From Diphasiastrum complanatum (taxonomy: Eukaryota > Streptophyta > Lycopodiopsida > Lycopodiales > Lycopodiaceae): a DNA stretch of 64,000 nucleotides. Within the stretch, counting starts at the first letter, position 1; every line of letters starts with the position of its first letter. The notes beneath the pieces are model-generated. The model was not told the origin of the DNA and did not search any database. It saw only the letters and a list, made by a program, of their open reading frames with translations. The position numbers were made by a program, and so were the translations under genes. The DNA lies in contig CM055115.1 of the NCBI GenBank assembly GCA_029204225.1, positions 9,231,466 to 9,295,465 of the forward strand. Reading direction: 5' to 3'. Below are positions 1 to 64,000 of this stretch, piece after piece.

Positions 1-548
1 ATGTACTAAGATTTCGGACTTGTCACTTGTATTTCAATTATGGTAACAAGCATTACTTCCCCTCTCATCAGACAAGCATTCATTGCATGGAATAACAATG
101 ATCACTTAAATAAGAATAAAGAGATTCTACTATATGAGCAAAACTTCATAAGTATAATCTTAAAAATAGCATAGAGAGAGTAAATCATTCACATCAATAA
201 AATGAGAATAGACTAACTCACTAACTTCACTTCAATCCATTTCAAAGACATATGCGAGAACAAATGCTCTTTATATAGCCTCGTAGATGTTCTAAATATG
301 AAATAACCGTCTTAAGTTCCATAACCACTTCTTGGCATTGGCCCTTCGATAATCGCAAGCTTGAATCCATTGGTGAGTGAGCAAGTTTACAATTGATCAG
401 ATTGTATCTGATAAGGGTATTGTGAAGATACCGTTGCTAAGTGATAAAGATCAGACTTCTAGCTCTGTCTCTGTGAATTTGAATGCCCAAACAGAAGTGA
501 GCTTCGTCCAGATCGGTCATGTCAAGTTCGGAAGACAACATCTGTTTA
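1..548 (-). mobile_element. Copia family A 3' end: RT remnant, LTR and 3' flank
   Basis: This stretch matches 36713-37245 of the right palindrome arm in the same orientation. Read on the minus strand it holds a short reverse-transcriptase tail (about 345-548), then an LTR-like segment (about 185-345) whose TATA is seen on plus as tttatata near 270, then the family's usual 3' flank (1-184). No frame is open. The RT piece is cut at 549, where an unrelated segment takes over. It is a direct-repeat copy of right-arm sequence lying outside the palindrome, so right-arm material was copied more than once. The LTR ends are not sharply defined. Confidence 0.7.
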
Positions 549-940
549 GCAAGCATCTTATTCACTTGGTCTCCCTCTGTACTAAGCTTTGCAGCACCCA
601 ATTTGGTGTCCTATAGCCAAAGTTATGATCATCTGAAGTTTTGCAATTTTGTGAGTAAAATTGGCAAAATTTGAAATTGTTCTGATTGCATGCCAGTCAT
701 TTCCCTAATTTGTAGTACTGTGCTTGCATGGATTAGTTGCATGTTGATTCTCAGAGTGATTCTGACATGCATGAGAGATTTACAATGGATTTGAGTGGTC
801 ATACGCATGTGCTCTTACAGTTGGGTTACAAATCAATGTTAATGGATGACAAATTCCGTAAAACTGAAGTTTACGTAGGAAAATTCCGTAATGACGTTTG
901 TAACTGATGTAGTGTGCTTTGCATGCCAGTTTGACATTGG
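549..940. repeat. Dispersed segment, inverted copy at 27541-27925
   Basis: About 390 bases interrupt the copia A RT here. The reverse complement occurs at 27541-27925 in the palindrome centre, with many point differences. No coding capacity or terminal repeats are seen. Copia A linker sequence resumes right after 940, so the segment replaces roughly 700 bases of RT present in the intact arrangement at 37245-37930. It could be a fragment of another element or filler copied in during repair. Confidence 0.7.
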
Positions 941-2925
941 GGTAGTCCATCGATTATAGGCACGCTTGAGCCCGAGGCTCGAATTGTCGTATCGGAGGCA
1001 AAGGCATCGAAGGTTTGCATGGAACTTTGCATTTGCCTTTGAAATCGTGAAATTGATCGTCGATAAAGACTGTATCCCTATTGAGTAAAATCTGCTAGGT
1101 ATCGAAGTCGTATAGCTTGGTCAGATGAAGTGTATCCAGTAAGGATGGTCTTGAGACCTCGGAAGTTGAATTTCTTCCTCGTCTCCTTCGGGATGTGCGC
1201 ATAGGTGATGCATCCGAACACTCGAAGGTTCTTCATTGAAGCCTTAGATCCTGTCCAAACCTCATGTGGTGTTTTGCCTATGAGGGCCTTAGTCGAACAT
1301 TTGTTTTGGACGTAGGCTGCAATGGAGACAGCTTCAACCCAGAAGCTCTGCAACAAAGATTCATGTGCCAGCATACATTTGGCTGACTCTACCAGGGTAC
1401 GATTCTTCCTCTCGGCTAAGCCATTAGATTGAGGCGAATAAGGAGTGATAAACTGTTGTTCAATGCCTTGGCTCTGGCAGTACTCCTTGAATTTAGTAGA
1501 GATGTACTCTCCACCATTATTGGACCTCAGGGCTTTGATGTGTCTGCCAATTTCTTTCTCTGCATGCTCCTTGAAGATTCTGAAACAATTGAAAGCTTTT
1601 GACTTCTTCTTGATAAAGTACACTAAGCAATCCGCTAGAAACATGCTGATGGCTTGATCTAAATGGTTTCATGGCCAGTTTACAAACTAGACAAAGTAGA
1701 TAATTTGACTTTCCTATCTGGATAGTCGAGATCAACAACAATAGATTGTTTAGACGTTTGTTGTACAAAAGAATAATTTAGGTGACAAAGTCTATAATGC
1801 CAAAGTGAACTGTTATTTCTTTGAATAGAAGTACTAAGAGCCTGACTAGAGGTAGAACAACAATGATTTAATCTATACAAGTATCCATGTCTCTTTTCGA
1901 GTGCTAGGATCCTGTCTTTCCTATTAACTACTTTACACTCATCGGATTCAATTTCTACTTTATGTCCTAGATCTGTAATTCCGCTAACAAAGATCAAATT
2001 TGTAGATAGATTTGGTACATGCAGTACATTTCAAAGTAGCTTAGATTGATCGTTTGCAAAGCTCAATCTTACTGTACCTTCACCTTTGATAGCATGTGTG
2101 CTATTGTTGCCCATGTGAACATATCATTTGGTATTGGAAGGCATATAGGACTCGAAATAGCCAATATGGCTACTCATTTGCTGTGTGGCTCCGGAGTTCA
2201 GAAACCAGGAGCTGTTGTTGGATGTTTTTTGATGGCTAGTCATTAAGGCATCATTATCCGATTCTTGAATCGACTGTGGTGCTTCTGTACCTGCATTTGT
2301 CACCTGTTTCGACTACCCCTTGCTGTTGTTATTTTCTTGCAGTATGCGACAATCTTGGATCTTGTGGTTGGTTCACCGGAATATGTGCAGAATAGCTACC
2401 TCTTTGTCGGCTAGTTTGACTGCTCTTGACGCTGTGTCGGTTCATGATTTAGCTTTGGTTGCTTTGGGCCTTTCTTCTTTTGCTGAGTTCAGCCTTTGTT
2501 CGTGTATAAGGCATGAGAGTCGACACTTGAGGAACCAGAGACTTTGTTCCTTCTCCTCTCTTCCTAACACAACATTGTCATGACTCTTGAAAGAGTCAAT
2601 TCAGGGTGTGTCAAGATGATCATCACACAACTGTCGTATGAGCTTTTAAAGCTTGAAAGTAGTGTCATTACTACATCTTGATCATCTATGACAGAACCAA
2701 AAGTGGCCATTTGCTTTAGCAGGTTCTTGAACTGGTTGATGTGATTCTATAGGGAATCTCGTTGGTCATCTCGAGCGAGAAAATGTTCTTTCTTAGATGT
2801 AGCTTGGAAGCTATGTCGCGCACATCGTACAGAGTGCTCAAGATGTCCCAGACTTCCTTGGAGATCTGAGCTTCATACACATGGCCGATTTGAGTGTCTG
2901 ATATATTGAGGATGATCAATGCAAA
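941..2925 (-). pseudogene. Copia family A gag-protease-integrase remnant
   Basis: Read from 2925 downward, the minus strand gives the C-terminal part of a UBN2-type copia gag (KEVWDILSTLYDV), a protease region with the motif SWFLNSGAT near 2200, a GAG-pre-integrase stretch (LWHYRLCHLNYSF, about 1770-1800) and an integrase core at 1644-1078 (QSNGLAERKNRT, KTPHEVWTG). Two catalytic positions look changed: the protease Asp of D-S/T-G-A reads Asn, and the second integrase Asp reads Asn (LRSNNGGEY). Several frameshifts and stops break the frame. The gag is cut at 2925 by a family B LTR, and the RT end is cut at 940. It is not autonomous. Confidence 0.88.
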
Positions 2926-3125
2926 GACTTAGAATTTGCTTTTGCACAGGAACACAGATCATGCTACACAATAACACAGACATAAAACACTCTCCACAGA
3001 AAGCTCACATAGCAACTGTATTTCTCAAAATGAAATTACACTGTACATATAGTTGTTCACTCAGGCAACCCATGTATGATCCAAGTTGCCATTGGCGGGA
3101 TGCATGTCCCATCGACTTGCCTCGT
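2926..3125 (-). mobile_element. Truncated copia family B LTR
   Basis: About 200 bases match the 3' portion of the family B LTR at 49345-49540, in the same orientation. It joins the copia A gag at the same point (caaagac then ttagaattt), so this is another copy of the same B-in-A insertion junction. It is cut near 3125, where another segment (3126-3560) begins. It shows that the B-in-A insertion was itself duplicated. Confidence 0.75.
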
Positions 3126-3700
3126 GGGTAAATTTATAGGCAAAACCTTATATAATGTGCAGCTGTTATATGGAAGACTCGAGTACTGGTCACTTACGAA
3201 AAAGATCTACCCTCTTTACACATGCTCAAGAAGAAAAGTTCTGCTGCGTCAAGTGATTCTTCTGATGCAATTCATGTTATAACCTTGTTCACATACAAAC
3301 TGAAGCAGCTGGGACATCGACAAGCAAAGATGTACCCCAAAAAAACAATTGATGATCGATGCAACAATAGAGACTGGTCATTTTCTTTTCAACATCGAGT
3401 GCGAATTTTTGTATAGATTACAACAACGATATCGCATCCATTTGCGCAGTCCCAAATCTTCATATTCAAACTTTTATAGATTTTTGGAAGGAGCACATTA
3501 CAACAATTCATCTACATTTGGAGGACCTGCTCAATCTGAGGATGAGGACATGTGATAACATGGCATGATCTACTTGCCTCTTATTTCGATCTACATAATG
3601 CAAAATAATTATTTCTTATGATAGTTTGTTTGTTGTTTAAAAAAGAATGAGCTTAGAATAGATTAAGTGTATTTTGATACCAGGTCAAAGATCAAATCGA
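3126..3700. repeat. Segment 'Z' upstream of family A LTR
   Basis: The part 3126-3560 is the inverted counterpart of 48140-47715. Its 3' part (about 3440-3700) recurs directly at 7256-7420 and inverted at 26400-26740. In three places it lies immediately upstream of a family A LTR, so it travels with that junction. I recognise no protein in it; the short ORFs across it are not conserved between copies. Confidence 0.7.
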
Positions 3701-4117
3701 TCCATGGTCGATTTTCATTTCGACCCAGAGTCCATATGTTATTATGATCCTTGTCAAAAGTGGTTATGGAACTTAAGACGGATATTTCATAGTTAGAACA
3801 GCCACGAGGCTATATAAAGAGCATTTGTTCTCGCATATTTCTTTGAAATGGAATGAAGTGAAGTTAGTGAGTTAGTCTATTTTCATTCTCAAGTCATTGA
3901 TAGATATTAGTATCGCTTAGACTAATATCCACCTGGATTTCCAAGGGAAAGCTAGTCCTATCATGGACAAGCTTGATGGAGCCAATTACCATATGTAGAA
4001 ATTTAAGATGAGAACTGTGCTAATGGCTAAGGAATTGTATGACGTTGTTATAGGTGCAGAGGTAAGAAACAAAGCTGACGATGTTGCAATATCTCGATGG
4101 AAGCTGAAGGTCCTTTG
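3701..4117 (+). mobile_element. Copia family A LTR, leader and gag start
   Basis: An LTR-like segment carries a clear TATA (tatataaag at 3811), then a leader, then the gag start ATGGACAAGCTTGATGGAGC at 3963. The gag opens MDKLDGANYH, a typical copia gag N-terminus, and soon has an in-frame stop (tag in place of a Trp or Gln codon). The gag is interrupted at 4117 by family B, with CTTTG (4113-4117) as the flanking target copy. The same LTR-leader-gag unit recurs at 7430-8094 (plus), 26360-25696 (minus) and 47640-47005 (minus). Confidence 0.8.
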
Positions 4118-4356
4118 AGTTAGAATTAAAGTAGAATCACTGTGTTACTGTACAGTGGGTCCTATCAGTGGACGGGACATGCCTCCCGCCAATGGCAACC
4201 TGGGTCTTGCATGGGTTGCCTGAGTGAACAACTATATGTACAGTGTAATTTCATTTTGAGAAATACAGTTGCTATGTGAGCTTGTTGTGGAGAGTGTTTT
4301 CTGTCTGTGTTAGTGTGTAGCATGATCTGTGTTCCTGTTCAATGCAAATTTTAAGT
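4118..4356 (+). mobile_element. Copia family B 5' LTR
   Basis: This is a 239-base LTR. Its 3' end abuts a primer-binding site and its 5' end abuts the target copy CTTTG. It begins AGTTAGAATT and ends TTTTAAGT rather than TG...CA. The partner LTR at 49345-49617 (minus) ends ATTCTAAGT, so the termini form a near-perfect inverted repeat (AGTTAGAAT against ACTTAGAAT). Boundaries are fixed by the PBS on one side and the target copy on the other. Confidence 0.75.
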
Positions 4357-4369
4357 TGGTATCAGAGCC
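4357..4369 (+). other. Primer-binding site, initiator tRNA-Met type
   Basis: TGGTATCAGAGCC directly follows the family B LTR. It complements the 3' end of plant initiator tRNA-Met, the usual primer of plant copia elements. It fixes the LTR 3' end and shows the element runs on the plus strand. Confidence 0.85.
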
Positions 4370-5435
4370 GTACAGGGAGTGTACACAGTACAACATCGTC
4401 GTTGAAGAGAGCTTCGGGAGAACTGTCTTCTGAGAGTTCGGGGTTTACGGCGGGTTGAAGACGGAAATAGAAGCACTGGTGCACGGTTTCTAGTTTCTAG
4501 AGGCTTGCTAAACTTAGCAGAGGGACTATTAGCCTGTGCGTAACATCAAACAGGGAAAAATTTGGTGAAAATTTGACAATTTTGAAGCCAGCTGAAAATT
4601 GAAACCGGGTTTGGGGTTACGATTTTTATACATAACTGGTGATTTCTTCATTGTTTGTGCACCATTTTGGATGTCGTAAGGACAGGAAGAAAGCTAATCA
4701 CATTGTCAACCAGCCATGGAGAGATTCTGAGGCTTATGTCAGAGATTTGTCTCTAGACAATTAACCTAGCAGATTTGCGGTAAAAGGTGAAAAAAAAGCC
4801 ACTTTGTCAAGTTGAGCTAAAATCACCGTTTCTCCACGGAATTTCTTGAGTGAACACTCTACAGACTTGGAATCAGTAGGGCGACCCTACTCCAGGCCTC
4901 AGATTGTTCTCAAATCGACCCAGAGGCGAGTTAGATCAAACAAAAATGAGTGTGGAGAGGCGCGGCCGTAGACAGGGAGGTCACGGACTGTTCGCGCATG
5001 GAACCAGGGTGAGAGCATAACGTTTCTAAGTGGATAGTGTCTACAAGACTCTCCATTGGTGCACAGAAGTGTTCAGATCCGTTGGATAGAGGAGTTACAA
5101 GATCGACGGCTCAGATTGTGCTACCTAGAAGGGATATCCACAGTTGGATCAGATTCAGCCATTGGATGGAGTCTGAAGGGTTGTTGAAGAGGGCCCTGAA
5201 GAAGTGAAGTGCATTTTAGCCTTCAACTTCATTAAAAATTTTCATACTGAAATTGGAGCTGGGTCCCTTCACAAGTGAAGAGTGGAGTTTCTTCAAGGTG
5301 AAGAAATAGTTCAAAAACTAGAAAAGTCTCTATTTTTGGGTCCTTTGCCTGTTTTGACCCAAACGAAAGGCTATAACCTCCAAACAAAGGGCACCCATAC
5401 TGTACCTGCAAGTACGGTATAGCAAAACAGAGTGA
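4370..5435 (+). other. Copia family B 5' leader
   Basis: About 1.07 kb of untranslated leader lies between the PBS and the gag-pol ORF. No long ORF, tandem repeat or strong hairpin stood out. The length is on the high side but within what plant copia leaders show. Confidence 0.6.
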
Positions 5436-7394
5436 TTGCAGCGGAGAAAGTGTTCGGAGTATGCCAAAAGTGCAGGTCATTATTTTCAACTTCTCACATC
5501 ATTGTTGGCCTCGAGATACTGTTTTTATCCTATGGCAGAAATTTTAAGCAGTTTTGCGATGGCAAACATGGGAGAGGCCATTTTGAGTGAAAGTAGCAAA
5601 TTGGACGGGATTTCTAAATATGCAGTGTGGAAATTCAAAATGAAAAACATGTTGATGGAGAAAGACGTGTGGGAAGTCATCACAGGTGATGAGAGAAGGC
5701 CGCCAAATGAAGCTGATATCAAAGTGTTCGACAAAAAGATGAGGAAAGCTTTGACCTTCATTAACTTGTCAGTGAAGGATCACATCATTACCCACATTTG
5801 TGATGCTGTGACACCCAGACAGGCATGGGATGTGCTAAAGGAGCAGTTTGAGATGTCAAATCCGTCAAGAATCATGTTTCTGAAGTCAAAGTTGAATAGT
5901 GCCCGCATGGAGCAAGGAGAGAACATTCAGATGTACAAGATCAGAATCAAGACAATGAGAGATGAACTGCATTCTATTGGTGAGCGCATACGTGACGTGG
6001 AGCTGGTGCACAATGCATTGTGTGGCATTGCAGAACCCTATCAGATGTTTGTGAGCGGAATAGCATCAACAGAAAGATTGCCAACCTTTGACGAGCTCAC
6101 GGAAATCTTGATGCAGGAAGAGCAACGACGAGAAATGGTGAAAGCTAGACGTCAAAATACTGACGATCAGGCACTTGCGACACGCCAAAAACAAGGCAAG
6201 GGCAAGGGCAAGAAGAAATCTAAGCAACAATTTGCCAAGTCTCAAGAGGACGAGGGATCTTCCAGTAAAACTAAGAAGAAAGGCAAGTGCTTCCATTGTG
6301 GTAAAAAGGGCCATTGGAAGAGTGAATGTCGCAAATTCCTGGCGGTACAAGTCAAGGGGAAACCAAAACAAGCATGTAACCTTGTCGATGAGGGTGAGAT
6401 TGAAGACTCTAGCATCTTCATATCTGCATTGTCATCTAATCAAGATGATCAAGCATGGTATATTGACTTGGGAGCCACAAGACACATGACAGGTAACAAG
6501 AATTGGTTCAGTAGTTTGAAGATGTCGGATAATGGAACATCTGTTTCACAAGCAAATGGTGAGGTGTGCAAGATCAAGGGAATAGGCACCGTTTCAATCC
6601 AACTACTTGATGGCAAAAGCAGGATGATCAGGGAGGTACTTTACGTATCAGGTGTGAAGAAAAATCTACTTTCTGTTGGAGTCATTACTGATCAAAAGTT
6701 GAAAGTGGAATTCGCCCATGATCGTTGCTTTGTGAGGGATGTGAACCAAAAGTTCAAAGTTATTGCGGATGGAGTAAGAGAGCCCAATACAAAATTGTAC
6801 AGGTTGAATGCTACAATTAAGGGGCAACACGAACTTGTATCGTCCATTCCATCGCAAACTGAGTTGTGGCATAAGAGGCTTGGTCACTTGAACTTGGGAA
6901 GCCTCAGTTTGATGAGAAAATTGGAGATGGTAACAGGATTGCCTACCATAGAAGATCACTTGAAATCGATATGCGAATCCTGTGTATATGGGAAGCAGCA
7001 TCGAGAGAAGTCCAATAAAGGGGGTGTTGCAAGAGCAAAGAACATTTTGGATTTAATCCACACAGATTTATGTGGGACTATGAGGACCATGTCCTTAGGT
7101 AAAGCCTTCTATTTCATGACCTTTATTGATGATATGTCACGTAAGACGTGGATCTACTTCTTGAAGAAGAAATCAGATGCATTTGATAACTTCAAGAGCT
7201 TCAAAGCATTGGTCGAAAATCAGACAGGTAGGAAGATCAAAGTTCTAAGATCAGATAGTGTCCCAAATTTTCATATTCAAACTTTAATAGATTTTTGGAA
7301 GGAGCACATTAAAACAATTCATCTACATTTGGAGGACTTGCTTAATCTGAGGATGAGGACATGTGATAAAAAGAATGAGCTTAGAATAGGTTAA
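5436..7394 (+). CDS. Copia family B gag-pol, 5' half, chimeric 3' end
   Basis: This 652-codon open frame encodes the first half of a Ty1/copia polyprotein. In order: a gag/UBN2 domain (about residues 45-250, with KLDGISKYAVWKFKM near its start); a basic K/R-rich linker; a CCHC zinc knuckle CFHCGKKGHWKSEC at about 285; an aspartic protease with WYIDLGATRHMT at about 341 (DLGA in place of the usual DSGA); a GAG-pre-integrase (LWHKRLGHLNLGSL); and the start of the integrase core (first catalytic Asp in IHTDLCG, about 543). Translation could start at residue 1 or at Met33. Copia identity ends at about 7255, residue 607; the last 45 residues are read through unrelated segment-Z sequence. The RT and RNase H of this family are found only at 52040-49769 on the other strand. 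Confidence 0.9.
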   Translation: MQRRKCSEYAKSAGHYFQLLTSLLASRYCFYPMAEILSSFAMANMGEAILSESSKLDGISKYAVWKFKMKNMLMEKDVWEVITGDERRPPNEADIKVFDKKMRKALTFINLSVKDHIITHICDAVTPRQAWDVLKEQFEMSNPSRIMFLKSKLNSARMEQGENIQMYKIRIKTMRDELHSIGERIRDVELVHNALCGIAEPYQMFVSGIASTERLPTFDELTEILMQEEQRREMVKARRQNTDDQALATRQKQGKGKGKKKSKQQFAKSQEDEGSSSKTKKKGKCFHCGKKGHWKSECRKFLAVQVKGKPKQACNLVDEGEIEDSSIFISALSSNQDDQAWYIDLGATRHMTGNKNWFSSLKMSDNGTSVSQANGEVCKIKGIGTVSIQLLDGKSRMIREVLYVSGVKKNLLSVGVITDQKLKVEFAHDRCFVRDVNQKFKVIADGVREPNTKLYRLNATIKGQHELVSSIPSQTELWHKRLGHLNLGSLSLMRKLEMVTGLPTIEDHLKSICESCVYGKQHREKSNKGGVARAKNILDLIHTDLCGTMRTMSLGKAFYFMTFIDDMSRKTWIYFLKKKSDAFDNFKSFKALVENQTGRKIKVLRSDSVPNFHIQTLIDFWKEHIKTIHLHLEDLLNLRMRTCDKKNELRIG

Positions 7395-8094
7395 GTGTAT
7401 TTCGATACCAGGTCAAAGATCAAATTGATCCATGGTCGATTTTCATTTCGACCTAGAGTCCATATGCTATTATGATCCTTTTCAAAAGTGGTTATGGAAC
7501 TTAAGATGACTATTTCATATTTAGAACAACTACTAGGCTATATAAAGAGCATTTGTTCTCGCATATTTCTTTGAAATGGAATGATGTGAAGTTAGTGAGT
7601 TAGTCTATTTTCATTCTCAATTCACTGATAGTTATTACTATCGCTTAGACTAATATCCACCTGGATTTCCAAGGGAAAGCCAGTCCTATCATGGACAAGC
7701 TTGATGGAGCCAATCACCATCTACAGAAATTTAAGATGAGAACTGTGCTAATGGCTAAGAAATTTTATGACGTTGTTATAGGTGTAGAGGTAAGAAACGA
7801 AGCTGACAATGCTGCAATCTCTCGATGGAAGCTGAAGGATGGCAAAGCCTTTGTGCTGATCATCCTCAATATATCAGACACTCAAATCAGCCATGTGTAT
7901 GAAGCTCATATCTCCAAGGAATTCCGGGACATCTTGAGCACTCTGTACGATGTGCGCGACGTAGCTTCCAAGCTACATCTAAGAAAGAACATTTTCTCCC
8001 TCAAGATGACCAACGAAGATTCCTACAGAATCACATCAACCAGTTCAAGAACCTGCTAAAGCAAATGGCCACTTTTGGATTTGTCATAGATGAT
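7256..8094 (+). pseudogene. Segment Z, family A LTR and truncated gag
   Basis: The outermost unit of the left arm mirrors 47840-47005. It starts abruptly inside the copia B ORF. It holds a short piece of segment Z, a family A LTR with TATA (about 7545) and a gag starting MDKLDGANHHLQKFKMRT at 7691. The gag keeps UBN2-like sequence (ISKEFRDILSTLYDV), then shifts frame near 8020 and is cut at 8094 by the internal region of the non-autonomous element. The right arm has gag, protease and pre-integrase running on for another kilobase here. Confidence 0.82.
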
Positions 8095-10316
8095 TTTGAG
8101 CTCCCTGAGATCCAGATTTGATCAATTCCGCACATGTATCAAGGCTCCCTGAGCCAAAGGATTTATCGTTTGATTGACCACTTTATGGTCCACTCCATGC
8201 CTTGTTGCTTCTGCACCTTGATTTCTCTCCTTGTCCCAGCCTGATCTTGATACATTTCCTTCTTGGCTCTTTAAGGTAGGCAAAGATTGAGTACTCCGCA
8301 ATGCACCTCTCACTTAGCTTGAAGTAGCTCTTTGAATAAGCCCAAATGTAACCATTGACCTCATGGAAAGCCAAAGGGTCGCACCAGTTTGATCCGCATA
8401 CGAACTACCTCTTCGCGTTTTGTTTGAAGCACCATGTCCATCACACAAAACATGACTTCACAATTCCATCACTGGTCAGTTGCCTCACAGTCAAAACAAG
8501 AAGTGTACATCGAGCTTGGCTTCAAGTAGCTCTCTTTGGATCAAACACATGCACCCAGAGTTTGCACTAGTCCGATCTCAATATGAATTGTCCCTTAGCG
8601 TTCGTTCGAAATACCAAGTCTCTCATGCAAGACTCAACTTTCACAGTTCCTTCATTGATCAGCTGCCTTACACGTGACACAAGCCATTGTACTCATATTT
8701 TTCTCATCATTGCTGGTCCAGAGAAAGCCTATAACAAGCTTTCCTTTCCACAACAAAAACTTGTCAACTTATTAGGTCCAAAGTTCGCCATTCTTCTCGT
8801 TTGAGTATGGCTAGGTCACCTTGAATTTGCCCCCGTTTTGATCAACTTTCATTCAAAATTTGCCCCAGGAGAGAGGTGTGTGTGATAGTTCCCCTCCACT
8901 TATAAAATTAGCTGATCGGACTTAGAGTATAGTTCTTCGGACAAAAAGCCTTTCCAACACTTTGCTTCCCATCTTCTAGGATTATGGCTCGATCCAACTT
9001 GTTGCCAATTTCTGAAGAGGATCCTAGTCTTTCCCCTTTAAGGAAAAACCCAACTGATACTAGATATCACCCATGCTCAGTGAGTTTCAGTTCCCAAGGT
9101 GGCCGTCCCAAAATGAAGACCAACTACTCCATGGAAGATCTCCCCTGAAATTGCCCTTTCCAACTTTTGACTTCCTGCTTGCATCTGGTAGGCGTTGTCG
9201 CAAATGAAACTAACCCAAGAAATAGGCTAGCCATCCATCCTTTACAAATATTGAGTCATTTCGTTGTCGTTCACGTGCGAGTACTTGAACTGCAAATCCG
9301 CCCAACAGATTTTGTAGTCCTCTTCGTTTGATGGTATCAGCCTTCAAAAGAAAGGTTCCTTCTCGAGCCATCAGCTCCTTGTATCACAAGCAATCATGCA
9401 AACCAGGCCAAGCATGAGTACTAAGACTCACCACGAATACATACAAGTAAGACACTCAGGCAGGTTTACTAACAAGTAACAAAGACAAGGTCCCCCTTTG
9501 AGATGGTCCTGCCAACGGACCTTTGCCTGGTCGTGCCCATACAAATCGATCACAGAATCAGCCCACATAGGACACCCCTCCAACTATCCGTGCTTTCACC
9601 ATTAAGCAGCACATTGCCTCAGTCACACCCCACCACTTTTTGGTTGATAGCCCTTATAGCTAAACGATCGGCAGCATACCCCCAAATCGTGGACGCACCC
9701 GTGTTTTCACCGTTAGGCAGCACATTTTCTCAGTAACGCCCCCACCAAATTTGGTCGATAGCCCTTCTAGCTAAACGAACGGCAGCTATCCTTGAATATA
9801 CCACCCCCGTGGACGCACCTGTGCTTTCACCGTTAGGCAACACATTGCCTCAGTAACGCCCCCACCAAATCTAGTTGATAGCCCTTATAGCTAAACGATC
9901 GGCAGCATACCACCCAAATTGTGGATGCACCCGTGCTTTCACTGTTAGGCAGCACATTGCCTTAGTAACGCCCCCACCAAATTTGGTCGATAGCCCATAT
10001 AGCTAAACGAAGGGTGGCTATCGCGAATATGTCACCTCGCACCCCACAAGGCACAGACCGTGCTTACACCAACCTAATGGCAGCACATTGCCTCATCTGT
10101 CCTATGTGCAAACGGCGCCGGGCCCGAACCACGGAAATTGACCGTGCTTACACCTCAAGGGCAGCACCTTGACTCATCAACCCCCGTTCTGCCGACCACC
10201 CCGACTATGGACGCACCCGTGCTTACACTGTGGGCAGCATCTTGCACAACAGTTGTCTTGATGAACCCCAAACAGTGGCCATTTCCTTGAGATCCACATA
10301 GTTGACCGACCAGTCG
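8095..10316 (-). mobile_element. Internal region of non-autonomous LTR element, left arm
   Basis: This is the inverted counterpart of 42993-40791. No gag, protease, RT or integrase similarity is visible and no ORF exceeds about 75 codons in the non-repeat part, so the element appears non-autonomous. It is truncated: the outer 0.4 kb, the polypurine tract and the 3' LTR present in the right arm are missing, and copia A gag is joined at 8094. The leader tandem array occupies 9591-10240. Confidence 0.78.
9591..10240. repeat. Alternating 111/120-base tandem array (left)
   Basis: Units anchored on the plus-strand string tgctttcac (or close variants) start at 9591, 9702, 9822, 9934 and 10061, spacings 111, 120, 112 and 127. 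Shorter decayed units follow at 10144 and 10220. Two alternating unit types differ in the part after 'gctaaacga': one has 'tcggcagcatacc', the other 'acggcagctatcc' plus about eight extra bases. The basic repeat is therefore a dimer of about 231 bases. It lies in the element's 5' leader, just inside the PBS. Confidence 0.85.
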
Positions 10317-10328
10317 GCTCTGATACCA
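10317..10328 (-). other. Primer-binding site of non-autonomous element (left)
   Basis: The plus strand reads gctctgatacca, i.e. TGGTATCAGAGC on the minus strand, two bases from the LTR end at 10331. It mirrors the site at 40779-40790. Confidence 0.85.
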
Positions 10329-10330
10329 CA

Positions 10331-11506
10331 TGTAGCGCAGGCATCCCAAAGGGAGCCGGGAACCACGACTTAGCTTCCTAGCCTTCAACTCTTGCCATCC
10401 AAACCCACTTGACATACAAGCAGCCAACTCGCCAACAACGATTAGACTTAACCAACTTGAAGTTCCGAAAACCAACATTGAGATCCAACCTGGCGCCATG
10501 CCAGATCGGGGGTCCCGATGTGGGTGACTTCCCTCCAAGCAAGCCGCCCGACATACATCAAACTTAACCAACTCGAAGCTTTGTTACAAACGAGTAACAT
10601 CCATTCCAAGCAAGCGGTCTCCAATTGAAAGCTTCGTCACGAGTGCTAGAAGCCAACCTGGCGCCACGCCAGACTGGACAGCCATAAACAGGTTACTTCC
10701 ACCCAAGCAAGCCATCCAACTTAGCCGACAGCTTAGAGCCCGTTCCCCAAGAGCTTAACCCATTCACATTCATGCAAGGAACACTCAGAACCACAAGCCA
10801 CGAAAGATATGGAGACAACCAGTTCCTGGACCAAATGGTCCCGACAGCATACCGCTAGCACCACGGACCGAATGGTCCCGACGACATACCGCTAGCGTCC
10901 CGGGATACGACCCTCAGCTATGTGCCAACTTAAAAATTTTGAAGCTGCCTTACAACTGGCGCTTTTACCGAACACTGAAACCCAGAAGGTAATCAGAGTC
11001 AGTTTGATGAAAATCCTACTTTATTGATAAATCTAAGAAGGTTACATTTCAAGTGTGTGACCGACCCTAGTCTCCGGGGAGCGGGCATGCCAAGGCGAGT
11101 GCCAGGACAACATTCCAGCAAGGGAGGCTGAGACTTGGTTGGAGCTCGCCCTGAGTCGCAACCCGCACTCCCTCTCATACCAAGCACTCTACCCAGGCTG
11201 GTAAAGCACATTTTTCTCTCTCTAGAAAGTCATTTTCTCTCTCTAGATTTTATTGATCTCCAGGCTTCCTTTAATCATGCCTAGATCGTGTGAGGTGATT
11301 GCACATCGATCTGAGCTCTTTGGACTTCACTAGAACCGATCAAAGATTTTCAGCCATAGGAACTTGGCGCCGGTTGGATTCTGGTCACAGTGGCGCTGGG
11401 AGCGGTGCCAGCACCATTGGCACCGGGAGCAGCAGCAGCTGGCGCCAGGGACGATGCTGGCGCCAGTGGCGCCGGAAGTAAAGCTTGTAAAGGTAGCTTT
11501 ACAACA
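10331..11506 (-). mobile_element. LTR of non-autonomous element (left arm)
   Basis: This 1176-base LTR mirrors 40776-39630. On the minus strand it starts TGTTGTAAAGC (at 11506) and ends GCGCTACA (10331). It is followed at 11507-11511 by gatag, the complement of the CTATC target copy seen in the right arm. Near its 5' end (11367-11475 on plus) it carries a cluster of GGCGCC palindromes. ORFs of 60-138 codons across it lie in an LTR and differ between copies, so they are unlikely to be genes. Confidence 0.85.
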
Positions 11507-11511
11507 GATAG

Positions 11512-12520
11512 TCGTGATGTAGCTCCTCACCCTGCCCATTTCCCATCTGTGAAGGAGAGGCCATCACTGTGCTCATCCCTCAGCCTATTCCCGCTCCCTC
11601 CTCCGATCTGCCTGCATGCCATCAGATTCGTTTCTTTCCCTCTTGCGACCTCCCTCACCTAACCGCAACCCTGCTCCGACAGACCTTCTTCTCCTCTTGT
11701 TGCCTGGCTGCGTGGTTTCCTTGCTTGTCTGGCTCGCTCTCCCTCTGGCCACGTTAGCCTGCCTGGCCGCGTGGTTTCCCTGCTGCCGCGATCCTGCCTG
11801 CGGTTCCTAACCTACCTAGCCCTGCTTATACTTCATCGCTGTCGTGGTTGCTCCGTGCCCTACGGCTCCTAATTCCTATAACCAAGAATCAATGCCTCTG
11901 AGGTATAAGAAGTGTATTGTGGAGGGAACCCAAGTTCAAATGCCAACTATTGTTATTTGTGATTATAGCATTGGAGACTTGAAAGCCTAACTTCTGTTAT
12001 TGAGATGGACCGACCTTCTACTATGAGACTCATTTGTAGTGTGAGAATGTTTGACTGTTTCGTCTAGTCAAGCCAAACCTGAAGCCTTGCACTCCCTTGA
12101 AGATGTTTATGTATGGGTTTGGTGTTTAGGTCACTAATATCCAAGAAAAGCTATTCATCCAAGTGCTATATTTATGAACCATGGACACGAATTTGCTCAT
12201 ATGCTATTTAAGCATCTATCAATCTGTATAGCCTTTGAATGTGAGTGCCCTAGCAAGTGATATACTCCTCATCACCTATTGTTGTCCGACTCTTGAGCCT
12301 ATGAGCCCATTACAATGGCTATTCATCTTTTTGTTGAGCAATGCTGAATCTCTAAGCAAATGAAGAATAGAGTTGTGCTCTTCTAAACCATTTTTAGACT
12401 CTTGCTCATAAGTCGACTCCATAACCCAATGGAGCTTGAGCTATAATTGTGGTATAGAACGACTTCCGTTAGCAATTTCCTTAGATTGGCAGTCTATTTG
12501 GGGGTCGTTTTATAATCTTT
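11512..12520. other. Non-coding target flank of the non-autonomous element
   Basis: About 1 kb between the LTR and the copia A pol. The first 300 bases are C/T-rich on plus; the rest is ordinary mixed sequence. Copies lie at 15452-16440 and 39624-38600. I see no domain; the short ORFs (60-90 codons) are low-complexity Pro/Leu/Ser-rich or not conserved between copies. It is probably older intergenic or decayed LTR sequence into which the element inserted. Confidence 0.6.
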
Positions 12521-14112
12521 CATGTACTTTATCAAGAAGAAGTCAAAAGCTTTCAATTGTTTCAGAATCTTCAAGGAGCATGCAAAGAAAGAAATTGGCA
12601 GACAAATCAAAGCCCTGAGGTCCAATAATGGTGGAGAGTACATCTCTACTAAATTCAAGGAGTATTCCTAGAGCCAAGGCATTGAACAACAATTTATCAC
12701 TCCTTATTTGCCTCAATCTAATGGCTTAGCCGAGAGGAAGAATCGTACCCTGGTCGAGGCAGCCAAATGTATGCTGGCACATGAATTTTTGTCGAAGAGC
12801 TTCTGGGTTGAAGCTCTCCCCACTACAGCCGATGTTCAAAACAAATGTTCGACTAAGGCCCTCGTATGCAAAACACCACATGAGGTTTGGACAGGTTCTA
12901 AGGCTTCAATGAAGAACCTTCGAGTGTTCGGATGCATCACCTATGCGCAGATCCCAAAGGAGACGAGGAAGAAATTCAACTTCCAAGGTCTCAAGACCAT
13001 CCTTATTGGATACACTTCATCTGACCAAGCTATACGATTTTATTCAGTAGGGATACAGTCTTTATCGAGGATCAGTTTGACGATTTCAAAGGCAAATGCA
13101 AAGTTCCATGCAAACCTTTGATGCCTCTGCCTCCGATACGACAATTCGAGTCTCGGGCTCAAGTGTGCCTATAGTCGATGGACTACCCGACAACGAGTCA
13201 GATGAAGAAGTTGTTGTTACTCAGCAACAACAAATCCAAGGATTGGCAGCCAACGGCACCTCCTCCAAGAAGATCAAACCGAGTGCACACACAGCCCACA
13301 GAGTACATTCCTGAGTTTTGGCATGTCTTTTAATACATGAGCCGACTACCGTCGAAGAGGCACTTAGACAACCAGACTTTAATGTTTGGAGAGAAGCGAT
13401 GAACATAGAATATTCCTCTCTGATCAAGAACCAGACATGGTCACTAGTCGAAGCTCCCTCTGGCAACAATCTTATCGATTGCAAATGGGTCTTTAACATC
13501 AAGTACAATGCCAATGGAGCTATGATCGAAGGAAGGCTCGACTAGTAGCACGAGCATTCGCTCAGATCCCCAACATTGACTAAAATGAGACTTTCAGTCC
13601 AGTAGTCAAGCATTCATTGATACGAGCCCTCCTATCATATGTTGCAGCAGCCGACCTTGAAGTACATCACCTCGATGTATAGACAACTTATTTGAACATA
13701 ATCATCGAAAAAGACATCTATATGCTCCAGCTTGAAGGATACGTTCACGAAGGTATGAAGCATCATGTCTACAAGCTCCACAAAGCACTTTATGGCTGAT
13801 TCTAATGTCTACTTCAAGTTAATGCAGTAATCTTTTATAATTATCACCTCGTATGTCGATGATACGTTGCTTTTCAACAATAGTACCAATCTGGTGAAGG
13901 ATGCTAAAAAGATGCTGTCTTCCGAACTTGACAGGACCGATCTGGGCAAAGCTCACTTATGTTTGGGCATTCAACACAGCGAGAAGGCTGATCTTTATCA
14001 CTCAGCAACAGTATCTTCACAATACCCTTATCAGATACAATTTGATCAATTGTAAACTAGCTCACTCACCAATGGATTCAGGCTTGCGATTAACGAAGGG
14101 CCAATGCCAATA
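12521..14112 (+). pseudogene. Copia family A integrase-RT remnant, unit 1
   Basis: The plus strand encodes the integrase core (YFIKKKSKAFNCF, LRSNNGGEY, QSNGLAERKNRT, KTPHEVWTG; open at 12708-13121), a linker, and a reverse transcriptase (DCKWVFN at about 13480; ALYG at about 13785; YVDD at 13852-13863, followed by TLLF). A nonsense codon in KEYS*SQGIEQ is shared with unit 2 and the right arm. The second integrase Asp is Asn. RT has several stops and a shift, and RNase H is missing: RT runs straight into the LTR at about 14113. It mirrors 38600-37020. Confidence 0.88.
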
Positions 14113-14245
14113 AGTGGTTATGGAAGTTAAGACGGTTATTTCATATTTAGAACATCTACGAGGGAGCATTTGTTCTCGCATATTTCTTTGAAATGGAATG
14201 AAGTGAAGTTAGTGAGTTAGTCTATTCTCATTTTATTGATGTGAA
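14113..14245 (+). mobile_element. Copia family A 3' LTR, TATA deleted
   Basis: This LTR copy lacks about ten bases holding the TATA: it reads ctacgagg then gagcatttg, whereas unit 2 (18060) and 3811 keep ggctatataaagagcatttg. The same deletion is present in the right-arm counterpart near 36970. 14246-14800 is the family's 3' flank, with no gene visible. Confidence 0.75.
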
Positions 14246-14805
14246 TGATTTACTCTCTCTATGCTATTTTCAAGATTATACTTATGAAGTTTTGCTCATA
14301 TAGTAGAACCTCATTATTCTTATTTAAGTGATCATTATTCAATGCATTGAATGCTTGTCTGATGCGAGGGGAAGTAATGCTTGTTACCATAATTAGAATA
14401 CAGTGACAAGTCTGAAATCGTAGTACATACATAAACGATGAATGGCATGTAGTTCCAACTTCTATAATTCCATTATCCAAATTTCATAAAAGCAAATCAC
14501 AAATTGTTATAACGTCTATTAGTCTGCAACGTGTAAACAACCTAAAAGTGAAATCCTAAATTCTTCATAGTAAAGCAGGAGGAGATAGGGCTGAATCATG
14601 ATACCTAAAGGCCAACTAGTGATGTCTAGCATAGCCTCCTCCTAGTCACCCATGATGTAGTGTAGGCTCTAGCTGAAGACCCTCATCCTCACCTTGTTGA
14701 CATATTTGCTTTTCTTTGAAAGACAAATAGCACTTTGGCATGCGGTGCAACTTGAAAATGCGATGCATAGTCCGACATATCTAAATAAATAACGAGTACC
14801 CCATA

Positions 14806-15446
14806 GCGTCCCGGGATACGACCCTCAGCTATGTGCCAACTTAAAAATTTTGAAGCGGCCTTACAACTGGCGCTTTTACCGAACACTGAAACCCAGAAGG
14901 TAATCAGAGTCAGTTTGATGAAAATCCTACTTTATTGATAAATCTAAGAAGGTTACATTTCAAGTGTGTGACCGACCCTAGTCTCCGGGGAGCGGGCATG
15001 CCAAGGCGAGTGCCAGGACAACATTCTAGCAAGGGAGGCTGAGACTTGGTTGGAGCTCGCCTTGAGTCGCAACCCGCACTCCCCTATAGTATTAGTGGTA
15101 TCCGGCACCCCCTTTCATACCAAGCACTCTACCCAGGCTGGTAAAGCACGTTTTTCTCTCTCTAGAAAGTCATTTTCTCTCTCTAGATTTTATTGATCCC
15201 CAGGCTTCCTTTAATCATGCCTAGATCGTGTGAGGTGATTGCACATCGATCTGAGCTCTTTGGACTTCGCTAGAACCAATCAAAGATTTTTAGCCATAGG
15301 AACTTGGCGCCGGTTGGATTCTGGTCACAGTGGCGCTGGGAGCGGCGCCAACACCATTGGCACCGGGAGCAGCAGCAGCTGGCGCCAGGGACGATGCTGG
15401 CGCCAGTGGCGCCGGAAGTAAAGCTTGCAAAGGTAGCTTTACAACA
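14806..15446 (-). mobile_element. Partial LTR of non-autonomous element, unit 2
   Basis: This is the LTR 5' portion repeated by the tandem duplication, cut at 14806. It keeps a block of about 34 bases (near 15083, containing ctatagtattagtgg) that is absent from 10331-11506 and from 39630-40776 but present in the right-arm 3' LTR near 43720. It therefore keeps what looks like the older LTR state. Confidence 0.75.
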
Positions 15447-18014
15447 GATAACCGTGATGTAGCTCCTCACCCTGCCCATTTCCCATCTGTGAAGGAGAGG
15501 CCATCACTGTGCTCATCCCTCAGCCTATTCCCGCTCCCTCCTACGATCTGCCTGCATGCCATCAGATTCGTTTCTTTCCCTCTTGCGACCTCCCTCACCT
15601 AACCGCAACCCTGCTCCAGCAGACCTGCTTCTCCTCTTGTTGCCTGGCTGCGTGGTTTCCTTGCTTGTCTGGCTCGCTCTCCCTCTGGCCACGTTAACCT
15701 GCCTGGCCGCGTGGTTTCCCTGCTGCCTCGATCCTGCTTGCGGTTCCTAACCTACCTAGCCCTGCTTATACTTCATCGCTGTCGTGGTTGCTCCGTGCCC
15801 TACGGCTCCTAATTCCTATAACCAAGAATCAATGCCTCTGAGGTATAAGAAGTGTATTGTGGAGGGAACCCAGGTTCAAATTATAGCATTGGAGACTTGA
15901 AAGCCTAACTTCTGTTATTGAGATGGACTGACCTTCTACTATGAGACTCACTTGTAGTGTGAGAATGTTTGATTGTTTCGTCTAGTCAAGCCAAACCTGA
16001 AGTCTTGCACTCCCTTGAAGATGTTTATGTATGGGTTTGGTGTTTAGGTCACTAATATCCAAGAAAAGCTATTCATCCAAGTGCTATATTTATGAACCAT
16101 GGACACGAATTTGATCATATGCTATTTAAGCATCTGTCAATTTGTATAGCCTTTGATTGTGAGTGCCCTAGCAAGTGATATACTCCTCATCACCTATTGT
16201 TGTCCGACTCTTGAGCCTATGAGCCCATTACAATGGCTATTCATCTTTTTGTTGAGCAATGCTGAATCTCTAAGCAAATGAAGAATAGAGTTGTGCTCTT
16301 CTAATCCATTCTTAGACTCTTGCTCATAAGTCGACTCCATAACCCAATGGAGCTTGAGCTATAATTGTGGTATAGAACGACTTCCGTTAGCAATTTCCTT
16401 AGATTGGCAGTCTATTTGGGGGTCGTTTTATAATCTTTCATGTACTTTATCAAGAAGAAGTCAAAAGCTTTCAATTGTTTCAGAATCTTCAAGGAGCATG
16501 CAAAGAAAGAAATTGGCAGACAAATCAAAGCCCTGAGGTCCAATAATGGTGGAGAGTACATCTCTACTAAGTTCAAGGAGTATTCCTAGAGCCAAGGCAT
16601 TGAACAACAATTTATCACTCCTTATTTGCCTCAATCTAATGGCTTAGCCGAGAGGAAGAATCGTACCCTGGTCGAGGCAGCCAAATGATGCTGGCACATG
16701 AATCTTTGTCGAAGAGCTTCTGGGTTGAAGCTCTCCCCACTACAGCCGATGTTCAAAACAAATGTTCGACTAAGGCCCTCGTAGGCAAAACACCACATGA
16801 GGTTTGGACAGGTTCTAAGGCTTCAATGAAGAACCTTCGAGTGTTCGGATGCATCACCTATGCGCAGATCCCAAAGGAGACGAGGAAGAAATTCAACTTC
16901 CAAGGTCTCAAGACCATCCTTATTGGATACACTTCATCTGACCAAGCTATACGATTTTATTCAGTAGGGATACAGTCTTTATCGAAGATCAGTTTGACGA
17001 TTTCAAAGGCAAATGCAAAGTTCCATGCAAACCTCTGATGCCTCTGCCTCCGATACGACAATTCGAGTCTCGGGCTCAAGTGTGCCTATAGTCGATGGAA
17101 TACCCGACAACGAGTCAGACGAAGAAGTTGTTGTTACTCAGCAACAACAAATCCAAGGATTGGCAGCCAACGACACCTCCTCCAAGAAGATCAAACCGAG
17201 TGCGCACATAGCCCATAGAGTACATTCCTGAGTTTTGGCATGTCTTTTAATACATGAGCCGACTACCGTCGAAGAGGCACTTAGACAACCAGACTTTAAT
17301 GTTTGGAGAGAAGCGATGAACATAGAATATTCCTCTCTGATCAAGAACCAGACATGGTCACTAGTCGAAGCTCCCTCTGGCGACAATCTTATCGATTGCA
17401 AATGGGTCTTTAACAGCTATGATCGAAGGAAGGCTCGACTAGTAGCACGAGCATTCGCTCAGATCCCCAACATTGACTAAAATGAGACTTTCAGTCCAGT
17501 AGTCAAGCATTCATTGATACGAGCCCTCCTATCATATGTTGCAGCAGCCGACCTTGAAGTACATCAACTCGATGTATAGACAGCTTATTTGAACATAGTC
17601 ATCGAAAAAGACATCTATATGCTCCAGCTTGAAGGATACGTTCACGAAGGTATGAAGCATCATGTCTACAAGCTCCACAAAGCACTTTATGGCTGATTCT
17701 AATGTCTACTTCAAGTTAATGCAGTAATCTTTTATAATTATCACCTCGTATGTCGATGATATGTTGCTTTTCAACAATAGTACCAATCTGGTGAAGGATG
17801 CTAAAAAGATGCTGTCTTCCAAACTTGACAGGACCGATCTGGGCAAAGCTCACTTCTGTTTGGGCATTCAACACAGCGAGAAGGCTGATCTTTATCACTC
17901 AGCAACGGTAGCTTCACAATACCCTTATCAGATACAATTTGATCGATTGTAAACTAAATCACTCACCAATGGATTCAGGCTTGCGATTATCGAAGGGCCA
18001 ATGCCAAGAAGTGG
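15447..18014 (+). pseudogene. Unit 2 flank and copia family A integrase-RT remnant
   Basis: The second tandem copy of 11507-14112. Integrase is open at 16685-17038, but a one-base deletion next to the AAKCMLAH codons shifts the frame relative to unit 1. The linker/RT start has a 23-base deletion (near 17416). The RT motif at 17752-17763 reads YVDD followed by MLLF. The shared nonsense codon and the Asn in the integrase triad are both present. 15447-16440 is the non-coding flank, with a 22-base deletion near 15880. Confidence 0.87.
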
Positions 18015-18160
18015 TTATGGAAGCTAAGACGGTTATTTCATATTTAGAACATCTACGAGGCTATATAAAGAGCATTTGTTCTCGCATATTTCTTTGAAAT
18101 GGAATGAAGTGAAGTTAGTGAGTTAGTCTATTCTCATTTTATTGATGTGAATGATTTACT
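18015..18160 (+). mobile_element. Copia family A 3' LTR, TATA retained
   Basis: The unit 2 copy keeps ctatataaag near 18061, the LTR promoter TATA that unit 1 and the right arm have lost. Its 3' flank runs to about 18706, where the unique upstream region of the BYPASS1-like gene begins. Confidence 0.75.
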
Positions 18161-18898
18161 CTCTCTATGCTATTTTCAAGATTATACTTATGAAGTTTTG
18201 CTCATATAGTAGAATCTCATTATTCTTATTTAAGTGATCATTATTCAATGCAATGAATGCTTGTCTGATGCGAGGGGAAGTAATGCTTGTTACCATAATT
18301 AGAATACAGTGACAAGTCTGAAATCGTAGTACATACATAAACGATGAATGGCATGTAGTTCCAACTTCTATAATTCCATTATCCAATTTTCATAAAAGCA
18401 AATCACAAATTGTTATAACGTCTATTAGTCTGCAACGTGTAAACAACCTAAAAGTGAAATCCTAAATTCTTCATAGTAAAGCCTGAGGAGATAGGGCTGA
18501 ATCATGATACCTAAAGGCCAACTAGTGATGTCTAGCATAGCCTCCTCCTAGTCACCCAAGATGTAGTGTAGGCTCTAGCTGAAGACCCTCATCCTCACCT
18601 TGTTGACATATTTGCTTTTCTTTGAAAGACAAATAGCACTTTGGCATGCGGTGCAACTTGAAAATGTGATGCATAGTCCGACATATCTAAATAAATAACG
18701 AGTACCGAGGTTAACCATGGCATTCTATTACCTAGTCATATTCCAGGCAACTCCCTTGGATCACTTTGTTGGCTTGGTATCCAAAGTGTTTTTTGGTCCC
18801 AAGTTTTAGCTCTTTTAGGGGTCCAATATGCATTTAGTCACGTTCTAGGGTACTACATATTATGTAACGACTAGGGTTTTGAAGGTGTCCAAATAGCA

Positions 18899-18906
18899 TA
18901 TCAATA
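18899..18906 (+). promoter_or_regulatory. Damaged TATA element upstream of BYPASS1-like gene (left)
   Basis: The sequence is TATCAATA. The mirrored position in the right arm (36159-36152, minus) is a perfect TATAAATA within otherwise matching sequence. The C at 18902 is the difference. It lies about 374 bases upstream of the ATG at 19273 and 40 bases upstream of a GA repeat, a plausible core promoter position with a long 5' leader. Confidence 0.55.
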
Positions 18907-18939
18907 GAGATCGATAGAGAGAACACCACACATTTGATT

Positions 18940-18964
18940 GAGAGAGAGAGAGAGAGAGAGAGAG
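18940..18964 (+). repeat. (GA)n microsatellite in presumed 5' leader
   Basis: About 12 GA units are followed by a decayed GCGAGCGAG tail. GA/CT runs are common in plant 5' leaders and core promoters. The right-arm counterpart (36086-36118) is longer, about 16 units. The 85-codon frame across it is low complexity and not treated as a gene. Confidence 0.85.
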
Positions 18965-19272
18965 CGCGAGCGAGCGAGAGTGAGAGCGCGAACGATTTGC
19001 CAAGAACAGCCTTACTTGAATGCAGACGTGTTGAATGTAAGAGACAGAGGGCAGAACTCAATAAATTCCTTCGAACCTCTGAGTCAGTGATAATCCGTAG
19101 CTGGGTTCGTCGAAAATCTCAAGGCGAATTTTACTTCATAATTTTTTTTCTTGACAACGTTCTCAAGCTATTTCAGAAGGTACAGCGGTAGGCAGGTAGC
19201 CTTACCTTGATTTCTGCAAAATACACAGACGGCAAAGGTTGCTTCCTTAACTCTGCCTAAAGAAACAACGCC

Positions 19273-20217
19273 ATGGTTTTTGTGAATTCGCTGCGATCTC
19301 ACGGTCATGGTGCTGCCAATATGTCATTTCACGACAATTTGTTGTCATGTCTGCAAAAATTGGAAGAGTCAATTGGAGATAAGTTTTTCACAATAGACTG
19401 GATGCAGTATGCTGTGGATATCCTCAGATCTTCTCTTGCAGCCGTTTTGGATCTAGCGGAGAAGGTTGTTTTTGCATTAAAATGCTTTAGTACTCTGATG
19501 GATGAGACAGTGCGACTTATGAATGTTTATAAAGCTTTGATGACGGGTATTTCGAGATTGCGAATTTATGGGCTGGTAGTCCATATAGCTGTTGAAGCTC
19601 TTCAAGCAGGTGGGGATGATTATGATACCATAGTTCAGGCTCTAAATCATTGCCGACGAGAGATGTCCAGAATACATCAAGCAAACAAGCAACTTGTTGA
19701 TATGAAACTTGAGGCAGAGGAGGAGCTTTGGTATTTTGGTAGCAGATATGCAAAGCAATTTGATCCTTGCGCAGTAATTTACCCCATGAAGAGCATAATT
19801 TCTTTCGTTTCAATGATTCTTCTGTTTGGACTCCTTCACATGGATAGTTCTTACTCCGCTAAACTGATTGCGATTTGTTCGACGGGCGAATGGGCTAAAT
19901 CTACGTCTAATTCACATCAAACGCTTATCGAACGAATTGGCTTGCGGTTCAGTGAGGAAACGAAAGAGAAAATCCTTCTAAGAGAATTTGGAAACATGCA
20001 AGCTCATGTGGATAATTTTTCCATTGAATTTCAGTCATTTGGAGAACAGGTTCCGCGCTCGTTCGAATTGCGAATGTCAGATGTTACGGAGCTTCGGCAT
20101 AGCTTAAACAGTCTGAACTGTGGTTTGGAAAGTTTGGAGTGCACCGTACGTGATCTTTTTGATGACATAGTCGCGGGTAGGACAAAACTCATTTCTGCAG
20201 TAACGAAATTTTGTTGA
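19273..20217 (+). CDS. BYPASS1/ROH1-like (DUF793) protein, intact copy
   Basis: This single 314-codon frame has no intron signs. Seen features: an N-terminal helical part starting FHDNLLSCLQKLEES (19-33) and FFTIDWMQYAVDIL (38-51), resembling the family's start where a conserved Trp follows the first helix; helices at 75-150; a hydrophobic, probably membrane-spanning stretch at 174-190 (SIISFVSMILLFGLLHM); then ERIGLRFSEETKEKILLREF (220-239) and a C-terminal VRDLFDDIVAGRTKLI (292-307), all in family order. Known members (Arabidopsis BYPASS1, about 350 residues; ROH1) act in root-to-shoot signalling and secretion, but function here is not shown. The ATG follows caacgcc. Two tiny upstream ORFs (19020, 19036) lie in the leader. 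The TATA is damaged in this copy. It is the only intact host-like gene in the window. Confidence 0.72.
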   Translation: MVFVNSLRSHGHGAANMSFHDNLLSCLQKLEESIGDKFFTIDWMQYAVDILRSSLAAVLDLAEKVVFALKCFSTLMDETVRLMNVYKALMTGISRLRIYGLVVHIAVEALQAGGDDYDTIVQALNHCRREMSRIHQANKQLVDMKLEAEEELWYFGSRYAKQFDPCAVIYPMKSIISFVSMILLFGLLHMDSSYSAKLIAICSTGEWAKSTSNSHQTLIERIGLRFSEETKEKILLREFGNMQAHVDNFSIEFQSFGEQVPRSFELRMSDVTELRHSLNSLNCGLESLECTVRDLFDDIVAGRTKLISAVTKFC

Positions 20218-20713
20218 GTGATTCTTCGCTAGTTGCACATCTAGAATGACTATCGCAAGATTCTTTACTAGCTGGATATTGAGGAGTAACATGGCATCAA
20301 ATTAACTGACAAAAATAGAAATCTTTTATCGTTGTTTATATTCTTGAAAGGCAAGATAATTGAGGTCTACAATTTATTTGGTAGAGAAAATTGTAATTGT
20401 GATTGCTCTGTCTCAATTGCTCGTGGCCTTTACTATGGCTCCTTTGTAGTATTACCATTGCGTCAGCATTTTGCTTAGAATATATCTGAACGGGCACAAA
20501 GTTTTACAAGCCAAAAAGAGAACTTAATTCGTTAAGTGTCTTTCAATCAAAAAGAGCATGAACAATATAATTTATTAATTACAAAAAAAAAATTAATTTC
20601 ATCACTACGTGCTATAGGCATATGATCATCAATTGCAATTGTTTAAGGCAGAAGTTCAATAAACTCAAATTTGTGATTGATCCCTTGGGATACAATTCAT
20701 GAAAGGACAAACT
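20218..20713. other. 3' flank of BYPASS1-like gene
   Basis: This is AT-rich sequence with an A-run near 20581. It is duplicated together with the last 90 bases of the gene at 23571-24064, and mirrored in the right arm at 34840-34345 and 31480-30990. A TGTTGGAATT string at 20714 could be a retrotransposon LTR edge, but I cannot pair it with a second LTR. Confidence 0.55.
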
Positions 20714-20849
20714 GTTGGAATTGATATCTTAAGTGTCCTACGATGGCAGAAATCTATCAATACAGTACTTTTCAATTTTTACAATGTACACACATCCTTG
20801 TCATAAGTACACTATGTCATATATGTGCTGCACAATGTCACAAATGTCG

Positions 20850-21425
20850 GGACTTGGTCCCATCGATGGCAACCTTGCCATGTTTTGACTCCACAATAGA
20901 AGTATTTAAGCTTAGATTTATCTTTCTTCTTGCCAATAAAAGTAGAAGCTTTCTTCTTGCCAATAAAAGTAGAAGAATCACCTTGAGATTGTCCTTTAGA
21001 TCACTTGACTTTGTTGTTGCCCTTGAACTTGCCCTTTGAGAACATAGCCTCCTCCTTTCCAGGTTGAGATGTGGAAGTGGATCCTCCTCTTGATAGAAGC
21101 CTAAACTCCTTATTCACCAAGATTTCTTGCATGTCCACAATACTTGGCAATGTCTTTTGAATAACAAAACTTTGAGCAAGATTAGCATGATCATCCAACA
21201 AGCCATTGAAAACTACTTGAACAAGTGCTATCTCCTTAAGTCCTTAATACATGCTAACTCATCATTGAATGCTTTAACCCTCAAAACAAAAGCATAAGCA
21301 CTTTCATCCTTATTTTAAAAACTTGAAAAGATTTGACTCCTAAGGGTTAGAACACTTGATGTAAACTTGGACTCATAAACCTTCTTTAGAGATTCCCAAG
21401 CCTTACTAGATGTAGTGCACTTACC
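20850..21425 (-). pseudogene. Copia gag fragment (third family)
   Basis: The minus strand encodes part of a UBN2 gag: AWESLKKVYESKFTSRVLTL, a stop, then VKAFNDELACIDERLKE, FNGLLDDHANLAQSFV, a Gln/Ser/Lys-rich linker and the start of a zinc knuckle (KLKCFYCG). It differs from families A and B. The mirror copy is 33600-34185 on plus, with one longer open frame at 33797-34084. Protease and pol are missing in both. Confidence 0.8.
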
Positions 21426-22050
21426 AACTTCCTTGAGAAGTTCAATTTGTCACATTCATCTTGATCACATGAACAGCTTTTTTGGTCTTCAAATTGAGAA
21501 TAGTGTTATGCTCAAAGAAAGTCGATCAAGACATTCACCAGACTTTCAGAATGAGGACTATACAGCACCAATATTCCATGGCTTCAAATTGAGTGGCTAT
21601 TTTAAGAACCCGATATGCGAACCATTTCAGTTTGATTTGGGAGCTTTAGTGAATGATTTTATTTTTGACAACAATCTAATGGAGTATGAGGTATTCAACA
21701 TGGATACTACTAGCAATGAAGAGATTTCATTATTGCATAGAAATCCAACTCATATCATTACTCGGATTCTTGTTCAATGCCTCATGGATCCATTTCACAA
21801 GAGCTTAAAGTGGCTTCTATTGGAGACTCTTATTCCTATGGATTCTCTTCAACTCAATGGCCAATATCTAATTCACGTGCATATTCAGAATGTATTAACA
21901 AGAATAATGATTGGGAATATGTTACAACTCCCTAGGATCATTGACTGCCTTAAAGGTTCTACAGACCCCATACAAGTGACGATGCACCGTAACTGCCCAT
22001 CCGTAGGGTCACAACCGACCCACCCCCATGCACTGGAGCAATCGACATAA
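21415..22050 (+). CDS. Unidentified 211-codon ORF ending inside an LTR
   Basis: I do not recognise this protein. The frame is open from antisense of the gag fragment, through about 460 bases of unassigned sequence (FKLSGYFKNPICEPFQFDLG, residues 61-80), and its last 53 codons lie antisense in a chromovirus LTR that starts at 21891. The same frame is open in the right arm (33666-33031, minus), and a shorter piece is open at 24155-24496 and 30892-30551. No membrane segment is seen. Its preservation may only reflect recent duplication; a chance ORF is the likeliest reading. Confidence 0.3.
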   Translation: MHLPTSLRSSICHIHLDHMNSFFGLQIENSVMLKESRSRHSPDFQNEDYTAPIFHGFKLSGYFKNPICEPFQFDLGALVNDFIFDNNLMEYEVFNMDTTSNEEISLLHRNPTHIITRILVQCLMDPFHKSLKWLLLETLIPMDSLQLNGQYLIHVHIQNVLTRIMIGNMLQLPRIIDCLKGSTDPIQVTMHRNCPSVGSQPTHPHALEQST

Positions 22051-22325
22051 TCATGCCCGGTCAAGCCTCCTACGATAACTGGCATCCCATACCCACTCTA
22101 CTCTCCCTAGCACACATCTCCTAGCCTAAAGATGCATCCCGGCTCATGCACGTGCTCTCCATCCACGAACTCCTGGGTAGATTGAGTGAATGGAAAGAGA
22201 GAAACCCCACCACTATATAGGCATAGCACAGTGGGTCCCTTCAAGCACGGTCTTGTCGGCGACACGTGACCACCTAGGATGCGTGGCACCCAAACATGTT
22301 GAAAACTCCAGTCTTGCATCATGCT
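21891..22325 (-). mobile_element. Chromovirus LTR, truncated (left, copy 1)
   Basis: It matches the complete LTR 30271-30710 but lacks the first 50 or so bases (TGTTATATACC and following). A TATA (ctatatag, minus strand) lies near 22217. The 3' end (TTGTTAATACA on minus) joins the same unassigned sequence as in copy 2. It mirrors 33190-32745. Confidence 0.75.
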
Positions 22326-23330
22326 CCTTTAGTGAATTCATTAAATTGAGTTTATCACTCATAATTGGTCACAATGTTTTCACTAAGTCTAAATTACTTT
22401 GTGGTGATAGATAAGTTAAAATTGACAGGAGGAACCGCAATGAAATTGCGGACAGGTTTATTGTATTGTCATTCTTTTTACTTTTGGAGTTGGGAACTCC
22501 CAGATTGAAAGTTAAAATTTGAATTTTTTTCTTTGTTGTTGAATTTCAATTTGGTAAAAATTTGAAAGTTACTTGTCTAATAGTTTTCTAATTGATGTTG
22601 AAGGCTAGAATTCTATCATTCAAAGAAATGTTTGTGCAAGATACTCGTTAAATTTGATTAAAATCATCCAACAATATGAAATGATCAGATTGAATGAGTG
22701 GGAATGGTATTCTTTATCTAGACAGTAAATCTGACAGGATATGGTCCAAGAATTATTGAAATTCTATTGGTGGGATTTCCATTCATGTAATTTTATATTC
22801 TGTGTTTGGATAGGTTTTATCAATATTAACGGAGTAATGCCAAACCAGTCAATAAAAAGGAAAAACAGTCCAATTTGATTGGAAAATTTGTCGTAATAGA
22901 AATTACATAACTGATTTCATTTCCAGTAAAATCCTATTGTGAATTATATTCAAAAGATCAGACTAGTACGGTTTCACATACTAGTAAATGATTTTTGATA
23001 TAACAAAAATTGTTTTGGACTTTTTCCTATTGTAACTGATTTTTAAACATTTACTACTGTCATTACGTCTTTTTGGTACCTTAGCTGAAATAGATTTCCA
23101 GAGAACTGAAAATTCTAAGGAAGGAAGAAGAGTGGACATCAGATGGTAGTAAGTAGTATCAAAAAATGTATTTTGCAGTTAGCATTTTGGTAATCCCTAT
23201 AAATAATTGCTTAATACTGGTTATTGATGTCCTGGTTTGAATTCATTCAGTTGAACTCGTAACTGATATCTTTGTGACCATTGAGTTATCCGCAGTTTTG
23301 GATGTCAATTGTGAGGTTAATAAATGAAAG
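22326..23330. repeat. AT-rich dispersed segment, left copy
   Basis: About 1 kb of AT-rich sequence without coding potential. It mirrors 32745-31735, and about 640 bases of it recur, more diverged, at 26790-27430 in the centre. Identity is unresolved; it may be a non-coding part of another element. Confidence 0.65.
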
Positions 23331-23570
23331 ACTTCACATGATATCGCTTTAGAATATTTGAGAGAAAAGGATCCGGCCTTTGAAAATTGCAGCCAAATTT
23401 CAAAATAGATCATTACTTAAGGTTTCTTGTAACGTCCAATGATAAGATGTTGAATGTCCAAAAATACTCATAGAAAAGTTGAATAGAGCTACTAGTTGAT
23501 TTCTATTATCCATTACTATGGATGGTATACACAAAATAGGAAGATAAATATAGTGAATACTTTGAAGGTT
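23331..23570. repeat. Dispersed 240-base segment
   Basis: It mirrors 31735-31490 and recurs as a third copy at 48210-48477 outside the arms, in the right-arm orientation. It contains ggatccggccttt-type sequence and no ORF of note. Confidence 0.65.
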
Positions 23571-24064
23571 TGGAAAGTTTGGTGTGCATCGTACGTGATC
23601 TTTTTGATGACATAGTTGTGGGTAGGACAAAACTCATTTCTGCAGTAAGCAAATTTTGTTGAGTGATTCTTCACTAGTTGCACCTCTAGAATGACTATCG
23701 CAAGATTCTTTACTAGCTGGATATTGAGGAGTAACATGGCATCAAATTAACTGAAAAAATAGAACATCTTTTATCGTTGTTTATATTCTTGAAAGGCAAG
23801 ATAATTGATGTCTACAATTTACTTGGTAGAGGAAATAGTAATTGTGATTACTCTATCTCAATTGCTCGTGGCCTTTACTATGGCTCCCTCGTAGTATTAC
23901 CATTGCGTCAGTATTTTGCTTAGAATATATCTGAACAGGCACAAAGTTTTACAAGCCAAAAAGATAAGTTAATTCGTTAAGTGTCTTTCAATCAAAAAGA
24001 GCATGAACAATATAATTTATTAATTACAAAAAAGAATTTAATTTCATCACTACGAGCTAAAGGC
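23571..24064 (+). pseudogene. Duplicated 3' end of the BYPASS1-like gene
   Basis: The last 30 or so codons of the BYPASS1-like gene are repeated with the reading frame and stop kept (DLFDDIVVGRTKLISAV), plus about 400 bases of its 3' flank. There is no start or promoter. It mirrors 31480-30990. So each arm holds one full-length copy and one 3' fragment. Confidence 0.8.
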
Positions 24065-24336
24065 ATCGATATGCGAACCATTTCAGTTTGATTTGGGAGC
24101 TTCAGTGAATGATTTTATTTTTGACAACAATCTAATGGAAATGAGGTATTCAACATGGATACTACTAGCAATGAAGAGATTTCATTATGCCATAGAAATC
24201 CAACTCATACCAATCTTGTTCAATGCCTCATGGATCCATTTCACAAGAGCTTAAAGTGGCTTCTACTCGCAACTCTTATTCCTATGGATTCTCTTCAACT
24301 CAATGGCCAATGTCTAATTCACGTGCATATTCATAA

Positions 24337-24787
24337 TGTATTAACAAGAATAATGATTGGGAATATGTTACAACTCCCTAGGATCATCGACTGCCTTAAA
24401 GGTTCCACACACCCCATACCAGTGACGATGCACCGTAACTGCCCATCTATAGGGTCACAACCGACCCAACCCCATGCATTGGAGCAATCGACATAATCAT
24501 GTCCAGTCAAGCCTCCTACGATAATTGGCATCCCATACCACCAGTCATCGCACTCGGCTCTCCCTGGCACACATCTCCTAGCCTAAAGATACATCCTGGC
24601 TCATGCACGAGAAACCCCACCACTATATAGGCATAGCACAGTGGGTCCCTTCAAGCACAGTTTTGCTGGCGACATGTGACCACCTAGGATGGTGATGCGT
24701 GGCACCGAAACATGTTGAAAACTCCAGTCTTGCATCATGCTCCTTGCGAGGCCGTCACTGAGGGGCGTACCGTTATGGTATATAACA
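24337..24787 (-). mobile_element. Chromovirus 3' LTR (left, copy 2)
   Basis: A complete 451-base LTR on minus: it starts TGTTATATACC at 24787 and ends TTAATACA at 24337. A polypurine tract (plus-strand complement ttcccctccaccc, 24788-24800) lies directly upstream, followed by the gypsy pol end. It mirrors 30710-30271. Confidence 0.85.
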
Positions 24788-24800
24788 TTCCCCTCCACCC

Positions 24801-25479
24801 ATAAAAGCTTCCTTCTTTGGAAAAAAACTAGGGAATCTAAATCTTAAATCATCCTCCTTCTCCCAGGTGTCCTCATCATTTAACTTATCTTTCCAACAAA
24901 TCAGATGTTCAAAAATCAAACAATTTCTCAGTTGATGTCGTCAAGTATCCACGATCCTTTCCGATTCATGTGGTACAAAAGCAGTCAAATCCTCCAATAG
25001 AATTAGATCATCTGTGGTATCTAGTCATCTTTCTCACCAAGTTGTTCCTTTAAATGACTAACATGGAATATAGGATGAACCTTAGTTCCAACAAGGAGTT
25101 CTAGTCTATAAGCAGCCCTACCAATCTTGTTAAGAACTTTGAAAAGACCGCTAAAATGTGAAGATAACTTCGGACATTTCCCCGTTCGAAGTGTCTTAGA
25201 GTCCTTGGGGATTCTAAGGTACACCCAATCACCGATCTCAAACTCTCGAGGAACGCGACTTCGGTTGGCATAGAACTGGCTCTATCTTGAGCCGATCTAA
25301 TGCTTTCCCTAGCCACCTGCAACATTTCCTACATATCATGCAAGAAATCTGCTGCAGCTTAAACCTTGAGACCTTTGAGTCCAATGGAGATAGGAGAACG
25401 AGGCTAAAAGCCGTACAAGAGCATAAAAGAACTAAAACCAGTGGCAGAATACTTCATACTATTGTATGCGAACTCAACC
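24801..25479 (-). pseudogene. Ty3/gypsy chromovirus pol 3' end (left)
   Basis: The minus strand carries the integrase C-terminal region (KVHPIFHVSHLKEQLG near 25040) and a chromodomain-like end with TWEKEDDL near 24860, with stops and shifts. The copy is cut at 25479, which is the inner edge of the left palindrome arm. The right copy (29578-30257) continues outward into the integrase core. Confidence 0.85.
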
Positions 25480-25625
25480 ATGCTAACACATGAATCTTTG
25501 CCGAAGAGCTTCTGGGCTGAAGCTATCTCCACTACAGCTTACGTCCAAAACATATGTTTGACTAAGGCCCTCATAGGCAAAACACCACATGAGGTCTGGA
25601 CAGGTTATAAGGCTTCAATGAAGTG
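25480..25625 (+). pseudogene. Copia family A integrase scrap
   Basis: About 145 bases encode SLPKSFWAEAISTTAYVQN and KTPHEVWTGYKASMK. The residues match the 59.1-59.5 kb copy (AEAIS, GYKAS) and not the palindrome copies (VEALP, GSKAS). It is fused directly to the left arm edge, so the filler came from a different copia A copy. Confidence 0.8.
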
Positions 25626-26740
25626 TGACTCTTTTATAAGCGATCCAAATCATATGTGTCAAATGATTCTCACGACTATGAATATATTCTTTCATAGAAA
25701 GCTTGAAAGTAGTGTCATTACTGCATTTTGATCATCTATGACATATCCGACAGTGCCCATTTGCTTCAGCAGGTTCTTGGACTGGTTGATGTGACTCTGT
25801 AGGGAATCTCCGTTGGTCATCTTGAGCGAGAAAATCTTCTTCCTGAGATGTAGCTTGGAAGCTATGTCGCACGCATTATACAGAGTGCTCAAGATGTCCC
25901 AGACTTCCTTGGAAGTCTGAGCTTTAGACACATGGCCGATTTGAGTGTCTGATATATTGAGGATGATCAGCGCAAAGACTTTGCCATCTTTCAGCTTCCA
26001 TCAGGAAATTGTAGCATCGTCAGCTTCGCGTCTTATCTCCGCACCTATAACAACGTCATACATTTCGTTAGCCATTAGCATAGTTCTCATCTTAAATTTA
26101 TATGGATGGTAATTGGCTCCATCATGCTTGTCCATTATAGGACTGGCTTTCCCTTGGGAATCCATGTGGATATTAGTCTAAGTGATAGTAGTAATTATCA
26201 GTGACTTGAGAATGAAAATAGACTAACTCACTAACTTCACTTCATTCCATTTCAAAGAAATATGCGAGAAAAAATGCTCTTTATATAGCTTCGTGTTCTA
26301 AATATGAAATAACCCTCTTAAGTTCCATAACCGCTTTTGACAAGGATCGGAATAACATATGGACTCTAGGTCAAAATAAAGTTTGACCATGGATCGATTT
26401 GATCTTCGACCTGGTATCAGAATGCACTTATTCTATTTCAAGCTCAATCTTTTTAAAACAACAAATAAACTATCACAAGAAATAACTATTTTGCATTATG
26501 TAGATCTAAATAAGAGACAACTAGATCATGCCATGTTATCACATGTCTTCATCCTCAGATTGAGCAGGTCCTCCAAATGTACATGAATTGTTGTAATGTG
26601 CTCCTTCCAAAAATCTATTGAACTTTTCATATGAAAATTTGGGGCTACACAACATCGTTGTTGTAATCTATACAAAAATTTGCTATCGGTGTTGGAAAAA
26701 AAATGACCGGCATCGATCATTAATTGTTTTTTTAAAGATC
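25626..26740 (-). pseudogene. Copia family A gag, LTR and segment Z
   Basis: After a 65-base filler (25630-25695, also at 48152-48216), the minus strand carries a gag C-part (open 25931-25692, TSKEVWDILSTLYNA), the gag start near 26135, a family A LTR (about 26165-26360) and part of segment Z (26400-26740). It has the same order and strand as 47005-48140 but lies in the palindrome centre, making this a separate copy. Confidence 0.78.
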
Positions 26741-26789
26741 ATTGATGAACAACCACTTCATCCCTCCTTTTAAGGAAATTATCAATTTC

Positions 26790-27430
26790 AATAAAAGTTA
26801 ACTGTATGTGAAACTATAAGAGTCTGATCTTTTGAATATAATTCACCATAGGATTTTACTAGAGATTAAATCAGCTATGTAATTTCTATTACTACAAATT
26901 TTCCAATAAAATTGGACTGTTTTTCCTTTTTATTGACTGGTTTGGCATTACTCCGTTAATATTGATAAATCCTATCCAAACACATAATATAAAATTACAT
27001 GACTGGAAATCCCACCAATAGGATTTCAGTAATTCTTGAACCATATCCTGTCAGAATTACTGGCTAGATAAAGAATACTATTCCCACTCATTCAATCTGG
27101 TCATTTCATATTGTTTGACGATTTTAATCAAATTTAACGAGTATCTTGCATAAACATTCCTTTGACTGATTTCTAGTGAGCAACATCGATTAGAAAACTA
27201 TCAGACAAGTAACTGATTTCAAATTTTTACCAATTTTAAATTCAACAAAAAAGAAAAAAATTCAAATTTTAACTTTCAATCTGGGAGTTCCCAACTCCAA
27301 AAGGCAAAAGAATGACAATACAGTAAAACCTGTCGGCAATTTCATTGTGGTTCCTCTTGTCAATTTTAACTTATCTATCACCACAAAATAATTTAGACTT
27401 AGTGATAAACTCAGTTTATCAATTCACTAA
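26790..27430. repeat. AT-rich dispersed segment, central copy
   Basis: This is a third copy of the AT-rich segment, in the same orientation as right-arm 32095-32745. It has more substitutions and small indels than the two arm copies show to each other, so it separated earlier. Confidence 0.75.
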
Positions 27431-27540
27431 TCTAAACTGATTCCATAGATGATAAAAAAATGACCGAAATTTTTATTTCTTCGGAAAACTCAAATTTTTT
27501 CGGAAAAATTCGAAACACTGTCCGATTTCTAATGTTACTA

Positions 27541-27925
27541 ACCCAATGTCAAACTGGCATGAAAGCACACTACATCAGTTACAAACGTCATTACGGAATG
27601 TTTTTACGTAAACTTCAGTTTTACGAAATTTGTCATCCATTAACACTGATTTGTGACCCAACTGTCAGAGCACATGCGTATGACCACTCAAATCAATTGT
27701 AAATCTCTCATGCATGTCATAATCACTCTGAGAATCAACATGAAACTAATCCATGCAAGCACAATACTACAAATTAGGGAAATGACTCGCATGCAATCAG
27801 AACAATTTCAAATTTTGCCAATTTTACTCACAAAACTACAAAACTTCAGATGATCATAACTTTGGCTATAGGACACCAAATTGGGTGCTGTAAAGCTTAT
27901 TACAGAGGGAGAATAAGTGGATAAG
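27541..27925. repeat. Inverted copy of 549-940
   Basis: See 549-940. The two copies are in opposite orientation. No coding potential is seen here. Confidence 0.7.
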
Positions 27926-28735
27926 ATGCTTGCCACATTAGCCTGCCACCTAGGCTTCACACGTGCGAGATCAGAGTGTCAAAAAATTTGTAATAGGGCT
28001 CTGTTCCACAAGACAATATCATGCAAAAAGGTGCAAACACCCATTCTAGCCCAAAATTGATGCTACCAAAAAACTTAAACAATCAATTAGACTTCCATGA
28101 AGCATTCATACTGATCCTAAGATGCAGTATAGGTTGAGAACAAAGTTTTCTTGATTTGTAGAAGTCAAAATAGCTTCAAACTTGATGGAGTTGGTGCATA
28201 AGCCACCGGCTATCAATTTACAGGTCCGATAGCTTGATGGGAAGGTAAAAAAAAATGCTAATCATGCTGTAAATAATTCCAGAATGATCTCCTTATGGAT
28301 TTGGAGAGATGTATCCCCCAAAAATCACCAAAAAATGGTCATTTTTGAACTTCTTTTACTTCCTACAAGTTCAATTGCTGGAATTCCTGGTTCTAACTTC
28401 AGGGAAAGCTTCAAAAGACTTTGGTATACCTATTTACAAGATCTACATGGTGTTTTATAGCCACCTACTATCCAACTTTATGAAAAACAAGCAAAAATGA
28501 TGATTTTTCGCTATTTTCCGGTTTTTTCATCACAATGAAGTGGAAATTCATGACATACAACTCTTTCTCTAACACATGCAAACCAATTTATAGAATTACA
28601 ACCATCTAATTGGTCTGATCTTGCTGGATTATGGTTCGTCCTATCTATTTTGTGCCAAAAAACATGAAAAACCAAACAATTTTGACCAAAACATAGCCTA
28701 GAATCCTTAATCATTGGAAAGAACCAGCATGCATC
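27926..28735. other. Unassigned AT-rich central sequence
   Basis: I see no ORF above 67 codons, no repeat partner in the window and no LTR motif. It may be decayed gypsy pol, because recognisable gypsy coding starts just after it on plus. Confidence 0.4.
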
Positions 28736-30257
28736 ATTGGAAAGAGCCGGATTGGAGAAGTTAATCAGTTATGCTTTACTGAGCTCCAATCCAAGTTGTA
28801 TCTTTCTCTACGAGATCTTTGTCGGACCGATGAGTTTTTTGGTCGTATATGGCATGATGTCCTGGCAGGAAGCTCTATTTTGAGAGAAAATCTAGGAAAG
28901 CATTATTCCAAGAAATCTCATGAAGAGAAGATACTTGATAGTTATTTCATTAGAAATGGTTTGCTTTTCCATAAAGGAAAAGTTTGTGCGCCAGATATTG
29001 TGGACATTAGGGCCCAAATCCTACGCGAGTGACATGATAGCCCTAGCGCGGGACATCTTGGTATACAGAGGACACTTGAACTTGTTAAGTGAAAATTTTA
29101 CTGGCCAAAAATGAATGGTCAGGTCGAGGCATATGTTCAAAAATGTGAACAATGCCAAGTAAATAAAGCAGAAACCAGCAAGAAATGGGAAAGTACTTCC
29201 ATGGATTTTGTGGTCGGACTTCCCAAGTTAGGGAAGGATCACGATGCTATTTGGGTAGTAGTTGACAGGCTAACGAAAATGGTGCAGTTGATTCCAACAA
29301 AAACTACTGTCAAAGCTTCTGAACTTGCTCAACTCTTCATTGAAAAGGTGTTCAGTTTGTATGGTTTGCTAAATGATATCGTTAATGATCAGGATTCCAA
29401 GTTCACTGGCAATTTCCGGTAGGCGGTCTTTGAAAGACTGGAAACTACTTTATGTGTATCATTTATGGATCACCTAGAAACCGATGGTCAGACCGAATGT
29501 GTCAACTAGTCGATGGAAGATATGCTTTGCTCATATGTTTCCATGCAACAATCGAATTGGGAAAAGTATCTCCCAATGGTTGAGTTCGCATACAATAGTA
29601 TGAAGTATTTTGCCACTGGTTTTAGTTCTTTTATGCTCTTGTACGGCTTTTAGCCTCGTTCTCCTATCTCCGTTGGACTCAAAGGTCTCAAGGTTTAAGC
29701 TGCAGCAAATTTCTTGCATGATATGTAGGAAATGTTGCAGGTGGCTAGGGAAAGCATTAGATCGGCTCAAGATAGAGCCAATTCTATGCCAACCGAAGTC
29801 GCATTCCTTGAGAGTTTGAGATCGGTGATTGGGTGTACCTTAGAATCCCCAGGGACTCTAAGACACTTCGAACGGGGAAATGTCCGAAGTTATCTCCACA
29901 TTTTAGCGATCTTTTCAAAGTTCTTAACAAGATTGGTAGGGCTGCTTATAGACTAGAACTCCTTGTTGGAACTAAGGTTCATCCTATATTCCATGTTAGT
30001 CATTTAAAGGAACAACTTGGTGGGAAAGATGACCTGATACCACAGATGATCTAATTCTATTGGAGGATTTGACTGCTTTTGTACCCCATGAACCGGAAAG
30101 GATCGTGGATACTTGACGACATCAACTGAGAAATCGTTTGATTTTTGAACATCTGATTTGTTGGAAAGATAAGTTAAATGATGAGGACACCTGGGAGAAG
30201 GAGGATGATTTAAGATTTAGATTCCCTAGTTTTTTTTCCAAAGAAGGAAGCTTTTAT
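28736..30257 (+). pseudogene. Ty3/gypsy chromovirus integrase and chromodomain
   Basis: In order on plus: a region just before integrase (GLLFHKGKVCAP, about 28960); the H2C2 zinc-binding motif (GHLGIQRTLELVK ... KCEQCQVNKAE, 29055-29170); the integrase core (MDFVVGLPKLGKDHDAIWVV, 29200; DQDSKFTGNFR, 29390); VEFAYNSM at about 29580; HPIFHVSHLK at about 29985; and a chromodomain (CWKDK then TWEKEDDL, 30155-30215). Stops at 29031 and 29420 and several shifts break it. Gag, protease and RT are absent. From 29578 on it is part of the right palindrome arm. Confidence 0.88.
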
Positions 30258-30270
30258 GGGTGGGGGGGAA
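30258..30270 (+). other. Polypurine tract of chromovirus
   Basis: GGGTGGGGGGGAA lies immediately before the LTR start TGTTATATACC. It primes plus-strand DNA synthesis in such elements and fixes the LTR 5' end. Confidence 0.8.
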
Positions 30271-30710
30271 TGTTATATACCATAACGGTACGCCCCTCAG
30301 TGACGGCCTCGCAAGGAGCATGATGCAAGACTGGAGTTTTCAATATGTTTCGGTGCCACGCATCACCATCCTAGGTGGTCACATGTCGCCGGCAAAACTG
30401 TGCTTGAAGGGACCCACTGTGCTATGCCTATATAGTGGTGGGGTTTCTCGTGCATGAGCTGGGATGCATCTTTAGGCTAGGAGATGTGTGCTAGGGAGAG
30501 TAGAGTGCGTATGGGATGCCAGTTATCGTAGGAGGCTTGATCGGGCATGATTATGTCGATTGCTCCAGTGCATGGGGGTGGGTCGGTTGTGACCCTATAG
30601 ATGGGCAGTTACGGTGCATCGTCACTGGTATGGGGTGTGTGGAACCTTTAAGGCAGTCGATGATCCTAGGGAGTTGTAACATATTCCCAATCATTATTCT
30701 TGTTAATACA
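30271..30710 (+). mobile_element. Chromovirus 3' LTR (right, copy 2)
   Basis: This 440-base LTR starts TGTTATATACC and ends TTAATACA (TGT...ACA ends). A TATA (ctatatag) lies near 30429. It mirrors 24787-24337. The sequence after 30710 is the unassigned segment also found beside 33190. Confidence 0.85.
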
Positions 30711-30989
30711 TTATGAATATGCACGTGAATTAGACATTGGCCATTGAGTTGAAGAGAATCCATAGGAATAAGAGTCGCGAGTAGAGGCCACTTCAAGCTC
30801 TTGTGAAATGGATCCATGAGGCATTGAACAAGATTGGTATGAGTTGGATTTCTATGGCATAATGAAATCTCTTCATTGCTAGTAGTATCCATGTTGAATA
30901 CCTCATTTCCATTAGATTGTTGTCAAAAATAAAATCATTCACTGAAGCTCCCAAATCAAACTGAAATGGTTCGCATATCGATGCCTTTA

Positions 30990-31480
30990 GCTCGTAGTGA
31001 TGAAATTAAATTCTTTTTTGTAATTAATAAATTATACTGTTCATGCTCTTTTTGATTGAAAGACACTTAACGAATTAACTTATCTTTTTGGCTTGTAAAA
31101 CTTTGTGCCTGTTCAGATATATTCTAAGCAAAATACTGACACAATGGTAATACTACCAGGGAGCCATAGTAAAGGCCACGAGCAATTGAGATAGAGTAAT
31201 CACAATTACTATTTCCTCTACCAAGTAAATTGTAGACCTCAATTATCTTGCCTTTCAAGAATATAAACAACGATAAAAGATTTTCTATTTTTTCAGTTAA
31301 TTTGATGCCATGTTACTCCTCAATATCCAGCTAGTAAAGAATCTTGCGATAGTCATTCTAGAGGTGCAACTAGTGAAGAATCACTCAACAAAATTTCCTT
31401 ACTGCAGAAATGAGTTTTGTCCTTCCCACAACTATGTCATCAAAAAGATCACGTACGATGCACACCAAACTTTCCAAACC
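30990..31480 (-). pseudogene. 3' fragment of BYPASS1-like gene (right)
   Basis: It mirrors 24064-23571: the last codons of the gene in frame plus 3' flank. It lies about 3.4 kb inside the broken full-length right copy. Confidence 0.75.
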
Positions 31481-31489
31481 TTCAAAGTA

Positions 31490-32744
31490 TTCACTGTATT
31501 TATCTTCCTATTTTGTGTATACCATCCATAGTAATGGATAATAGAAATCAACTAGTAGCTCTATTCAACTTTTCTATGAGTATTTTTGGACATTCAACAT
31601 CTTATCATTGGATGTTACAAGAAACCTTAAGTAATGATCTGTTTTGAAGGTTTGGCTGCAATTATTTTCAAAGGCCGGATCCTTTTCTCTCAAATATTCT
31701 AAAGCGATATCATGTGAAGTCTTTCATTTATTACCACATATTAGATTCCACTTTTAACCTCACAATTGACATCCAAAACTGCGGATAACTCAATGGTCAC
31801 AAAGATATCAGTTACGAGTTCAACTGAATGAATTCAAACCAGGACATCAATAACCAGTATTAAGCAATTATTTATAGGGATTACCAAAATCCTAACTGCA
31901 AAATACATTTCCTGATACTACTTACTACCATCTGATGTCCACTCTTCTTCCTTCCTTAGAATTTTCAGTTCTCTGGAAATCTATTTCAGCTAAGGTACCA
32001 AAAAGATGTAATGACAGTAGTAAATGTTTAAAAATCAGTTACAATAGGAAAAAGTCCAAAACAATTTATGTTATATCAAAAATCATTTACTAGTATGTGA
32101 AACCGTACTAGTCTGATCTTTTGAATATAATTCACCATAGGATTTTACTGGAAATGAAATCAGTTATGTAATTTCTATTACGACAAATTTTCCAATCAAA
32201 TTGGACTGTTTTTCCTTTTTATTGACTGGTTTGGCATTACTCCGTTAATATTGATAAAACCTATCCAAACACAGAATATAAAATTACATGAATGGAAATC
32301 CCACCAATAGAATTTCAATAATTCTTGAATCATATGCTGTCAGATTTACTGTCTAGATAAAGAATACCATTCCCACTCATTCCATCTGATCATTTCATAT
32401 TGTTTGATGATTTTAATAAAATTTAACGAGTATCTTGCACAAACATTTCTTTGACTGATAGAATTCTAGCGATCAACATCAATTAGAAAACTATTAGACA
32501 AGTAACTTTCAAATTTTTACCAAATTCAAATTCAACAACAAAGAAAAAAAATTCAAATTTTAACTTTCAATCTGGGAGTTCCCAACTCCAAAAGTAAAAA
32601 GAATGACAATACAATAAACCTGTCCGCAATTTCATTGCGGTTCCTCCTGTCAATTTTAACTTATCTATCACCACAAAGTAATTTAGACTTAGTGAAAACA
32701 CTGTGACCAATTCTGAGTGATAAACTCAATTTAATGAATTCACT
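31490..32744. repeat. AT-rich and 240-base segments, right arm
   Basis: It mirrors 23570-22326. 31490-31735 recurs directly at 48210-48477, and 32095-32744 recurs directly at 26790-27430. No coding potential is supported; the 73-76 codon frames at 31310-31647 are carried along by the duplication. Confidence 0.65.
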
Positions 32745-33190
32745 AAAGGAGCATGATGCAAGACTGGAGTTTTCAACATGTTTGGGTGCCACGCATCACC
32801 ATCCTAGGTGGTCACGTGTCGCCGACAAGACCGTGCTTGAAGGGACCCACTGTGCTATACCTATATAGTGGTGGGGTTTCTCTCTTTCCATTCACTCAAT
32901 CTACCCAGGAGTTCGTGGATGGAGAGCACGTGCATGACCCGGGATGCATCTTTAGGCTTGGAGATGTGTGCTAGGGAGCGTAGAGTGCGTATGGGATGCC
33001 AATTATCGTAGGAGGCTTGACCGGGCATGATTATGTCGATTGCTCCAGTGCATGGGGGTGGGTCGGTTGTGACCCTACGGATGGGCAGTTACGGTGCATC
33101 GTCACTTGTATGGGGTCTACGGAACCTTTAAGGCAGTCAATGATCCTAGGGAGTTGTAACATATTCCCAATCATTATTCTTGTTAATACA
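32745..33190 (+). mobile_element. Chromovirus LTR, truncated (right, copy 1)
   Basis: It mirrors 22325-21891. The first 50 or so LTR bases are missing; the 3' end TTAATACA is at 33190. Confidence 0.75.
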
Positions 33191-33599
33191 TTCTGAATAT
33201 GCACGTGAATTAGATATTGGCCATTGAGTTGAAGAGAATCCATAGGAATAAGAGTCTCCAATAGAAGCCACTTTAAGCTCTTGTGAAATGGATTCATGAG
33301 GCATTGAACAAGAATCCGAGTAATGATATGAGTTGGATTTCTATGCAATAATGAAATCTCTTCATTGCTAGTAGTATCCATGTTGAATACCTCATACTCC
33401 ATTAGATTGTTGTCAAAAATAAAATCATTCACTAAAGCTCCCAAATCAAACTGAAATGGTTCGCATATCGGGTTCTTAAAATAGCCACTCAATTTCAAGC
33501 CATGGAATATTGGTGCTGTATAGTCCTCATTTTGAAAGTCTGGTGAATGTCTTGATCGACTTTCTTTGAGCATAACACTATTCTCAATTTGAAGACCAA

Positions 33600-34185
33600 A
33601 AAAGCTCTTCATGTGATCAAGATGAATGTGACAAATTGAACTTCTCAAGGAAGTTGGTAAGTGCACTACATCTAGTAAGGCTTGGGAATCTCTAAAGAAG
33701 GTTTATGAGTCCAAGTTTACATCAAGGGTTCTAACCCTTAGGAGTCAAATCTTTTCAAGTTTTTAAAATAAGGATGAAAGTGCTTATGCTTTTGTTTTGA
33801 GGGTTAAAGCATTCAATGATGAGTTAGCATGTATTGATGAAAGACTTAAGGAGATAGCACTTGTTCAAGTAGTTTTCAATGGCTTGTTGGATGATCATGC
33901 TAATCTTGCTCAAAGTTTTGTTATTCAAAAGACATTGCCAAGTATTGTGGACATGCAAGAAATCTTGGTGAATAAGGAGTTTAGGCTTCTATCAAGAGGA
34001 GGATCCACTTCCACATCTCAACCTGGAAAGGAGGAGGCTATGTTCTCAAAGGGCAAGTTCAAGGGCAACAACAAAGTCAAGTGATCTAAAGGACAATCTC
34101 AAGGTGAGTCTTCTACTTTTGTTGGCAAGAAGAAAGATAAATCTAAGCTTAAATGCTTCTATTGTGGAGTCAAAACATGGCAAGG
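33600..34185 (+). pseudogene. Copia gag fragment (right mirror)
   Basis: The plus strand runs AWESLKKVYESKF, a stop near 33768, then an open stretch 33797-34084 (FNDELACIDERLKE, FNGLLDDHANLA), a Lys-rich tail and an unfinished zinc knuckle KLKCFYCG near 34150. It is the mirror of 21425-20850. The overlapping 211-codon antisense frame (33666-33031) mirrors the one at 21415. Confidence 0.8.
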
Positions 34186-34840
34186 TTGTCATCGATGGGA
34201 CCAAGTCCCGACATTTGTGACATTGTGTAGCACATATATGACATAGTGTACATATGACAAGGATGTGTGTACATTGTAAAAATTGAAAAGTACTGTATTG
34301 ATAGATTTCTGCCATCGTAGGACACTTAAGATTTCAATTCCAACAGTTTGTCCTTTCATGAATTGTATCCCAAGGGATCAATCACAAATTTGAGTTTATT
34401 GAACTTCTGCCTTAAACAATTGCAATTGATGATCATATGCCTATAGCTCGTAGTGATGAAATTAATTTTTTTTTTGTAATTAATAAATTATATTGTTCAT
34501 GCTCTTTTTGATTGAAAGACACTTAACGAATTAAGTTCTCTTTTTGGCTTGTAAAACTTTGTGCCCGTTCAGATATATTCTAAGCAAAATGCTGATGCAA
34601 TGGTAATACTACAAAGGAGCCATAGTAAAGGCCACGAGCAATTGAGACAGAGCAATCACAATTACAATTTTCTCTACCAAGTAAATTGTAGACCTCAATT
34701 ATCTTGCCTTTCAAGAATATAAACAACGATAAAAGATTTCTATTTTTGTCAGTTAATTTGATGCCATGTTACTCCTCAATATCCAGCTAGTAAAGAATCT
34801 TGCGATAGTCATTCTAGATGTGCAACTAGCGAAGAATCAC

Positions 34841-35776
34841 TCAACAAAATTTCGTTACTGCAGAAATGAGTTTTGTCCTACCCGCGACTATGTCATCAAA
34901 AAGATCACGTACGGTGCACTCCAAACTTTTCAAACCACAGTTCAGACTGTTTAAGCTATGCCGAAGCTCCGTAACATCTGACATTTGCAATTCGAACGAG
35001 CGCGGAACCTGTTCTCCAAATGACTGAAATTCAATGAAAAAATTATCCACATGAGCTTGCATGTTTCCATATTCTCTTAGAAGGATTTTCTCTTTCGTTT
35101 CCTCACTGAACCGCATGCCAATTCGTTCGATAAGCGTTTGATGTGAATTAGACGTAGATTTAGCTCATTAACAAATCGCAATCAGTTTAGCGGAGTAAGA
35201 ACTATCCATGTGAAGGAGTCCAAACAGAAGAATCATTGAAACGAAAGAAATTATGCTCTTCATGGGGTAAATTACTGCGCAAGGATCAAATTGCTTTGCA
35301 TATCTGCTACCAAAATACCAAAGCTCCTCCTCTGCCTCAAGTTTCATATCAACAAGTTGCTTGTTTGCTTGATGTATTCTGGACATCTCTCGTCGGCAAT
35401 GATTTAGAGCCTGAACTATGGTATCATAATCATCCCCACCTGCTTGAAGAGCTTCAACAGCTATATGGACTACCCGCCCATAAATTCGCAATCTGGAAAT
35501 ACCCGTCATCAAAGCTTTATAAACATTCATAAGTCGCACTGTCTCATCCATCAGAGTACTAAAGCATTTTAATGGAAAAACAACCTTCTCCGCTAGATCC
35601 AAAACGGCTGCAAGAGAAGATCTGAGGATATCCACAGCATACTGCATCCAGTCTATTGTGAAAAACTTATCTCCAATTGACTCTTCCAATTTTTGCAGAC
35701 ATGACAACAAATTGTCGTGAAATGACATATTGGCAGCACCATGACCGTGAGATCGCAGCGAATTCACAAAAACCAT
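34841..35776 (-). pseudogene. BYPASS1/ROH1-like gene, broken copy
   Basis: This is the mirror of 19273-20217. The frame is open for 202 codons (35776-35168). It then meets TAA and TGA where a 9-base deletion (cgacgggcg in the left copy) joins gatttgtt to aatgagc; the second stop also needs a G-to-A change of the left copy's TGG codon. The deletion does not shift the frame, and an internal ATG opens the remaining 91 codons. By eye there are 2 amino-acid differences from the left copy in the first 202 codons and 5 in the last 91. The truncated product would end just after the membrane stretch. The upstream TATA is perfect here. Confidence 0.85.
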
Positions 35777-36081
35777 GGCGTTGTTTCTTTAGGCAGAGTT
35801 AAGGAAGCAACCTTTGCCGTCTGTGTATTTTGCAGAAATCAAGGTAAGGCTACCTGCCTACCGCTGTACCTTCTGAAATAGCTTGAGAACGTTGTCAAGA
35901 AAAAAAAATTATGAAGTAAAATTCGCCTTGAGATTTTCGACGAACCCAGCTACGGATTATCACTGACTCAGAGGTTCGAAGGAATTTATTGAGTTCCGCC
36001 CTCTGTCTCTTACATTCAACACGTCTGCATTCAAGTAAGGCTGTTTTTGGCAAATCGTTCGCACTCTCACTCTCGCTCGCT

Positions 36082-36085
<4 letters not shown>

Positions 36086-36118
<33 letters not shown>
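36086..36118 (-). repeat. (CT)n microsatellite, right arm
   Basis: About 16 CT units, the mirror of the GA run at 18940-18964, which has about 12. It lies in the presumed 5' leader of the broken BYPASS1-like copy. Confidence 0.85.
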
Positions 36119-36121
<3 letters not shown>

Positions 36122-36151
36122 CAAGTGTGTGGTGTTCTCTCTATCGATCTC

Positions 36152-36159
36152 TATTTATA
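36152..36159 (-). promoter_or_regulatory. Intact TATA element of broken BYPASS1-like copy
   Basis: On minus the sequence is TATAAATA followed by GAGATCG. It is the mirror of TATCAATA at 18899-18906. It lies about 376 bases upstream of the ATG at 35776, so this promoter may still drive transcription of the truncated gene. Confidence 0.6.
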
Positions 36160-36359
36160 TGCTATTTGGACACCTTCAAAACCCTAGTCGTTACATAATA
36201 TGTAGTACCCTAGAACGTGACTAAATGCATATTGGACCCCTAAGAGGGCTAAAACTTGGGACCAAAAAACACTTTGGATACCAACCCAAAAAAGTGATCC
36301 AAGGGAGTTGCCTGAAATATGACTAGGTAATAGAATGCTATGGTTAACCTCGGTACTCG

Positions 36360-37020
36360 TTATTTATTTAGATATGTCGGACTATGCATCGCATTTTCAA
36401 GTTGCACCGCATGCCAAAGTGCTATTTGTCTTTCAAAGAAAAGCAAATATGTCCACAAGGTGAGGATGAGGGTCTTCAGCTAGAGCCTACACTACATCAT
36501 GGGTGACTAGGAGGAGGCTATGCTAGACATCACTAGTTGGCCTTTAGGTATCATGATTCAGCCCTATCTCCTTAGGCTTTACTATGAAGAATTTAGGATT
36601 TCACTTTTAGGTTGTTTACACGTTGCAGACAATTTGTGATTTGCTTTTATGAAATTTGGATAATGGAATTATAGAAGTTGGAACTACATGCCATTCATCG
36701 TTTATGTATGTACTACGATTTCAGACTTGTCACTGTATTCTAATTATGGTAACAAGCATTACTTCCCCTCGCATCAGACAAGCATTCATTGCATTGAATA
36801 ATGATCACTTAAATAAGAATAATGAGATTCTACTATATGAGCAAAACTTCATAAGTATAATCTTGAAAATAGCATAGAGAGAGTAAATCATTCACATCAA
36901 TAAAATGAGAATAGACTAACTCACTAACTTCACTTCATTCCATTTCAAAGAAATATGCGAGAACAAATGCTCCCTCGTAGATGTTCTAAATATGAAATAA
37001 CCGTCTTAACTTCCATAACC
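36360..37020 (-). mobile_element. Copia family A 3' flank and LTR, right arm
   Basis: It mirrors 14800-14113 (or unit 2). The LTR part (about 36890-37020) lacks the TATA, as unit 1 does. Diagnostic bases elsewhere match unit 1 at some sites and unit 2 at others. Confidence 0.72.
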
Positions 37021-38600
37021 ACTTCTTGGCATTGGCCCTTCGATAATCGCAAGCCTGAATCCATTGGTGAGTGAGCTAGTTTACAATTGATCAAATTGTA
37101 TCTGATAAGGGTATTGTGAAGATACCGTTGCTGAGTGATAAAGATCAGCCTTCTCGCTGTGTTGAATGCCCAAACAGAAGTGAGCTTTGCCCAAATCGGT
37201 CCTGTCAAGTTCGGAAGACAGCATCTTTTTAGCATCCTTCACCAGATTGGTACTATTGTTGAAAAGCAACGTATCATCGACATACGAGGTGATAATTATA
37301 AAAGATTATTGCATTAACTTGAAGTAGACATTAGAATCAGCCATAAAGTGCTTTGTGGAGTTTGTAGACATGATGCTTCATACCTTCGTGAACGTATCCT
37401 TCAAGCTGGAGCATGTAGATGTCTTTTTCGATGATTATGTTCAAATAAGCTGTCTATACATCGAGTTGATGTACTTCAAGGTCGGCTGCTGCAACATATG
37501 ATAGGAGGGCTCGTATCAATGAATGCTTGACTACTAGACTGAAAGTCTCATTTTAGTCAATGTTGGGGATCTGAGCGAATGCTCGTGCTACTAGTCGAGC
37601 CTTCCTTCGATCATAGCTCCATTGGCATTGTACTTGATGTTAAAGACCCATTTGCAATCAATAAGATTGTTGCCAAAGGGAGCTTCGACTAGTGACCATG
37701 TCTGGTTCTTGATCAGATAGGAATACTCTATGTTCATCGCTTCTCTCCAAACATTAAAGTCTGGTTGTCTAAGTGCCTCTTCGACGGTAGTCGGCTCATG
37801 TATTAAAAGACATGCCAAAACTCAGGAATGTACTCTGTGGGCTGTGTGCGCACTCGGTTTGATCTTCTTGGAGGAGGTGCCGTTGGCTGCCAATCCTTGG
37901 ATTTGTTGTTGCTGAGTAACAACAACTTCTTTGTCTGACTCATTGTCGGGTAGTCCATCGACTATAGGCACACTTGAGCCCGAGACTCGAATTGTCGTAT
38001 CGGAGGCAGAGGCATCAAAGGTTTGCATGGAACTTTGCATTTTCCTTTGAAATCGTCAAACTGATCCTCGATAAAGACTGTATCCCTACTGAATAAAATC
38101 GTATAGCTTGGTCAGATGAAGTGTATCCAATAAGGATGGTCTTGAGACCTTGGAAGTTGAATTTCTTCCTCGTCTCCTTTGGGATCTGCGCATAGGTGAT
38201 GCATCCGAACACTCGAAGGTTCTTCATTGAAGCCTTAGAACCTGTCCAAACCTCATGTGGTGTTTTGCCTACGAGGGCCTTAGTCGAACATTTGTTTTGA
38301 ACATCAGCTGTAGTGGGGAGAGCTTCAACCCAGAAGCTCTTCGACAAAGATTCATGTGCCAGCATACATTTGGCTGCCTCGACCAGGGTACGATTCTTCC
38401 TCTCGACTAAGCCATTAGATTGAGGCAAATAAGGAGTGATAAATTGTTGTTCAATGCCTTGGCTCTAGGAATACTCCTTGAACTTAGTAGAGATGTACTC
38501 TCCACCATTATTGGACCTCAGGGCTTTGATTTGTCTGCCAATTTCTTTCTTTGTATGCTCCTTGAAGATTCTGAAACAATTGAAAGCTTTTGACTTCTTC
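37021..38600 (-). pseudogene. Copia family A integrase-RT remnant, right arm
   Basis: On minus: the integrase core (open 38428-38015, QSNGLVERKNRT, KTPHEVWTG), a linker, RT start (DCKWVFN, near 37640), and YVDD followed by TLLF near 37283. It shares the nonsense codon near 38470 and the Asn in LRSNNGGEY with the left copies. RNase H is missing. It mirrors 14112-12521. Confidence 0.88.
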
Positions 38601-39629
38601 TTGATAAAGTACATGAAAGATTATAAAACGACCCCCAAATAGACTGCCAATCTAAGGAAATTGCTAACGGAAGTCGTTCTATACCACAATTATAGCTCAA
38701 GCTCCATTGGGTTATGGAGTCGACTTATGAGCAAGAGTCTAAGAATGGTTTAGAAGAGCACAACTCTATTCTTCATTTGCTTAGAGATTCAGCATTGCTC
38801 AACAAAAAGATGAATAGCCATTGTAATGGGCTCATAGGCTCAAGAGTCGGACAACAATAGGTGATGAGGAGTATATCACTTGCTAGGGCACTCACATTCA
38901 AAGTCTATACCGCTTGACATATGCTTAAATAGCATATGAGCAAATTCGTGTCCATGGCTCATAAATATAGCACTTGGATGAATAGCTTTTCTTGGATATT
39001 AGTGACCTAAACACCAAACCCATACATAAACATCTTCAAGGGAGTGCAAGACTTCAGGTTTGGCTTGACTAGACGAAACAGTCAAACATTCTCACACTAC
39101 AAATGAGTCTCATAGTAGAAGGTCGGTCCATCTCAATAACAGAAGTTAGGCTTTCAAGTCTCCAATGCTATAATCACAAATAACAATAGTTGGCATTTGA
39201 ACCTGGGTTCCCTCCACAATACACTTCTTATACCTCAGAGGCATTGATTCTTGGTTATAGGAATTAGGAGCCGTAGGGCACGGAGCAACCACGACAGCGA
39301 TGAAGTATAAGCAGGGCTAGGTAGGTTAGGAACCGGAGGCAGGATCGCAGCAGCAGGGAAACCACGCGGCCAGGCAGGTTAACGTGGCCAGAGGGAGAGC
39401 GAGCCAAACAAGCAAGGAAACCACGCAGCCAGGCAGCAAGAGGAGAAGAAGGTCTACTGGAGCAGGGTTGCGGTTAGGTGAGGGAGGTTGCAAGAGGGAA
39501 AGAAACGAATCTGATGGCATGTAGGCAGATCGGAGGAGGGAGCGGGAATAGGCTGAGGGATGAGCACAGTGATGGCCTCTCCTTCACAGATGGGAAATGG
39601 GCAGGGTGAGGAGTTACATCACGGCTATC
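38601..39629. other. Non-coding target flank, right arm
   Basis: It mirrors 12520-11507 and ends in CTATC (39625-39629), the left target copy of the non-autonomous element. No gene is supported. Confidence 0.6.
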
Positions 39630-40776
39630 TGTTGTAAAGCTACCTTTACAAGCTTTACTTCCGGCGCTGCTGGCGCCAGCATCATCCTTGGCGCCAGCAG
39701 CGCCCCTGCTGCTACTGGCGCCAAGTTCCTATGGCTGAAAATCTTTGATCGGTTCTAGCGAAGTCCAGAGAGCTCAGATCGATGTGCAATCACCTCACAC
39801 GATCTAGGCATGATTAAAGGAAGCCTGGGGATCAATAAAATCTAGAGAGAGAAAATGACTTTCTAAAGAGAGAAAAACGTGCTTTACCAACCTAGGTAGA
39901 GTGCTTGGTTTGAGGGGGGGGTGCGGGTTGCGACTCAGGGCGAGCTCCAACCAAGTCTCAGCCTCCCTTGCTGGAATGTTGTCCTGGCACTCGCCTTGGC
40001 ATGCTAGCCCCTTGGAGACTAGGGTCGGTCACACACTTGAAATGTAACCTTCTTAGATTTATCAATAAAGTAGGATTTTCCTCAAACTGACTCTGATTAC
40101 CTTCTGGGTTTCAGTGTTCGGTAAAAGCGCCAATTGTAAGGCCGCTTCAAAATTTTTAAGTTGGCACATAGCTGAGGGTCGTATCCCGGGACGCCAGCGG
40201 TATGCCGTCGGGACCATTCGGTCCATGGCGCTAGCGGTATGCTGTCGGGACCATTTGGTCCAGGAACTGGTTTTCTCCATATCTGTCGCGGCTTGTGGTT
40301 CTGAGTGTTCCTTGCATGAATTCGAATGGGTTAAGCTCTTGGGGAACGGGCTCTAACCTGTCGGCTAAGTTGGATGGCTTGCTTGGGTGAAAGTTACCTG
40401 TTTATGGCTGTCCAGTCTGGCGTGGCGCCAGGTTGGCTTTCAGCACTCGTGACGAAGCTTTCAATTGGTTAAGTCTGATGTAAGTCAGACCGCTTGCTTG
40501 GAATGGATGTTACTCGTTTGTAACAAAGCTTCGAGTTGGTTAAGTTTGATGTATGTCGGGTGGCTTGCTTGGAGGGAAGTCACCCACATCGGGACCCCCG
40601 ATCTGGCATGGCGCCAGGTTGGATCTCAATGTTGGTTTTCGGAACTTCAAGTTGGTTAAGTCTAATCGTTGTTGGCGAGTTGGCTGCTTGTATGTCAAGT
40701 GGGTTTGGATGGCAAGAGTTGAAGGCAAGGAAGCTAAGTCGTGGTTCCCGGCTCCCTTTGGGATGCCTGCGCTACA
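39630..40776 (+). repeat. 5' LTR of non-autonomous element
   Basis: 1147 bases. It is shorter in the GGCGCC cluster (39660-39722) than the 3' LTR, and it lacks the block of about 34 bases near 39910 that the 3' LTR has near 43720. Frames of 62-125 codons between 40465 and 40930 run across the LTR and PBS and are not conserved in the 3' LTR. Confidence 0.88.
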
Positions 40777-40778
40777 TG

Positions 40779-40790
40779 TGGTATCAGAGC
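40779..40790 (+). other. Primer-binding site, initiator tRNA-Met type
   Basis: TGGTATCAGAGC two bases after the 5' LTR end at 40776. Confidence 0.9.
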
Positions 40791-40879
40791 TGACTGGTCG
40801 GTCAGCTACGTGGATCTCAAGGAAATGGCCACTGTTTGGGGTTCATCAAGACAACTGTTGTGCAAGGTGCTGCCCACAG

Positions 40880-41530
40880 TGTAAGCACGGGTGCGTCCAC
40901 AGTCGGGGTGGTCGGCAGAACGGGGGTTGATGAGTCAAGGTGCTGCCCTTGAGGTGTAAGCACGGTCAATTTCCGTGGTTCGGGCCCGACGCCGTTTGCA
41001 CATAGGACAGATGAGGCAATGTGATGCCATTAGGTTGGTGTAAGCACGGTCTGTGCCTTGTGGGGTGCGAGGTGACATATTCGCGATAGCCACCCTTCGT
41101 TTAGCTATATGGGCTATCGACCAAATTTGGTGGGGGCGTTACTAAGGCAATGTGCTGCCTAACAGTGAAAGCACGGGTGCATCCACAATTTGGGTGGTAT
41201 GCTGCCGATCGTTTAGCTATAAGGGCTATCAACTAGATTTAGTGGGGGCGTTACTGAGGCAATGTGTTGCCTAACGGTGAAAGCACAGGTGCGTCCACGG
41301 GGGTGGTATATTCAAGGATAGCTGCCATTCGTTTAGCTAGAAGGGCTATCGACCAAATTTGGTGGGGGCGTTACTGAGGAAATGTGCTGCCTAACGGTGA
41401 AAACACGGGTGCGTCCACGATTTGGGGGTATGCTGCCGATCGTTTAGATATAAGGGCTATCAACCAAAAAGTGGTGGGGTGTGACTGAGGCAATGTGCTG
41501 CTTAATGGTGAAAGCACGGATAGTTGGAGG
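40880..41530. repeat. Alternating tandem array (right)
   Basis: Mirror of 10240-9591, with the same number and order of units; anchors read gtgaaagca or gtaagca on plus. The two unit types alternate as in the left arm. Confidence 0.85.
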
Positions 41531-43353
41531 GGTGTCCTATGTGGGCTGATTCTGTGATCGATTTGTATGGGCACGGCCAGGCAAAGGTCCGTTGGCAGGA
41601 CCATCTCAAAGGGGGACCTTGTCTTTGTTACTTGTTAGTAAACCTACCTGAGTGTCTTACTTGTATGTATTCGTGGTGAGTCTTAGTACTCGTGCTTTGC
41701 CTGGTTTGCATGATTGCTTGTGATACAAGGAACTGATGGCTCGAGAAGGAACCTTTCTTTTGAAGGCTGATACCATCAAACGAAGAGGACTACAAAATCT
41801 GTGGGGCGGATTTGCAGTTCAAGTACTCGCACGTGAACGGCAACGAAATGACTCAATGTTTGTAAAGGATGGATGGCTAACCTATTTCTTGGGTTAGTTT
41901 CATTTGCGACAACGCCTACCAGACGCAAGCAGGAAGTCAAAAGTTGGAAAGGGCAATTTCAGGGGAGATCTTCCATGGAGTAGTTGGTCTTCATTTTGGG
42001 ACGGCCACCTTCGGAGCTGAAACTCACTGAGCATGGGTGATATCCAGTATCAGTTGGGTTTTTCCTTAAAGGGGAAAGACTAGGATCCTCTTCAGAAATT
42101 GGCAACAAGTTAGATCGAGCCATAATCCTAGCAGATGGGAAGCAAAGTGTTGGAAAGGCTTTTTGTCCGAAGAACTCTACTCTAAGTCCGATCAGCTAAT
42201 TTTATAAGTGGAGGGGAACTGTCACACACACCTCTCTCCTGGGGCAAATTTTGAATGAAAGTTGATCAGAATGGGGGCAAATTCAAGGTGACCTAGCCAT
42301 ACTCACACGAGAAGAATGGCGAACTTTGGACCTAATAAGTTGACAAGTTTTTGTTGTGGAAGGAAAGCTTGTTATAGGCTTTCTTTGGACCAGCAATGAT
42401 GAGAAAAATATGAGTACAATGGCTTGTGTCACGTGTAAGGCAGCTGATCAATGAAGGAACTGTGAAAGTTGAGTCTTGCATGAGAGACTTGGTATTTCGA
42501 ACGAACGCTAAGGGATAGTTCGTATTGAGATCGGACTAGTGCAAACTCTGGGTGCATGTGTTTGATTCAAAGAGAACTACTTGAAGCCAAGCTCGATGTA
42601 CACTTCTTGTTTTGACTGTGAGGCAACTGACCAGTGATGGAATTGTGAAAGTCAAGTTTTGCGTGATGGACATGGTGCTTCAAACAAAACGCGAAGAGAT
42701 AGTTCGTATGCGGATCAAACTGGTGCGACCCTTTGGCTTTCCACGAGGTCAATGGTTACATTTGGGCTGATTCAAAGAGCTACTTCAACCTAAGTGAGAG
42801 GTGCATTGTGGAGTACTCAATCTTTGCCTACCTTAAAGAGCCAAGAAGGAAATGTATCAAGATCAGGCTGGGACAAGGAGAGAAATCAAGGTGCAGAAGC
42901 AACAAGGCATGGAGTGGACCATAAAGTGGGCAATCAAATGATAAATCCTTTGGCTCAAGGAGCCTTGCGGAACTGATCAAATCTGGATCTTAGGGAGCTC
43001 AACACAAAGTGCATCAAGGACAAATCAGGAGCTCAAAGGAGTTCCAAAGTCGAAAGTCAGAAGCGACAGGGGTGAACATTTCAAAGAAAGGCCTCTGTCA
43101 CCAGTTAATAAGGTTCTTGGATTTTACGAAAGCGATATAAAATCTCGCTTTTCTCAGACAAAGAGATATTTTAAGTTATGTAATTTTTCAGTACAAAGAT
43201 CTGAGCCTCCAACTTGTGGTGTGCCAGCTTCAATGTTAATAAAAAGGGGCCAGTAGATTGAGTACTGTGCCAAGTAGCTTAGATGTATAGTTACTTTTAA
43301 TTGGGAGACACCTTTACTTTAATCTGACATCGGATGAGGACATCAGATTTTAT

Positions 43354-43367
43354 AAAGGTGGGGTGGA
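43354..43367 (+). other. Polypurine tract of non-autonomous element
   Basis: AAAGGTGGGGTGGA directly before the 3' LTR start TGTTGTAAAGC at 43368. This end of the element is missing from the left arm. Confidence 0.85.
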
Positions 43368-44388
43368 TGTTGTAAAGCTACCTTTACAAACTTTACTTCC
43401 GGCGCCACTGGCGCCAGCATTGTCCCCGGCGCCAGCAGCGCCCCTACTGCTCCCAGCCCACGTTGGCGCCGCTCCCAGCGCCACTGTGACCAGAATCCAG
43501 CCGGCGCCAAGTTCCTATGGCTGAAAATCTTTGATCAGTTCTAGCGAAGTCCAGAGACCTCAGATCGATGTGCAATCACCTCACACGATCTAGGCATGAT
43601 TAAAGGAAGCCTGGGGATCAATAAAATATATAGAGAGAAAATTACTCTCTAGAGAGAGAAAAATGTGCTTTACCAGCTTGGGTAGAGTGCTTGGTATGAG
43701 GGGGGGTGCCAAATCCCACCAATACTATAGGGGAGTGCGGGTTGCGACTTAGGGCGAGCTCCAAGCAAGTCTCAGCCTCTCTTGCTAGAATGTTGTCCTG
43801 GCACTCGCCTTGGCATGCGAGCTCCCCAAAGACTAGGGTTGGTCACACACTTGAAATGTAACCTTCTCAGATTTATCAATAAAGTGGGATTTTTCTCAAA
43901 CTGACTTTGATTACCTTCTGGGTTTCAATATTCGGTAAAAGCGCCAGTTGTAAGGCCGCTTCAAAATTTTTAAATTGGCACATAGCTGAGGGTCGTATCC
44001 CGGGACGTCGGCGGTATGCCGTTGGGACCATTTGGTCCGTGGTGCCAGCGGTATGCTGTCGGGACAAAGCTTTCAGTTGGTTAAGTCTGATGTAAGTCAG
44101 ACCGCTTGCCTGGATTGGATGTTACTCGTTTGTAACGAAGCTTCGAGTTGGTTAAGTTTGATGTATGTCGGGTGGCTTGCTTGGAGGGAAGTCACCCACA
44201 TCGGGACCCTCGATCTGGCATGGCACCAGGCTGGATCTCAATGTTGGTTTTCGGAACTTCAAGTTGGTTAAGTCTGATCGTTGTTGGCGCGTTGGCTACT
44301 TGTATGTAAAGTGGGTTTGGATGGCAAGAGTTGAAGGCTGAGAAGCTAAGTCGTGGTTCCCGGCTTCCTTTGGGATGCCTGCGCTACA
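43368..44388 (+). repeat. 3' LTR of non-autonomous element
   Basis: 1021 bases, starting TGTTGTAAAGC and ending GCGCTACA, with CTATC after it. It carries the longer GGCGCC cluster (43399-43508). It is about 125 bases shorter than the 5' LTR overall because of a deletion of about 220 bases near 44065. Confidence 0.88.
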
Positions 44389-44393
44389 CTATC

Positions 44394-45930
44394 TAACGAG
44401 CCACAACATAGACAGGGAGAAGGAACCAGCCACAGCAGGGCAACGATGAAGAGATGGAAGAGCAGAAAGTGGCTCAGTAACACATCGTTGTCTTCAAAGA
44501 CTGATACTCTCACAATATGTAGGCCATCTTCAAAAGGCACATGAAAGCGATGCATTGAATGCATTCACCATTGGCAGGAAGGAAAGAAGTACCTCTATAG
44601 ACTGCAAGATAGATTCCAGAAGAATGATGGGTTTCAAGTAACTAGATTCTTCATTCCTTGAAAAGAAACTGCACACAGTTGGCCTCTAGAGGCATTAACA
44701 AGCAGAGCTCTTTCAAACATTCAGGCCCTCAGGGCTCTATGCCTGTGTGTTTTTTTTTCTTAAGGGTAAACAAGATAGGGAAATATCCAATGATTTTGAC
44801 AGGCAGAAAAATGGCCTCAAGCAAAACTAGAGATATGTACTCTGCTTTTTGACAGGCCCTCAGGGTATTGGATCCCAAACCAATCAATAACTTCTCAGAA
44901 AACTAGCAATGAATAGGCTCTGTTCATTGGGCTTCCCTCAAAACTACTGACAAAGCTTTGAAAGCCTTAGTGATCAACAATAAACAAGGCAATGACTGCC
45001 TTCTTGGATAACAAACAATCTTTAAATAAGTCACAGAACCTTGTGAATGTAACAACAAGGCTTTCCACAATTGCAAGCTCTACAGAGACAAGATTAATGA
45101 CAACAATCCCAGTGCAATCTACACCCTTCCAAGATCTGCAACCAAATGTTAGAGATGGCAGAAAAAAAAATTCACAAATCCACAAACAGTGGTAACACAA
45201 TGCTAAAGGATGAAAAACAGATCAATAGCAATGAAAGTGAATAGAATTTAGAGTAAAGATCCAACAAAGAAATTACAGTGGAAGGCACCAGGCAGATCAG
45301 CCTCTTCTCCTTTCCTCCTCCTTGTCTATGTGGATTGAGCACAAATAGGAAGTGGAAGAGATGCGAGACACCAAGCACAACAACTTCTACTCCTTCCCTT
45401 TCTCTCCAAGCTTCACTCTCTCTCTCTCCAAGAAGATGACAATGAACAATGGTATGTTGTCCCACACGCCTCCCTATACGTAGGGGCTCAATGGGCTGGA
45501 GGTGCACCCCTTCAAGAAATGGGGCACCTCCTTATGACTTTTCAAAAACTAACTCTAAAAATAGGGCACTGGCCCAAATTCCATTTTTAGCACCTAGCTT
45601 GGCCTCAACTTGCAATTTCAAAGTCAAGTTGGGTCCTATTTATGATTTCAGTTTTTATGGGCTCACGGCCAAGTTTTTAATTACTAGTACTACGAAAATA
45701 CTTGGCACCTCCTAGTCCCTACAAACCCGAAAACTAGGGGCATAGGCCGCATAAATGACATTTTCATACAACGTAAATTAACAAATGAATAGTATTTTAG
45801 TAGCAGTGCAACTGGCCATTATGGGCCATTTATGCGTCATTTTTAGGCAGTTCTGCGTCAACGTAATAGCGCACGGCGACGATTTTTCGTCGAAAATAGT
45901 TTGAAAAAGAGGTCTTTTTCCCCACAAACA
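44394..45930. other. Unassigned region between element and copia A
   Basis: No domain is recognised. Short direct echoes of 'aggccctcaggg' occur at about 44724 and 44853. A CT-rich stretch (45380-45440) and frames of 67-111 codons on both strands are seen, but none has a convincing composition. It may be a decayed element. It has no counterpart in the left arm. Confidence 0.4.
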
Positions 45931-47404
45931 GTACACCAAGCAATCCACTAGAAACATGTTGATGGCTTGATCTAAATGGTTTCATGGCCAGTTTACAGAC
46001 TAGACACTCTTGACAAGTAGATAATTTGACTTTCCTATCTGGATAGTCAAGATCAACAACAATAGATTGTTTAGACATTTGTTGTACAAAAGAATAATTT
46101 AGGTGACAAAGTCTATAATGCCAAAGTAAACTGTTATTTCTTTGAATAGAAGTACTAAGAGCATGACTAGAGGTAGAACAACAATGACTTAATCTATACA
46201 AGTATCCATGTCTCTTTCCGAGTGCTAGGATCCTGTCTTCCTTATCAACTACTTTACACTCATCAGATTCAAATTCTATTTTATGTCCTAGATCTGTAAT
46301 TCTGCTAACAAAGAGCGAATTTGTAGATAGATTCGGTAGATGCACTACATTTCAAAGTAGCTTAGATTGATCATTTGCAAAGTTCGATCTTACTGTACCT
46401 TCACCTTTGATAGCCTGTGTGCTATTGTTGCCTAGGTGAACATATCGTTTGGTATTGGAAGGCGTATAGGACTCAAAATAGCCAATATGGCTAGTCATGT
46501 GTTGTGTGGCTCCAGAGTTTAGAAACCAGGAGCTGTCGTTGGATGTTCTTTGATGGCTAGTCATTAAGGCATCATTATCCGATTCTTGAATCGACTGTGG
46601 TGCTTCTGTACCTGCATATGCCACTTGTTTCGACTGCCCCTTGTTGTTGTTCTTTTCTTGTAGTATGCGACAATCTTGGATCTTGTGGTTGGTTCACCAA
46701 AATATGTGTAGAATAGCTAATTTTTGTCGGCTAGTTTGACTGCTCTTGACGCTGTGTCGGTTCATGATTTAGCTTTGGTTGCTTTGGGCCTTTCTTCTTT
46801 TGCTTAGTTGAGCCTTTGTTGGTGTATAAGACATGAGAGTCGACACTTGAGGAACCAGAGACTTTGTTCCTTCTGCTCTCTTCCTAAAACAACATTGTCA
46901 TGACTCTTGAAAGAGTCAATTCAGGGTGTGTCAAGATGATCATCACCCAGCTGTCGTATGAGCTTGGAAAGCTTGAAAATAGTGTCATTACTACATCTTG
47001 ATCATCTATGACAAATCCAAAAGTGGCCATTTGCTATAGCAGGTTCTTGAACTGGTTGATGTGATTCTGTAGGGAATCTTCGTTGGTCATCTTGAGGGAG
47101 AAAATGTTCTTTCTTAGATGTAGCTTGGAAGCTACGTCGCGCACATCGTACAGAGTGCTCAAGATGTCCCAGAATTCCTTGGAGATATGAGCTTCATACA
47201 CATGGCTGATTTGAGTGTCTGATATATTGAAGATGATCAGCACAAAGGCTTTGCCATCCTTCAGCTTCCATCGAGAGATTGCAGCATCGTCAGCTTTGTT
47301 TCTTACCTCTACACCTATAACAACGTCATAAAATTCCTTAGCCATTAGCACAGTTCTCATCTTAAATTTCTATAGATGGTGATTGGCTCCATCAAGCTTG
47401 TCCA
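45931..47404 (-). pseudogene. Copia family A gag-protease-pre-integrase
   Basis: Read downward from 47404: gag from MDKLDGANHH near 47404 with an open stretch 47360-47034 (MRTVLMAKEFYDVV, ILSTLYDVRDV); a gag C-part; protease WFLNSGATQHMT near 46530 (open 46624-46352, Asn at the catalytic Asp position); GAG-pre-integrase (LWHYRLCHLNYSFVQQ, open 46345-45830) including CQECLVCKLAMKPF. It is cut near 45930 before the integrase core. The left arm keeps only the part beyond 47004. Confidence 0.88.
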
Positions 47405-47700
47405 TGATAGGACTGGCTTTCCCTTGGAAATCCAGGTGGATATTAGTCTAAGCGATAGTAATAACTATCAGTGAATTGAGAATGAAAATAGACTAACTCA
47501 CTAACTTCACTTCATTCCATTTCAAAGAAATATGCGAGAACAAATGCTCTTTATATAGCCTAGTAGTTGTTCTAAATATGAAATAGTCATCTTAAGTTCC
47601 ATAACCACTTTTGAAAAGGATCATAATAACATATGGACTCTAGGTCGAAATGAAAATCGACCATGGATCGATTTGATCTTTGACCTGGTATCGGAATACA
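47405..47700 (-). mobile_element. Copia family A LTR and leader, right arm
   Basis: Mirror of 7690-7410. A TATA (plus-strand tttatatagc, near 47550) points leftward, toward the gag at 47404, which agrees with a 5' LTR on the minus strand. Confidence 0.75.
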
Positions 47701-48140
47701 CTTAACCTATTCTAAGCTCATTCTTTTTATCACATGTCCTCATCCTCAGATTAAGAAAGTCCTCCAAATCTAGATGAATTGTTGTAATGTGCTCCTTCCA
47801 AAAATCTATTAAAGTTTGAATATGAAAATTTGGGACTGCGCAAATGGACACAACATCGTTGTTGTAATCTATACAAAAATTTGCACTCGACGTTGAAAAA
47901 GAAATGACCAGTCTCTATTGTTGCATCGATCATTAATTGTTTTTATGGGGTACATCTTTGCTTGTCACTGTCCTAGCTGCTTCAGTTTGTATGTGAACAA
48001 AGTTATAACATGAATTGCATCAGAACAATCACTTGATGCAGCAGAACTTTTCTTCTTGAGGGTACATCTTTTTCGTAAGTGACCAGTACTCGAGTCTTCC
48101 ATATAACAGTTGCACATTATATAAGGTTTTGGCTATAAAT
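47701..48140. repeat. Segment Z, right copy
   Basis: Inverted counterpart of 3560-3126, with good identity. The left arm keeps only its inner part (7256-7400). No coding function is seen. Confidence 0.7.
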
Positions 48141-48151
48141 TTAACCACATC

Positions 48152-48477
48152 ATCTCTTTTATAAGCGATCCAAATCGTATCTGTCAAATGATTCTCACGA
48201 CTACGAATATATTCTTTCAAACCTTCAAACTATTCACTCTATTTATCTTCCTATTTTATGTATATCATCCATAGTAATGGATAATAGAAATCAACTAGCA
48301 GCTCTATTCAACTTTTCTATGAGTATTTTTGGACATTCAACATCTTATCATTGGATGTTACAAAAAACCTTAAGTAATGATCTATTTTGAAGGTTTGGCT
48401 ACAATTATTTAAAAAAGCCGGATCCTTTTGTCTCAAATATTCTAAAGCGATATCATGTGAAGTCTTTCATTTATTAC
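48152..48477. repeat. 65-base filler and 240-base segment copies
   Basis: 48152-48216 matches 25630-25695. 48210-48477 matches right-arm 31490-31735 in the same orientation. Both are short pieces joined without element ends. Confidence 0.7.
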
Positions 48478-48660
48478 CTTATTGGAGATGTCTCCTTTGA
48501 ATTCCTGAATTCGATATATGGGCACGTCAAATTGAATAGGCAATATGAGGTACATCCCATATACTAAAGATAATGGTGTTTTCTTGGTTGTTATCATTTC
48601 GTATTTTGATATACTGCAATAACCACTGGTATTTTTGTGTCCCACATGGATTTAGAATAG
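48478..48660 (-). pseudogene. Ty3/gypsy integrase scrap
   Basis: The minus strand reads TTKKTPLSLVYGMYLILPIQ, the conserved stretch past the integrase core of gypsy elements of the Tat/Athila kind. Only about 60 codons are present. It differs from the chromovirus family in the arms. 48661-48924 shows nothing further. Confidence 0.75.
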
Positions 48661-48924
48661 CTTAATGAATAGGGATGGAGAGGATAGAAATCCAACAGTT
48701 CTTGTCCGCTTAACACTAGGTTGCCGCATTATGGGAATCCAAGTTTGATCTCCTTTTAAAAATCCCCCAGTTTGTTGTTGTGGTTGTGTGGTTCTATCAG
48801 TCGTTGGTGTAGTCCCCATGATGGTGGTGTGTTCCTTGCTTCAAGCAGCTCACTAATAGAATTTCGGCTTCCTCTTGAAGTTTGTTACATTTATCATCTC
48901 TATCATGGAGCTGAACCTCCATAT

Positions 48925-49339
48925 TAGATAACTTCTACTACTGTCATTTCAAATCTACCATGGAGTGCCGTAGTCTCTACCTGCAACAACATTGTCATGA
49001 CTGTTGAAAGAGTCAGTTTAGGGTGTGTCATGATGATCATCACCCAGCTGTCGTATGAGCTTGGAAAGCTTGAAAGCAGTGTCATTACTGCATCTTGATC
49101 ATCTACGACATATCCAACAGTGGCCATTTGCTTCAACAGGTTCTTGAATTGGTTGATGTGACTCTGTAGGGAATCTTCGTTGGTCATCATGAGGGAGAAA
49201 ATGATCTTTCTTAGATGTAGCTTGGAAGCTACGTCGCACACATCGTACAGAGTGCTCAAGATGTCCCAGACTTCCTTGGAGATCTGAGCTTCATACACAT
49301 GGCCGATTTGAGTGTCTGATATATTGAGGATGATCAGCA
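48925..49339 (-). pseudogene. Copia family A gag C-part
   Basis: An open 138-codon frame with ISKEVWDILSTLYDVCDV, HINQFKNLLKQMATV and LLSSFPSSYDSW, a good UBN2 gag. It begins exactly at the family B LTR, after caaag (49340-49344), the target copy matching CTTTG at 4113-4117. It is the second half of the interrupted gag whose first half lies at 3963-4117. Confidence 0.88.
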
Positions 49340-49344
49340 CAAAG

Positions 49345-49617
49345 ACTTAGAATTTGCTTTGCACAGGAACACAGATCATGCTGCATAGTAACACAGACAG
49401 AAACACTCTCCATAGCAAGCTCACATAGCAACTGTATTTCTCAAAATGAAATTACACTGTCCATATAGTTGTTCACTCAGGCAACCCATGCATGACCCAG
49501 GTTGCCGTTGGCGGGATGCGTGTCCCGTCGGCTTGCCTCGTGGCGAGGCCAATTGATCCTTATCCATTGATAGGACCCACAGTACAGTAACACAGTGATT
49601 CTACTTCAATTCTAACT
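49345..49617 (-). mobile_element. Copia family B 3' LTR
   Basis: 273 bases on minus, from AGTTAGAATT (49617) to ATTCTAAGT (49345). A purine tract (CAGGGAGAG on minus, 49618-49626) precedes it and the CTTTG target copy follows. It pairs with the LTR at 4118-4356, which is about 34 bases shorter. Confidence 0.82.
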
Positions 49618-49768
49618 CTCTCCCTGAAAGTAGAGTCTACTTTTTATACAGTCATATAGATAGCTTTAAAGTCAAAAAACTTTAAGTACAGAAAGCTTTG
49701 ATCTAAACTTATCAAGCTTTTCTCTAGTAAGTGGCTTAGTGAAAATATCAGCTAGTTGTTCTTCTGTG

Positions 49769-50788
49769 CTACAATAAACAAACATGAATTTCATGACTCA
49801 ACAGTCTCTCACGTATAAAGTGATACTGAATCTCAATGTGTTTAGTTCTCGCATGGAACATTGGATTGTTTGCTAGCTGAATGCCACTCTGACTGTCGCT
49901 ATGTAAAGTCATGGGATTTTGCTGCTTCATGCCAATTTTTTCCAAGATTTGTCTCAACCATATAGCTTCATGTGCTGCACTACACATTGCCTTATACTCT
50001 GCTTCTGTGGTGGAAAGAGCAATTGTACTTTGCTTCTTACTAGACCAGGAAAAGCAACTACCACAAAACTGGAATACATACCCTGTGGTGGATCTACGAT
50101 CATCATAGTCACCTCCCCAATCCACATCTGCATAGCCAAACAACTCAGGTAAACCATCATGCTTCTTGTAAATCAAGCCATGCTCTGAAGTGCCTTTCAC
50201 ATAACGCAAAATGTGTTTAGCTGCCTTCCAATGCGTTTCCGTAGGTGCTGCCATAAACTGACTTACAATGCCAACAACATAGCATATATCTGGTCTACTC
50301 ATGGTAAGGTAAATCAAGCTCCCTACTAACTGTCTATATAGCGTAGCATCAAATGACTGTGACTCATCAAGCTTAGAAAGTTTTTTACCTGGTTCAATAG
50401 GAGTGTTTACTGGTTTGCAATCCTGCAACCTAAACCTGTGTAGCAACTCTTTGACATACTTTACGTGTGTTAAACCCACTTTGTGTCCTTTTTGCCACAC
50501 CTCTACTCCAAGGCAGTAATGCATCAGGCTGAGATCTGTCATCTCGAATTGTTCCATGAGGTCTTTCTTGATCATGTCTATCATCTCTTGATTATTTCCC
50601 GTAATAATCAAGTCATCAACATAAAGAGCAATCAAAGCAACCATACCATCAAAGCATAAGACATATAGATTTGGATCAGAATGTGGTCTCACCACCCCCT
50701 TTGAATGAAAGTAGGCATCAATCCTGCTATACCATGCATGTGGTGCTTGTTTAAGACCATAAAGCGCTTTATATTCTTCAAGCGACAT
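49769..50788 (-). CDS. Copia family B reverse transcriptase and RNase H
   Basis: This open 339-codon frame covers the C-terminal two thirds of RT and all of RNase H. Seen: ALYGLKQAPHAWYSRID (9-25), catalytic YVDDLIITGN (76-85), PVNTPIEPGKKLS, DICYVVGIVSQFM, then RNase H with YADVDWGGD, TEAEYKAM and DSQSGIQLANNP, ending HARTKHIEIQYHFIRE. RT catalytic Asp pair and RNase H acidic residues look intact. It is the best preserved pol piece here, but upstream frames (50895-50689, 51324-51028) are shifted and the 5' half is on the other strand 43 kb away. Confidence 0.92.
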   Translation of the reverse strand: MSLEEYKALYGLKQAPHAWYSRIDAYFHSKGVVRPHSDPNLYVLCFDGMVALIALYVDDLIITGNNQEMIDMIKKDLMEQFEMTDLSLMHYCLGVEVWQKGHKVGLTHVKYVKELLHRFRLQDCKPVNTPIEPGKKLSKLDESQSFDATLYRQLVGSLIYLTMSRPDICYVVGIVSQFMAAPTETHWKAAKHILRYVKGTSEHGLIYKKHDGLPELFGYADVDWGGDYDDRRSTTGYVFQFCGSCFSWSSKKQSTIALSTTEAEYKAMCSAAHEAIWLRQILEKIGMKQQNPMTLHSDSQSGIQLANNPMFHARTKHIEIQYHFIRERLLSHEIHVCLL

Positions 50789-52040
50789 ACTTTATTTTTC
50801 TGTCCCTTTGCTACAAAGCCTTCAGGTTGATCCATGAACACTTTTTCTTCTAACTCACCATTTAGAAAAGCAGATTTCACATCCATCTGATGCAAAGGCT
50901 AACCAAAATTTGAAGCTTAAGCAACAAGTAGACGTAGAGTATTCCACTTACAAACCGGCACAAAGGTCTCCTCATAGTCGATGCCTTTATTTTGTGCGTA
51001 CCCTTTGATCACCAATCTTGCCTTGTGCTATGCTATACTTCCATCTGCATGATACTTACTCCTGTATACCCATTTGCAACCAATGGGTTTCTTGCCAACT
51101 GGTGGTTCTACTAAGTCCCATGTGTTGCTTAGCAATTGACTCCATCTCCTCTCCCATGGCCTTGATCCAAATGTCATCATCCTTCGCTTCACCATAAGTC
51201 GAAGGTTCTTTGCTTTGAATACCGCTAGATAAGAGAGCATAATTTGCTTCATACCTTTCAGGTTGAGTCTTCTCTCTTGTTGATCTTCGTAGCTCTCCCT
51301 AGTTAGATGATCCTGGAAAGTCATCTATGTCGCGGCTCTCCAACAATCTCTCAAACCACTTAGGGAGCTTCTTGTTAGGTGATCGGCTTCCCGGTGAAAA
51401 TGTATCCCACGGTAAATCCTTCTCCTTGTGTTTGTCACCTACAACTTCAATCCTTCTTGCACCAAAAGGTTTGTCCCTACCTCTCCAACCTGTCTCTTGA
51501 GGCTGAGTAGTAGTATCTTGAGATGTATCCTCATGTTCATCACTCGGAAGGTCAATGAATGGATCATCATCAGGCGGTATCCTAACTATACCATCTTTCC
51601 CAGTGGATGTGTCTATCTTCTCAGCATCCTCATCTTCATACATCTTGGATTTATCAAAGATAACATCACGGCTTATATGGATTTTGATTTCCACTGGATC
51701 AAAACATCTAATGCTTCTGACCAAAAATCTTTTGGTAGTTTCGTCTCAGCTAGCATAGATCTGGCACTTTTCACAATCGTACGATTCTTGCGCTAAGCTA
51801 CACCATTGAGAGCAGGAGTATGAGCTTGCGTAAATTGTCTTTTAATCCCACATTGATCACAAAGATCATAGAAGTCATTAGACTTGTACTCACTCCACTA
51901 CCTGATCTTAGGACTTTGATCTTCCTACCTGTCTGATTTTCAACCAATGCTTTGAAGCTCTTGAAGTTATCAAATGCATCTGATTTCTTCTTCAAGAAGT
52001 AGATCCACATCTTACGTGACATATCATCAATAAAGGTCAT
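50789..52040 (-). pseudogene. Copia family B integrase-RT linker, broken
   Basis: Read downward: integrase core MTFIDDMSRKMWIYFLKKKS (52037), overlapping the last 138 bases of the 5' half at 7118-7255; after a shift, the integrase helix SARSMLAETKLPKDFW (51755); a jump to the end of integrase (FDPVEIKIHISRDVIF, open 51724-51299), showing an internal deletion of roughly 100 codons; a Ser/Asp/Glu-rich linker; and RT start (CKWVYRSKYHADG near 51060; MDVKSAFLNGELEE near 50885). Confidence 0.85.
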
Positions 52041-52044
52041 CATT

Positions 52045-52250
52045 TTAACTATGAGATTGAGCTACCTAGAGATGTAGTAAATCGTCAAACTATACTTGAA
52101 GCACCCACTTCCATAGATGTTGAGAATAGAAATTCTAATAGCTAGGATGATGAAATAATTTTTGAAAGTGAGAGTGATGATGAAAATCATCTAAGAGGAG
52201 ACTCCAGTCAACTACAACAAGATCGAAACAAATTTAGCTAAAATTTGTTC
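52045..52250 (+). pseudogene. Copia integrase-RT linker scrap, plus strand
   Basis: One plus frame reads YEIELPRDVVNRQTILEAP, then an acidic stretch DDEIIFESESDDEN with one stop. The acidic composition is what one sees between integrase and RT in copia polyproteins, but it matches neither A nor B. It abuts the family B break near 52040. Confidence 0.4.
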
Positions 52251-53800
52251 CATCTTTAGACCAGTCACATCTTCAACGTGTTTTCAACTATGTGTTGCAC
52301 ACGCCGATCCATTCCTGAGCATGACCAGTTATCAGTACCAACATCCCCACCAACCGATTTTTGGGGGGAGAGAGAGTGGATCTGCTTGGATCCACTGGAG
52401 CAGCCACATTGCCAGCAACAACACCCAGCAAGATCGACAACCAAGGTCACAAGTGGACAAGGCTAAAGAAGGCAGATGGGTAATCCAAAGAGACTCAATC
52501 CGAAAAAGTACCTCATTCATGACGAGATCTTCAGAAAGGGAAACACAAGCATTGGAAAATCAGTCTCCTTCTTCAACCAACCTCTTTCCATACTTATGCG
52601 CCCATTCTCATGTCTATCGTCCACACCATCTACCGTTGTCACCACCACCTTCCTTCCATCTGTTTGTTTATCATCAGTTTACTATTCTTCTAAGAAATCC
52701 CCAGTTTTGATAGTCTTACCAAAGCGGCCAAAAGATCATTGCAAATGTCTTGCAAAGACTAACCACCACCTACAATGGTTGATCATCCAAAAGAAGACCT
52801 AAGAAGCAGGCGAAGCAGCTAGAAGAAATAAAGAGAAAGATTCAAGAAGCTGAGGATGAAAGGACAAAACTTAAGCAATAGTTGAGTCAGATCAGTCTTG
52901 ATCAAAAGAAACTCTCTGGAGCAATGATAGTTGAATCCCCTCTTATGAAGCCCAAAGAGATCCAAAAGTAACGAATCAAAAGAAAGAGCTGCAGAAAAAA
53001 ATGAAAGATGAAGACAACTGTGAACCTGCAAATAAAGCAAGCTCCTCACCTAGCAAGTGGTGGTCAAAGCTCGACATTGCAAGGGTCCAAGGCTGCAACT
53101 GTAGAACTATTAGTTCCTTCACCCTTCCACTAAGCCTTCATCATGTTTCCTAATCGTTATCAAACCGTCATCCAAATTTGTTCCTACCACCAATTTCTTG
53201 ATGATGAGTCCATCCCCTTGAGACTGATAACCAAAGTTTGTGCAACCTACCAGATCGAAGATTTTTCTTAAGATTGGAACTTCGACTAAGAGAAGAACCA
53301 CGGAAACACCTAGAAGAAAATGGATGATACAGATCTCCCAGAAGATAGAATTTTCCAAGAAACCAAAGATGAAACCGTCAATGGCAGATACAAGTGACAA
53401 AACAAGGAGACACATGGAAAGCACTCGAGCATGCAAGTTGTGAAGCTGCTGAGAGCTCTCCAATTTTGAGAATGTCAACCAATTGCAGCAATAAGACATT
53501 CTGGTTAAACTACGACAATGCATTAAAAAAATAGTTTTTGTGATAAAGACTGGCGACAATAAGCAGTTGGTTTTATGAAAGTGAACGAGGATCTATGCTT
53601 TTCCAAGTGACGATCGAAGATGCCAATGCAAAGCGGAGCGACATCGTCCAATATGAGTTGCAGTGGGTCCTGCAACACATTAGGGGTGGGATGATGTTGG
53701 CTGATTCTGCCGAATCCCCAAGATACTCGGACATAGTAACTCAAGAGCACCTCTCACCTTAGACCGAGGAGGTTTCTAAGAAGATGAGACTAATGAAGAT
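52251..53800 (+). other. A+C-rich degenerate coding-like region
   Basis: Frames at 52321-52710 (129 codons, Ser/Gln/Pro-rich) and 52476-52802 are the longest. 52798-52960 encodes a Lys/Glu-rich heptad-like stretch (QLEEIKRKIQEAEDERTKLK) with one stop, probably a coiled coil. Nothing matches a family I know. A 146-codon hydrophobic frame on minus (53559-53119) is judged antisense. It could be a decayed gag or a host gene relic. Confidence 0.35.
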
Positions 53801-53869
53801 TGAGAGCCGAGTATGAGAGCCGAGGAATACTAGCTAGGAAAGACATGCAAGAACTGTGTAAGCCTCATG

Positions 53870-54350
53870 GTGAATCCCGGAAGATGGAATGACCATGTAG
53901 GAACTAGTATTTCTAGGCAAATGTAATAAATGCAAGTAGACCCCTCTTATAGAAAGTAGAGTGAGCCACCTTTTGATGGTGACCACTAGTGGAGAGCATT
54001 ATTCCACTTGTAATTTGTGAAATGTGGAAATTCCACTAGGATGCCACCTAATAAGCTCTCTTGCTTATTTAAGAGACTCCCTCTTTGCGTAGAGGAGCTT
54101 TTTGAGAATTGTATCAACTCCATGCTGAAATGAGAAGAGCCTCCACGAGTTAGATGCATCCATTGAGCTCCTTGATCATGATGGTTTTCTTGAGTGATGC
54201 CCCTATGATCATGCCCTTCCGTTCATTGTGTGTGGTTGTGGACTGTAGAGTGGATTAGATTTGCTGCTTTCGTAGAGTGGATTAGATTTCTTGTTTTCTT
54301 GTGGATTAATGTAGGAATCAGCATTCAGGTAAACTAAATAGGCTGGAGCT
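53870..54350 (+). mobile_element. Possible LTR-like segment
   Basis: It contains a TATA-like tatttaagag near 54066 and a repeated tgtaggaa (53896 and 54311) at its edges. No PBS or partner LTR was found, so this is tentative. 54351-55045 shows no gene. Confidence 0.3.
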
Positions 54351-55045
54351 GTGGTGTAAATCTTGCATATTCTCTAACATTCTAGTTTTTGATGTTCTTG
54401 GGATGTCCAAGAATCAAAAGACTAGTTGGTATCTTGATTCTTGGACTTCTAACATGCTGTAGATTAGTTTTGTTTCTTATTTTGTCAGTTTATGCAAGTG
54501 TAGCTCAGTGTTAGTAGAATACAGGCTCTGATTCAGTCTGTTTTAAGTGTAGATAGTTGTAGAAACTACTGAATGTTCATTTGGGCTGCATGTTGATATT
54601 TGAATGAGCGTTCTTGGCTTGCATCCCTGTTAGAATGTAAGTGCATTCAAGAGAGACGACCTTGAGTAGTCCTCTGACAGGCAGGACAAAAAGCTATACT
54701 ACAATGAGAATCTGTTCCCTTCTGTCTGGTTTGGTATTGTTAAATCAAGAATACGTCTAATGAATGCCATGAAGCCTGGTAACAGGCAGAAACGATTCTG
54801 AAGAAAAAGCAAGTAAAAGAAACGTAGTAAACAGATCCTCTGGAGCAGGGGATATGTAAACATATTTGATGGAAGATCAATAGTTTTACAAGTATCTCAA
54901 ACAATGCATCATATACTCACTTTTCATTACATCAAATCACTCTTTTGTTCCTACAGTTTCATTCACACTTGAAGGAACATCATCAAACTTAAGGTAGTAA
55001 TAAGGGCAATAAAAATTAAACAATCATCAACTTGTAATTGCATTT

Positions 55046-55059
55046 GGGCTCTGATACCA
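55046..55059 (-). other. Primer-binding site of a minus-strand copia-type element
   Basis: The minus strand reads TGGTATCAGAGCCC, preceded directly by TTTTAACA. On plus, the LTR end starts TGTTAAAATC at 55060. The LTR would extend rightward from 55060. Its far end was not found, and no gag is seen leftward. Confidence 0.7.
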
Positions 55060-56629
55060 TGTTAAAATCAGAGGTTATGAACCTCATTTGGATACTAAAA
55101 CATTGAAAAAGCATCAAAGGTTTCACTTACATCTAATAGATAGAAAACTAGCATGCAATTCAACCTATTTTGCATCTAATTGGCAAGAGCTTTCGAACAC
55201 CACAATAAAACTAGAAATAATTGATCTTCACATCCCTAGATTCAGATCTATTCATTAGGCACAAAAAATATCACATTCATCATTCATCAATTCCTCATTA
55301 AAGAGCAAACTTGCCAAAATCACCATCTCTTGATAATCTCTCAAAGTATGTACAAAATGAGCTCTCAATCCATATCAAATGATCTCGGATATGAGATTAG
55401 ATAGAGTGCCATTAGGGGTAGACCCTAAACCCCTGGCTATCAAAGGCTTAGATCATGCATAATTACCCTCTTGGTAGCTCGAGTCAACTGTCTTACAAAA
55501 GTAGGTGGCCTACCTCATCAAAAATCTCAATCATCTAGGAACATCATGATATAATTCACTTTAGAAAAATATTTATTCATCTAATTCCATTTCATTATCA
55601 ACATGCAAAAAAAAAAAAAAAACCTCATCGTAATATAATTCACTTTAGAAAAGTATGTATAACCTCATCATAATGTAATTCAATTTAGAAATATATTTAT
55701 TTAAATAATTTCATGTCATTATCAACATGCAAAAAAAAAAATGCGTGGATAATCCATGCAGAAGATATCCACGCGTGGAGTGTGAGCCTGTAAACCTACG
55801 CACCCCGTTCCTCGAGGTTTGGGAGGAGGACCTATATAGATCCGTACGGAGGGGTTGTTACAGATCCGTACGAGAGAGAGAAATCAATAAAAGAAAGAAA
55901 GGAGGGAGGGGGAGAACGGTCTTTCCCCACGCAGCCCTCACTCATTGTAAACATGAATAGACCATTTGTAAGGGAGACTTGGGAGAATGTACACTCCCCA
56001 CGCTTCCCTCACAAAGGAACCTTTGGCAAAGCCATGTTTTAAAAGTTTATGAAAGCAAACATTGAGTTTCAAATCGTATTTACTAAGAAGAAGACAATAA
56101 ATTCTAAGTTACCATAATACAATAGTTTATGAATCTTAAAAGATTGAGGCCAAGTTGAAACTTGGTAGCTATCTTTTTTTAACGTACAGCTCTCCCCCTT
56201 CATCTCTACAGCTCTCTCCCTTCTCTTCTATACCTGCTAATCTCCTAGGCTTAGGAATAGAGAAAAGTACGTAGGAGTTTGGAGGAGAGAGACAAAACTT
56301 AACCAAGTTTAATGATTTATTGGGGTCCATGGGCCATGTGGCACCATTTTATGGTCCCACATGGTATGAAAACCCTAGAAGGGACAAATCGGGACTTTAT
56401 TGGGTCCCAACTGTCCTTTTTGCATGAGGAGAGGGGAAAGCTTTGAGGAAGGGAATAAAGGATGTACATTCATTTTCCTCTACCTCATTCTCAAAGTTGT
56501 TTGTAGAGTTTGTTAGTGCTCAAGTTTACTTGATTTCTTGAGCCCTTCTCTAGTTATCAATTTTTAACGGTTTTGATACTGTTGTTCTCCATTTTTCCTC
56601 AACCTTCTAGCTACATATTGCTTTTCCTA
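55060..56629. other. LTR-like and leader sequence, boundaries unclear
   Basis: 55060 onward is the LTR of the PBS above. 55547-55741 is an A-rich imperfect duplication: the phrase ending atcaacatgc plus an A-run occurs at 55600 and 55725. Around 55830 a plus-strand tatatag precedes a repeated gatccgtac; the 77-codon frame over it is probably not a gene. 56290-56629 is likely the 5' leader of the gypsy element that follows. Confidence 0.4.
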
Positions 56630-58680
56630 TGGAAGAAACTCGAGCTCCAAGTCCCCTATGAACTGATATGGATATTATGACGTGTGCAATTAATTTGTTG
56701 CAGCAACAAATTGTTGACATACGGACTAAACATGAGCGGGTGGAGGCCGAAATGCGGGCTATGTCCCAATCTTAGCAAGCCCTCCTTAACCCGATGTTTA
56801 ATCCGGAGTTTTTTACTAGAGAAAAAGGATAGACACCAAGATGTGGTCTTGGCCTGGTTGGATCGATGGACTTCACATTTCTCCATGCACAATCTACTAT
56901 TCAAAAAGGGCAAGGAGCGAGTGGTTGACAAAGCTTCCCCTTCATGGAATAAAAAGAAGCACCATCGGTTAGAGAGAGCTGACTTTGATAAGGCCAAAAA
57001 CAACAGGTTGTGTTTCTCCTACATGGAGAAGGGGCACCTTTCCAAGGATTGCCCAAAGAGACGAAAAAAGGGTGGCCGCTCCTTAAAGGAACAAGATAAT
57101 TCTTCTATTTCTTGCATTGATGTATGTTTTAAAGATGAAACAATTTCTATGAATTGTTGTTTTAACACTGTAGTTTTTGGACCTCATGAACTCATTCGTA
57201 TGAGTGGGTTCGTAGGTAGCCAACCCATGAGTGTTCCTTTTGATGATCGTTTGACGACCGTTCTATGCATAATTTTATTAATGCTAAGTTGGTGCAGAAG
57301 TTGCAATTGGCAACTGCACCAAGTGACCACAATGGTGGGGAGCAGCAGGTCTGGGAGCTCTTTGTCCCCCACATGCCGTTGAAGATTTAGGGCTATGTAG
57401 ATAATTTATCTTTTCATGTTATGAATTTCTCTAAGGTAACTTTAATCCTATGTAAAGAGTGATTTTATGCTAGGAATGAGTCCTTAAAAAAATATTATGT
57501 TTCTCATAGTACCTCTTTCTTGCATAGTGACTCATTGGTTTGTATTAAAGGTGATGAGCCTGATCTACCTTTTGTAACTGCTCATAAGGCTAATCAATGT
57601 AGTTTGGATTTTGAGTATTATTCATATTTATGTTATCTGAAAGATGAATCGCACATGGATGCTTTTAGTACTCATAATTTCAATGTTGATGTTTCATCTT
57701 TCCCTAAAGAATTGTCTTTTTGAGATGTAAATCTATAATCTTTGCCTGAGGGCAAAATCTTTAAGAGAATTAGGGAGGAATATACTAATATATTCTCTGA
57801 GCAGTTGCCTAAGGGTCTTTTCCCCTTACGGGGAGTAGACCATCATATAAATCTTCTTCCCGATAGCTCTCCTATATCATTTTTGCCCTACAAGATGAGC
57901 TGGAAGGAAGAAGATGAAGTTGCTAGTCAACTTAAAGAGTTATTACGTAAGGGTCATATTACACCCAGTAAGTCCTCTTTGGGAGCGCCTATTTTGTTAA
58001 CCGGCAAGAAAGACAATGGTATTCATCTTTGTGTCGATTAGAAAAAGCTTAATAAGATGACTATTAAGAACCGTTATCCCTTACCTCAGATGGATGACTT
58101 AATGGACCGATTGAATGGTGCTAAGTATTTCACCAAATTGGACCTTAGGTCAGGGTGTTTTCAAAACTGGTTTTCATTGTAGCCATTACAGATTTTTAGT
58201 TTTACTCTTGGTCTAACTAATACCTCGACAACCTTCCAACAGATGATGAACGATATTCTTCGTCCATATCTAAGGAAGTTTCTCGTGGTATTGTTTGATG
58301 ACATACTGATTTACAGTAAGACTCTTGAGGAGCACGAGGCGCATTTGCATACAATCTTAGATAATCTAAGGCAAGCAAAGCTTTATGCTAAGGAGTCTAA
58401 GTGTGAGTTCATTCAAACAAGGCTCAAGTATTTGGGACATATCGTTTTCAATCGAGGTCTAGAGATCGATACGATAAGGTCCAAAAAGTTCGTAATTGGC
58501 CCTAAAAACCAATAGGGAAGTTAAATTTTTTTGGGCTTCACAGGGTTTTTTCATAAATTCATTAAAGACTATGCCTAAATTGCATTGTCTCTAACGAATT
58601 TTCTTAAGGGAGTGAAGAAAGCCAAAAGTTCAACTAAAAAAGGTAATAAAAGAGAAGCCTTTTCGATCGTAGTCGACTCT
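56630..58680 (+). pseudogene. Ty3/gypsy gag-protease-RT remnant
   Basis: On plus: a gag start (MEETRAPSP, 56630) with a helical region; a Lys-rich linker; a damaged zinc knuckle CFSYMEKGHLSKDC (about 57010, second Cys now Tyr); a protease-like stretch (HNFINAKLVQKLQLA, about 57270); and RT from about 57742, including [33 protein letters not shown] and catalytic LFDDILIYSKTLEEH (about 58288), open at 58243-58515. Stops at 58039 and elsewhere, plus shifts, disable it. It is cut at about 58680 before RNase H by a copia A fragment. Confidence 0.88.
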
Positions 58681-59693
58681 TGCATTAAAAGACATGCAAA
58701 CTCAGGAATGTACCTCGTGGGCTATGTGTGCACTCGGTTTGATCTTCTTGGAGGAAGTGGCATCGGCTGATGATCTAGTCCTTGGATTTGTTATTGCTGA
58801 GTAATAGCAACTTCTTCATCTGACTTGTTGTTGAGTAGTCCATCGACTAGAGGCACGCTTGAGCCAAAGGCTCGAATTGTCATATCGGAGGCAGAGGCAT
58901 CAAAGGTTCGCATGGAACTTTGCCTTTGCCTTTGAAGTCATCGAACTCATCCTCGATAAAGACTGTATCCTATTGAATAAAATCTGCTAGGTATCAGAGT
59001 CATATAGCTTGTAAGTATTGTCAGATGAAGTGTATCCGATAAGGATGGTCTTGAGACCTTAGAAGTTTAATTTCTTTCTCGTCTCCTTTGGGATCTGCGC
59101 ATAGGCGATGCATCCGAACACACAAAGGTTCTTCATTGAAGCCTTATAGCCTGTCCAGACCTCATGTGGTGTTTTGCCTATGAGGGCCTTAGTCAAACAT
59201 ATGTTTTGGACGTAAGCTGTAGTGGAGATAGCTTCAGCCCAGAAGCTCTTTGGCAAAGATTCATGTGTTAGCATACATTTGGCAGACTCGACCAGGGCAT
59301 GATTCTTCCTCTCGGCTAAGCCATTAGATTGAGGTGAATAAGGAGTGATAAATTGTTGTTCAATGCCTTGGCTCTGGCAGTACTCCTTGAGTTCGGTAGA
59401 GATGTACTCTCTACCATTGTCGGACCTCAGGCCGTTGATTTGTTTGCCAATTTCTTTCTCTGCATGCTTCTTGAAGATTCTAAAACAATTGAAGCCTTCA
59501 AATTTCTTCTTGATAAAGTACACCAAACAATCCTCTAGCAACATGCTGATGGCTTGATTTAAATGGTTTCATGGGCAGTTTATTGACTAGATAGTCTTGA
59601 CAAACAGATAATTTGACTTTCCTATCTGGATAATCGAGATCAACAACAATAGATTGTTTAGACATTTGTTGTACAAAAGAATAATTCAGGTGA
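58681..59693 (-). pseudogene. Copia family A integrase copy with intact Asp
   Basis: The minus strand carries an open 161-codon integrase stretch (59544-59059) with YFIKKKFEGFNCF, LRSDNGREYISTELKEY, QSNGLAERKNHA and KTPHEVWTGYKAS. Unlike the other four A integrase copies it keeps Asp in LRSDN and lacks the shared nonsense codon. Linker sequence follows (58980-58690). The copy stops at ggtga (59689-59693), where a gypsy LTR begins. Confidence 0.87.
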
Positions 59694-60955
59694 TGTCGTA
59701 CTATACCAACAGGTTTAATATAGATTTTGTAGTGAAAAGTATCGTTCCCACAGAAGATAGCGTTAGAAAATTATGTTTTTGGTATAATTATGGCAGGTGG
59801 TTTTGAATGTTATTCTGGTTGTCGACAGACATTAAAAAGTAACCAGTATTACTTATATTTGGAATGGGTAATGTTAATGAATTCAGAACAACAATCTGGC
59901 CTCTATCGAATTGAAGGAAACGCATTCTACAAATGAAATGTTATCAAAGTGGTACAACAGACTACACTCTGGCTGACTATGGTGTCAACAGAAAATTGGG
60001 AATTGTTCGATGTATTCGCGACTGTGCAGACAATTGATTAATTGAATTCGCGAACTATTCGTTCCTAGACAATAGTCCTTAACAACTAAAGCCCAACTTA
60101 ATGGTTAAAGAGCACAAATGGTTTAAGAGCACGTTAGAAACTTATGTCAATGCCAATCAGGAAAATAGATCAGAGACTCAATTCTTCAGACAGGAACTGT
60201 CATCTCATTTGTATACATACAACTTAATTCAATGATCGTGCTAGACTGCACAAAGATAGTCATTATTCGAGTGTCGAAAAGAAAGTATTGGCAACAGACG
60301 AATAAGATGATTTTAAGATAGTTCTTTAGAGCATGCTTTACGGAAACACAACAAACGACTGTAATGCACTAGAGCGTCTGTCTGATCAGAGAGTAATTCA
60401 TGAAATGTGTTAGAGATTGTTAGCAGACTTAAGATCACTCACACTCAACAGTGCAGAGAACAGAGATAAGGGGGAATAACTCACAAAACTCTATTCACTT
60501 CTTCAATCTCTTACATAAGCATAAACTCTTCTCTCTCGATGATTGAGACTGAAGTGTGAGATCAATATATGTTCTACGGGGCGAACAAACACACCTCTTA
60601 AAAAATAGGTGCGTCGCTCCCGCGAAAGGGTCTAGTTAAGAATTAAACTAAAAATACGTTCAACTATACCATAAGAGGTATACTTAACTATGAGTTAAAG
60701 TTACTTTAGTTAACATGTCTTTTCATAACTAGTCGTTTCGTATGGACGGCCTAATTAAGGGTTATCCAAGGCAATGTCTTTTCCTATTAAAGGTCTAGCC
60801 CTTAATTTATAAGGCAAGTACCTAGGAGATATATTCTCAATAAATGACTTAGGCCTCTTCATGATTTATACTTAACCAGCTCACATCTTCATTTTCGAGT
60901 ATATTATGCCATATTTATGTTGATATTCAATTTTTGACATTTGCGTGGCATCACA
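59694..60955 (-). mobile_element. Gypsy-type LTR inserted in copia A
   Basis: This 1262-base segment on minus starts TGTGATGCCACGC (60955) and ends GTACGACA (59694), with TG...CA ends. A purine tract (minus strand GAGGAAGGGGATA, 60956-60968) precedes it, as for a 3' LTR. A TATA-like ttataaatta lies near 60820. It interrupts copia A after ggtga. The other half of the target is not in the window, so the element extends rightward or was truncated. Confidence 0.65.
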
Positions 60956-60968
60956 TATCCCCTTCCTC

Positions 60969-62335
60969 AAATGTGAAACGTCCTCGTGAACATATCATCT
61001 TTACTTCGAGGATTACTCGAGAAACATTCTTGTTCATAAGATTTTCGTTGAGGCGAAAAAAAATATTTCTTCATATGATTCGTCCTTTAGATATTTCTTC
61101 AGAGAATATGTGTCTTGTTGTTGCGTTGAGTAGGTTGTTTTTGAGTTGAAATTGTTTGATGAAAACTGGAATCAAACTTCAAAACATCTTCAAACTGCAA
61201 AGATCTACCTTCAGTATCACAGATAGGCATCAGCATGACAAAGACATGAATAATATTTATGAATTATTCAATTCTTCATATAGTTTTTGAGCTAGCTCCA
61301 AGTTTTGTTGAGCTTCGATCAACAACAAATCTTCTTTGGATTTTGTATATCGGTCAACTGGGAGGTTGCTGAATTTTTCTAGTTTAACAGGGAGTAATGT
61401 TCCATCGAACAACTCCTGAGTCAACTTTGTATCTTTGTCTGAATCACTTCGTAGAGTGATTTCTTCACAGTATTGAGATGAGAATCTAATAAAATTGCTT
61501 TTAACATAAAGATTCTGAATAAAGAATAATGTCTTTGCCGCAAAGGTACCAAACTGCCAAAATGAATATGTACAAAATTGCTTATATCTGAATGACTTCC
61601 TTCTATCCTACAGAATATGTCGAATCTCCGCAAAATATTCTTCAAGGTTTTGCTCCCAATCCACATATAGACTGAATAGTTCTGGATACGCCATATTAAT
61701 GTTGATCAGCAACTCCGTGTCATCGAATGCGCCTAAATCCGCAATAGCTTTGGGTTTGTATAATTGAAACTGCGAATTTCGCTTCCAAAAATGTCACTTA
61801 TTGTCTTTGTTCTGCAAAAATTGAAGTTCTTTGATGTGAATGTGCATACATAGCCGAAGAGCCTATGTATAACTCTGCTGACCCGAAAGGTAGGACTTTA
61901 AACTTTCCCTGGATTATGCCCTAGCAGAGACATCCTTTCTGCTCAATAGAAAGCTGGGCCCATAACCAGAGAAAGTCTTCCTTCTCCCATGGTCGCTTCC
62001 AATCGTCGAAGGCGATGCCATACACCATTGTAATTCAATGTTAAAAGTAGGTGGACACCATTTTCAGAAGCGTTGAACAAATGTACGGAATCTGTCAGCA
62101 CATACCTTCGACCGATTCCGCCGCATTCACTTTGGCTGTGTAGATGCAGTTGCCAAGTCCTGAGTTTGCAACTCAGCAGCCTGCTTTTGATCTTCCGTTT
62201 GTTGTTGGAGATCTGACAGCTCCTGTTCGAGCTTGTCAATCTTTGCGACTGCTTCCAGATACTCGGGATGGTCTGAGGCTCCCGTGCAGGCAGGCACAGA
62301 TGGAATTTGTTGTGTAAGGTCATCAGTTCTGATGT
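60969..62335 (-). pseudogene. Gag-like coding stretch, unidentified
   Basis: Two coding-like pieces on minus. At 62332-62140, a stretch with ASDHPEYLEAVAKIDKLEQE and LQQQTEDQKQAAELQ, very likely a coiled coil. At about 61780-61254, a frame broken by a single TAG: QLYKPKAIADLGAFDDTELL, MAYPELFSLYVDWEQNLEEY, CEEITLRSDSDKDTKLTQEL, ending AQKLYEELNNS and a stop. Codon use looks protein-like over 170 codons. PELF-LDWE-EEYF wording recalls gypsy gag, but the rest does not match. It lies upstream of the polypurine tract and LTR above. Confidence 0.45.
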
Positions 62336-62622
62336 AATTTTTTTTTTTGTTTATTATGTATAGTTGGCTTTTGGAAGTTCTTAGTCTTGTATTGAGCTCT
62401 TCATGTTTGCTAGCTATGGTAGATTAAGCTCTTTGTAATTGCGTGAATGGTAGCAAAACTCTTGGTTGGATCCTTGTCAAATTATTGTTGAGGTGCAATT
62501 TGCAAAGGTTTGCTACAACTAGATTCAAAGAAAATTTGAGGAACCTAGCACTTTGGAGAAAGAGCTATCCAATTTGCTGCAAATCCAACATATGCCTGTG
62601 AAGAATTGAAAAAGATTATCTA

Positions 62623-63333
62623 TGTTAGATATAGGGGTGTTATGTTTTTTACATCAAGCATCTAGGTGTAGGATGCTGATAGGAATAAATTTGGCATAGA
62701 TGGCAAATTATGCATTTCCACTTGTAATGCCACTATTGAGCCAAAATAGAGTAAGAGGCTAAATACTTGCTAATTAGAGTGTAGACAAGTGTAAAGTTTT
62801 TGTTTGATGAATTCCAAGAGGTCCAATAGGATTTAGAGGTGGAACCTTGTGAGGTCCAATAGGAAATTGAGGTGTGCTTGAATATAGTCCAATAGAATTA
62901 AGAGGTGCATAGATCAATGAGCCAATAGGATCAAGAGGTGACAAAATATGGTCCAATCATAGTTAGGCATAGTGGTAGCTCGTGGACCTACTAGTATCAT
63001 TGTACTGGTCATTTTGAATGTGATTGATTTGGTGATTTCATGGATTTTGTGAGTTATTGGATTTCTAGCTTTCTCTCTCTACCCGAGAGCTGATGATGCA
63101 TTTTCTCTCTCTACCCGAGGAGAGCAGCGTGTTTTTACTTAGATTATTTTTTGAATATTTACCACACGTGTGAGTGAGAGTTGGAAGTGATTGAATGCAT
63201 GTAGTAGTGTGTTTTTGCCATGGGATTCAAGATTGATCTTGAATCTCAATCTAGTCTTGATCTTGGTGCATCTACACACCTTAGGAGATCACAAGTACAT
63301 GTAGTGGATAGTCCACACGTGTGAAATTCAACA
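62623..63333 (+). mobile_element. 5' LTR of an element leaving the window
   Basis: A 711-base candidate LTR starting TGTTAGATA and ending ATTCAACA (TGTT...AACA), followed at once by a PBS. A duplicated phrase ctctctctacccgag occurs at about 63074 and 63104. The start is inferred from the TG/terminal-repeat match and is less certain than the end. 63347-64000 is its leader; no ORF of note is seen there. Confidence 0.65.
62821..62957 (+). repeat. 33-base tandem repeat in LTR
   Basis: Five units anchored on gtccaatagga-like strings at 62821, 62854, 62887, 62920 and 62951, spacings 33, 33, 33 and 31. Each has a conserved half (tccaatagga then gaggtg) and a variable half. It sits in the 5' third of the LTR, where enhancer-like repeats are often found in plant LTRs. 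Confidence 0.75.
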
Positions 63334-63346
63334 TGGTATCAGAGCC
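63334..63346 (+). other. Primer-binding site, initiator tRNA-Met type
   Basis: TGGTATCAGAGCC directly after the LTR end at 63333. Confidence 0.88.
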
Positions 63347-64000
63347 TACCTAAGGTTACCATGCATTTTGATCCATCTAAGTGAAAAAAATTTCATCAAT
63401 CTTGAGCTAGAAGTTGTCAAGGCCCATTTTCCTAGCTATCTTGTTCAATCTTGGATCAAAAGAGATCAAAAGGACATTGATTGGGTCTGACCTGGTACTG
63501 TACGGAATGAGGTGCTCAGACACGTGTAAGGAACATCCAATTTCAGTTTGGAAGTTCTCTCTCATGTTTGATCCATTTATCTTGTTTGATAGCTTGTTTT
63601 GAAGCTATTTTTGTCTAGTTTCTGTTGCAATCAGTTTCATTCCATTTGGTTGAGCCAATCAAAAGCTATAAGATTTTGAAGAGGGTTAGGTAGGGCACCT
63701 AGACCTGGGTGGACACATTTGGTTTGGTCAAGAGATTGCTTGGTTGATCCAAAATCACAGTTGTATGCTTGCCAATCTCATCTATATGTGATCTAGGCAC
63801 TGTTTTGAGATCTTAGCCATTTTGTTTCATGCAATATCATTGTATTTGAGTCAAATTTGGTTTCTTAGTGTATTTCACACATGCTAAGAGTGTTAGATCC
63901 TAACTTTGCCTATACTCCATCATTTGATGTGAAATAGATCTTGTTTTAGAGAGATTTGAGTAGCTAGTGATAATCAATTCACAAATTGTTGTAAGATCTT

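Follow-up and report, generated by a model that had tools for sequence, protein, structure and literature searches.

A gene-bearing palindrome of about 40 kb in Diphasiastrum complanatum, very probably one joint in a segmental-duplication cluster of a ROH1-like gene

Introduction

When a large palindrome carries a gene in both of its arms, is it held together by gene conversion between the arms, as in sex chromosomes, or did it arise and persist in some other way? An earlier note on a stretch of the genome of the lycopod Diphasiastrum complanatum had described such a structure and had pointed to sex chromosomes and amplicons as the places where its like is best known. The window analysed here is that whole stretch of 64,000 nucleotides, C24:9231466-9295465, where C24 is contig CM055115.1 of an assembly of 1,744,706,496 bases (1.74 Gb) in 5,176 contigs. 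We describe the palindrome, the family of duplications that surrounds it, the joint at which it folds, and the fate of its arms in a second copy. The earlier interpretation is supported in part: the structure stands, and its proposed upkeep by conversion does not.

Results

The palindrome and its gene

Self-comparison of the window by BLAST and alignment of the arms place the left arm at 7260-25481 on the forward strand and the right arm at 29576-47836 on the reverse strand, the latter including 4.0 kb (43003-47000) missing in the left arm. Three inverted matches, 7260-8094 with 47836-47001, 8096-11371 with 43002-39717, and 15378-25481 with 39698-29576, are about 96.6-98.2% identical with gaps counted, and when the window was shuffled in two-base blocks, none of five such controls contained an inverted match at E<=0.01. 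The mirror-image stretch is therefore confirmed as truly present in this assembly, much as it had been described: a palindrome of about 40 kb with a gene in both arms, arms of about 18 kb, nested insertions common to both, a 4-kb length difference and an extra tandem copy on the left.

The gene in question lies at 19273-20217 (forward strand) in the left arm, open within a stop-to-stop frame of 318 aa (19261-20217). Its protein matches Pfam model PF05633 with an E-value of 4.9e-8 and 32.9 bits against a curated cut-off of 21.5, through its C-terminal part only (profile positions 239-382 of 384); relative P0001 scores 37.9 bits against the same model. The left-arm protein is 66% identical to a 310-aa relative, and the PDB yielded no useful relative. 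A score above the curated cut-off places the gene in the ROH1-like family of plant BYPASS1/ROH1 proteins. The right-arm copy (34841-35788, reverse strand) is interrupted by stops and lacks 9 bases. The gene's 3' end, with downstream sequence, is partly repeated at 23567-24745 (forward strand), where 989 bp are missing at a junction that is not GT-AG; this repeat has a right-arm counterpart at 30449-31480 (reverse strand). A spliced retrocopy was considered for 23567-24609 and ruled out; because the gap lacks GT-AG borders and homology runs past it, this segment is a partial DNA duplicate. Both arms also hold an open frame of 223 aa (21379-22050 and 33031-33702) without a Pfam match.

The arms differ by 270 substitutions in 14,160 aligned columns, or 1.9%, with substitution identity of about 0.95-1.00 per 500 aligned bases, and by two large length differences, one of 4.0 kb and one of 3.9 kb. 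Transitions account for 184 of the 270 substitutions, with 51 at CG, 66 at CHG and 67 at other C/G positions. Since the left arm offers 970 CG and 1,041 CHG positions against about 5,640 others, changes between the arms are enriched at positions that plants methylate, and the region may itself be methylated.

Most of the 4.0-kb stretch (43003-47000, reverse strand) missing on the left is found again, within a match of 44059-47836, in a duplication unit elsewhere on the contig, C24:8497409-8501203. The left arm in turn carries a tandem pair, 11162-14800 (found in the left arm only) and 15102-18706, both on the forward strand. That the left arm underwent a late tandem duplication was considered and ruled out, since the two copies are 0.017 apart, about as far as either is from the right arm. 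A 112-bp tandem repeat at 9588-10022 (forward strand) has its counterpart at 41097-41519, and a truncated Ty1/copia-type element with a gag-to-integrase frame (5436-7391, forward strand) crosses the left arm's outer edge at 7260.

A cluster built of divergent gene pairs

The palindrome is not a lone structure, as a search of the assembly showed. Searching with relative P0001 returned at least 129 matches, 122 of them at 58% identity or more; as 128 of 318 candidates were scored, these counts are lower bounds. Pieces merged into loci give at least 112 ROH1-like loci: 53 on C10, 47 on C24, four on C20, three each on C2 and C4, plus those on two small contigs. Seven matches were dropped from this count, including intact-looking distant relatives on C3 (52%), C11 (42%) and C17 (33%). 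On C10, 49 of the 53 loci fall at 0.28-6.24 Mb, and the 47 on C24 span 8.41-9.61 Mb.

In the 200 kb at C24:8.42-8.62 Mb, hereafter the array, direct units recur about 37.5 and 42 kb apart (spacings of 37.5-42.7 kb), together with inverted units. Among neighbouring loci on C24, strand switches occur in 31 of 46 cases, a number reached by a fraction of 0.019 of shuffles; on C10 below 2.1 Mb the corresponding figures are 19 of 35 and 0.43, and because C10 shows no excess, alternation of orientation is not general. Of the neighbour pairs on C24, 16 are divergent and 15 convergent, and in 15 both loci point the same way. The distance within divergent pairs is 13.3-22.0 kb (median 20.0), with 12 at 15-24 kb. 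Twelve of the 16 combine one locus with a 306-aa frame and one of another type, a count that none of 10,000 strand shuffles reached; the 306-aa type, the older relative, shows about 94% identity along a segment of 2 kb. The building block on C24 is thus shown to be an older divergent gene pair, with its members about 20 kb apart.

Blocks longer than 1 kb that recur with at least 90% identity and consist of more than a transposon alone identify the whole as a segmental-duplication, or ampliconic, gene cluster, a known kind of structure that is here megabase-scale and recently multiplied. Our literature search, of limited reach, found no paper on this cluster.

Several neighbouring observations deserve record. 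An 18-kb inverted pair at 99.6% identity joins C24:8527950-8545889 with C24:8602058-8620000, the first stopping some 300 bases short of a stretch of exactly 10,000 N (C24:8546198-8556197); because of this stretch, the order across the cluster is partly scaffolded. C4:44336393-44345120 and C24:9181191-9189918 have equal spacing (7,117 bp) and equal gene identity to the window, and represent either a recent interchromosomal duplication or a misplaced piece. C2:16262275-16339053 and C10:6204056-6238020 each contain three family fragments, with identical scores. No telomere repeat occurs in the 200 bp at either end of C24.

The fold junction and the outer edges

Comparison of the window with the array locates the fold junction at 25479-25481, where left-arm sequence meets the interior of a copia-type element. 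Sequence left of the joint reads like the right arm; to its right lies the interior of a copia element that is intact in array units; and the two parental arrangements overlap at the joint by just 2 bp, AT. Since only these 2 bp are shared, the joint is unlike the product of recombination between long homologous stretches, and a fold made by recombination between two copia copies, also considered, is ruled out on the same ground. The joint fits end joining or template switching, either of which may have made it.

The centre of the palindrome (25482-29575, reverse strand) had been called unrelated to the arms. Its 4.1-kb size holds, but the description does not: in direct array units at C24:8.43-8.52 Mb this sequence adjoins right-arm sequence, which makes it an extension of the right-hand unit. 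At the left outer edge, 7260 marks a junction of greater age that recurs in two of the array units read, and the right flank past 47836 continues as it does in other copies. The outer edges are therefore differences between older units and not traces of the event that formed the palindrome.

Replicates of the palindrome

A probe of 1,001 bases across the inner end of the left arm matched in full at four places on C24, namely the window, 8762670 (+), 8839509 (+) and 9619463 (-), when the best 40 of 9,392 candidates were scored; the fifth best was already partial. The three other copies of the junction are 99.75, 99.80 and 99.95% identical to the window over 3.9-4.0 kb, and the one at 9.62 Mb diverges from the window at 23615. 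The window's palindrome is thus one of four copies of its junction, amid the 47 gene loci of the contig. The copy in C24:8742001-8790000 aligns with window positions 4361 to 46839, left flank included, at 99.4-99.65% identity, an LTR insert excepted; it has the same left tandem pair and lacks the same 4 kb. The two palindromes differ at 92 of 39,514 positions (0.23%), a figure that, like the conversion counts below, rests on this one other palindrome, read nearly whole. The insert, in the second palindrome's right arm, is a young LTR element of 5,492 bp (C24:8768324-8773815) with identical 654-bp ends and a 4-bp flanking repeat. Separately, the arm's inner end occurs twice in a second kind of convergent pair, 9.4 kb apart (C24:9306910+ with 9316305-, and 9542463+ with 9551893-), which is probably another re-copied palindrome.

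These replicates bear on whether the palindrome was made by the assembler, through joining haplotypes or repeat copies head to head. Arms 1.9% apart would suit two haplotypes; C24, at 10.87 Mb, stands apart both from C1-C23 (42.5-101.6 Mb in the 10 of 23 sampled) and from C25 (0.386 Mb); and the cluster contains the 10,000-N join and has identical fragments on different contigs. The window itself, however, contains no N, a junction identical to the base is present four times, its copies bearing private mutations and one of them the extra LTR insertion, and inverted and direct units are both common nearby. The divergence of the arms and the private history of each junction bear out the earlier argument against a simple assembly mirror, and we regard an artefact as quite unlikely.

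The same spread of copies might be put down to one very large mobile element, which would account for those on C2, C4, C10, C20 and C24 and for near-identical pieces on different contigs, such as those at C4:44343510 and C24:9188308. Against such an element, the extents and edges of the units read on C24 vary, with direct spacings of 37.5-42.7 kb and unlike outer edges on the two arms, and the units read, of which those read at length are all on C24, share no ends with target-site repeats. We find this explanation highly improbable.

Arm-to-arm conversion

Because the palindrome exists in replicate, conversion between its arms can be counted directly. Divergence between arms (1.9%) is about eight times that between copies (0.23%). 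At a rate of 7e-9 per site per year, which may not be this plant's, separation times would come to about 1.4 million years for the arms and about 0.17 million years for the copies, figures to which we attach no evidential weight. Of 12,181 columns aligned across the four arms, 198 keep one arm difference in both palindromes, 27 vary in the window alone, 29 in the other copy alone and one is of another kind; the signature of conversion, both arms of one copy changed together, appears in none of the 12,181 columns for the window and this one other copy.

Trees tell the same story. For segments A (11 copies) and E (10 copies), those present in both palindromes on both sides, a bootstrap value of 100% unites each window arm with its counterpart on that side of the second copy; both arms fall, in tree E, in one unresolved fork with another unit. 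In tree B (7 copies) the left-arm pairing alone is visible, the second copy's right arm being absent because of its LTR insert. Six of the sites that vary only in the window cluster at 22938-23183, where the window's left arm alone differs. At two positions there, 23006 and 23067, the second copy's left arm has the right-arm state and the window's left arm has that of the array units, which would allow for one short conversion tract within 22938-23183.

The gene copies follow the arms. Right-arm copies contain stops in all four palindromes (two in the window, one TGA in each of the others), and left-arm copies are open in all three cases among the matches listed, the left arm of the 9.62-Mb copy not being among them. 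Arms that pair by copy, 198 differences retained, a conversion count of zero and broken right-arm genes together indicate that arm-to-arm conversion is not maintaining the palindrome; in the two copies compared it is absent or rare. The claim that conversion keeps the arms alike accordingly fails, with all 198 of 198 two-state sites keeping their arm state.

A palindrome of the sex-chromosome type, whose arms are kept alike by conversion so as to protect a gene, might have been expected from a size and form resembling willow W.P1 and from a host gene in both arms. Arms that are 1.9% apart against 0.23% between copies, the lack of conversion-signature columns, and a gene broken in four of four right arms and open in three of three left arms among the copies listed all argue against it. 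The palindrome does not behave like that type, since its arms are not kept alike. We give the sex-type explanation next to no credence, and nothing observed calls for sex linkage.

Family-wide, 35 of 55 full-length loci in one piece have no internal stop. A codon alignment of 14 stop-free copies, the window's left copy and 13 others, three of those short by 1-4 bases at their ends, has 87 variable sites, divided 29, 30 and 28 by codon position, and a pooled pairwise pN/pS of 0.66. Within the palindrome, the arms' coding sequence has 9 differences in 942 positions, a rate half that of the arms as a whole (1.9%). Judged by these patterns, changes in the coding sequence look close to neutral, with constraint slight or absent; the pN/pS of 0.66, the 9 differences in 942 positions and the 35 of 55 stop-free loci nevertheless make some constraint on the gene possible.

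Discussion

We conclude that the palindrome is very probably one joint in a segmental-duplication cluster of a ROH1-like gene, with the following history. An older inverted duplication produced a block in which two gene copies diverge from each other at a distance of about 20 kb, the arrangement seen on C24. Such blocks then multiplied on C24 and C10, where they occur in both orientations. Two units that had already diverged were joined head-on at 2 bp of microhomology; the joint itself is observed, and end joining or replication template switching may have made it. Larger duplications then carried the finished palindrome to three or more other sites on C24, those where its junction recurs. 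Its arms retain their old differences, with conversion absent or rare, as the two copies compared show, and the gene would be for the most part a passenger, constrained slightly if at all, a part of the scenario that the coding patterns support and do not prove.

A bolder version would make the C24 cluster an amplifier of inverted dimers, in which a divergent gene pair increases its number through head-on joining again and again, and palindromes keep being made and re-copied and then diverge free of conversion; C24 might even be a small extra chromosome. We think this rather unlikely and prefer the more modest history of a single joint within the duplication cluster.

That history gives the locus a use beyond its own interest. 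It serves as a natural control on the view that conversion between arms is what lets palindromes persist. It also advises that a gene-bearing palindrome met in a single window be compared with the whole genome before anyone appeals to a sex chromosome. In its series of divergent dimers, moreover, C24 preserves a readable record of how an inverted amplicon grows in a plant.

Among known systems, plant segmental duplications provide the closest description: blocks longer than 1 kb at more than 90% identity, mixed orientation, abundant transposons, broken genes and copies on several chromosomes. C24 departs from ordinary plant clusters in its regular divergent dimers, about 20 kb apart, and in having duplicated a complete palindrome three or more times. 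The EPSPS cassette of Amaranthus palmeri is reportedly another case of a plant gene massively amplified with its surrounding repeats, and the present cluster resembles it in having multiplied a gene along with flanking repeats; its copies, in contrast, look nearly neutral and have no known selection agent.

Ampliconic palindromes of the mammalian X and Y are also large, gene-bearing inverted repeats with a short spacer in multicopy regions. According to the published account, their arms exceed 99% identity by conversion, the primate X likewise (PMC8981503); no such maintenance by conversion was found here. By size, the nearest plant case in the literature available to us is that of the willow W palindromes. 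In the report on Salix purpurea, W.P1 measures 42.7 kb, with a 2.6-kb spacer and arms of about 20 kb, and W.P1 and W.P2 together have four 20-kb arms that are more than 99% alike, with signs of gene conversion in part of these arms, within a sex-determination region (PMC7023750). The willow palindromes share with ours a similar size, genes in both arms, retrotransposons inside and several inverted arms. The Diphasiastrum palindrome differs from them in having arms 1.9% apart, differences kept in duplicate, and a place in a cluster of 47 loci without a known link to sex.
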